Below the pieces are notes generated by a model. It made no database searches. It saw only the letters and a program-made list of their open reading frames with translations, and was not told where the DNA came from. A program made the translations under genes and the position numbers. A DNA stretch of 36,775 nt, taken from contig JAICKK010000012.1 in assembly GCA_025927955.1 (NCBI GenBank), positions 1 to 36,775 of the forward strand, read 5' to 3'. Source of the stretch: Nocardioidaceae bacterium (GTDB taxonomy: Bacteria; Actinomycetota; Actinomycetes; Propionibacteriales; Nocardioidaceae). Shown piece by piece: positions 1 to 36,775 of this stretch. The first letter of the stretch is position 1. Each line of letters begins with the position of its first letter.

Positions 1-56
1 ACCTCGGCGAACGTCTCGGGCCGGTAGCGGCGGTAGAGCGCGAGCGGTGCTTCCAC
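1..56 (-). CDS. dnaX: DNA polymerase III subunit gamma/tau, N-terminal fragment (cut by window edge)
   Basis: Only the first 18 codons lie in the window. Reading leftward from a GTG at 56-54 gives VEAPLALYRRYRPETFAEV, the highly conserved N-terminus of bacterial DnaX, the clamp-loader ATPase subunit of the replicative polymerase. The catalytic AAA+ region lies outside. A weak AGGGTG purine stretch precedes the GTG. The location next to the SRP RNA gene and a tRNA-Ser is a common arrangement in actinobacteria, which supports the call. The assignment rests on this short but very characteristic string. Confidence 0.85.
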   Translation of the reverse strand, partial: MEAPLALYRRYRPETFAE

Positions 57-125
57 GTGTGCACCCTAACCACCGGCCCTGACAGGCCATCTCGAGGAGC
101 ACCCGGCCGGACCCGCAGAGCAGAA

Positions 126-217
126 GGCCCCCCGCGCACCCGACAGAGCTCACTTGCCCTTGCTGCCTTCCGGCCCTGGGGGAGTTGGGCGAGATGCCGC
201 CGCACGGGGGGTTGGCC
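126..217 (-). ncRNA. ffs: Signal recognition particle RNA, small bacterial (4.5S) type
   Basis: The minus strand carries the universally conserved SRP apical core CAGGGCCGGAAGGCAGCAAG (minus-strand copy near 164-183). The ends pair as a long stem, CCCCCCGTGC near the 5' end with GCGCGGGGGG near the 3' end. This RNA binds Ffh in the co-translational membrane-targeting particle. The exact 5' end is uncertain: a -10-like TAGACT at 225-220 would place the start at about 212-214, a few bases inside the interval given. The 3' end follows the stem. Confidence 0.93.
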
Positions 218-306
218 AGAGTCTAGGGGGAACCCGCAGGCGTCCCCAAGTCGCCCGGGGCCGGTCGGTTTCCTCCCCGCGAAGTCGGACCGGTAGCCTC
301 TGCGGC
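218..306. promoter_or_regulatory. Divergent promoter region between ffs and tRNA-Ser
   Basis: This gap should hold both promoters. On the minus strand TAGACT (225-220) is a plausible -10 for ffs, with TTGGGG (249-244) 18 bases upstream as a poor -35. On the plus strand TAGCCT (294-299) sits 7 bases before the tRNA 5' end and is a plausible -10, without a clear -35. Assignments rest on motif resemblance only. Confidence 0.4.
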
Positions 307-394
307 GGAGGATTCGCCTAGTGGCCTATGGCGCTCGCTTGGAAAGCGGGTTGGGTGCAAGCCCTCGCGGGTTCGAATCCCGCATCCTCCGCCA
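307..394 (+). tRNA. tRNA-Ser, anticodon GGA
   Basis: An 88-nt cloverleaf: acceptor arm GGAGGAT (307-313) pairs with ATCCTCC (384-390), discriminator G391, encoded CCA at 392-394. The anticodon stem CTCGC/GCGGG (334-338/346-350) encloses loop TTGGAAA, giving anticodon GGA at 341-343, which reads UCC and UCU serine codons. The T arm contains GGTTCGAATCC. The long variable arm between anticodon stem and T arm is typical of class II serine tRNAs. tRNA genes of this type are common integration sites, but no duplicated 3' end was seen elsewhere in the window. Confidence 0.97.
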
Positions 395-626
395 CGCCGG
401 CCTGCGGGAACGCTGTCTCGGGCGCCCCCGGTTCGTCCAAGGCTCGGCTTTCAGTCTCAGTTTCAGTCTCAGTCGTGGTCGCCACGGCCGGCACCTTCCT
501 CCTGGCTGGACCACAGCAGGCGGCCGACGCGGCCGGCCACCTCGCGACGGATCGGGTCGGTCGCGTGGCGGGCCGCCATCGCGGTGCTCTACCACGGCGA
601 GGCGCGCGCCGAGAACGCCCCAGTGC
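395..626. other. Intergenic stretch between tRNA-Ser and the toxin-antitoxin pair
   Basis: No convincing gene was found. Overlapping reading frames here lack ribosome binding sites and recognisable protein features. The stretch contains one short tandem repeat (449-472, listed separately) and otherwise nothing I can assign. Confidence 0.5.
449..472. repeat. Perfect 12-bp tandem duplication
   Basis: TTTCAGTCTCAG occurs twice head to tail (449-460 and 461-472). Each copy is itself two near-identical hexamers of the form YYTCAG. It is markedly AT-richer than its surroundings. No function is evident; it may reflect slippage in non-coding DNA. Confidence 0.8.
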
Positions 627-672
627 GCATGCACGTTGCATGCTCGGCATCGGAACGCATACTGTAGCTGTA
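627..672 (+). promoter_or_regulatory. vapBC promoter and candidate autoregulatory operator
   Basis: GCATGC (627-632) is repeated after 5 bases at 638-643; each is palindromic, so the pair forms an inverted repeat. TTGCAT (636-641) with an 18-base spacer to TACTGT (660-665) resembles a promoter, and TACTGT ends 6 bases before the antitoxin ATG at 672. A leaderless transcript is therefore likely. The repeat overlaps the -35, the usual place for antitoxin autorepression. A second weak dyad, ATAC...GTAT (659-673), covers the -10. Inference from motif geometry. Confidence 0.5.
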
Positions 673-905
673 TGGCACTCGTCCAGGTACGCGACGTCTC
701 CAACGCAACACTGAGCTCCCTGAAGGCACGAGCAGCAGAACGCGGGCTCACGCTCAGCGCCTACCTGCGCAACGAGCTGGATCGACTCGCGGCCCGACCA
801 ACCAACGCCGAGATCGTCGAACGCCTGGCCCGCCGTGACCGGCGAGGCGGTCCGTCGGTGGTTGACACAGTGGCGGAGATACGCAAGACACGCGAAGCGT
901 CATGA
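672..905 (+). CDS. vapB: VapB/FitA-type ribbon-helix-helix antitoxin
   Basis: A 77-residue protein. The N-terminal half (MALVQVRDVSNATLSSLKARAAERGLT...) fits a ribbon-helix-helix DNA-binding fold: a short basic beta strand followed by two helices, as in FitA/VapB antitoxins that start with a strand such as VQVRDV. The C-terminal tail is charged and would wrap the toxin. The stop codon overlaps the toxin start as ATGA (902-905), the standard tight coupling of such pairs. The ATG at 672 sits 6 bases after a -10-like element, so translation is probably leaderless. In the family the antitoxin neutralises the PIN toxin and represses its own promoter. Confidence 0.82.
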   Translation: MALVQVRDVSNATLSSLKARAAERGLTLSAYLRNELDRLAARPTNAEIVERLARRDRRGGPSVVDTVAEIRKTREAS

Positions 906-1300
906 TCGTGATCGAGTCGTCGGCGATGGTCGACGCGCTAGTGGACGAGCCTGCCAACCCGCAACTGCTCGCCCTCATCGCCGACAGCGACCTGCACGCT
1001 CCGTCACTGATCGACTACGAGGTGGCAAGCGCCTTGAGAGGCCATGCTCTCGGCGGCAAGCTCGCCCCTCGGCAGCTGGAGGACGCGGCTGACGACTTCA
1101 ACTCGTTCACCATCGATCGTTATCCGCTATCGACCATGATCCGTTCCGTGCTCGAGCTGAGGAACAACTTCACGGTCTATGACGCAGCGTACGTCGTGCT
1201 GGCCCAGGCGCTCGAGGCGCCGCTGGTGACCGCGGACGCGAAGCTTGTCGGGGCTCGCGAACTCGGTGTCGACGTACAAGTCCTCCGGCCGCTTCAATAG
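902..1300 (+). CDS. vapC: VapC-type PIN-domain ribonuclease toxin
   Basis: A 132-residue PIN-domain protein, usual length for VapC. Acidic active-site candidates are E5 (MIVIESSAMVDAL), E40 (SLIDYEVASALRG), D94 (TVYDAAYVVLAQ) and D112 (LVTADAKL). In the family these coordinate Mg2+ or Mn2+ for RNA cleavage, often of tRNA or rRNA. The first position is normally Asp in the VVDASxxV motif and is Glu here, with D11 a few residues further on. Activity may be retained because Glu can bind metal, but this deviates from consensus. The gene starts inside the antitoxin stop (ATGA), so it is co-translated. The target RNA cannot be inferred. Confidence 0.88.
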   Translation: MIVIESSAMVDALVDEPANPQLLALIADSDLHAPSLIDYEVASALRGHALGGKLAPRQLEDAADDFNSFTIDRYPLSTMIRSVLELRNNFTVYDAAYVVLAQALEAPLVTADAKLVGARELGVDVQVLRPLQ

Positions 1301-1467
1301 GCGATCCGAGCACGGGACATCCGCACGTTGCGAAGGGACAGTCGGGCTTGTAGTACACGACGGGAGGCGCCGTGAGGCCAGAGGCTATGGCGCGTCGAGC
1401 ACGAGCCCTCATCGCAAGCTCCCGGCCATCAGCTCGCCGAAGGATCCGAAGGTGTGCGGCTCAGCGG
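1301..1467. other. Short intergenic region between convergent vapC and the SDR gene; possible redoxin-like scrap
   Basis: No complete gene. On the minus strand about 1380-1329 reads PPVVYYKPDCPFA, which resembles the active-site strand of glutaredoxin-like proteins. The similarity stops at once, and the frame then runs antisense into the end of vapC. It may be a chance match or the stub of a gene cut by arrival of the toxin-antitoxin pair. No clear terminator hairpin was recognised. Confidence 0.25.
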
Positions 1468-2229
1468 TCACAGTGTCGTCATCCCTCCGTCGACGCGGAA
1501 GATGGCGCCGGTGGCGAAGCCCGCTTCGTCACTGGCCAGGTAGACCATGATCCCCTCGACGTCCTGGGGACGGCCCGGGCGGCCGAGGGGGATCCGAGAG
1601 ACGATCGCGGCTCGGTCCTCGGTGTCCTCGGAGATCGCGGTGACCAGGGGGGTCTCGGTGTACCCGGGCACAACGGTGTTCACCCGGATGCCCTCGGCGG
1701 CGTAGGCGGCCGCGACGGCGCGTGCCATGCCGTGGATGCCGGCCTTGGAGCTGCTGTAGGCGGTGAAGTCCCTCCCCTCGCCGTTCAGCCCGGTAGGGCT
1801 GCCGGTGACGATGACGGACCCGCCGCGGGCACGCATCGCGCGAACGGCGTGCTTGAGGGTCAGGAACGTGCCGGTCAGGTTGACGTCGATGGTGCGTTGC
1901 CAGACGGCGAGGTCGAGGTCGGCCACCCGGGCGTCCCGGCCGAACAGCTGCACGCCGGCGTTCGCGACGACCACGTCGAGGTCGTAGCCGGCCGCGGCCG
2001 CGGCGGCGAAGCCCGCCTCCACCGCCGCCTCGTCGGCGATGTCCATCTCGACCGCGAGGGCGTCCGAGCCGGCCGCCCGCCGCCCGGCCCCCGCGCGAGC
2101 GGAGGCCAGGACGCCGGCCGCCAGCACCACCCGGGCTCCCTCGGCGAGGAACCGCTGCGCCACGCTGCGCCCGATGCCGGAGCCGGCGCCGGTCACCAGC
2201 GCGCTCCTGCCTGCCAGCCGTCCGCCCAT
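1468..2229 (-). CDS. SDR-family NAD(P)-dependent dehydrogenase (candidate apiose or tetritol dehydrogenase)
   Basis: A 253-residue classical short-chain dehydrogenase: cofactor motif TGAGSGIG at 13-20, NAG near 90, catalytic Ser144, Tyr158 and Lys162 (YSSSK), and a C-terminal GRPxxPxDV block and VDGG. The ATG at 2229 is chosen because GAGGAGG lies 8 bases upstream; a longer frame reaching 2265 would overlap apnL. It is the last gene of the oiaC-apnO-apnL operon, 32 bases after apnL. In the known apiose route the first step (D-apiose to D-apionolactone) is done by a Gfo/Idh/MocA enzyme, absent here, so this SDR may do that job. Alternatively it resembles the role of the mycobacterial D-threitol dehydrogenase. 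The end of strand beta-2 lacks a clear acidic residue, so NAD versus NADP preference is open. Confidence 0.85.
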   Translation of the reverse strand: MGGRLAGRSALVTGAGSGIGRSVAQRFLAEGARVVLAAGVLASARAGAGRRAAGSDALAVEMDIADEAAVEAGFAAAAAAGYDLDVVVANAGVQLFGRDARVADLDLAVWQRTIDVNLTGTFLTLKHAVRAMRARGGSVIVTGSPTGLNGEGRDFTAYSSSKAGIHGMARAVAAAYAAEGIRVNTVVPGYTETPLVTAISEDTEDRAAIVSRIPLGRPGRPQDVEGIMVYLASDEAGFATGAIFRVDGGMTTL

Positions 2230-2261
2230 CGCGTGCCTCCTCTGTCCCGTGTCCTGCGCCG

Positions 2262-3998
2262 TCACGTCAACCTCACCTCGGCAGTGGACCAGGCTTCGAG
2301 CTCCACCGACGCACTGCCGCCGTCCGGTCCCTGCACGTCGTACCGCATCGGCGTGTCTGCCAGCCGCGCGAGCACGACGCGCAGGCCGTCGGCGGTCCGC
2401 ACCGGGTAGGCCGCCACGCCGCCGGGCGCGCGCGTCGCAAGCACCTGGCAGCCGCGGAGCCGCGCGAGCACCGTGAGCAGCTCGCCGACGGGGTAGAGGC
2501 GGTCGGCGTCACCGATGCCGCCGGCGCCGGAGACCTCGTAGAAGCAGAGGCTCTCGACGCCGCGCCGGGTGAGGGCGCAGACGCTGCCGAGGGTCCACGC
2601 GGCGGTGAACCGCGACGGTTGCAGGGGGTCGGGCCGCGCAGAGGCCTGCCTGCCACTGGTCGCGACCGCGTTGAACCGCTGACGCAGCGTGACCGGGCCG
2701 AGGTGCACGGCGCGCCCTCCGGACAGCCGTACGGCGTCCCGGGCGACCGCCTCCTGCCCGGCGAGGCTGTCGACGATGTGGGGCACCTCGGCGGCGTGCA
2801 TCTGCGGCGTGATGCTGCAGGTCAGCGCCGGTGCGTCGGGCGGCAGGTCGCCGATGCGACGGTTGAGCTCGGCGAAGTGGGAGCGGGCGCCGGCGACGAG
2901 CGGCACGTCGGCCCCGTGTGCCGCCTTCAGCAGCGCCTCCCACAGCGGCCTGGTGGTGACGTGGCCGACGGCGTCGAACACGCCGATCCGCCCCAGTCGG
3001 GAGGGGTCGAGGAGCTCGACTGCGGCCCGGACGTCGGTCGGCTCCTGCGCCACGACCCGCACGTCGAGGGCGGCACCGAGGGAGTCGGCCTCGCGTGTCG
3101 CGGCCGCGAGCACTGCCGGCCAGTCGGGCTCGGCGCGGGTGAGCTCGACGAGCACCGCCGCGAAGCCGCTGTCGGGCTGAGCCCAGGCGGGCGCTGCCCC
3201 CGATCGCGGGGTGGCGCCGAGTGACAGCGCGGGGACGAGTGCGCGCGCGGCACCGGTGACGACCACCTGCTGTGCGCTGCTCGCTCGCGGTTCGGCGTGA
3301 ACGGTGGAGGCCCGGCCGGCAGCGTGCAGCCGGGCGGTTTGGTGCACCTGGTCACCCGGCGCGAGTTCGACGGGGAACGGCTCCGACAGCGGCGTGCTGT
3401 AGGTCTTGAACGACGCGTCCGTCCAGTTCCGCTGGTCCTCGGTCTCGAACACGTCACCGTCGAGGTCGAGAGCGGCTCGCACGCCCTCACGCTGCCAGCG
3501 GAGACCGCGGACGTCCCGGAACGGCTGGTGCGGGCTGATGGCCTCCGGCCAGGTCGCGGGTACGACGGAGCCGTCCGTGTGCACCACCTCCACCGGCCGT
3601 CCCGCGTCCCCGAGGGGGTGCAGCACGACGAGGCCGATCCGGTTGCGCCGGAACGCGGCCCGGGCGGTGCCGGCGAACGACACGGTGAGGCCGTCGCCCT
3701 CGACCGTGACCTCGACACGGCCGTCGTAGTCGAGCGGTCCCGTCGGGTCGGGACCACGGAACCGCAGCACCAGGGCGGCCGACCAGCCGTCCGGGCGACG
3801 GGACACCTGCCGGTCCACGACCGTGACAGGGACGGTGTTCCAGTCCTCGTCGCGGACCACCGGTCGGACCGCGCGCAGCAGCAGCGTCCCGTCGTACCGG
3901 ATGTCGGCGAGCTCCTCGCCGCGGAGCTCCGCCGACCACGGGCCGGCGCGCAGCGGCAGCGGCTCGGGCGGTCGCCTCGACTCGGGCAGGGCGCTCAC
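2262..3998 (-). CDS. apnL: D-apionate lactonase
   Basis: A 578-residue protein with the architecture I associate with D-apionate lactonase: an N-terminal beta-rich domain, a central TIM-barrel-like domain and a C-terminal beta domain. Recognisable strings include FETEDQRNWTDASFKTY in the N-terminal part, AHGADVPLVAGARSHFAELN and TCSITPQMHAAEVPHIVDSL in the middle, and LYPVGELL with a beta-rich tail. The family opens D-apionolactone to D-apionate in apiose catabolism. The GTG at 3998 is preferred because the open frame further upstream lies antisense-free but inside apnO in another frame; the gene then begins 8 bases after apnO stops. No strong Shine-Dalgarno is visible, so translational coupling is likely. 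Assignment comes from recalled family features plus the adjacent apnO and oiaC. Confidence 0.8.
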   Translation of the reverse strand: MSALPESRRPPEPLPLRAGPWSAELRGEELADIRYDGTLLLRAVRPVVRDEDWNTVPVTVVDRQVSRRPDGWSAALVLRFRGPDPTGPLDYDGRVEVTVEGDGLTVSFAGTARAAFRRNRIGLVVLHPLGDAGRPVEVVHTDGSVVPATWPEAISPHQPFRDVRGLRWQREGVRAALDLDGDVFETEDQRNWTDASFKTYSTPLSEPFPVELAPGDQVHQTARLHAAGRASTVHAEPRASSAQQVVVTGAARALVPALSLGATPRSGAAPAWAQPDSGFAAVLVELTRAEPDWPAVLAAATREADSLGAALDVRVVAQEPTDVRAAVELLDPSRLGRIGVFDAVGHVTTRPLWEALLKAAHGADVPLVAGARSHFAELNRRIGDLPPDAPALTCSITPQMHAAEVPHIVDSLAGQEAVARDAVRLSGGRAVHLGPVTLRQRFNAVATSGRQASARPDPLQPSRFTAAWTLGSVCALTRRGVESLCFYEVSGAGGIGDADRLYPVGELLTVLARLRGCQVLATRAPGGVAAYPVRTADGLRVVLARLADTPMRYDVQGPDGGSASVELEAWSTAEVRLT

Positions 3999-4006
3999 GC
4001 CGACGC

Positions 4007-4864
4007 TCAGCGGCGGATCGGCTCGGGCAGGTGCAGCATCGCCTGCAGGTTCCGGTCGAGCTCGTCGTCGTCGAAGATGACCTTCCAGTCGTCGCGGATG
4101 ATCCGGCTGCGGCCGTAGTCCATCGCGATCAGGCACGCGTCGGAGAACGGGTTGTCCCCGTTGAGCGCATTGGCCAGCGCCACCTGCGTGTGCCCGAGCA
4201 GGATCGCCCGGGCGGCCGGCTCCGGGACGCCCATGGTGTGCACCGCCTCGTGCAGCGCCTCCTTCAGGAAGTCCCCGACCATGCACGCCACCGTCTCCAC
4301 CAGGGTCGGCTCGCACTGCGCGAGCTGCTTGACCGTGACCCAGTGCACGTCGAGGACGGGGGCGTACATCGCCCGCACCACGGTCTCGGCCCTCCGCTGG
4401 GCCTCCGGGTCTCCGCCCTCGTAGGCGGCGAGCACGTCCTGTGGTGCTGCGATGCCGCCGAACGTGTCGGCGTACTCCTCGTCGGTGCGCCTCTTGAGGA
4501 AGATCGACGGGTGGCAGGGGTGCGCGACCGCGTAGTGGATGCCGTCGCGCTGCGTGAGCAGGTTCGCGTAGGCGGCGGCGGGGTCGAGGGTGAGCACGAC
4601 CGCTCCCTCCTGCAGCTGCGGCACGACGTCGGCGGTCACCGGCTGCAGGGCGATGTCCGGCACGGCCAGCACCACCACGTCGGCGTGCGCCACCGCCGCG
4701 GAGGTGTCGGTGACCTCGCGGCCGGCGGCGCGGGTGCGCTGCTGGCCGGCGGGCGAGCTCTCGGCATAGGCGACGTCGTGCTCGGTGCGCATCAGGTTGT
4801 CCGACACCCTCATGCCCATCTTGCCGCCCGCGCCGACGACGGCGATCGTGAGCTTCTCGGTCAT
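4007..4864 (-). CDS. apnO: D-apionate oxidoisomerase
   Basis: A 285-residue Rossmann-fold dehydrogenase with GAGGKMG at 11-17, an acidic DP pair in VLTLDPAAAY (94-95) and the distinctive AHPCHPSIF at 114-122. A helical domain with 6-phosphogluconate dehydrogenase-like character follows, as is typical of ApnO proteins often annotated as phosphogluconate dehydrogenase C-terminal domain proteins. The family oxidises and rearranges D-apionate to 3-oxo-isoapionate with NAD+. The ATG at 4864 overlaps the upstream oiaC stop as ATGA, and apnL follows 8 bases downstream, so the three are translationally linked. Acting between the lactonase product and the decarboxylase substrate, it is the central step of the non-phosphorylated apionate branch. 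Confidence 0.85.
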   Translation of the reverse strand: MTEKLTIAVVGAGGKMGMRVSDNLMRTEHDVAYAESSPAGQQRTRAAGREVTDTSAAVAHADVVVLAVPDIALQPVTADVVPQLQEGAVVLTLDPAAAYANLLTQRDGIHYAVAHPCHPSIFLKRRTDEEYADTFGGIAAPQDVLAAYEGGDPEAQRRAETVVRAMYAPVLDVHWVTVKQLAQCEPTLVETVACMVGDFLKEALHEAVHTMGVPEPAARAILLGHTQVALANALNGDNPFSDACLIAMDYGRSRIIRDDWKVIFDDDELDRNLQAMLHLPEPIRR

Positions 4865-5709
4865 GGGTTGTTCCCTCTCCGGTCGTCTGTCCGTTCCTCC
4901 CGCCCCGCGCCCGTTGGCGCGCGGCGGGCCCTGTCGTGCAGCCACTGCAGGCTGTGCCGGGTCCAGTCGTCCTCGACCCGGCAGGTGGTGGCGCTGTCGC
5001 CCTGCCACACCAGCCAGTGCTCGACGACCTGGCTGATCCCCCGCTCCTCGGGCCGGACCCGCGCGAACAGGTGCTCCAGGTCGAGCAGCCCCTCTCCCAG
5101 CGGTGCGCCGGCGAGCGTGAAGCCGACCCAGGCGGCCTGGCGGGTGAACGAGAAGTCCTTGACGTGCAGGTTCACGACGTGGTCGGCGGTGCGCTCGACG
5201 GTGTCGCAGGGATGCTCCAGCGCTGCGACGCAGTTGGCCGGGTCGAGACAGACGCCCAGTGCCGGGGAGTCCAGCGCCTCCACGACGTCCACGAGCCGCG
5301 CCGTGGAGATCTGCTCGTAGGTCTCCAGCGCCAGCACGACGCCGGCCCGCTCGTACGACGGCAGGACCGCACGCAGTAGCACCTCGGCGTCGTCCGCCTC
5401 GGATGCCGGGACCATCGAGCGAACCAGCCGCACGTCGAGCCGCTGGGCCAGGCCCAGGTAGCGCTCCAGGTGCTCGACGCCGATCCCCCTCGTACCGAGC
5501 TCGAGTCCCACACCGCGGCGTCCGGCCTCCTGGGCGAGGGCGAGCAGCTGTCCCCCGTCGTACTCCTCGACGGCCGGGTAGTCGCAGATCTGCAGGAGGT
5601 CGGCACCCCACTCCTGCGTGCGCGCCAGCATGTCCGCGAGCGACAGCGGCCGGCCGGCGGTGGCATGCCACTGCCAGAAGAAGGAGTACGTGCTCAGCCC
5701 GATCGTCAT
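4861..5709 (-). CDS. oiaC: 3-oxo-isoapionate decarboxylase (xylose isomerase-like TIM barrel)
   Basis: A 282-residue AP-endonuclease-2/xylose-isomerase-like TIM barrel. Likely metal ligands on successive strands are E129 (LALETYEQ), D156 (VCLDPAN), H182 (NLHVKDF) and E230 (QVVEHW). OiaC enzymes in this superfamily decarboxylate 3-oxo-isoapionate to L-erythrulose. The identification rests on the fold plus the neighbouring apnO and apnL; other sugar epimerases and isomerases share the fold, so certainty is moderate. The ATG at 5709 is preferred over a GTG at 5730 because it lies about 10 bases after a TAGGGT -10 element, giving a very short leader. First gene of the operon; its stop overlaps apnO as ATGA. 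Confidence 0.75.
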   Translation of the reverse strand: MTIGLSTYSFFWQWHATAGRPLSLADMLARTQEWGADLLQICDYPAVEEYDGGQLLALAQEAGRRGVGLELGTRGIGVEHLERYLGLAQRLDVRLVRSMVPASEADDAEVLLRAVLPSYERAGVVLALETYEQISTARLVDVVEALDSPALGVCLDPANCVAALEHPCDTVERTADHVVNLHVKDFSFTRQAAWVGFTLAGAPLGEGLLDLEHLFARVRPEERGISQVVEHWLVWQGDSATTCRVEDDWTRHSLQWLHDRARRAPTGAGREERTDDRRGNNP

Positions 5710-5719
5710 CTCACGCGAG

Positions 5720-5762
5720 ACCCTACCCACTTCGTCGGCAATTGGTCAACCAGTCAACCAAT
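5720..5762 (-). promoter_or_regulatory. oiaC operon promoter with overlapping GntR-type operator
   Basis: Minus strand: TTGACC (5749-5744), 18-base spacer, TAGGGT (5725-5720) forms a good promoter for oiaC. Directly over the -35 lies an inverted repeat, ATTGGT-N10-ACCAAT (5741-5762). It contains TGGTCAACCA and two direct copies of GTCAACCA (5745-5752, 5753-5760). FadR-type GntR regulators typically bind TGGT...ACCA dyads, and such a regulator starts divergently at 5801. Repression by occlusion of the -35, relieved by a pathway intermediate, is the inferred mechanism. Confidence 0.6.
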
Positions 5763-5800
5763 GCGTGCGAGCAGGGGTGCCGCCCGATATCGTCACTGCC

Positions 5801-6577
5801 GTGACCTCGGATCCGCTGGCCTCGATCGAGCCGGTCAGCGTCGTGTCCGTGGTGACGCGCCGCCTGCTGGACTACTTCACCTCGGGGCGGCTCGAGCCCG
5901 GTGCCCGACTGCCCGCGGAGCGACGGCTCGCGGAGTCCCTCGGCGTCGGGCGCTCCGCGGTCCGCGAGGCGCTGGCGGCGCTCGAGCTGCTGGGCGTCGT
6001 CTCGGTGCGTCCGGGCTCCGGCACGTACCTGAAGGGCAGTGCCTCCGAGCTGCTTCCCCAGACGCTGAGCTGGGGGGTCCTCCTCGGCGAACGCCGTACC
6101 CGCGAGCTGATCGAGGTCAGGCATGGTCTCGAGGTGCGGGTGGCGCGCCTGGCCGCCGAGCTGGCCACGGCCGAGACGTCGGCGGCTCTCGACGAGACGA
6201 TCGAGACGATGACGACCCACAGCGAGGACTTCCCCGCGTTCGTCGAGGCCGACATGCGGTTCCATCAGCTGCTGGCGGCCAGCACCGGCAACGTCACTCT
6301 GGCCGACCTGCTCACCACCGTGCGCAGCCTGATCCGGGTGTGGGTGGAGCGCGGGGTGCGCGATGCCCACCACACGAGGCTGACCGTCGCCGAGCACACC
6401 GCGATCGTCGCGGCCGTCCGAGCCTGCGACGCCGACGCCGCGGGGGCCGCGATGGACGCGCACATGGTCTCCGCACGCGGCCGGCTGCTGCACCTCCTGG
6501 AGGGCACCGGGCCGGCGCCGTCCGGTGCACCAGAGACGCCGGGTCAGGCGTCGTCGGCCAGGTCGCTCGACTCGTAG
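5801..6577 (+). CDS. FadR-family GntR transcriptional regulator (FCD effector domain)
   Basis: A 258-residue protein. The N-terminal winged helix spans about 15-78, with recognition segment [29 protein letters not shown] and wing RPGSGTYL. A helical FCD effector domain follows, whose metal and ligand-binding residues are visible: D151, H155, H199 and H221. The GTG at 5801 is chosen because TATCGT (5788-5793) lies 7 bases upstream, which suggests a leaderless transcript; an in-frame GTG at 5777 is an alternative. It is divergent from the oiaC operon and faces the operator dyad at 5741-5762, so it most likely controls the apionate genes. Its 3' end overlaps the 3' end of convergent derI by 34 bases. 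The ligand is unknown; apionate, 3-oxo-isoapionate or a later intermediate are candidates. Confidence 0.85.
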
Positions 6578-7026
6578 GCGGTGATCGCGTCGACCTTCTC
6601 CGCGGATGCGGACGTGGGATCGAACCGGTAGTCCAGCCACTCGCGGGCGAGGCGGCGGGCGAGCTCGAGACCCACCACCCGCTCGCCGAAGCACAGCACC
6701 TGGGCGTTGTTGCTCAGCACCGCCCGCTCCACCGAGTAGCTGTCGTGGGCGGTGACGGCGCGGATGCCCCGCACCTTGTTCGCGCTGATCGCCACCCCGA
6801 GGCCCGTTCCGCAGACCAGCAGCGCGCGGTCCGCCTTGCCCTCGGAGATGAGGCGCGCGGCTGCGACGGCCACGTGCGGGTAGTGGGTGTCCTCGTCCTC
6901 GGACACACCGACGTCGATCACCTCGGCCACGCGGTCGTCGGCGCGCAGGTCGGCGGCGATCGCGTCCTTGTAGCGGACGCCGGCGTCGTCCCCACCGACC
7001 ACGACCCGCAGCTTGTTCCCAGTCAC
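6544..7026 (-). CDS. derI: RpiB/LacAB-family isomerase, probable D-erythrulose 4-phosphate isomerase
   Basis: A 160-residue RpiB-type sugar-phosphate isomerase with catalytic Cys72 in LLVCGTGLG and the phosphate and ring-opening segments around [20 protein letters not shown] and [16 protein letters not shown]. The usual GSDHAG motif of ribose-5-phosphate isomerase B reads GGDDAG here (11-16), with Asp in place of His, consistent with a different substrate. In tetritol and apionate catabolism DerI converts D-erythrulose 4-phosphate to D-erythrose 4-phosphate, which enters the pentose phosphate pathway. The GTG at 7026 has GAAGGAG 7 bases upstream. It is the last gene of the transporter-kinase operon. 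Plain RpiB activity cannot be excluded from sequence alone, but the context argues for DerI. Confidence 0.8.
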
Positions 7027-7067
7027 GTCTGTCTCCTTCGTCCGAGAGGCCGTTGCCGGCCGGGTCC

Positions 7068-8792
7068 TCACTCGCCCGCGAGCACGCCGCCCACGGCCTC
7101 CACACACATGCCCAGCGACACCGCACCCGCGTCCGGCGTGCCGAGGCTGCGCTCCGCCAGAGGCCGGGCGCGCCCCACCTTCGGACGCAGCTGCGCGGTC
7201 GCCTGCGCCGCCGCCTTCGCCCGCTCCACCGCGACCGCCCACGCCTCGCTCAGGGGCCGGTCGCCCTCCACTCCCGCCGACAGTGCCTCGGCGAAGGGCA
7301 GCAACGCGTCGAGCATGGTCTTGTCCCCCGGGCTCGCCCCGCCGAGGCGGACCAGCGCGTCGTACCCGGCGCGGACACCGTCGGCGACCACCCGGCCCGT
7401 CGGCCGGCCCTGGTCGCCGAGCACCTTGCCGAGCGCGGCGAGGGCCGCGCCCCAGAGGACCCCGGAGGTGCCGCCCGCCTTCGCGGCCCACGCGTCACCG
7501 GCGGCGGTCAGCGTCGTGCCCGGCCCGGCGCCGGCGCCGGTCGCCTCACGAGCCGCCTCGACCGCAGCGCCGGTGCCTCGCACCATGCCGCGTCCGTGGT
7601 CGCCGTCGCCGGCGACCGCGTCGATGCGGCCGAGCTCCTCCTCCGCGGCGGCCACCGTGGCTGCCATCGCCTCCAGCGCCGCCAGGACAGTCGCTGCCGC
7701 GCGGCGGGCCTCCTCATCGGCCGGGCCGGAGCTCGTCCCCGCGGTGGCGGCGGCGAGGTCCGTACCGGTGCGCCGCTCCCCCTCACCGGAGGAGACCGGA
7801 GCACCCTTGCGGTAGGCCGGGCTGTCGGCCGGGGCCGACCAGAGCCTCTCGAGCTCCTCGTCGAGCCACATCACGGTCAGGGAGCAGCCCGCCATGTCGA
7901 GGCTCGTGACCAGCTCGCCGACCTCGGGCTCCACGACCTCCAGACCGGCCTCGCGCAGCAGCCGGGCCACGGTGCCCCAGACGATGAAGAGCTCTTCGTA
8001 CTTCGTGCGTCCCAGGCCGTTGAGGATCGCGGTCACCCTCGTGCTCGCACCGTCGGGTGCGTCGGCGAGGACGCCCTCCACGAGCATCGTGGCCAGCTCC
8101 GCCGCGGTGGGCATGGCGTGGTCGGCGATGCCCGGCTCGCCGTGGATGCCGAGACCCAGGCCCATGCGGCCGGGCTCGACCCGGAACAGCGGCTCGTCGG
8201 CCCCCGGCATGGTGCACCCGTCGAAGGCGACCCCGAGGGTGCGGGTCCGGTCGTTGGCGTGCTCGCCCGCTCGCTGCACCCCCTCGAGGTCGTAGCCCGC
8301 CTCGGCGGCGGCCGACATCGCCTTGAACACCGTGAAGTCGCCCGCGATGCCTCGGCGCTTCGCCCGCTCGTCCGCAGGCGCGCTGGCGATGTCGTCGGTG
8401 ACGAGGACGTAGCGCGCCTCGATGCCCGCGTCGCCGAGCCGTTCGACGGCCTGGTTGAAGTTCATCACGTCACCGGCGTAGTTGCCGGTGCTGAACACCA
8501 CGCCGGCACCACCGTCAGCGGCCCTCCCCACCGACGCCGCATCGGCGGCCGAGGGTGAGGTGAACACGTTGCCGACCACGGCTCCGTCGGCGAAGCCCGG
8601 CCCCACGATGCCGCAGAAGGCCGGGTAGTGGCCGGAGCCACCACCCACGACCACCGCGACCTTGCCCGAGCGGGTCCGGTTCGCTCGCACCACGCCGCCG
8701 GGTACGGCGGACACGTAGCGCTGGTTCGCGTCGACGAAGCCGACGAGCATGTCCTCGGTGAACGTTGCCGGGTCGTCGAAGAGGCGAGTCAT
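7068..8792 (-). CDS. Dihydroxyacetone kinase-type (DhaK-DhaL fusion) erythrulose kinase, copy proximal to derI
   Basis: A 574-residue single-chain ATP-dependent kinase. The DhaK part (about 1-330) has [10 protein letters not shown] from residue 50, GNYAGD at 103-108 and His217 (GIHGEP), the histidine that binds the ketose carbonyl covalently. A linker leads to the DhaL ATP-binding part (about 370-574), with Mg-binding AVAGDGDHG and GGTSG. In tetritol and apionate pathways such proteins are L-erythrulose 1-kinase (LerK) or D-erythrulose 4-kinase (DerK); which one this is cannot be read from sequence. It is a paralogue of the kinase at 10885-12627, with key residues at identical positions. RBS AAAGGAC precedes the ATG. 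Located between eltD and derI in the operon. Confidence 0.88.
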
Positions 8793-8844
8793 GCGAGGGT
8801 CCTTTCGGGCCTTGTCAGGGTGGGCCGGCCGGCTGTCGGGTGCA

Positions 8845-9969
8845 TCAGGCCGGGAGGAGCGTGACCTTGACCGACTCCGTGCCGGCCGCCACGAGGTCCA
8901 GGCCCTCCTGGAACCGCTCGAGAGGAAGCTGGTGGGAGCAGATCTCGTCCATGGGGAGGACCTTCGACTCCAGCATCCGGATCGCCGCGGGCCAGCAGTG
9001 CGGCCCGAGGTGCGCCCCCAGGACGTCGAGCTCCTTGTCGTCGCTGATGATGCTCCAGTCGACGGTCACGTCGGAGCCGAAGACGCTGTACTCGACGTAC
9101 CGGCCGAGCTTGCGGAGCAGGTTCAGTCCCTGACCCACCGCGGAGGGGTGGCCGGTGCCCTCGAGGTAGACGTCCGCGCCGTACCCGTCGGTGAGGTCCT
9201 TGGCGACCTGCACGGGGTCCTGCTCGGCGATGTTGACGGTGTGCGTCGCGCCGCACTTGCGGGCCAGCTCGAGCTTCCTCTCCGACATGTCGAGGGCCAC
9301 CACCGCGGCCGGGCTCTTGGCGACGGCGCCGGCGATCATGCCGAGCCCGATGGGACCGCATCCGGCGACGAAGACCACGTCCTCGAAGCGGATGCTCGCC
9401 CGCTCCACGGCATGCAGGGCGCAGGAGAGCGGCTCGGTGAACGCGGCGTGCGCGGCCGGAAGGTCCTTGCTGACCTTGTGCACGAGCGCCTCGACCGGAA
9501 ACAGCATGTACGACGCCATGCCACCCGGGTGCCGGCGCTTGAAGCCGTAGAGGCTGTGCGGAGCGCACATCCAGTACTCACCCCGAAGGCAGTAGCGGCA
9601 CTCCCAGCAGGGCACGATCTGCTCGGAGACCACGCGGTCGCCGACGCCGATGCCCCAGCGGGCCGCGGCCTCCTCGTCGAGCTGGACCACCTCGCCGACG
9701 AACTCGTGCCCGGGGATCACCTCCGTCTCCGCCCAGGCGGGGCGGTTGGCGTCGCCCCAGAACTTGGCGGCCCCGTGGTAGCACTTCAGGTCGCTGGCGC
9801 AGATCCCGGTGGCCTCGACGCGGACGAGCGCCTGCCCGGCGCCCGGCTGGGGGACCGCGACCTCCTCGAGCCGGTAGTCCTCCGGTCCGTGGCAGACGAC
9901 TGCCTGCATCGTGTCGGGGATACCGGTTCCGGCACCGGGGTTCTGGGTGTTTGCCTGGGTAGTGGTCAT
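8845..9969 (-). CDS. eltD: Zinc-dependent erythritol/L-threitol dehydrogenase
   Basis: A 374-residue medium-chain (MDR) alcohol dehydrogenase. Catalytic zinc ligands are C57 (GICASD) and H88-E89 (PGHEF); the structural zinc site is C121, C124, C127 and C135. A Rossmann GCGPIG motif and an acidic ALDMSERK strand end favour NAD. It resembles polyol dehydrogenases of the EltD type, which oxidise erythritol and L-threitol to L-erythrulose, and sits between two erythrulose-kinase-like genes, a DeoR regulator and an RpiB-like isomerase, as expected for tetritol use. The ATG at 9969 has an AAGGGAAGGA-like ribosome site; the about 20-residue extension before MQAVVCHGPED is low-complexity. Sorbitol or threonine dehydrogenase activity is less likely given the context. 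Confidence 0.82.
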   Translation of the reverse strand: MTTTQANTQNPGAGTGIPDTMQAVVCHGPEDYRLEEVAVPQPGAGQALVRVEATGICASDLKCYHGAAKFWGDANRPAWAETEVIPGHEFVGEVVQLDEEAAARWGIGVGDRVVSEQIVPCWECRYCLRGEYWMCAPHSLYGFKRRHPGGMASYMLFPVEALVHKVSKDLPAAHAAFTEPLSCALHAVERASIRFEDVVFVAGCGPIGLGMIAGAVAKSPAAVVALDMSERKLELARKCGATHTVNIAEQDPVQVAKDLTDGYGADVYLEGTGHPSAVGQGLNLLRKLGRYVEYSVFGSDVTVDWSIISDDKELDVLGAHLGPHCWPAAIRMLESKVLPMDEICSHQLPLERFQEGLDLVAAGTESVKVTLLPA

Positions 9970-10028
9970 CGGTGGTTCCTTCCCTTTGCAGCGCTGCTGT
10001 TGTGGATGTCGGGGGAGGCTTGCGCCCC

Positions 10029-10883
10029 TCAAGGCTGCGGTTCGGCCGCCCGGTCGCTCCTGGCACGGTGACGGGCGCTCACCGGCGCGACGACGACGTC
10101 GATGCCCTGCGAGCGCAGGCGTCTGACGTGCTCGGCACGCGTGCCGGCGTCGACGATCACGGTGTCGAACTCCGAGAGCGGCATGATGGCGTGCAGCGCA
10201 CGTCTGTCGAACTTGGTGTGGTCGGCGAGGAGGATCCGGGTCCGGGCCGAGTCGAACATGGCCCGCTTGGTGTCGACCGTCGCGACGGTCTGGTGGAAGG
10301 CGACGTCGTCGGTGATGGCCGACGTGGACATGATCGCGGTGTCCGCGCGGAGGTTGGCGATGGCCTGGGTGGTCATGCGGCCCATGAAGGCGCTGCACCA
10401 GTTGTAGTACTCGCCGCCGAGGGCGAGCAGCGTGATGCCGCGGACGTTGCTGAGCTCGTTGATGAGCGTCAGCACGTTGGTGATGACGGTGAGTGGCGTC
10501 TTGGCCGGCAGGTACTTGGCCATGTGCAGCACCGTCGTCGAGTCGTCGAGGAAGATCGCCTGGTTCGGCTCGACGAAGTCCATCGCCGCCAGAGCGAGAG
10601 CGTCCTTCTCGGCGAGTTGCCTGCTCGAGCGGTAGACGTCGCTGGACTCGATGAGGCTGGTGGACGTGGCGGTCGCCACCCCGCGGCCCTTGCGCAGGAT
10701 GCCGCGGTTCTCGAGCTCGTCGAGGTCCCGGTGCACCGTCATCAGGCTGGTCCCGAACCGCTCGACGAGCTGCTCGATGCGCACCGTGCCCTCCGCGATG
10801 ACCACGTCGGCGATCGCGCGCTGACGCGCCAGCTGCCGGGTCTGGCGCGAGTCGGAGCGGGGGGACTCCGCGGCGATGGCCAT
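10029..10883 (-). CDS. DeoR-family transcriptional regulator
   Basis: A 284-residue DeoR-type regulator. The N-terminal winged helix spans about 22-70 (RIEQLVERFGTSLMTVHRDLDELENRGILRKGRG). A DeoR sensor domain follows, with the family strings FLDDSTTVLHMAKYL, LGGEYYNWCSAFMG and ADHTKFDRRALHAIMPL. These proteins bind a phosphorylated sugar, here plausibly a tetrulose phosphate made by the flanking kinases. The start lies 1 base after the kinase stop, so the two are co-transcribed and translationally coupled. The likely target is the palindromic site upstream of the operon (17234-17258), which would make the circuit self-regulating; this link is inference. Confidence 0.88.
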   Translation of the reverse strand: MAIAAESPRSDSRQTRQLARQRAIADVVIAEGTVRIEQLVERFGTSLMTVHRDLDELENRGILRKGRGVATATSTSLIESSDVYRSSRQLAEKDALALAAMDFVEPNQAIFLDDSTTVLHMAKYLPAKTPLTVITNVLTLINELSNVRGITLLALGGEYYNWCSAFMGRMTTQAIANLRADTAIMSTSAITDDVAFHQTVATVDTKRAMFDSARTRILLADHTKFDRRALHAIMPLSEFDTVIVDAGTRAEHVRRLRSQGIDVVVAPVSARHRARSDRAAEPQP

Positions 10884-10884
10884 C

Positions 10885-12627
10885 TCACGCGTCCCGTACG
10901 GCGGGGCGCTCGGCGAGCACGCCGGCGACAGCGGTGACCGCCAGGGCGAACGACACGGCGCCGGGGTCCGGGGTACCGAGGCTCCTCTCCGCGTGCGGCC
11001 GGGCCCGCCCCACGCGCGGCAGCAGGTCCGCGGTCGCCTCGGCGGCCGTGGTCGCCGTCCCGGCCGCGCGGCGCCAGGCGTCGGCGAGCGACCCGCCTGC
11101 CACGACGCGCCGGTCCAGCTCCTCGGTGAACGGCATGATCGCGTCCAGCATGGTCTTGTCTCCGACAGCCACCTTGCCGAGGCGCGCCACCGCCGCCGCC
11201 GCGCTTCGGACACCGGAAGCGACCGTCGCCGCGTCGGGCCTCGTGTCGTCGCCCGTCTCGTCCGCGAGAGCACGCAGCGCCACGCCCCACAGTGCGCCGG
11301 AGGTGCCGCCCGCCCGGTCGGCCCAGGCGTCCCCCGCCGCCCGCAGCGTGGCTCCCGCACCGGCTCGATCCTCGGCCGCACGCCGCGCCGCCCCCAGCGC
11401 GGCGGCGGCACCGCGCTGCATGCCGATCCCATGGTCGCCGTCGCCGGCGACGGCGTCCAGCCGTCCCAGCTCCTCGGCGTTCTCGTCGACCACCTCGACG
11501 ACCGCACGCAGCGCGACCACCACCACCTGCGCAGCCTCCTGTGACTCCGCGCTCGCCTCAGGGGCGAGGACGGAGGGGGCCGCGTCCTCGCTGGCCGCCT
11601 CCTCGTGGTCGAGCGGCTCGAGGACTCCGCGACGGTAGGCCGGCGCCTCCGCTGACGACGTCCAGGCCGCCTCCAGCTCGTCGTCGAGCCAGCACAGGGT
11701 GAGCGACACGCCGGCCATCTCGAAGCTGGTCACCAGCTCGCCGACCTCCGGAGCCACCACGCCGAGCCCCTCGTCGTCGAGCAGCCGGGCGACCCGACGG
11801 TAGGTGACGAACAGCTCCTCGGACTTCACCGAGCCCAGCCCGTTGAGGATCACAGCGACGCGGCCGCCACGCTGGTCACCAGCGGAGCCGGGGCGCTCGG
11901 AGAGCAGCCGGCCCACCAGCAGCTCCGCGAGCTCGTCGGCCGCGGGCATCGACGTCTCCTCGAGGCCGGGCTCACCGTGGATGCCCATCCCGATGGCCAT
12001 CCGGCCGACGGGGACCGAGAACAGCGGCTCGCGTGCCCCGGGGAGCGTGCACCCGGAGAAGGCGACCCCGAGGGTGCGGGTCCGTTCGTTCGCGCGGTTC
12101 GCGAGCGTCCAGACGTCCTCGAGGGACCGTCCCTGCTCCGCCGCCCAGGCGGCGGCGCGGAAGACGACGAGGTCACCGGCGACCCCGCGTCGCTTGTGAC
12201 GCTCGCCGTCGCCGGCGCTGGAGACGTCGTCGGTGACGGTCACCGTCCGGCACGCGATGCCGTCGGCGACGAGCCGCTCCTGGGCCTGGCCGAAGTTCAG
12301 CACGTCGCCGGCGTAGTTGCCGTAGCAGAGCAGCACGCCCGCATCGGAGGCCACCGCTCGAGCCACCGAGTAGACCTGCTGTGCCGACGGGGAGGCGAAG
12401 ACGTTGCCCATCGCGGCGCCGTGGGCGAGGCCTCTGCCGACGAGCCCGGCGAACGCGGGGTAGTGGCCCGACCCGCCGCCGACGACGAGCGCGACCTGGC
12501 CTGCCGGGGTGCGGGTCCTCCGTGCGACACCGCCGTCGACTCTGCGCACCAGGGCGAGGTTCGCGGCGACGAACCCTTCGGTCATCTCGTCTGCGAACTC
12601 GGCAGGGTCGTTCAGGAGATAGCTCAT
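10885..12627 (-). CDS. Dihydroxyacetone kinase-type (DhaK-DhaL fusion) erythrulose kinase, copy following the transporter
   Basis: A 580-residue fused DhaK-DhaL kinase with the same landmarks as its paralogue: [10 protein letters not shown] from residue 50, GNYAGD at 103-108, His217 in GMGIHGEPG, and AVAGDGDHG in the DhaL half. A Glu/Ala/Ser-rich linker joins the halves. It should phosphorylate L- or D-erythrulose with ATP; two such kinases of opposite enantiomer preference (LerK and DerK) are known from actinobacterial tetritol clusters. The ATG at 12627 follows GAAGGGA; the open frame further upstream crosses a strong hairpin and is not likely coding. First enzyme gene after the transporter, 1 base ahead of the DeoR gene. 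Confidence 0.88.
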   Translation of the reverse strand: MSYLLNDPAEFADEMTEGFVAANLALVRRVDGGVARRTRTPAGQVALVVGGGSGHYPAFAGLVGRGLAHGAAMGNVFASPSAQQVYSVARAVASDAGVLLCYGNYAGDVLNFGQAQERLVADGIACRTVTVTDDVSSAGDGERHKRRGVAGDLVVFRAAAWAAEQGRSLEDVWTLANRANERTRTLGVAFSGCTLPGAREPLFSVPVGRMAIGMGIHGEPGLEETSMPAADELAELLVGRLLSERPGSAGDQRGGRVAVILNGLGSVKSEELFVTYRRVARLLDDEGLGVVAPEVGELVTSFEMAGVSLTLCWLDDELEAAWTSSAEAPAYRRGVLEPLDHEEAASEDAAPSVLAPEASAESQEAAQVVVVALRAVVEVVDENAEELGRLDAVAGDGDHGIGMQRGAAAALGAARRAAEDRAGAGATLRAAGDAWADRAGGTSGALWGVALRALADETGDDTRPDAATVASGVRSAAAAVARLGKVAVGDKTMLDAIMPFTEELDRRVVAGGSLADAWRRAAGTATTAAEATADLLPRVGRARPHAERSLGTPDPGAVSFALAVTAVAGVLAERPAVRDA

Positions 12628-12669
12628 GACGTCCCTTCCTCGGTCGGGCCGGGCGGCTGGGGGATGGTG

Positions 12670-12702
12670 GTGGCCGCCCCGGGGTGGGCCCGGGGCGGCC
12701 AC
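12670..12702 (-). terminator. Strong intra-operon hairpin after the solute-binding protein gene
   Basis: A perfect 14-bp inverted repeat, GTGGCCGCCCCGGG and its complement, separated by a 5-base loop (12684-12688). It starts 5 bases after the binding-protein stop on the minus strand. No U-run follows. Such hairpins often act as partial terminators or 3' stabilisers that keep binding-protein mRNA more abundant than the downstream enzyme genes. Structure is seen directly; function is inferred. Confidence 0.7.
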
Positions 12703-12707
12703 GTGTT

Positions 12708-13700
12708 CTACTTCTTGAGCGTGAACGGACCGCTGAAGTCGTTCACCTTCGCCTTGGTGATGAGGATGCAGTCGAAGGCCTGCTTCTCAGCCGAGGCGCC
12801 GGTCTTGCCGGTCTTGAGGTACTGGTCGGCCTCGTCGACCGCCTTCTTGGCGAAGCTCGCCACCGGCTGCAGCACGGTGTACTGCAGCTCGCCCTTCTTG
12901 ATCGCGTCGACCGCGTCGGGCGACCCGTCGAAACCGCCGACCTTGACCTGCTTGAGCTTGCCGGCCTCCTTCAGCGCCGCGATCGCACCGAGAGCCATCT
13001 CGTCGTTGCCGGCGATCACACCCGAGATCTTGGGGTGCGCCTGCAGCAGGGACTGCATCTTGTCGTGGCCCTGCGTCCGGTCCCAGTTCGCGACCTCCTT
13101 GCCGACCTTCTTCAGGCCGGGGTACTGCGAGATCACGGTCGAGTAGCCGTTGGAGCGCGTCTGGGCGTTGTTGTCCGACGGTGCGCCGTACAGCTCGACG
13201 TAGTCGGCCTTCTTCGGCATCACCTTCACGAACTGCTGGGCACCGAGAGCGGCGCCCTGCGCGTTGTTGGAGACCAGCTGCGCCTTGGCGAGGCCCTCCT
13301 GGTTGATCTCGGCGTTGACGAGGAACACCGGGATCTTCGCGGCGTTCGCCTTCTTGACCGCACCGATGGAACCGCTGGCGTTCGCGGGGTCGAGGATGAT
13401 CGCGACCGACTTGTTGGTGATCGCGGTGTCGATCAGCGTGCTCTCCGTGTTGGTGTCGCCCTTGGACGCGGCGACGTTCGCCTTGTAGCCGAGACTCTTG
13501 GCCTCGGCCGCGGCAACGCTGCCCTCCGTCTTCCAGTAGGGGTTCGACGGGTCGTTGACGATGATCGTGATCAGGCCGCCCTTGGTCGACTTGCCCGACC
13601 CTCCGGACGCGTTGTTGCTCGACGAACCGCCGGAGCCGCAGCCGGCGAGGGTGAGGGTGGCGCTCACGAGGAGCGTGAGCAGAGCTGTACGGGACTTCAT
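12708..13700 (-). CDS. Sugar ABC transporter substrate-binding lipoprotein (RbsB type)
   Basis: A 330-residue precursor with a lipoprotein signal (MKSRTALLTLLVSATLTLAGC, lipid-modified Cys21) and a Ser/Gly-rich linker. A periplasmic-binding-protein type I (RbsB-like) fold follows: GLITIIVNDPSNPYW, KSVAIILDPANASGS, GVIAGNDEMALGAIAAL and VGGFDGSPDAV. It captures a small sugar or polyol outside the membrane for the permease and ATPase encoded just upstream. Given the operon, tetritols (erythritol, L-threitol), erythrulose or apiose-derived acids are the candidate ligands. RBS AAGGAAG precedes the ATG. Followed closely by a strong hairpin. Confidence 0.9.
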   Translation of the reverse strand: MKSRTALLTLLVSATLTLAGCGSGGSSSNNASGGSGKSTKGGLITIIVNDPSNPYWKTEGSVAAAEAKSLGYKANVAASKGDTNTESTLIDTAITNKSVAIILDPANASGSIGAVKKANAAKIPVFLVNAEINQEGLAKAQLVSNNAQGAALGAQQFVKVMPKKADYVELYGAPSDNNAQTRSNGYSTVISQYPGLKKVGKEVANWDRTQGHDKMQSLLQAHPKISGVIAGNDEMALGAIAALKEAGKLKQVKVGGFDGSPDAVDAIKKGELQYTVLQPVASFAKKAVDEADQYLKTGKTGASAEKQAFDCILITKAKVNDFSGPFTLKK

Positions 13701-13765
13701 GCGTACTTCCTTAGCTAGTTCCGACGATGGGTACTGCTGGTCGAGCGGCCATGCGCGTTCCGCGG

Positions 13766-14905
13766 TCAGCTCGTGGTCCGCTCCGCTTGCGGAGAGGCGG
13801 TGTCGACGGGGCCGGACTGCCGGAAGGCGCTCTGTCCGTCGCCGCTCGACGACGACGGCTTCCTGCGGCCCCGGTACTGGATGGCGTTGAGCAGCACGGC
13901 GAGGATGATCACCGCGCCGGTGAACACAGTCTGCCAGTACGCCGAGACGCCGACGATCACGAGACCGTCCGACAGGAAGCCGATCACGAAGCCGCCCAGC
14001 AAAGTGCCTCGCACGTTGCCCCGTCCGCCGGTCAGGGCGGCGCCCCCGATGACGACGGCGGCGATGGCGGTCAGCTCGTACGACGTGCCGGCGGTCGGGC
14101 TGGCCGAGGTGAGCTCCGAGGACAGGATCAGCCCGGCGATCGATGCGCATGCGCCGGAGGCCACGTAGACCCAGACCTTGACCCGACGAACCGGCACACC
14201 GGAGAGCTCTGCTGCGCGCTCGTTGCCACCCGAGGCGTAGAGCCAACGTCCGAAGACGCTGCGGTGCAGCAGCACGCTGACCACGATGGCGACCACGATC
14301 ATCACGATGACGCCGATGGGGACGTCGAGGATGCGGTTGAAGCCGAGCCAGTTGAAGCCCGTGTTCCCCAGCTCGGGCTTGCCGTCGAGGTTGTTGTAGG
14401 TCAGTCCGTTGGTCATCAGCAACGCGATGCCTCGCACGACGTACAGCATCCCGAGCGTGGCCACGAACGGCGCCACCTTGAACCTGGAGATGAGAACACC
14501 GTTGACCAGGCCGATCACCGCGCCCACCAGGATCGCCAGGATCACCACGACCCACACCGCGGGGAAGATCGTCACGTCACCGAACGCCTTGAGGTGGACC
14601 CCTGTCATCAGCCAACCGGCGACCACGCCCGACAGCCCGAGCGTCGAGCCGACGGTCAGGTCGATGCCCCCGTTGAGGATGACCAGCAGCATGCCGATCG
14701 CCAGCAGTGCGTACACCGCGACGTGCGAGGCCATGGTCAGCAGGTTGTTCGCGGTCAGGTAGTTCGGCGAGAGGATCGAGAACACGACGATGATCACGAT
14801 CAGGGCGAGGAAGGCTCGCCCCTCGAGCAGGATCTTCCCCAGGTCGAAGCCGCCGGTGAAGGCGGACGGGCGGCTGTTGTTGCGCCCTTCGCTGGACGTA
14901 GCCAT
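13766..14905 (-). CDS. Sugar ABC transporter permease (RbsC type)
   Basis: A 379-residue, highly hydrophobic permease with about 8-10 membrane segments. Family landmarks are NGGIDLTVGSTLGLSG (about 78-93), which matches the conserved GIDLSVGS block of RbsC-like permeases, and the cytoplasmic coupling segment SGGNERAAELSGVPVRRVK. The C-terminal tail is hydrophilic, Ser-rich and probably cytoplasmic. A single permease gene implies a homodimeric channel. The ATG at 14905 follows AAGGAAC. It lies between the ATPase and binding-protein genes in the usual order for this transporter family. Confidence 0.92.
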   Translation of the reverse strand: MATSSEGRNNSRPSAFTGGFDLGKILLEGRAFLALIVIIVVFSILSPNYLTANNLLTMASHVAVYALLAIGMLLVILNGGIDLTVGSTLGLSGVVAGWLMTGVHLKAFGDVTIFPAVWVVVILAILVGAVIGLVNGVLISRFKVAPFVATLGMLYVVRGIALLMTNGLTYNNLDGKPELGNTGFNWLGFNRILDVPIGVIVMIVVAIVVSVLLHRSVFGRWLYASGGNERAAELSGVPVRRVKVWVYVASGACASIAGLILSSELTSASPTAGTSYELTAIAAVVIGGAALTGGRGNVRGTLLGGFVIGFLSDGLVIVGVSAYWQTVFTGAVIILAVLLNAIQYRGRRKPSSSSGDGQSAFRQSGPVDTASPQAERTTS

Positions 14906-14946
14906 CGCTGATTCCGTTCCTTGTGTGTCGACCTGCGTCGACGTGG

Positions 14947-16488
14947 TCAGACGACCACGGCTTCGCCGGAGGCGGCCATGATCTCTTCCTTGCTGATGTC
15001 GGGGCCGAACTCGGCGGAGATCCTGCCGCGACGCATCACGACGATGCGGTGGGCGATGCTCAGGCACTCGCCCACCTCGGACGTGGAGAAGACGACGGCG
15101 ATTCCCTGTTCAGCGCGCTCGGCCAGCAGCCGGAAGACCTCCGCCTTCGCGCCGACGTCGATGCCGCGGCTGGGCTCGTCGAGGAGGATCACCTGCGGGT
15201 CCGTGGCGAGCATCTTCCCGATGACGACCTTCTGCTGGTTGCCCCCCGACAGCGAGCCGATGGCAGCCGCGCCACCCTCGGTCTTGACGCGGACGTCGTC
15301 GATCGACCGTTCGACGCGCTCCTGCTCGCCGCCCCTCGACAGGAACAGCCCCTTCACGAAGGACTGAAGGCTGGCCAGCGTGAGGTTCATGCCGACCGAC
15401 ATGGTCTGCACGAGCCCGTCTCGCTGCCGGTCCTCGGGGACGAGGCACAGACCGGCACGGATCCTCTCCGCGATCGACAGCCTCGAGACGTCCTTGCCGT
15501 TGAGGCCCACCCTTCCGCTGGTCATCGGCACCCGCCCCGCGACCGCCTCGAGGAGCTCGGTACGACCGGCGCCCATCAAGCCGTAGATGCAGACGATCTC
15601 GCGGGCACGGACCTCGAGCGAGAGGCCGTCGACGACGGACCGTTGCGGGTTCTCGACGTCGGCGACGCTGACCCCCTCGATGGAGAGGGCAGGGGCACCG
15701 AACTCGTATCCGGTCGGGACCTCACCCAGGCTGAAGTGCTCGCCGACCATCCGACGGACGATCCACTCCAGGTCGATGTCCTTGGCCTCCGCGGTGGCCG
15801 TGATGTTGCCGTCCCGCAGCACGACCGCGTAGTCGGTGATCTGCAGGGCCTCCTCGAGATGGTGCGAGATGTACACGATCGACACGCCGTGACGCTTGAG
15901 GTCCTCGATGACCTTGAAGAGCACCTCCACCTCGGAGGCGCTCAAGGCCGACGTCGGCTCGTCCATGATCAGGATCCGCGCGTTCACCGACAGCGCTCGG
16001 GCGATCTCGACGATCTGCTGCTGGCCGAGGCGCAGGTCGGCGACCAGCGTCGACGGGGAGATCTCCTCCTCCAGCCTCTCCATCAGCTCGCGCGTCTGGC
16101 GGGCCTCCTCGGTGAAGTCGATCCCCGTTCCGGTCCGGATCTCCCGTCCCATGAAGACGTTGTCACGCACGCTGAGGTTCGGCGCGAGGCTCAGCTCCTG
16201 GTGGATGATCGAGATGCCGCGGTCCCTGGCGTCGACGGTGGAGTTGAAGCTCACCGTCTCGCCGTGCAGGACGATCTCCCCGGCCGTCGGCTGCTCCACC
16301 CCGGACAGGATCTTCATCAGGGTCGACTTGCCCGCGCCGTTCTCGCCGAACAGCGTGGTGACCTTTCCCCGGTGGATGTCGAAGTTCACGCCCTTCAGCG
16401 CCCGGGTGCCGCCGTAGGTCTTCACCACGTCTCGCGCGGACAGCACGACCTCGTCGGTGCCGCTGTCGGGGTCGATGTCGTCGGTCAT
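14947..16488 (-). CDS. Sugar ABC transporter ATP-binding protein (RbsA/XylG type, two NBDs)
   Basis: A 513-residue duplicated ATPase. The first domain has Walker A GENGAGKST (48-56), signature LRLGQQQ (152-158) and Walker B ILIMDEP (172-178). The second has the degenerate GLMGAGRT (303-310), signature LSGGNQQ (413-419) and ILLDEP (434-439), the usual asymmetry of RbsA-like proteins. It powers import through the RbsC-type permease. The ATG at 16488 overlaps the DUF2291 stop as ATGA, so the short upstream in-frame extension is not used. Confidence 0.93.
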   Translation of the reverse strand: MTDDIDPDSGTDEVVLSARDVVKTYGGTRALKGVNFDIHRGKVTTLFGENGAGKSTLMKILSGVEQPTAGEIVLHGETVSFNSTVDARDRGISIIHQELSLAPNLSVRDNVFMGREIRTGTGIDFTEEARQTRELMERLEEEISPSTLVADLRLGQQQIVEIARALSVNARILIMDEPTSALSASEVEVLFKVIEDLKRHGVSIVYISHHLEEALQITDYAVVLRDGNITATAEAKDIDLEWIVRRMVGEHFSLGEVPTGYEFGAPALSIEGVSVADVENPQRSVVDGLSLEVRAREIVCIYGLMGAGRTELLEAVAGRVPMTSGRVGLNGKDVSRLSIAERIRAGLCLVPEDRQRDGLVQTMSVGMNLTLASLQSFVKGLFLSRGGEQERVERSIDDVRVKTEGGAAAIGSLSGGNQQKVVIGKMLATDPQVILLDEPSRGIDVGAKAEVFRLLAERAEQGIAVVFSTSEVGECLSIAHRIVVMRRGRISAEFGPDISKEEIMAASGEAVVV

Positions 16489-17147
16489 GACACGGTCAGC
16501 TTCGCGGGGGTCACGAGCCACGCGTTCGGGTTGATCAGCTGGAAGGCGCCGACCACGGAGACCGTCTTTCCCGTCAGGTGCGCGGTGTCGACCTTCGCGA
16601 GCACCTGCTTCTTGAGCTGCGCGTTCAACGCGGACGCGGCGTTCTGGTAGTCGATCTGGTTCGTGAAGTCGCCGAACTTGACCGTCCCGGGAGCGTCACG
16701 CAGGTCCGTGCCGTTGATGGCCGGCCCGGTCTGGATGCGGATGAGCAGGTTCTTGGGAAGCCCGGCCACCTTCACCGGGTAGATGCCGGAGGCGCCCTTG
16801 CCGACGACACCTGTGAACTTGACGGACACCTCCGGCCCGGCCCCGCTGCCGGCGTCGATGCCGTACTTCTTCCCGGCAGCCGTCGGGCTCTTGGCCACCG
16901 CAGCCGCCAGCGTGGACGCGTCCACCGCCCGCTTCTCGATGGCGGCCTGCACCTTGGGGAAGTTCTCCTTGCCCCACGTGGCGGGGGAGAACGCCTGGGG
17001 GCCGGCACCCAGCGTCGAGCCCTTGCCGACCACCTTCGTGTCGAGCGCCATGGCCACCAGCAGCACGACGACCACGACCGCGAGAATCACGCGCTTGGCC
17101 TTGGTGCTCAGGCCGGCCGGGCCGCGCACGGTCGACGGCGCGCTCAC
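16485..17147 (-). CDS. DUF2291 family membrane-anchored protein
   Basis: About 220 residues: one N-terminal membrane segment (KAKRVILAVVVVVLLVAMAL, about 15-35) followed by an extracytoplasmic domain with TWGKENFPKVQAAIEKRA, YPVKVAGLPKNLLIRIQTGPAINGTDLRDA and FGDFTNQIDYQNAASALN. This is the DUF2291 pattern, a family of unknown function found beside RbsABC-type importers for polyols and pentoses; a transporter accessory role is inferred. The GTG at 17147 is preferred since it overlaps the stop of a short leader ORF (GTGA) that carries a strong ribosome site, while no good site precedes the GTG itself. First structural gene of the operon, ATGA-coupled to the ATPase. Confidence 0.78.
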   Translation of the reverse strand: MSAPSTVRGPAGLSTKAKRVILAVVVVVLLVAMALDTKVVGKGSTLGAGPQAFSPATWGKENFPKVQAAIEKRAVDASTLAAAVAKSPTAAGKKYGIDAGSGAGPEVSVKFTGVVGKGASGIYPVKVAGLPKNLLIRIQTGPAINGTDLRDAPGTVKFGDFTNQIDYQNAASALNAQLKKQVLAKVDTAHLTGKTVSVVGAFQLINPNAWLVTPAKLTVS

Positions 17148-17185
17148 AAGGCGGCGCCCGGGAGGAGGATGCCTGAGGCATGCAT
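17144..17185 (-). CDS. 13-codon leader ORF translationally coupled to DUF2291
   Basis: Minus strand ATG at 17185 is preceded by GAGGAG at good spacing and encodes MHASGILLPGAAL before a TGA at 17146-17144. That TGA overlaps the GTG start of the DUF2291 gene as GTGA, whereas the DUF2291 start has no ribosome site of its own. The arrangement suggests that ribosomes load on the short ORF and re-initiate. No run of regulatory codons is obvious. It may be only a loading device, or a sensor of translation. Expression is inferred. Confidence 0.5.
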   Translation of the reverse strand: MHASGILLPGAAL

Positions 17186-17233
17186 GGGGACGGCTCCTCT
17201 GCAGGTCGCATGCGACGGTATGGACCGGAGCCC

Positions 17234-17277
17234 GTGTGATAACTGTGTTATCTAACACTCGGCTCAAGTGAAAAGTA
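17234..17277 (-). promoter_or_regulatory. Transporter operon promoter with two overlapping palindromic operators
   Basis: Two overlapping dyads: GATAAC-TGT-GTTATC (17238-17252) and GTGTTA-TC-TAACAC (17245-17258). The block is AT-rich against a GC-rich background. On the minus strand TTACTT (17277-17272) and TAGATA (17253-17248), 18 bases apart, make a plausible promoter whose -10 lies inside the dyads. The DeoR regulator encoded in the operon is the obvious candidate binder. Motifs are seen; the regulator assignment is inference. Confidence 0.55.
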
Positions 17278-17377
17278 AGGTACGCGGCGTCGACGGGGCC
17301 TGTCAACGGTCCGCGCCGAGGACTTCGGCGCGCGTGCGGCGGCGTGCCGGCGAGCCGAGGTGCCGGCCTGGCGGATG

Positions 17378-17393
17378 CCGGGCCGGCGCCCGG
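17378..17393 (-). terminator. Short GC hairpin directly after lerI
   Basis: CCGGGC-GCCG-GCCCGG forms a 6-bp stem with a 4-base loop immediately after the lerI stop on the minus strand. There is no U tract, so it is at best a weak terminator or 3' end stabiliser. Confidence 0.35.
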
Positions 17394-18191
17394 TCACGCC
17401 CGGGCGGAGGAGGAGCCGGGCGCCGTCGCCGCGTGCCGGCCCGCGATGTCCAGGAAGGTCAGGAAGCCCTGGACGTCCCACGCCGCCCGGCCGATGAACA
17501 GCCCGTCGGTGTGGGGATCGTCGAGCAGGTCCTCGGCGTTGGCGGTGGTGACGCTGCCGCCGTACAGGAGCGCCCGGCAGCCCTGTCCAGAGCCCACGCG
17601 CGCGGCCTCCAGGCAGAGGGCTGCCAGGACCGGGGACACCTCGTCACGGGTGGCGGCCCGACCGGCCTCGCCGATCGCCCAGACAGGCTCGTAGGCCACG
17701 ATCGCGCCCGCCACCTCGTCGGCGCGAAGCCTGGACAGCGCCGCTGTCAGCTGCGCGGTCACGAACTCCTCCGCGCCGCCGCACTCGCGCACCGTCGACG
17801 GCTCCCCGACGCAGATGAGAGGGATCAGCCCCGCGTCCACAGCCGCCCGCGCCTTGCGGGACACCGACTCGTCGGTCTCACCGAACAGCTCGCGGCGTTC
17901 GGAGTGGCCCATCTCCACCAGCCGCGCACCGGCGTCGGCCGCCATGCGCATCGAGACCTCCCCCGTGCCGGCACCCTCGGGTGCCCAGTGGGCGTTCTGC
18001 GCGCCGAGCAGCACCCGGGACGCCGCGGGCATGCAGTCGCGAACGGCGGCGAGGCTGGTGTGCGCGGGTAGCACGAAGGGCTGGACGCCGTCGGGCACGG
18101 CGGCCGCCGCCAGGACGCCCGCGAACGCCCGCGCCTCGGCGATCGTCTTGGTCATCTTCCAGCTGGTACCCACCCAGAGAGCTCCGGCCAC
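17394..18191 (-). CDS. lerI: Triosephosphate isomerase-family L-erythrulose 1-phosphate isomerase
   Basis: A 265-residue TIM-type isomerase: Lys12 (GTSWKMTKT), His96 (EMGHSERR), Glu168 (VAYEPVWAIGE) and the phosphate-binding GGSV and IGRA segments. True triosephosphate isomerases have GNWKM with Asn next to Lys; here the residue is Ser in GTSWKM, a pattern I associate with EryH/LerI proteins that convert L-erythrulose 1-phosphate to D-erythrulose 4-phosphate. The GTG at 18191 has TAGCGT (18203-18198) 6 bases upstream, which points to a leaderless transcript of its own. It lies directly upstream of the transporter-kinase operon and supplies the step between kinase and DerI. Confidence 0.83.
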   Translation of the reverse strand: MAGALWVGTSWKMTKTIAEARAFAGVLAAAAVPDGVQPFVLPAHTSLAAVRDCMPAASRVLLGAQNAHWAPEGAGTGEVSMRMAADAGARLVEMGHSERRELFGETDESVSRKARAAVDAGLIPLICVGEPSTVRECGGAEEFVTAQLTAALSRLRADEVAGAIVAYEPVWAIGEAGRAATRDEVSPVLAALCLEAARVGSGQGCRALLYGGSVTTANAEDLLDDPHTDGLFIGRAAWDVQGFLTFLDIAGRHAATAPGSSSARA

Positions 18192-18305
18192 GTGGGGACG
18201 CTAACACCGGACGGTCCCGGCACGACTCGCGATCCACGGGCACCGGTGGCGGGAGGTCGCGTGGCCGCGGCCAGGTCTCCTTGCGAGGCGGGAGAAGGGC
18301 CTCGC

Positions 18306-18818
18306 TCACTCGTCGAGCCGGCGGCCCCCGAAGTACATCAAGGGATCGCTCAGCAGCTCGATCCCGATGCCGTCGGGGTCCTTCAGGTACATCGACTCCT
18401 CGATGCCCCGGTCCGGTCCGGAGTACGGGACCCCGGTCTCGTCCAGCCGGACACGGATCTGCTCCCACCGGTCGCGTGGCACCGAGATCGCGACGTGCTG
18501 AACGCCGCCGACCGCCTCGACGGCGCGCTCGAGCCCGAGACCGGGGAAGTCGAAGAACCCGAGGAGGGTCTCGTTGCCGACGTCGAAGAAGAAGTGCGAG
18601 GACCCGGCATAGTCCCGGTTCCCCACCAGCTCGACCAGCGGGAAGCCCAGCAGGCCTTGGTAGAAGCCTATCGTCGCCTCCACGTCGGAGCAGATCATCG
18701 CCGCGTGATGGATGCCGCGGCCGGGTGTCGGGGGACGCTCGGCCGGCGGGTGGAGGTACCGGGCGCGCAGCTCGTCGCGCCGAGCCTCGATCGCACGCAA
18801 CGCGCTGTCAGCCGTCAT
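18306..18818 (-). CDS. VOC-superfamily metalloprotein (glyoxalase/dioxygenase fold)
   Basis: 170 residues with two beta-alpha-beta-beta-beta modules after a 30-residue N-terminal helix. Candidate metal ligands are in GIHHAAMICSDVEATIGFYQGLLGFPLVEL (first His), FDVGNETLLGFFDFPG (Glu), GVQHVAISVP (second His) and KDPDGIGIELL (second Glu). Members include glyoxalase I, ring-cleaving dioxygenases, epimerases and resistance proteins, so the substrate cannot be stated. It is upstream of lerI on the same strand but separated by 114 bases that hold a likely lerI promoter, so co-transcription is uncertain. It could repair or isomerise a pathway by-product; no direct evidence. Confidence 0.85.
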   Translation of the reverse strand: MTADSALRAIEARRDELRARYLHPPAERPPTPGRGIHHAAMICSDVEATIGFYQGLLGFPLVELVGNRDYAGSSHFFFDVGNETLLGFFDFPGLGLERAVEAVGGVQHVAISVPRDRWEQIRVRLDETGVPYSGPDRGIEESMYLKDPDGIGIELLSDPLMYFGGRRLDE

Positions 18819-18957
18819 GCCCGGTCCCCTTCGCGAGCCACACTCGTCGCACCTTCAACAACCGGACTCTAGCGCTCGAGGGGGGTCGGCGACATGGGTC
18901 GGCACGGCCCATCGGTCCCGCCCGGACCGCGGCCGCGCGGGCACAGGTCCGCACGGG

Positions 18958-20136
18958 TCAGGTGAGCGCCTGCGGAGGGTCGTTCCGGGCAGGCTCGCGA
19001 CCGCCGGTCACCGACAGCGTGCTGCGGCCCTGCTGCACCACGTGCACCCGGCCGGGGAGGACCACGTGTCGCGGCGGGTCGCTCGAGCCCGACATGCGCT
19101 CGTGCAGCAGCCGCATCGCCGTCGCGCCCATCTCGCGCGCCGGCAGCGTGGCCGAGACGACGGCCAGCGGCGAGACGTCGTAGGGCCCCATCTCGTCCAT
19201 GTTCGCGAGCTCGACGGAGCCCGGGAAGCCGTTGGAGAAGGCCAGCAGGTCCGAGGCCGCGAGCGTCATGGTGGCCGCGTTGCCGCTGATGATGGCGGTG
19301 AGCCCGCCCGGCGAGTCCAGCAGCGAGCGCAGCCGGACCTGCCGGCGGACCGGGGGCAGTGCGGAGTAGTCGCGCAGCGCCGAGCGCTCCGGCAGCTCCG
19401 GCAGGCCGCCGTCGCGCAGCGCGCGGTAGTGGCCGCTGAGCCGGTCCCGCACGCTGGTGACGTCCTCCTCCCCCCACAGCACCGCCAGCGACCGGTGGCC
19501 GCGGCCGAGGACGGCCCTGGTGACCTCGTAGCCGATCGCGAAGTCGTCGAAGATCACCGCGTCGGTCGGCATCGACGGGAGGTAGCGGTCCACCAGCACC
19601 ACCGGCACCCCGCCGCGGCGCAGCTCGTCGATGGTGCTCGCTGCGCTCGAGTGGTCGCGCAGGTACACGACGATGCCGTGCGCCCCCTCGTCCACCACGC
19701 GCCGCAGCACCGCCTCCTCCGACCCGACATCGGGAGTGCTGCTGACCACCAGCCGATGTCCGCGTGCCGCGCACTCGGCGGCGATGCCCGCCCGGACCGC
19801 GACCTGGTGGGCGTCGACCTCGTTCGGGTTGACGAAGGCGACCGTCCGGGTGGTCGGCGCGGACGCAGCCGTGGACGGGGTACGACGGGCGGGGTCGGCC
19901 ACGAAGGTCCCGCGGCCACGACGCCTGACCACGAGTCCCTCGGCGACGAGGTCGTTGAGCGCGCGCACCGCCGTCGTGGTGGAGACGCCGAAGCGCTCGA
20001 CGATCTGGCGCTGGGTGACGAACGGCTGCTCGGCGGCGTACTCGCCGCGGGCGATGGCCTCCCGCAGGGAGGCCTTGACCCAGGCGAAGAGCGTCGTGCC
20101 CGGCGGTGGCCCGCCGACCCGGTCCTGCGCCCCCAT
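18958..20136 (-). CDS. GntR-headed transcriptional regulator with LacI-type sugar-binding domain
   Basis: A 392-residue hybrid. The N-terminal GntR winged helix spans about 14-80 (FVTQRQIVERFGVSTTTAVRALNDLVAEGLVVRRRGRGTFVAD). A periplasmic-binding-like LacI/GalR effector domain from about 95 onward has VAFVNPNEVDAHQVAVRAGI, GIVVYLRDHSS, GVPVVLVDRYLP, VTRAVLGRGHRSLAVLWG and a C-terminal MGATAMRLL block. This is the AraR-like architecture. It is divergent from the alpha-mannosidase/ABC operon with a 126-base shared region holding an inverted repeat, so it most likely represses that operon until a mannoside or mannose binds. The ATG at 20136 follows a GAAGGGG stretch. Confidence 0.87.
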   Translation of the reverse strand: MGAQDRVGGPPPGTTLFAWVKASLREAIARGEYAAEQPFVTQRQIVERFGVSTTTAVRALNDLVAEGLVVRRRGRGTFVADPARRTPSTAASAPTTRTVAFVNPNEVDAHQVAVRAGIAAECAARGHRLVVSSTPDVGSEEAVLRRVVDEGAHGIVVYLRDHSSAASTIDELRRGGVPVVLVDRYLPSMPTDAVIFDDFAIGYEVTRAVLGRGHRSLAVLWGEEDVTSVRDRLSGHYRALRDGGLPELPERSALRDYSALPPVRRQVRLRSLLDSPGGLTAIISGNAATMTLAASDLLAFSNGFPGSVELANMDEMGPYDVSPLAVVSATLPAREMGATAMRLLHERMSGSSDPPRHVVLPGRVHVVQQGRSTLSVTGGREPARNDPPQALT

Positions 20137-20181
20137 AGGTCATGACCCCTTCTCGTCCGGCCAGGAGCATATCCGAGCCGT

Positions 20182-20225
20182 GCACCTTTGATGTATTGAC
20201 GCGCTAAAGGGTGCGGCCCTAGGGT
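20182..20225 (+). promoter_or_regulatory. Alpha-mannosidase operon promoter and candidate operator
   Basis: TTGACG (20196-20201), 18-base spacer, TAGGGT (20220-20225) make a good promoter, closely matching the oiaC promoter in spacing and -10. An imperfect inverted repeat, GCACC-TTT (20182-20189) and AAAGGGTGC (20206-20214), brackets the -35 and is a candidate site for the divergent GntR/LacI hybrid. A TATGCT (20171-20166, minus) might be the -10 of the regulator gene. Motif-based. Confidence 0.5.
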
Positions 20226-20262
20226 CCGAAGGACCGCCTCGGGAGCGACACGGGAGAACGAC

Positions 20263-23200
20263 ATGCATGACGATCGGGTCCAGGTCGAGCGCCGCGTCGG
20301 CCGGATGCTCGCCGAGCGCCTGCGTCCGGCCGTGTACGGCGAGTCGGTGCCCCTGTCGCTGGCGTCCTGGCAGGCCCCCGGTGAGCCCGTCCCGCCGGGT
20401 GTGGGCCTGTCCGCGCAGTACTCGGAGACCAAGGCCGGCGAGGAGTGGGGGCCCTCCTGGGGGACCACCTGGTTCCACGTCAGCGGGACGGTGCCCGGGC
20501 ACTGGGCCGGCCGGGAGGTCGAGGCCGTGGTCGACCTCGGCTTCGCCTCCGACCGACCGGGCTTCTCGGCCGAGGCGCTGGCGATGCTCCCCGACGGCAC
20601 CCCGGTCAAGGCGCTGAACCCGATGAGCACCTGGCTGCCGGTCGCCGCGAGCGCGCGCGGCGGCGAGGACGTGGACCTCTACGTCGAGGCGGCCTCGAAC
20701 CCCGACATCCACGGCTCCGGGGTCGGCACCTACCTCGGCGACGTGCTGACCGCGGGCAGCGACCCGCTCTACCGGGTGCGGCGCGTCGACCTGGCCGTCT
20801 TCGAGCGCCCGGTGTGGGAGCTCGTGCAGGACGTCGAGGTCCTCGACCAGCTGATGCGGGAGCTGTCCACCGACTCTCCTCGTCGCTGGCAGATCCTGCG
20901 GACGCTCGAGAGCGCCCTGGACGTCCTGGACCTGCGCGACGTGGCCGGCTCCGCGCCGGCCGTCCGCGAGGTCCTGGCGCCGGCGCTGGCCGCCCCCGCG
21001 CACGCCGGCGCGCACGTCGTGACCGCCGTCGGCCATGCCCACATCGACTCCGCCTGGCTGTGGCCGCTGCGGGAGACGGTCCGCAAGGTGGCCCGCACGG
21101 TGTCCAACGTGACCGCGCTGATGGACGACCACCCCGAGCTCGTGTTCGCGATGTCCTCGGCCCAGCAGTGGGCCTGGATGAAGGACCACCGGCCCGAGGT
21201 GTGGGACCGGATGCGCGAAAAGGTGGCCACCGGCCAGCTGGTCCCGGTCGGTGGCATGTGGGTCGAGTCCGACACCAACATGCCCGGCGGCGAGGCGCTG
21301 GCCCGGCAGCTGGTGCACGGCAAGCGCTTCTTCCTCGAGGAGCTCGGCGTCGAGACCGAGGAGGTGTGGCTGCCGGACTCCTTCGGCTACACCGCGGCCC
21401 TGCCGCAGCTGGTCGCGCTGTCGGGCTCGCGGTGGTTCCTCACCCAGAAGATCTCCTGGAACCAGACCAACCGGCACCCCCACCACACGTTCTGGTGGGA
21501 GGGCCTCGACGGCACCCGGGTCTTCACCCACTTCCCTCCGGTCGACACCTACAACTCCGAGCTGAGCGGCGAGGAGATGGCGCACCTGGTCGCCAACTTC
21601 TCCGAGAAGGGCCTGGCGAACCGGTCCCTGGTCCCCTTCGGGCACGGCGACGGCGGGGGTGGCCCGACCCGCGAGATGCTGGCCCGGGCGGCGCGGCTGC
21701 GCGACCTCGAGGGCTCGGCCCGGGTCGAGGTCGAGGCGCCCTCGGCGTTCTTCGCCAAGGCGCTCGCCGACCATGCCGATCCCGCCGTGTGGGTCGGGGA
21801 GCTCTACCTCGAGCTGCACCGGGCGACGTACACCACCCAGGCCGACACCAAGCGGGGCAACCGGCGCAGCGAGCACCTGCTGCGGGAGGCCGAGCTGTGG
21901 GCGACCACCGCCGCGGTGCGCGCCGGCGCGCCGTACCCGGCGCAGGCCCTCGACCGCCTCTGGAAGACCGTGCTGCTCCACCAGTTCCACGACATCCTGC
22001 CGGGCTCGTCGATCGCCTGGGTGCACCGCGAGGCTCGCGAGACCTATGCGGAGGTGGCCCGCGAGCTCACCGTGATCGTCGCCACCGCGCAGCGGGCGCT
22101 CGCCGGGGACCCGGCGGCGGGCACGAGCGTGACGTTCAACGCGGCCCCCCACGACCGGGACGGGGTACCGGCCGGGGGCGCCGCCGTCGCCGCGGGCGCA
22201 GGGACGGCGCGCGGCGCCACCATGACCGCGACGGTGACCGCCACCGGCGACGGCTACGTGCTGGAGAACGGCCTGGTGCGCGCCGTCGTCGACCGGTGCG
22301 GGCTGCTCGGCTCGGTCGTCGACCTGGCGACCGGCCGCGAGGCCATCGCGCCCGGAGCCGCCGGCAACCTCCTCCAGCTGCACCCCGACGTCCCCAACAA
22401 CTGGGACGCCTGGGACGTCGACCGGCACTACACCCGGCACGTGACCGATCTCGTGGAGGCGACGTCGCTGGAGCCGGTGGTGCCGTCCGGCGCCCAGGAC
22501 GGTGCCGGGGTCCGCGTGGTGCGCCGGTTCGGCCGGTCCACGCTCACCCAGGTCGTGTCCCTGGCGCCCGGCGCCCGGCGCGTGGACATCGACACCGACG
22601 TCGACTGGCACGAGGTCGAGACGTTCCTCAAGGCCGCGTTCCCGCTCGACGTCCGCGCCGACCGCTCCTCCTCGGAGACCCAGTTCGGCTACGTCCAGCG
22701 GGCCACGGACACCAACACCAGCTGGGAGGTGGCCAGGTTCGAGATCTGCGCGCACCGCTACCTCCACGTCGGCGAGCCCGGCTACGGGCTGGCCCTCGTC
22801 AACGACTCCACCTACGGCCACGACGTCACCCGCACGGTGCGCCCCGACGGCGGTACGACGACCACGGTCCGGCTCTCGCTGCTGCGCGCGCCCCGCTTCC
22901 CCGACCCCGAGACCGACCAGGGCCGCCACCGGCTGCGCTACGCCCTGGTCGTGGGGGCCGACCTGCTCGACGCCACGCGCGAGGGCCACTGGCTCAACCT
23001 CCCCGCACGTTCGCTCCCGGGCGACGCCACGGTGGAGCCGCTGGTCTCGGTCGACAACGAGGGCATCGTGGTCTCCGCCGTCAAGCTCGCCGACGACGCC
23101 GGCGATGACGTGGCGGGCGACGTGGTCGTCCGCGTCTACGAGGCGCTCGGGGCCCGCGCGGAGGGCCGGCTCCGTCTCGGCTTCGACGTCTCCTCGGTCA

Positions 23201-23331
23201 CCGCGACCGACCTGCTCGAACGACCCCTGGACGACGGCGTCCTCGCCCTCGACGGCGACGGCCGGGTGCGGCTGCGGCTGCGCCCCTTCCAGGTCCTCAC
23301 CGTGCGCCTCGCCCGCGCCCGCGACGCCTGA
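20263..23331 (+). CDS. Alpha-mannosidase, glycoside hydrolase family 38
   Basis: 1022 residues, normal for bacterial GH38. Key sites are GHAHIDSAWLWP (from 257), whose His258 and Asp262 should bind the catalytic zinc, and the nucleophile Asp372 in WLPDSFGY. Also visible are the second zinc segment FHDILPGSSI and a C-terminal beta-sandwich region. Family members are retaining zinc enzymes that remove alpha-mannosyl residues. There is no signal peptide, so it acts in the cytoplasm on imported mannosides, which fits the ABC importer genes directly downstream. The ATG at 20263 follows GGGAGA. Glycan linkage specificity (alpha-1,2, 1,3 or 1,6) cannot be told. Confidence 0.93.
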   Translation: MHDDRVQVERRVGRMLAERLRPAVYGESVPLSLASWQAPGEPVPPGVGLSAQYSETKAGEEWGPSWGTTWFHVSGTVPGHWAGREVEAVVDLGFASDRPGFSAEALAMLPDGTPVKALNPMSTWLPVAASARGGEDVDLYVEAASNPDIHGSGVGTYLGDVLTAGSDPLYRVRRVDLAVFERPVWELVQDVEVLDQLMRELSTDSPRRWQILRTLESALDVLDLRDVAGSAPAVREVLAPALAAPAHAGAHVVTAVGHAHIDSAWLWPLRETVRKVARTVSNVTALMDDHPELVFAMSSAQQWAWMKDHRPEVWDRMREKVATGQLVPVGGMWVESDTNMPGGEALARQLVHGKRFFLEELGVETEEVWLPDSFGYTAALPQLVALSGSRWFLTQKISWNQTNRHPHHTFWWEGLDGTRVFTHFPPVDTYNSELSGEEMAHLVANFSEKGLANRSLVPFGHGDGGGGPTREMLARAARLRDLEGSARVEVEAPSAFFAKALADHADPAVWVGELYLELHRATYTTQADTKRGNRRSEHLLREAELWATTAAVRAGAPYPAQALDRLWKTVLLHQFHDILPGSSIAWVHREARETYAEVARELTVIVATAQRALAGDPAAGTSVTFNAAPHDRDGVPAGGAAVAAGAGTARGATMTATVTATGDGYVLENGLVRAVVDRCGLLGSVVDLATGREAIAPGAAGNLLQLHPDVPNNWDAWDVDRHYTRHVTDLVEATSLEPVVPSGAQDGAGVRVVRRFGRSTLTQVVSLAPGARRVDIDTDVDWHEVETFLKAAFPLDVRADRSSSETQFGYVQRATDTNTSWEVARFEICAHRYLHVGEPGYGLALVNDSTYGHDVTRTVRPDGGTTTTVRLSLLRAPRFPDPETDQGRHRLRYALVVGADLLDATREGHWLNLPARSLPGDATVEPLVSVDNEGIVVSAVKLADDAGDDVAGDVVVRVYEALGARAEGRLRLGFDVSSVTATDLLERPLDDGVLALDGDGRVRLRLRPFQVLTVRLARARDA

Positions 23332-23412
23332 CCCGTCGCGTCCGGTCCGCCCCAGCTGTCCGTCGTACCCGTCCGCCACCGCCACCCAGCGGCCGTCCCC
23401 CCGGAGGAACCG

Positions 23413-24795
23413 ATGTCCCGCATCCCGCGCCACCGCCGCAAGGCCCGCGCCGTCGTCGTCCTGGCCACCGCGGCCGTCGTCTCCGCCACCCTGGCCGGTT
23501 GCGGCGGTGGCGGCAGCAACGGCGGCAGCAAGACGCTCACGGTGACCTACCAGCAGTTCGGCAACTCCCACGTGCAGGCCGACTTCCTGAAGTCGGTCAA
23601 GGCGGAGTACGAGAAGGCGCACAAGGGCGTCACCGTCGACCTCCAGCCGATCAGCGCCTCCGAGGACGACTACTACACCAAGCTCCAGCTGCAGATGCGC
23701 TCCGCGCGCACCTCCCCCGACCTCGTGTACGAGGACACGTTCCTGATCAACTCCGACATCGAGGCGGGCTACCTGCGTCCGCTCGACGACCACCTCAAGA
23801 GCTGGTCGGACTGGTCGCAGTTCCAGCCGGCCGCGAAGAAGGCGGCGCAGGCGCTGGACGGCAAGACCTACGGCATTCCGGACGGCACCGACACCCGGGC
23901 GCTCTGGTACAACAAGAAGATCTTCGCCAAGGCCGGCCTGCCGACCGACTGGCACCCCAAGACGTGGGACGACGTCCTCGCCGCCGCCCGTGCGGTCAAG
24001 GCGAAGGTGCCCGGCGTGACACCCATCAACGTCTACGCCGGCACCGGCGTCGGCGAGGCCGCGTCCATGCAGGGCTTCGAGATGCTGCTCTACGGCACCG
24101 GCGACACCCTCTACGACCAGAGCGCGAAGAAGTGGGTGGTGGGCAGCAAGGGCTTCACCGACTCGCTCTCCTTCCTCAAGACGCTCAAGGACGCGGGCCT
24201 GACCCCTTCGGCCAAGGACATGCTGGCGCCGACGTGGGGCAACACCGTCCAGCAGCAGGAGCTGCCGAAGGGCAAGCTGGCGATCGACCTGGACGGGTCG
24301 TGGGTGTCGCTGAACTGGCAGAAGGGCGGCGCCGCGCCGTGGCCGCAGTGGAAGTCGACGATGGGCACCACGGCGATGCCCACGCAGGACGGTGGCGGCA
24401 GCGGCAAGGTCAGCCTGTCCGGCGGGTGGACGTGGGCGATCCCGAAGAACTCCGACAACGCCTCGGCGGCCTGGGACCTGGTCAAGCTCCTCGGCAGCAA
24501 GGAGAGGGAGCTCGAGTGGGACATCAAGAACGTCCAGATCCCGGTCCGCAAGGACGTGGCGGCTGATCCGTCGTACGCGAAGGCCAACCCCACGAACCAG
24601 TTCTTCGCCTCGCTGGTGCCGATCACCGACTACCGCCCGGCGTACTCGGTCTACCCCCGGATCTCCCAGGAGATCCAGTCCGCGACGGAGTCGATCGTCA
24701 CCGGCAGCGCGTCGCCGCAGCAGGCGGCCCAGCAGTACGACCAGCAGGTCAAGAGCATCGCGGGCGACGACGTCACGAGCGCATCCGGCTCGTGA
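23413..24795 (+). CDS. Extracellular oligosaccharide-binding lipoprotein (ABC importer, family 1)
   Basis: A 460-residue precursor with an Arg-rich start, a hydrophobic stretch and lipobox LAGC (Cys30), then a Gly-rich linker. The mature part is a MalE/UgpB-like binding fold: VTYQQFGNSHVQADFLKSV, DLQPISASEDDYYTKLQLQMRSARTSPDLVYEDTF, YGIPDGTDTRALWYNKKIFAKAGLP and GKLAIDLDGSWVS. It lies 81 bases after the alpha-mannosidase, with GGAGGA before the ATG, and its stop overlaps the permease start. It is inferred to bind a mannose-containing oligosaccharide. Confidence 0.92.
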   Translation: MSRIPRHRRKARAVVVLATAAVVSATLAGCGGGGSNGGSKTLTVTYQQFGNSHVQADFLKSVKAEYEKAHKGVTVDLQPISASEDDYYTKLQLQMRSARTSPDLVYEDTFLINSDIEAGYLRPLDDHLKSWSDWSQFQPAAKKAAQALDGKTYGIPDGTDTRALWYNKKIFAKAGLPTDWHPKTWDDVLAAARAVKAKVPGVTPINVYAGTGVGEAASMQGFEMLLYGTGDTLYDQSAKKWVVGSKGFTDSLSFLKTLKDAGLTPSAKDMLAPTWGNTVQQQELPKGKLAIDLDGSWVSLNWQKGGAAPWPQWKSTMGTTAMPTQDGGGSGKVSLSGGWTWAIPKNSDNASAAWDLVKLLGSKERELEWDIKNVQIPVRKDVAADPSYAKANPTNQFFASLVPITDYRPAYSVYPRISQEIQSATESIVTGSASPQQAAQQYDQQVKSIAGDDVTSASGS

Positions 24796-25697
24796 GCGTC
24801 TCGGCCACGGCGGCCCCGGGCGCGGCGGCACGGCTGCGTCGGGGGCTGCTCCAGGGACTCCCGCTCGGACCGGCGGTCGTGCTGCTCGCGGTCTTCCTCG
24901 CCGGTCCCATCCTGTACTGCCTGTACTCGGCCTTCACCGACATGGCGCTGACGGGGGCCTCGGGGGCGCACTTCGTCGGGTTCGACAACTTCCGGAAGGC
25001 CTTCTCCAGCGTCGAGTTCCGGCAGTCGCTGCTCTACACGCTGATCTTCACGATCCTCTCCGCCGTCATCGGGCAGAACATCCTCGGCATGGTGCTCGCG
25101 CTGCTGATGCGCTCGGGCACCGCGTGGGTGCGGGCGGTGGTCAGCGCGATCGTCATCGGCGCGTGGGTGATGCCGGAGGTCGTCGCGGGCTACCTGTGGT
25201 CGGCCTTCCTCGGCGACGACGGCTCCCTCAACCGGTTCCTCGGCCTGCTCTCCCTGCCGGCGCAGGACTGGCTGTTCAGCATCCCGATCCTGGCGGTGTC
25301 GCTGGCGAACATCTGGCGGGGCACCGCCTTCTCCATGCTCGTCTACTCCGCGGCCCTCTCGGAGGTCCCCAAGGAGATCGAGGAGTCCGCGACCATGGAC
25401 GGCGCCGGCACCGCGCAGCGGCTCTGGTCGGTGACGCTGCCGATGATCCGGCGGTCGATCACCACCAACCTCATGCTCATCACCCTGCAGACGCTGTCGG
25501 TCTTCGGCCTGATCTGGACGATGACCCGCGGCGGACCGAGCAACCGCAGCGAGACGCTGCCCCTGTTCGCCTACCAGCAGGCCTTCCAGCTCTCCCAGCT
25601 CGGCTACGGTACGGCGTTGGCGCTGGTGCTGCTGGCCATCGGCGCGGTGTTCTCCCTGGTGTACCTCAAGGCGCTGCGGCTGGAGGACCACCGATGA
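24792..25697 (+). CDS. Carbohydrate ABC transporter permease (MalF type)
   Basis: A 301-residue permease with six predicted membrane segments. The cytoplasmic EAA coupling motif is present as ESATMDGAGTAQRLWSVTLP (198-217). Starts with GTG inside the binding-protein stop (GTGA). Pairs with the following MalG-type permease to form a heterodimeric channel. No dedicated ATPase gene is present, so a shared MsiK-like ATPase encoded elsewhere is expected, as is common in actinobacteria. Confidence 0.92.
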   Translation: MSVSATAAPGAAARLRRGLLQGLPLGPAVVLLAVFLAGPILYCLYSAFTDMALTGASGAHFVGFDNFRKAFSSVEFRQSLLYTLIFTILSAVIGQNILGMVLALLMRSGTAWVRAVVSAIVIGAWVMPEVVAGYLWSAFLGDDGSLNRFLGLLSLPAQDWLFSIPILAVSLANIWRGTAFSMLVYSAALSEVPKEIEESATMDGAGTAQRLWSVTLPMIRRSITTNLMLITLQTLSVFGLIWTMTRGGPSNRSETLPLFAYQQAFQLSQLGYGTALALVLLAIGAVFSLVYLKALRLEDHR

Positions 25698-26542
25698 GCT
25701 CGCTGCTCACCGCGCACGCGTCGCGCCGGCTCGTCGACAAGGTGCTCGTGGACCTGGCGCTGCTCGTGGTGGCCGCCGGGTTCGTCGTACCCCTGTTGTG
25801 GCTGCTGCTCGGCGCCTTCAACGCCCGGGCCGGGCTCGCCGTCACCTGGCCGCACCCGTGGACGCTCCACAACTTCCACGCGATCCTGACGTTCGAGACC
25901 ACCTACCGGCCGATGCTCAACGGGGCGATCCTGTGCGGTGGTGGCACGCTCCTGACGGTGGTCGCCTCGGTGCTCGCCGCCTACCCGCTCTCGCGCTACC
26001 AGTTCCGCGCCAAGCGGCCGTTCCTGCTCACGATCCTGTTCGCCACCGGGCTGCCGATCACGGCGATCATGGTCCCGGTCTACGGCATGTTCGTCCAGGT
26101 CAACCTCATCGACACCCTGACCGGCACGATCCTGTTCATGGCGACCACGGCGCTGCCGATCTCCATCTGGCTGACCAAGAACTTCATGGACGGCGTCCCC
26201 CTGGAGCTCGAGCAGGCGGCCTGGACCGACGGCGCCTCGGTCATGCAGGGGCTGAGGAGCATCGTGCTGCCGCTGATGTGGCCGGGCCTGTCGGTGGTGA
26301 CGATCTACACGTTCATCGGGCTGTGGGGCAACTTCTTCGTGCCGTTCGTGCTGCTCTCCTCCAACGACCGGCTGCCTGCGTCGGTGAGCATCTACACCTT
26401 CTTCGGCCAGTACGGGCAGGTCGTCTACGGGCAGCTGGCGGCCTACTCGATGCTCTACTCGCTGCCGGCGGTGCTGCTGTACCTCCTGCTCTCGCGACGC
26501 CTGGGCGGGGCGTTCTCGTTCGGGGGCGCGGTGAAGGGCTGA
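25694..26542 (+). CDS. Carbohydrate ABC transporter permease (MalG type)
   Basis: 282 residues, six predicted membrane segments, EAA motif EQAAWTDG at 173-180 followed by the IVLP segment. The ATG at 25694 overlaps the previous gene's stop as ATGA. Last gene of the mannosidase operon; no clear terminator hairpin was found in the 75 bases before the next gene. Confidence 0.92.
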   Translation: MSSLLTAHASRRLVDKVLVDLALLVVAAGFVVPLLWLLLGAFNARAGLAVTWPHPWTLHNFHAILTFETTYRPMLNGAILCGGGTLLTVVASVLAAYPLSRYQFRAKRPFLLTILFATGLPITAIMVPVYGMFVQVNLIDTLTGTILFMATTALPISIWLTKNFMDGVPLELEQAAWTDGASVMQGLRSIVLPLMWPGLSVVTIYTFIGLWGNFFVPFVLLSSNDRLPASVSIYTFFGQYGQVVYGQLAAYSMLYSLPAVLLYLLLSRRLGGAFSFGGAVKG

Positions 26543-26617
26543 GCACAACGCTCAGGTCCCGCGCGGCCCGGCCGATGCTTCCCGGCGACGATCGCCAAGG
26601 TTTCGGAGCGTGTTGCA

Positions 26618-28966
26618 GTGAGCGAGTGGCCGCGGCTTCCGGGACCCGGGTCGCGGTGGCGACGCCGGACGCGCCGCGTCGTCGCGTTCGTGCTGGTGCT
26701 CAACGTCGCGCTCGGCCTGGCCTTCAGCACCATCGGCCTGCGCCGCCAGGTCGATGCCCGCTCCGCCGTACAGGTTCGGCTCACCCAGCGGATGTCCTCC
26801 GCCGACGAGGTCCGCGCCGAGGTCTGGCGCGCGGTGGCGCGGGGCTCGGTGACCCCTCAGCTGGCTCGCACCGACCTCACCACGGTCGTCGGCCGCACCA
26901 CCCGGGCGGGCGGCCACGGCGCCACCGCCGGCCACCGCGCAGGCACGGCCTTCGAGCAGTCGGTCCGGTCCACGCGCAACGCCCTGGCCGCCCACGACCT
27001 GGTCCGTGCCCGCGCCGCCGCACTCGTCGTCGACGCCGACCTGGCCGTGCTGCGTCGGGACCTGGACTCGACCGCGTCGGCCCATCTCCGCGCGTCGCAG
27101 CGGGCCGGCACGACGGCCGACTGGGAGACGATCGTCCTCATGCTGTTCGCCGCGGTGATGGGCTGGGTCCTCTTCCAGCGGACCGCAGCCGTTCGCGTCA
27201 ACGGCGACCTGCGCGCCGCCCGGGAGCGGGCGGAGGCCGAGGCCAGGTTCGGCTCGCTGGTCCGGCACTCGTCGGACCTGATCTCGATCGTCGACATCGA
27301 CTTCACGATCGGCTACCAGACCCCGTCCCTGGAGTCGGTGCTCGGCTACTCGGCCGGGGAGCTGGTGGGGACGAGCCTGCTCGACCTCGTCCACCCCGAC
27401 GACGCGGTGCACCTGGTCGCGTCGCACGACGCGCTGCTCGACGGCGCGGACCCCCTGCCGACGACGGTGCGGGTGCGCACGCCGGACGGCACCTGGCGCC
27501 ACATCGAGAACGTGCACAACGACATGCGCGACGACGAGACGGTGGCCGGCATCGTGGTCACGTCGCGAGACGTGAGCGAGCGGGTGGCGCTGGAGGAGCA
27601 GCTGCGGCACAGCGCGTTGCACGACGACCTGACCGGCCTGGCGAACCGGGTGCTGTTCGCCGACCGCGTCGAGCACGCCCTGAGCCGGCGTGCCTGCGAG
27701 GGGACCACGCCCGCGGTGATCTTCCTCGACCTCGACGAGTTCAAGGCCGTCAACGACACGCTCGGACACCGGGTGGGTGACGAGCTCCTCGTCGTGGTGG
27801 CGCGCCGGCTGGCCGAGGGCGTACGGGACTGCGACACCGTCGCGCGGCTCGGCGGCGACGAGTTCGCCGTCCTGGTCGAGGACCTGGACGCCGCTTCCTG
27901 CCGGCGCATGCTGGAGCGGGTGCAGGAGGAGCTGCGCCGTCCGGTGCAGCTGGACGGTCATGAGCTGACCGTGCACGCCAGCCTGGGAGTCGCCCGTGCC
28001 GACGCGGTCACCGACGCGAGCAGCCTGCTGGCCAACGCCGACCTGGCGATGTACGCCGCGAAGGCAGCCGGCAAGGACACCCTCCTCGAGTACGCCGCGG
28101 TCATGGGCGAGGACGCCCTGCGGCGCCTGCAGATCAAGACCGAGCTGCAGCAGGCGCTGCGCGCCGGCGAGATCCGCGCCTACTTCCAGCCGACGGTCAC
28201 GCTCGCGACAGGTGAGCTGAGCGGGTTCGAGGCCCTGGCCCGCTGGGAGCACCCCCGTCGCGGGATGATCGCGCCGGTGGAGTTCATCCCGCTGGCCGAG
28301 CAGACGGGACAGATCGTCGCGATCGGTCGGCACATGCTGGCCGAGGCCTGCCGGTCGCTGGCGGGCTGGCACCGGGCGCATCCGGAGTACGCCCACCTGA
28401 CGGTGGCGGTGAACCTCTCGGCCCGCGAGCTGCAGGAGGCGGACCTGGTGCAGGTGGTCGCGGCGCAGCTGCGCGAGCACGGGCTCGCGCCTGACAGGCT
28501 GACGCTCGAGGTGACCGAGAGTCTCCTGATGGCCGATCCCGTGCACGCGAAGCGCCAGCTGGCGGCCTTGCGCAGCATCGGTGTGCAGGTCGCCATCGAC
28601 GACTTCGGGACCGGGTACTCCTCGCTGAGCTACCTCGAGGAGCTGCCCGCCGACATCGTCAAGATCGACAAGTCGTTCGTCGACCGGCTCAGCGCCGGCC
28701 AGCCGAACGTCCTCGTCGAGACGATCACCCAGCTCGGCGCCGCCCTCGACCTGCGGACCGTCGCGGAGGGGATCGAGCACGACTCGCAGTCGGAGATCCT
28801 GCGCGAGCTCGGCTGCGACATCGGCCAGGGCTACCTGTACTCGCGGCCGGTCTCACCCGACGAGGTCGACATCCTGCTCCGCACCACCCCTCGTCCGGCC
28901 CCTCGCGGACACGTTTCCGACCTTGCAGCCGACCTCGCAGCCGACCTCGCAGCCGACGTCGCCTGA
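26618..28966 (+). CDS. Membrane-anchored PAS-GGDEF-EAL cyclic-di-GMP enzyme
   Basis: 782 residues. Two membrane segments (about 21-41 and 171-187) enclose an extracytoplasmic helical sensor region. A PAS domain (about 211-325) is followed by a diguanylate cyclase domain with intact GGDEF at 412-416 and inhibitory I-site RDCD at 403-406, placed five residues ahead. The EAL phosphodiesterase domain has EAL at 538-540, EVTES, DDFGTG (661-666), VKID and AEGIE. Both catalytic sets look complete, so the protein could both make and break c-di-GMP. The C-terminus ends in repeated DLAA units encoded by a 12-bp repeat. GTG start; GGAG lies about 11 bases upstream. Apparently not linked to the sugar operons. 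Confidence 0.93.
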   Translation: MSEWPRLPGPGSRWRRRTRRVVAFVLVLNVALGLAFSTIGLRRQVDARSAVQVRLTQRMSSADEVRAEVWRAVARGSVTPQLARTDLTTVVGRTTRAGGHGATAGHRAGTAFEQSVRSTRNALAAHDLVRARAAALVVDADLAVLRRDLDSTASAHLRASQRAGTTADWETIVLMLFAAVMGWVLFQRTAAVRVNGDLRAARERAEAEARFGSLVRHSSDLISIVDIDFTIGYQTPSLESVLGYSAGELVGTSLLDLVHPDDAVHLVASHDALLDGADPLPTTVRVRTPDGTWRHIENVHNDMRDDETVAGIVVTSRDVSERVALEEQLRHSALHDDLTGLANRVLFADRVEHALSRRACEGTTPAVIFLDLDEFKAVNDTLGHRVGDELLVVVARRLAEGVRDCDTVARLGGDEFAVLVEDLDAASCRRMLERVQEELRRPVQLDGHELTVHASLGVARADAVTDASSLLANADLAMYAAKAAGKDTLLEYAAVMGEDALRRLQIKTELQQALRAGEIRAYFQPTVTLATGELSGFEALARWEHPRRGMIAPVEFIPLAEQTGQIVAIGRHMLAEACRSLAGWHRAHPEYAHLTVAVNLSARELQEADLVQVVAAQLREHGLAPDRLTLEVTESLLMADPVHAKRQLAALRSIGVQVAIDDFGTGYSSLSYLEELPADIVKIDKSFVDRLSAGQPNVLVETITQLGAALDLRTVAEGIEHDSQSEILRELGCDIGQGYLYSRPVSPDEVDILLRTTPRPAPRGHVSDLAADLAADLAADVA
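28919..28963 (+). repeat. 12-bp tandem repeat at the 3' end of the GGDEF-EAL gene
   Basis: Three full units (first GACCTTGCAGCC, then two of GACCTCGCAGCC) and a partial GACGTCGCC just before the stop, encoding DLAA-DLAA-DLAA-DVA. The units differ by single bases. In-frame copy-number variation would only lengthen or shorten the tail. Confidence 0.9.
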
Positions 28967-29005
28967 CGAGACCACCCTCGCCGCCACCACCACCTGGAGA
29001 CCACC

Positions 29006-29440
29006 GTGCACCGGTTCAGCCGCTCGCCAGCGAGCATCTTCGCTCTGCTCTTCGGCCTCGCCTACCTCGCCGCCGGCCTGGCCGGGTTCGCCGCGACCGG
29101 GCTCCACGGCTTCGCCAGCATGGACGGGCCGCGCCTGCTCGGCCTGTTCATGGTGAACCCGCTGCACAACGTGGTGCACCTCACGATCGCCGCGGTGTGG
29201 CTGCTGGCCGCCTCCCGGCACACGGCCGCGCGGATCGCGAACCTGGCCCTGGGCACCACGCTCGGACTGGTCACCGTCCTCGGGTTCGGTCACGTGCTGA
29301 TGTTCCTCGGCATCCACAGCCTCGGCGACCCGGACAACTTCCTGCACCTCGTGTCCGCCACCCTCGCCCTGTACTTCGGCTCCATCGGCGCGGACCGGCT
29401 GGTCACCGAGCCGGTGCCCCGCACCGGTCTCGGCGTCTGA
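29006..29440 (+). CDS. DUF4383 family integral membrane protein
   Basis: 144 residues with four hydrophobic segments (about 10-30, 46-68, 77-100, 112-130) and the DUF4383-like strings FMVNPLHNVVHLTIAAVWLLA and NFLHLVSATLALYFG. The family is common in actinobacteria and has no known function. GTG start with GGAGA upstream. It lies 39 bases after the GGDEF-EAL gene on the same strand and could be co-transcribed with it. Confidence 0.82.
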   Translation: MHRFSRSPASIFALLFGLAYLAAGLAGFAATGLHGFASMDGPRLLGLFMVNPLHNVVHLTIAAVWLLAASRHTAARIANLALGTTLGLVTVLGFGHVLMFLGIHSLGDPDNFLHLVSATLALYFGSIGADRLVTEPVPRTGLGV

Positions 29441-29531
29441 GGGAGCTCCCGCGCGACGGCTTCGGCGGTCGCGGCCGACTTCACCGGTCCAGCCCCTGTC
29501 GCCGGTCGAGCCGACACGGCAGGGTGGGCAC

Positions 29532-30914
29532 ATGCGCGCCACGAGAGCACAGGTCGTCGTGATCGGCGGTGGGTTCGCGGGCCTGCACGCGCTACGGAGG
29601 CTGGAGCGCGTGCTGCCTCCCGAGGCCGCCGACCTGGTTCTCGTCAGTCCGACGGACTACCTCGTCTACAGCCCGCTGCTCCCCGACGTCGTGGCATCGG
29701 CGCTCGAGCCGCGGCACGTCGCAGTGTCCCTGCGGCAGGTCCTGCGCAGGACCAGGCTGGTGCTCGGGCACGCCCTGTCGGCCGACCGCGCGGACCGCAC
29801 CGTCGACGTGGGCCCGAGCGAGCGAGGCGGGGACGGCACGGTCACCCTGGCCTGGGACCGGTTGCTGGTCGCTCCCGGGTCGGTCACCCGCCGGTTCCCG
29901 ATCCCGGGGATGTCCGAGCAGGCGCACGGCGTCAAGACGCTCACCGAGGCGCTGTTCCTGCGCGACCACCTGCTCACCCAGCTCGACATCGCCGACTCGC
30001 TGCCACGCGAGCCGGCCTTCGACGCCGAGCGGCGCGAACGGCTGACCGTCGTCGCCGTCGGGGCCGGCTACACCGGCACCGAGGTCGTGGCCCAGACCCA
30101 CCACTGGCTGCGCCGGGTCGCGTCGCGCTGGACCCACCTCGACGTCTCCGACGTGCGCTGGGTGCTGGTGGACGTGTCCGCGACCGTGCTGCCGGAGCTC
30201 GGCCCCCGCCTCGGCGCCTACGCGCTGTCCGTCCTGCGTCGCCGCGGCGTCGAGGTGCGGCTGGGCGTCTCGGTGGCCTCCGTGGAGAGGCAGACCGTCA
30301 CCCTCACCGACGGCACCGTCGTCGCCTGCCGCACGCTGGTCTGGAGCGCCGGGATCGCCGGGAGCCCGCTCATGGCGACCCTGGGGCTCCCCCTGGACCG
30401 GGGCCGCCTGCTCACCGACGCGCAGATGCGCGCCGACGAGGGCATCTGGGCCGTCGGCGACGCCGCCGCTGTCCCCGACCTCGCTCGCCAGCCCGGTCGA
30501 CGGTCCGGTCAGCAGAAGCCGCCACCGCTCACCGCCCCGACCGCGCAGCACGCCCAGCGCCAAGGCAACGTGGTCGGCCACAACATCGCCGCGAGCCTGG
30601 GACACGGCCGCGCGCGGGCCTACCGCCACAAGGACCTCGGCCTCGTCGCCGACCTGGGCGGCAGCAAGGCCGTCGCGAAGCCGCTCGGCATCGAGATCAC
30701 CGGCCTGCCAGGCAAGGCGATCGCCCGCGGCTACCACCTGATGGCCCTTCCCAGCATGAGCAACCGGGTGCGGGTGCTCAACGACTGGGTGCTCAACGCC
30801 GTCCTGGCGCCGCAGTCGGCGAGCCTCTCGGTGGTCCGCCCGGAGGATGCGCTGATCGCTACCGCGCAGAGCACGGACATCTACCCGAGCCCGGCATCGT
30901 CGCCCGCGAGCTGA
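29532..30914 (+). CDS. NAD(P)/FAD-dependent oxidoreductase, type II NADH dehydrogenase-like
   Basis: 460 residues. FAD-binding GGGFAG lies at 12-17, second dinucleotide motif GAGYTGTE at 177-184, and the FAD-contacting segment GIWAVGDAA at 304-312. The region TDYLVYSPLLPDVVAS and the C-terminal block after KDLGLVADLGGSKAVAK match NDH-2-like proteins, which pass electrons from NADH to quinone at the membrane without proton pumping. Whether this copy is a respiratory enzyme or a related carotenoid or ferredoxin-type oxidoreductase is uncertain. An AGGGTGG stretch precedes the ATG. The 131 bases that follow hold the helR control region. Confidence 0.85.
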   Translation: MRATRAQVVVIGGGFAGLHALRRLERVLPPEAADLVLVSPTDYLVYSPLLPDVVASALEPRHVAVSLRQVLRRTRLVLGHALSADRADRTVDVGPSERGGDGTVTLAWDRLLVAPGSVTRRFPIPGMSEQAHGVKTLTEALFLRDHLLTQLDIADSLPREPAFDAERRERLTVVAVGAGYTGTEVVAQTHHWLRRVASRWTHLDVSDVRWVLVDVSATVLPELGPRLGAYALSVLRRRGVEVRLGVSVASVERQTVTLTDGTVVACRTLVWSAGIAGSPLMATLGLPLDRGRLLTDAQMRADEGIWAVGDAAAVPDLARQPGRRSGQQKPPPLTAPTAQHAQRQGNVVGHNIAASLGHGRARAYRHKDLGLVADLGGSKAVAKPLGIEITGLPGKAIARGYHLMALPSMSNRVRVLNDWVLNAVLAPQSASLSVVRPEDALIATAQSTDIYPSPASSPAS

Positions 30915-30954
30915 GGGACGCCTTCTGGTCGCCGCCCGCCCTCCGCTCTCAACG

Positions 30955-30986
30955 TATAGCGCACCGGGGGGCTTGCGGCAAGGCCC
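30955..30986 (+). promoter_or_regulatory. Rifamycin-associated element (RAE) upstream of helR
   Basis: GGGGCTTGCGGCAAGGCCC at 30968-30986 is an exact match, as I recall it, to the 19-bp rifamycin-associated element found upstream of rifamycin-inducible resistance genes in actinomycetes. It is an imperfect inverted repeat extended by further G and C runs. A TATAGC (30955-30960) just upstream could be a -10, with no clear -35. The element lies 59 bases before the helR ATG, so rifamycin-responsive expression of helR is expected. Confidence 0.85.
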
Positions 30987-31045
30987 CCGTCAGGCCGCAG
31001 AATCGCCGGCCGTAGCCAGACGCCCACGGACAGGGACCTCACCAG

Positions 31046-33217
31046 ATGCGGCCGACCACCAGCGCCTTCGACCTCTCCGACGACCTCGCGGCGAAGGCCG
31101 ACCCGGCACTCGTCGCCGGCGACGAGCGGCACTTCGCCGCCATCGCGAGGACCATCGAGCAGTCGGTCGCCGCCCTGACGGACCGGCTCGACGCGGCACG
31201 CAGAGCGCCCGGCGGCACCGGCCAGGGGGCCATGGACCGCGACCTCGAGATCCACCGGCTGACCGCTCGGCTGCGGGTCCTGCGCCGCTACGGCCTGGAC
31301 CTGTGCCTGGGACACATCGTCGGCGTGGACGACCCGGAGCCCGTGTACGTCGGACGGCTGGGCCTCACCGACAGCGACGGCCGCCGGCTGCTGGTCGACT
31401 GGCGCTCCCCCGCGGCCGGACCGTTCTTCGCGGCCACCCATGCCCACCCGATGGGCCTGGCGAGCCGGCGCCGGTACCGCTGGGCCCGTGGCCGGGTCAG
31501 CGACTACTGGGACGAGGTGTTCACGGCGGACGGCCTCGAGGGGCGCGCCGCCCTCGACGACCAGTCCGCCTTCATCGCCAGCCTGGGCGCCAGCCGCTCG
31601 CCTCGGATGCGCGACGTGCTCGCCACCATCGCGGCCGACCAGGACGCGATCGTCCGCGCAGGGTCGCGCGGCGCCCTGGTCGTCGACGGCGGGCCGGGCA
31701 CCGGCAAGACCGTCGTCGCCCTTCACCGCACCGCCTACCTCCTCCACGCCGACCCGCACCTCGGTCACCGGCGGGGCGGCGTGCTGTTCGTCGGCCCGCA
31801 CCAGCCCTACCTGGCCTACGTCGCCGACGTGCTGCCCAGCCTCGGGGAGGAGGGCGTCCAGACTTGCACCCTGCGAGACCTGGTCCCCGAGGGAGCCGGC
31901 GCGGCCGCCGAGACCGACCCCGACGCGGCGCGCCTGAAGTCGTGCCTCGAGATGGTCGATGCGATCGAGCCGGCCGTCAGGTTCTACGAGGCCCCACCCG
32001 CCGAGGGCGCCGATGTCGAGACGCCCTGGGGGGACATCCGGCTCAGCGCCGACGACTGGACCGAGGCGTTCGACGCCCCCGACCCCGGCACCGCGCACAA
32101 CGAGGCCCGCGACGAGGTCTGGAACGCCCTTCTCGACATCCTGGTCGACAAGCGCGACGACGAGATCCCCGCGGAGCTGGTCTGGCGGTCGCTGCGCCGG
32201 AACAGGGACCTGGTCACCACGTTCGACAAGGCGTGGCCGCTCGTCGAGGCGACCGATCTCGTCGGGGACCTGTGGACCGTGCCGGCGTACCTGCGGATGT
32301 GCGCGCCCTGGCTCTCCCCCGAGGACGTACGGCGTCTGCAGCGCACCGATCCGCAGGCGTGGACGGTGGCCGACCTCCCGCTCCTCGACGCCGCGCGGCA
32401 GCGACTCGGCGACCCGGAGGCCTCCCGGCGCAGGCGTCGGCAGGAGGCCGCCCTCGCCGCCCGGCAGGAGGAGATGGGCAGCGTCGTCGACCACCTGGTC
32501 GCCACCGACGACTCCGAGATGCAGGTGATGTCGATGCTGAGGGGGCAGGACCTGCAGCACCTCCTGGTGGACGAGGCCGCCGCGATGGACGCCCCGGAGC
32601 CGGCCGGCGGCGGGGGCCTGCTCGCCGGGCCCTTCGCGCACATCGTCGTGGACGAGGCCCAGGAGCTCGACGACGCGGAGTGGCAGATGCTGCTGCGCCG
32701 CTGCCCGTCCCGCAGCCTCACCATCGTCGGGGACCGCGCCCAGGCCCGGCACGGCTTCGCGCAGTCGTGGTCGGAGCGGCTCGGACGCATCGGGCTCGAG
32801 CACGTCTCCGTGGCGACCCTCCGCATCAACTACCGGACGCCGCACGAGGTCATGGCCGAGGCCGAGCCGGTCATCCGGGCCGTGCTGCCGGACGCCAACG
32901 TGCCCACCTCGGTCCGCAGCACCGGCGTCCCGGTCGCCCACGGGTCCACCACGGACCTGGGCCCGGTCCTCGCCTCCTGGCTCGCCGAGCACGCCGAAGG
33001 GACCGCCTGCGTCATCGGCGTCGGCGAGAGCGCCGAGGGCTCGGTCACGTCGTCCCGTGTCCGGGCGCTGTCCCCGGAGCTGTCGAAGGGCCTCGAGTTC
33101 GACCTGGTCGTCCTCCTCGACCCGGACGCCTTCGGCGACGGTCTGGAAGGAGCCGTCGACCGCTACGTCGCGATGACCAGGGCCACCCAGCGGCTGGTCG
33201 TCCTCACGGGCCCGTGA
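31046..33217 (+). CDS. helR: HelD-like RNA polymerase recycling ATPase, rifamycin-protection type
   Basis: 723 residues, UvrD/Rep-like superfamily 1 motor. Walker A GGPGTGKT is at 215-222, Walker B VVDEAQE at 534-540, motif around NYRTPHEVM (595-603), and late motifs SKGLEFD (680-686) and YVAMTRA (707-713). An N-terminal coiled region precedes the ATPase, and a long helical insertion splits it, as in HelD proteins that pry open stalled RNA polymerase. HelR members displace rifamycins from the polymerase. The upstream RAE strongly supports this subtype. The ATG at 31046 gives the usual length. Its last five codons overlap those of the convergent amidohydrolase gene. Confidence 0.9.
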   Translation: MRPTTSAFDLSDDLAAKADPALVAGDERHFAAIARTIEQSVAALTDRLDAARRAPGGTGQGAMDRDLEIHRLTARLRVLRRYGLDLCLGHIVGVDDPEPVYVGRLGLTDSDGRRLLVDWRSPAAGPFFAATHAHPMGLASRRRYRWARGRVSDYWDEVFTADGLEGRAALDDQSAFIASLGASRSPRMRDVLATIAADQDAIVRAGSRGALVVDGGPGTGKTVVALHRTAYLLHADPHLGHRRGGVLFVGPHQPYLAYVADVLPSLGEEGVQTCTLRDLVPEGAGAAAETDPDAARLKSCLEMVDAIEPAVRFYEAPPAEGADVETPWGDIRLSADDWTEAFDAPDPGTAHNEARDEVWNALLDILVDKRDDEIPAELVWRSLRRNRDLVTTFDKAWPLVEATDLVGDLWTVPAYLRMCAPWLSPEDVRRLQRTDPQAWTVADLPLLDAARQRLGDPEASRRRRRQEAALAARQEEMGSVVDHLVATDDSEMQVMSMLRGQDLQHLLVDEAAAMDAPEPAGGGGLLAGPFAHIVVDEAQELDDAEWQMLLRRCPSRSLTIVGDRAQARHGFAQSWSERLGRIGLEHVSVATLRINYRTPHEVMAEAEPVIRAVLPDANVPTSVRSTGVPVAHGSTTDLGPVLASWLAEHAEGTACVIGVGESAEGSVTSSRVRALSPELSKGLEFDLVVLLDPDAFGDGLEGAVDRYVAMTRATQRLVVLTGP

Positions 33218-33218
33218 G
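33203..33218. repeat. 16-bp perfect palindrome forming both gene ends
   Basis: CTCACGGGCCCGTGAG is its own reverse complement. On the plus strand it encodes the last residues LTGP and stop of helR; on the minus strand it encodes LTGP and stop of the M20 amidohydrolase. It may also serve as a compact bidirectional hairpin, though no U tract follows on either side. Confidence 0.9.
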
Positions 33219-34355
33219 CCGGTCCTCCCGATCCCGGGCGACGTCGACGGCGGTCCAGGCCAGCGCGGTGGCGGCGTCGGTCAGGGCACGCTCGGCATCC
33301 GGCCCGACGCAGTGGTCGGCGAACTCCCTCTGGTGGTTGAGCGCCGGCAGGGACCCGATCCCGACGTAGGGGTGGATCGCCGGCACCACCTGGGAGACGT
33401 TGCCCATGTCGGTCGAGGCCCGGTTCATCCGCGCCGCAGCGCCACCGGCCTCGAAGCGGCGCCCGAGCGCCTCGGCGTTCACCCGGTAGGCCGCCAGCGC
33501 CGCGGCGTCCTCGCGGAACTCCGCGTACGGCTTGCTCTCCGGCTCGATCTCGAGCGTGCACCCGGTGGCGAGCGCGCCGGCCTCGAAGCAGCGCCGTACC
33601 CGCTCCTCGGTCTCGAGCAGCTCGGTGGTGGTCTCCGCGCGCACGTACCAGCGTCCCTCGGTGCGTTCGGGGATGGCGTTCGGGGCCTCTCCGCCGTTGG
33701 TCAGCACCCCGTGCACGCGCACGCTCGACGGCAGCTGCTGGCGCAGCAGGCCGATGGCGACCTGGGCGAGGGTGAAGGCGTCCGCCGCGTTGACGCCCTG
33801 CTCGGGGTACGCCGCCGCGTGCGCGGCCTTGCCGCGGTAGCCGACGTGGGAGTGGGAGACCGCGAACGGCCGGGCCTCGGCCACGTCGACCGGTGCCGGA
33901 TGCGCCATCATCGCCAGGTCGAGACCCGTGAACGCGCCACGGTCCAGCAGCTCGATCTTGCCGCCCCCACCCTCCTCGGCCGGAGTTCCGTAGACCTCCA
34001 CGGTGAGCCCGAGCTCGTCAGCGAGGGGCAGGAGCGCAAGGCCCGCGCCGACGGACGTCGCAGCGATCAGGTTGTGGCCGCAGGCGTGGCCCAGCCCCGG
34101 GAGCGCGTCGTACTCCGCGCAGACGCCGACCCGGAACGGGCCGTCGCCGGCGCGGGCCAGGAACGCCGTCTCCAGGCCCAGGTAGCGCTCGGTCACCTCG
34201 AAGCCGCCGTCGGCGAGGGCCCCGGCCACCCACGCGCAGGCGCGGTGCTCCTGCCAGGCGGTCTCTGGGTGGGCGTGCAGCCGCTCGGACAGGGCGACGA
34301 GCCGGTCGCGCTCGCGGCCCACCGCCGCGGCCGCGGCGGCCTTGCTGCCCCTCAT
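33204..34355 (-). CDS. M20-family amidohydrolase (AbgB/PM20D2-like)
   Basis: 383 residues. Metal and catalytic segments are CAEYDALPGLGHACGHN (Asp83, His90, Cys92, His94), GTPAEEGGGGK (Glu127, Glu128) and MMAHPAP (His152); a dimerisation domain lies in the middle. The Cys-containing HACGHN and the GGGGK string are typical of M20D amidohydrolases that cleave N-acyl or aminobenzoyl amino acids. It is the last gene of the FMO-Rid-DUF1028 operon, 16 bases after DUF1028. The ATG at 34355 has GTGGAG upstream. Substrate is unknown; the context suggests hydrolysis of an amide formed or exposed by the monooxygenase. Confidence 0.88.
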   Translation of the reverse strand: MRGSKAAAAAAVGRERDRLVALSERLHAHPETAWQEHRACAWVAGALADGGFEVTERYLGLETAFLARAGDGPFRVGVCAEYDALPGLGHACGHNLIAATSVGAGLALLPLADELGLTVEVYGTPAEEGGGGKIELLDRGAFTGLDLAMMAHPAPVDVAEARPFAVSHSHVGYRGKAAHAAAYPEQGVNAADAFTLAQVAIGLLRQQLPSSVRVHGVLTNGGEAPNAIPERTEGRWYVRAETTTELLETEERVRRCFEAGALATGCTLEIEPESKPYAEFREDAAALAAYRVNAEALGRRFEAGGAAARMNRASTDMGNVSQVVPAIHPYVGIGSLPALNHQREFADHCVGPDAERALTDAATALAWTAVDVARDREDRLTGP

Positions 34356-34371
34356 CGCTCCACTCGCCGCC

Positions 34372-35043
34372 CTACCGGTTGCCCGGGACGCCGTACGACG
34401 GGGCGGCCGAGGGGTCCAGGGCGCGGGTCACGTAGGCGTCGCGCTCCGGCAGCCACCTGTCCAGGAGCCGCCGCAGCTCACCGACGGGGTCCTCGTCGTG
34501 CCAGTCCACGCGAAGGTCGGTCTCGAGCCAGGGGACCCGTCGTGCCACGCTGAGCCCGGCCGAGTGCACCGGGCCCGCCTCTCCCCCGGCGGCCAGTCCC
34601 GCCTCCATCGCCACCATCAGCCGCTCCTCGAGGTCGCCGCCGGTCGCCTCGAAGGCGGCGACCACGGCGGCCGGCACGCCGTCGTCGGCGAGCAGGTTCC
34701 CCGCGCTGACGACCCGCGTGCCCTCGGCGGCGGCGTGCACGCCGAGGGTGCCCTCGCCCGAGAACGACGCGGTGCCGCCGTCCAGGTCGGTCACCATCAG
34801 CTGGCGGAACCCCGAGTGCGGAGCGGCGGCGACGACCGCGGCCATGGCCTCGGCCGGCTCCCGGCCCTCCTCCAGCGCGTCGAGCAGGGCCGGACCGAGC
34901 CGGGGATCGGTGACGTTCTGCGACGCGGCGCCGCCCACTCCCGGCCGCAGGTGGACGCACCGCGCGGCGACGGCGGGGCTCGACGACGCGACCGCCATGC
35001 CCACCGCACCGGACGCGTCGCTGGCGAGCACCGCGAACGTCAT
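34372..35043 (-). CDS. DUF1028 family protein (Ntn-hydrolase-like)
   Basis: 223 residues with the family start MTFAVLASDASGAVGMAVASSSPAVAARCVHLRPGVGGAASQN and later strings GRQLMVTD-like FRQLMVTDLDGG and VSAGNLLADDGVP. DUF1028 proteins resemble N-terminal nucleophile hydrolases and often lie beside Rid proteins and amidohydrolases in catabolic operons; the reaction is unknown. The ATG at 35043 overlaps the upstream stop as ATGA. A longer frame extending into the Rid gene is rejected for that reason. Confidence 0.85.
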   Translation of the reverse strand: MTFAVLASDASGAVGMAVASSSPAVAARCVHLRPGVGGAASQNVTDPRLGPALLDALEEGREPAEAMAAVVAAAPHSGFRQLMVTDLDGGTASFSGEGTLGVHAAAEGTRVVSAGNLLADDGVPAAVVAAFEATGGDLEERLMVAMEAGLAAGGEAGPVHSAGLSVARRVPWLETDLRVDWHDEDPVGELRRLLDRWLPERDAYVTRALDPSAAPSYGVPGNR

Positions 35044-35498
35044 GCCCGGGTCTCCGAGGTCTCCTGGGTCCCCGGGATCACCGCGATGGCGTCCAGCTCG
35101 ACCAGCCACTCGGGCCGGGCCAGGGCCGAGACCACGACACCGGTCGAGACGTAGTGCACGCCCTTGGTCCACCGGCCGACGGTGCGGTAGACCGCCTCGC
35201 GGTAGCGGGGGTCGACCAGGTAGACGGTCAGCTTGACCAGGTGCTCCATGCGGGCCCCCGCCTCCTGCAGGAGGCGGTCGATGTTGGCCATCGCCCGCTC
35301 CGCCTGGGCCTCGACGTCCCCGACGCCGACCGACTCACTGGTGTCCAGGTCCTGACCGATCTGCCCGCGCACGTACACGGTGCTGCCCGCGACCACGGCC
35401 TGGCAGAGGTCGTTGGAGAGGTTCTGCTCCGGGTAGGTGTCGGCGGTGTTGAACGGGCGGATGCGGGTGTGCCCGCCGGCGACGATCGGTGGGTTCAC
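35040..35498 (-). CDS. Rid (YjgF/YER057c/UK114) family protein lacking the catalytic arginine
   Basis: 152 residues, with typical Rid strings VVAGSTVYVRGQIGQD, AQAERAMANIDRLLQEAGARMEHLVKLTVYLVDPRYREAVYR and VELDAIAVIPG. In RidA enamine deaminases the strand before the last helix carries a PAR-type arginine that binds substrate; here the aligned stretch is HYVSTGVVVSAL with Ser118 in that place. So it belongs to an arginine-less subgroup for which imine deaminase activity is not expected. GTG start overlapping the FMO stop (GTGA), and stop overlapping DUF1028 (ATGA), indicate tight co-expression. Confidence 0.88.
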   Translation of the reverse strand: MNPPIVAGGHTRIRPFNTADTYPEQNLSNDLCQAVVAGSTVYVRGQIGQDLDTSESVGVGDVEAQAERAMANIDRLLQEAGARMEHLVKLTVYLVDPRYREAVYRTVGRWTKGVHYVSTGVVVSALARPEWLVELDAIAVIPGTQETSETRA

Positions 35499-36775
35499 GT
35501 GGCGGCCTCCAAGATCGCTTCCTGGCTGTCGATGGTGGTGCGGACCGGGCCTGCACCAGACTTGCCGTTGGTCCCGTAGGCGAGGTAGCCACGCTGGGTC
35601 ATGATGTGGTCGGCCACGAACCTGGCGTCGTGCCAGACCCCCCAGATGAAGCTGGACCCGCGCCGGGACAGCCATGGCAGCCCGAGGAAGTAGACGCCCG
35701 GCTCCGACGACACGCCGCGCCGATGCCTGGGCCTGCCGCGCTCGTCGACCGCGTCCACGTGCAGCCAGCTGTAGTCGGTGGCGAAGCCGGTCGCCCACAC
35801 GACGGAGGTGACGTCGGCCTGCGCGAGGTCGAGCTCGCGAAGCGGGTGGCTCACGCACTCCGGGTCGGGGCCGAGCGCGCGGGCCCGGGGCTCCTCGGGG
35901 AGGTCGAGCCCGTGACGCGCGACGTAGGCGTCGGCCTCGTCGAGCAGCGACAGGTAGCTGGCGTCGCCGTTGGCGACGTTCTCGGCGAGGTCCGGCAGGA
36001 ACCGCAGCGTGCCCTGGTCGAACGACGCCGTCCGCCCCACGAGGTGGATGCCGCGGTCGGCCAGGGCACGGAAGTCGACCGTGTGGCCGCCGCGCGCCCC
36101 GCTGACGGCGATGGTGACGTGCTCCGCGCCCTGGGGAGGGGTCTCCGCGTCCCACTTGCCCAGGACCCCGAGCCACCAGCAGAAGTCGCGCCCGCGATAG
36201 CTTCGCGGCGGCCGTTCGTGGGGGCCGACCGAGAGGTACACCCGCCGGCCCGCCGCCGCGAGCTCGTCGGCGATCTGCACCCCCGACGACCCGGCTCCGA
36301 CGACCAGGACGGCGCCGCCGGGCAGCTGCGTCGGGTTGCGGTACGCGCTGGAGTGGATCTGCATCTGGACCGCGCCGTCGGGGACGATCGGCGGGAGGAC
36401 CGGCCGCTGGAACGGCCCGGTCGCGGCCACGACGAAGCGCGCGTCGATGGCCCCGTCCGTCGTCTCGACGCGGAAGCCGGGCCGGCCGACGTTCCTGGCC
36501 ACCGACGTCACCTCCACGCCGCACCGGACGGGCGCGCCGATCTTCTCGGCGTACGCGACGAAGTAGTCCGCGACCTGCTCCTTGGAGGCGAAGGCGTCCG
36601 CCTCGACGTCGAAGAACTCCAGACCGGGGAAGCGGTCGTGCCAGGCGGGCCCGTTCGCGACCAGGGAGTCCCACCGCTCCGAGCGCCAGCGCTCGGCGAT
36701 GCGGTGCCGCTCCACGACCAGGTGCGGCACGCCGCCCTCGCCCAGGTGCTCGCTCAACGCCAGGCCGGCCTGGCC
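35495..36775 (-). CDS. Flavin-containing monooxygenase / CzcO-like flavoprotein (5' end cut by window edge)
   Basis: 426 residues visible; the first codons lie beyond the window. The visible start reads GQAGLALSEHL, the end of a GxGxxG FAD-binding motif, followed by VVERHRIAERWRSERWDSL, an NADPH-binding VVGAGSSGVQIADEL in the middle, SVVWATGFATDYSWL, and GVYFLGLPWLSRRGSSFIWGVWHDARFVADHI near the end. A TTG about 6 residues in is not the true start because similarity continues through it. Such enzymes insert oxygen into N, S or ketone substrates using NADPH and O2. First visible gene of the operon with the Rid, DUF1028 and M20 genes. Substrate unknown. Confidence 0.9.
   Translation of the reverse strand, partial: GQAGLALSEHLGEGGVPHLVVERHRIAERWRSERWDSLVANGPAWHDRFPGLEFFDVEADAFASKEQVADYFVAYAEKIGAPVRCGVEVTSVARNVGRPGFRVETTDGAIDARFVVAATGPFQRPVLPPIVPDGAVQMQIHSSAYRNPTQLPGGAVLVVGAGSSGVQIADELAAAGRRVYLSVGPHERPPRSYRGRDFCWWLGVLGKWDAETPPQGAEHVTIAVSGARGGHTVDFRALADRGIHLVGRTASFDQGTLRFLPDLAENVANGDASYLSLLDEADAYVARHGLDLPEEPRARALGPDPECVSHPLRELDLAQADVTSVVWATGFATDYSWLHVDAVDERGRPRHRRGVSSEPGVYFLGLPWLSRRGSSFIWGVWHDARFVADHIMTQRGYLAYGTNGKSGAGPVRTTIDSQEAILEAAT

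Follow-up and report, generated by a model that had tools for sequence, protein, structure and literature searches.

The window, that is, the whole stretch of 36,775 nucleotides analysed here (contig JAICKK010000012.1), belongs to the MAG of an uncultured actinobacterium of the Nocardioidaceae, which is 87% complete and consists of 284 contigs with 2.3% contamination. The following features lie between positions 1468 and 18191.

1468..2229, minus: SDR dehydrogenase, predicted D-apiose 1-dehydrogenase (PF13561/PF00106)
2262..3998, minus: ApnL-like protein, predicted D-apionolactonase (NF049900; start taken as the GTG at 3998)
4007..4864, minus: ApnO, predicted D-apionate oxidoisomerase (PF16896)
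4861..5709, minus: OiaC, predicted 3-oxo-isoapionate decarboxylase, TIM barrel (PF01261)
5801..6577, plus: GntR/FCD regulator (PF00392 and PF07729), divergent from oiaC, its 3' end overlapping that of rpiB
6544..7026, minus: RpiB-type isomerase, assigned as derI (PF02502)
7068..8792, minus: DhaKL kinase 1 (DAK1), EltD-cluster type (PF02733, PF02734)
8845..9969, minus: Zn-dependent MDR alcohol dehydrogenase (ADH), predicted EltD, erythritol/L-threitol dehydrogenase (PF08240, PF00107; neighbourhoods)
10029..10850, minus: DeoR-family regulator (PF00455, PF08220; start uncertain)
10885..12627, minus: DhaKL kinase 2 (DAK2), type of other polyol operons (PF02733, PF02734)
12708..13700, minus: Rbs-type solute-binding protein, NPYW/NA subtype (PF13407)
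13766..14905, minus: Rbs-type permease (PF02653)
14947..16521, minus: Rbs-type ATPase (PF00005, two stretches)
16485..17147, minus: DUF2291 lipoprotein (PF10054, 151 bits; start uncertain, frame open to 17306)
17245..17258, no strand: perfect palindrome GTGTTATCTAACAC, candidate operator of the importer operon
17394..18191, minus: TIM-type isomerase, assigned as lerI (best solved match 11ef)

A sequence-only reading had placed the genes for apionate breakdown and tetritol use in one block under two regulators. Our frame and family-profile searches recovered every gene that it named, with curated family matches, and both regulators; its list was incomplete, since the SDR and the DUF2291 lipoprotein also belong to the block. 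The genes form two tight runs, OiaC-ApnO-ApnL-SDR and the closely spaced DUF2291-ATPase-permease-binding protein-DhaKL-DeoR-ADH-DhaKL-RpiB. Searched as a possible attachment site, the final 14 to 30 bases of the tRNA-Ser had no repeat elsewhere in the window.

A second copy of the island, of 11.7 kb, lies elsewhere in the MAG and shares 88.4% DNA identity with the window copy; across the 10 genes compared between them, dN/dS is 0.07 to 0.40. Together with the curated family matches, this argues that the gene block is more than a chance assemblage. It also bears on whether the join between the modules could be an artefact of assembly or binning, as the number of contigs, the contamination and the presence of two island copies in one MAG might suggest. 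Since the second copy repeats the same junction, the reading frames evolve under purifying selection and isolates (L065, L096 and L074) have comparable joins, we consider an artefact very improbable.

The predicted apiose and apionate genes

The upper run was compared with 64 ApnO loci that have 6 kb on both sides. The window ApnO carries a PGDH_C domain (PF16896, 195.4 bits), which places it among the ApnO orthologues; against its counterparts in apionate loci it shows 59% identity for Pantoea and 41% for Rhizobium, and its best solved match is 5t57 (210 bits). OiaC, whose gene overlaps apnO by 4 bases, is 51% identical to the TIM-barrel protein that adjoins ApnO in Pantoea. The ApnL-like protein is a distant homologue of D-apionate lactonase: it scores 230.7 bits against NF049900, below the curated 750, as against 1052.3 bits for the Rhizobium ApnL homologue, and shares with the latter the block G..FE.EDQRNW.DAS.KTY, found in 17 of 17 aligned sequences.

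The low lactonase score, the 41% identity of ApnO to its Rhizobium counterpart and the fact that the activities are predicted would fit an upper run acting on some other branched or unbranched sugar acid, for which the names ApnL, ApnO and OiaC would be misleading. We regard this as decidedly improbable, because ApnO is found in loci with the high-scoring Rhizobium ApnL and an annotated OiaX, because OiaC adjoins ApnO in 62 of the 64 loci, and because one Jiangella locus holds an OiaX homologue and no detectable OiaC.

The SDR and ApnL travel together: ApnL is present in all 35 loci with the SDR, occurs alone in 3 and is missing with the SDR from 26, which suggests that the entry point is apiose rather than apionate. 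The SDR scores 149.2 bits in the GolD/DthD model (cut-off 286) and therefore does not class as a DthD D-threitol dehydrogenase. The apiose dehydrogenase ApsD presumably belongs to the Gfo/Idh/MocA family, and no Pfam match to an enzyme of that type was found among the window frames scanned. A candidate GntR operator, TGGTCAACCA at 5743, was rejected as not conserved: counterparts near gntR were present in 3 of 72 distinct loci, and two of these three sites are those of the window and of its own second copy.

Ancestry of the kinases, isomerases and predicted polyol dehydrogenase

The TIM-type isomerase has as its best solved match 11ef, an L-erythrulose-1-phosphate isomerase (215.9 bits), ahead of triosephosphate isomerase (157.2), in keeping with a LerI assignment; it also exceeds a triosephosphate isomerase cut-off (303.4 against 293), and another TIM of the same genome outscores it for PF00121. 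The RpiB product passes the cut-off of TIGR02133 (207.6 bits) and falls short of that of the DerI model NF051858 (152.7 of 240 bits), whose short name points to Rhizobiales.

Where do these genes come from? The GntR regulator, OiaC, ApnO and ApnL have their best matches in ApnO loci only. The ADH reaches 82 and 81% identity in two EltD groups and at most 29% elsewhere; homologues at 74-82% accompany DAK and RpiB, and it is 45% identical to a protein annotated, by name only, as erythritol/L-threitol dehydrogenase. Among ten fetched neighbourhoods of its orthologues, nine held DAK and RpiB and none held ApnO, and in three genomes orthologues of the ADH, DAK1 and RpiB are grouped with PPE genes. 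DAK1 (68%) and RpiB (77%) are also closest to EltD clusters, the best RpiB identities lying close together between sources (77, 75, 72 and 69%). The binding protein, permease, ATPase, DeoR and DAK2 find their best identities (78, 69, 71, 68 and 68%) in other polyol-importer operons, with little difference by source for DAK2 (68 against 65%), and the TIM is 66% identical to those of modules combining EltD and an importer, as against at most 45% elsewhere. In the trees, which are quick searches with long branches flagged, DAK1 falls in a clade with four EltD-cluster kinases (support 100), DAK2 with five group-C kinases (99) and the TIM with four EltD-module TIMs (100), while a branch (83) separates the 26 sampled apionate-operon kinases from both window kinases; RpiB joined no starred grouping.

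These trees, identities and ADH neighbourhoods support a composite origin of the locus, in which an apionate module would have been joined to polyol-type modules, the source of both kinases and of one isomerase or more. The sequence-only reading had seen a merger of two pathways with a shared lower half, and its composite origin holds. Its other element is not supported in the form given, because an apionate operon usually has a lower half of its own (DAK, RpiB and TIM within 9 kb of ApnO in 53 of the 64 loci), so that a lower half beside ApnO is not in itself a merger, and because several Microbacteriaceae (L065, L096, L024, L036 and L074) have an importer-type polyol operon next to an apionate module, so that such mergers recur. 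Eight OiaC-type modules have no lower half within 9 kb; the polyol operon lies well apart from five of them and adjacent to one, and the other two have other kinase clusters. The two modules are apart in G037 (by 45 kb), Planosporangium, Nakamurella, Amnibacterium and Microbacterium sp. AK031, and adjacent in M. halotolerans; in Leucobacter, DAK and TIM lie just beyond the 9-kb limit.

Importer cargo and the proposed pathway

Which substrate does the importer carry? The subtype of the binding protein was defined at RbsB positions 15-16 and 89-90, which we take to be ligand contacts; here it has NPYW and Asn-Ala, as against the NPFF and Asp-Arg of the R. etli 5ibq type, and does not belong to the apiose type. 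A dehydrogenase gene is present in 9 of 10 NPYW/NA loci and in none of 8 NPFF/DR loci, counts that are not corrected for relatedness and were obtained with three queries, two of them taken from group-C or ApnO loci. Subtype and association together favour a polyol cargo. The palindrome GTGTTATCTAACAC occurs at this one place in 2.48 Mb of DNA searched (locus L188 is the same place).

A single pathway would explain the locus otherwise: all genes would serve D-apiose, the importer taking up apiose, the ADH and SDR working as dehydrogenases on the apiose side, either as alternatives or one after the other, and the second kinase being spare. The importer subunits indeed share 48 to 54% identity with their counterparts in the apionate locus of Rhizobium, but the importer adjoining ApnO in Rhizobium and Agromyces is of the NPFF/DR subtype, whereas complete operons with the NPYW/NA subtype exist separately from ApnO, and the ADH orthologues likewise keep company with DAK and RpiB away from ApnO. 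The best solved matches of the binding protein are 5ibq/4ry0 (269 bits, as against 89 bits for 4rsm and 4rs3), and not the M. smegmatis proteins that we take to be polyol binders; 5ibq presumably holds apiose. Moreover, the MAG, at 87% completeness, yielded no further importer for apiose or apionate, so the window importer may have to carry apiose, and the apionate-operon MFS had no match at 1e-30 in G037, Planosporangium, Amnibacterium or M. halotolerans. Given the subtype split and the dehydrogenase association, we prefer a composite locus and consider a single apiose pathway unlikely.

We propose, as the probable reading of these gene families, that the locus is a composite island with erythrulose as its hub, where an apionate branch and a C4-polyol branch reach a common end. 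In the first branch, the SDR would oxidise D-apiose to D-apionolactone, the ApnL-like protein would open the lactone to D-apionate, ApnO would convert this to 3-oxo-isoapionate, and OiaC would decarboxylate it to L-erythrulose. In the second, a C4 polyol, most likely erythritol or L-threitol, would enter through the Rbs-type importer and be oxidised to erythrulose by the EltD-type ADH. The DhaKL kinases may then phosphorylate erythrulose, the TIM-type isomerase may convert L-erythrulose 1-phosphate to D-erythrulose 4-phosphate, and the RpiB-type isomerase may yield D-erythrose 4-phosphate for the pentose phosphate pathway. Control of the apionate run would fall to the GntR/FCD protein, and that of the importer-kinase run to DeoR.

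The OiaC branch of D-apiose/D-apionate catabolism was reportedly worked out by Carter et al. 2018, and the EltD/LerK/LerI/DerI tetritol pathway of Mycobacterium smegmatis by Huang et al. 2015. We know of no printed description of the MDR-importer-DAK-RpiB-TIM-DeoR operons of Amnibacterium and Microbacterium. PMC6302742 cites the OiaC-branch work and PMC10733421 gives the roles of EltD, LerK, LerI and DerI used here. The chemistry of both routes is already known, and the unusual point is the ancestry of the lower half. The window resembles the OiaC branch in its ApnL-like protein, ApnO, OiaC, kinase and two isomerases leading toward D-erythrose 4-phosphate (in Pantoea sp. At-9b, MFS, DAK, TIM, OiaC and ApnO stand in a row with RpiB nearby), but the SDR replaces the Gfo/Idh/MocA dehydrogenase, ApnL is distant, and the kinases and TIM are of polyol-cluster lineage. 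With the M. smegmatis pathway it shares an EltD-like ADH, DhaKL and both isomerase types, but it has a different importer and is joined to apionate genes. The R. bangladeshense apionate locus (OiaX branch) likewise unites ApnO, ApnL, DUF2291, an Rbs-type importer, TIM, RpiB and DhaK/DhaL; in contrast to the window, it has OiaX and a four-carbon acid sugar kinase in place of OiaC, a Gfo/Idh/MocA dehydrogenase, an NPFF/DR binding protein and no EltD-type ADH. The Amnibacterium/Microbacterium operons (L194, L195 and L196) share the importer subtype, DUF2291, DAK2 and DeoR, but their MDR dehydrogenases are not of the EltD type and their TIM is of another lineage. A search of open-licence papers found no report of a merger of apionate and tetritol genes.

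More tentatively, we suggest that apionate modules in several actinobacterial families could have dispensed with an erythrulose kinase and isomerases of their own and come to rely on a polyol module, whose importer might bind C4 polyols by means of Rbs-type proteins of an NPYW/NA class not described so far. Such joins might have arisen more than once, and in this locus three sources might have met, with erythrulose as a shared, perhaps cross-inducing, hub. The interest lies in how the apiose and tetritol gene sets became joined. If our reading is true, a single locus channels C4 polyols as well as a branched sugar of plant cell walls to D-erythrose 4-phosphate through one kinase/isomerase set, and the relatives that keep the modules separate offer a natural test of their dependence. 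The NPYW/NA signature would then be of use in predicting what Rbs-type importers carry, and the SDR would be a candidate non-orthologous apiose dehydrogenase.

Gene layout and genomic setting of the island

The block at 1468-18191 contains 14 minus-strand genes and a single plus-strand gene, in the following order:

Minus strand, first run: TIM-type isomerase, DUF2291 lipoprotein, Rbs-type ATPase, permease, binding protein, DhaKL kinase 2 (DAK2)
Minus strand, first run after kinase 2: DeoR regulator, Zn-dependent dehydrogenase (ADH, EltD-type), DhaKL kinase 1 (DAK1), RpiB
Plus strand, between RpiB and OiaC: GntR/FCD regulator
Minus strand, second run: OiaC, ApnO, ApnL-like protein, SDR

All the apionate, kinase, isomerase, dehydrogenase and importer genes that the sequence-only reading had assigned to this block, and its two regulators (GntR/FCD and DeoR), are present in it. 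The intergenic gaps are -37 to +100 bases from DUF2291 to RpiB and -4, +2 and +32 bases from OiaC to SDR, as computed with assumed starts for DUF2291, DeoR, OiaC and ApnL; with improved starts (OiaC 5709, ApnL 3998, DeoR about 10850) some gaps change, the shifts ranging from a few bases to several tens. The stretch separating the TIM and DUF2291 genes, upstream of the importer operon, includes a perfect palindrome, GTGTTATCTAACAC (17245-17258), of which the 2.48 Mb of DNA searched contain no other copy; the palindrome is a candidate DeoR operator.

The window is an entire contig of a 3.79-Mb MAG (completeness 86.9%, contamination 2.3%). ApnO is present in three of the 58 relatives searched, the MAG itself counted, and one of the three (G006) belongs to the same genus. 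A second copy of the island, 88.4% identical in DNA, is found on another contig of the MAG (C22, 50708-62415; loci L009 and L010), where it spans the SDR gene into the binding-protein gene and is cut off by the contig end. Across the 10 genes compared between the copies dN/dS is 0.07 to 0.40, and the single stop, in OiaC, falls within a ragged C-terminal end. The second copy may be a true duplication or may come from a co-binned relative.

At the left end, DNA similarity to three same-genus genomes (G001, G002 and G003) reaches no farther than the 3' end of a tRNA-Ser(GGA) gene (307-394) or slightly beyond it, and a search of 20 to 40 kb around this site in G002 and G003 recovered none of 15 window flank proteins. 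Perhaps 1-399 marks an island at a tRNA gene, although similarity to genome G005 extends to 594, which speaks against a clean break. Between the tRNA and the island (321-1300), a PIN-domain gene and a weak FitA-like antitoxin match, below the cut-off, are perhaps a toxin-antitoxin pair. To the right, a GntR regulator with a sugar-binding domain, a GH38 alpha-mannosidase and a binding-protein ABC transporter form a separate mannoside-use cluster (18958-26542), and a PAS-GGDEF-EAL protein and a UvrD-like helicase are encoded at 26618-28966 and 31046-33217.

Prevalence and ancestry of the lower half

Our patterns matched 494 stretches, 448 of which encode ApnO relatives; the best 80 of these 448 were kept, by title nearly all actinobacterial and one titled Planococcus. 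Neighbours within 9 kb of ApnO were counted in 64 of these best 80 loci, those flanked by 6 kb or more on each side. In this sample DAK, RpiB and TIM, the lower half predicted to convert erythrulose to D-erythrose 4-phosphate, are all present in 53 loci, TIM and DAK without RpiB in two, RpiB and TIM without DAK in one, and no lower-half gene in eight; OiaC is found in 62 and an MFS gene in 43. In Pantoea sp. At-9b, MFS, DAK, TIM, OiaC and ApnO form a contiguous row, with RpiB close by on the opposite strand. These two results show that an apionate operon usually has a lower half next to ApnO, so the merger of two pathways around a shared lower half, proposed earlier, is not distinctive in that respect; what holds is that the window's lower half belongs to another kind than that of apionate operons.

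The kinase tree has 46 rows and includes 26 apionate-operon kinases, chosen from 60 such loci with a DAK match, which lie on one side of a branch (support 83). DAK2 falls in a clade with five kinases from group-C polyol loci (support 99), and DAK1 with four EltD-cluster kinases (support 100), within a wider clade of eight EltD-cluster, four EltD-module and one divergent group-C kinase (support 99). The window TIM groups with four TIMs from EltD modules (support 100); its RpiB falls in no starred grouping, and the closest rows are EltD-type. The placings agree with those in earlier trees, which had 74 to 82 rows; every tree was a quick search, with SH-aLRT used for support and long branches flagged. 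On this phylogenetic evidence, the lower half of the window differs from the apionate-operon kind.

In the same 64 of the best 80 of 448 loci, SDR and ApnL are both present in 35, both absent in 26, and ApnL occurs alone in three. Such joint travel is expected if both prepare apionate from apiose, and we predict that the SDR is an apiose dehydrogenase. No Gfo/Idh/MocA match was found among the window frames scanned.

The dehydrogenase and the importer

Among 296 genomes of the class, 12 have ADH matches at 1e-90, the MAG itself counted. In 10 of the 11 other genomes we viewed the neighbourhood (19 to 20 kb each): DAK and RpiB are near ADH in nine, the tenth (ADH 53% identity) has neither, and ApnO is near ADH in none. 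PPE genes, which we take to be a mark of mycobacteria, are present in three ADH-bearing genomes (three of six tested); these three have two ABC-ATPase matches, DAK and RpiB close to ADH, a setting that presumably resembles the M. smegmatis eltD cluster. ADH homologues of 45 to 53% are also found in 21 plasmid records. Among the four plasmid regions viewed, the homologue is adjoined by RpiB, DhaK, DhaL and an MFS gene in those of Salmonella and Pseudalkalibacillus, that of Providencia has an Rbs-type importer alone, and that of Caballeronia is without RpiB, DhaK and DhaL.

At the compared E. coli RbsB positions, presumably sugar contacts, all 10 binding proteins of the window's subtype carry NPYW and Asn-Ala, and the nine others, Rhizobium and E. 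coli RbsB among them, carry NPFF and Asp-Arg. Of the NPYW/Asn-Ala loci, 9/10 have an MDR dehydrogenase gene at a distance of 9 kb or less, versus 0/8 NPFF/Asp-Arg loci (Fisher p = 0.0004, loci counted without regard to relatedness); the single NPYW/Asn-Ala locus without a match, L096, covers no more than 3 kb to one side. The residues and the dehydrogenase association together fit a neutral open-chain polyol as cargo. Against a polyol cargo counts that the MAG showed no other obvious apiose importer: its best hit for the apionate-operon MFS has 31% identity, and at 1e-70 no additional binding protein was recovered. Three loci without ApnO nearby (L123, L132 and L133) have NPFF/Asp-Arg-type importer genes that adjoin weak matches to transketolase (29-35%) and may belong to a different sugar route.

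Apionate and polyol modules, apart and joined

We traced eight OiaC-type apionate modules for which a lower half is missing from the surrounding 9 kb (L021, close to a contig end, L027, L050, L052, L069, L074, L087 and G037). In five of the eight, a polyol operon of the window's importer subtype lies well apart from the apionate module. The polyol operon is 45 kb away in G037 and on another contig in Planosporangium (EltD type); in Nakamurella (EltD type) it is split between a 12.9-kb contig and the beginning of the contig that carries ApnO, roughly 65 kb away from that gene; in Amnibacterium and Microbacterium sp. AK031 it is on other contigs, with other MDR dehydrogenases. In M. halotolerans the two adjoin, with the polyol operon about 10 to 17 kb from ApnO. 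In Agrococcus, TIM, RpiB and DAK are encoded about 31 kb from the apionate module, and in Leucobacter DAK and TIM are 9 to 10 kb from it. The Amnibacterium and Microbacterium loci L194, L195 and L196 are complete polyol operons: each has DUF2291, an Rbs-type importer, DAK, RpiB, TIM and DeoR, together with either one or two MDR dehydrogenases.

One ApnO locus of Jiangella (L038) encodes a homologue of OiaX (43%) and part of a homologue of OiaK at 19240-20831, and OiaC was not found in it; by its gene content this locus would be the other branch of the apionate pathway. An OiaK/OiaX-type route is named in a portion of PMC11747546.

ADH was found in five of the 48 ApnO-bearing genomes searched, which were drawn from 50 of the best 80 loci, and in Saccharopolyspora sp. 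HNM0986 a complete apionate operon is encoded about 10 kb from it. Polyol-type importer operons adjoin the apionate module in L065, L096, L024 and L036 as well; joins of apionate and polyol modules thus recur. Among the loci examined, a single block uniting ApnO with the importer, the two kinases and the EltD-type ADH was seen only in the window and its second copy. Roles of the tetritol enzymes are described in sections of PMC10733421 and PMC12780249, and a section of PMC6302742 cites Carter 2018. The island requires no new chemistry and is a variant of known systems.
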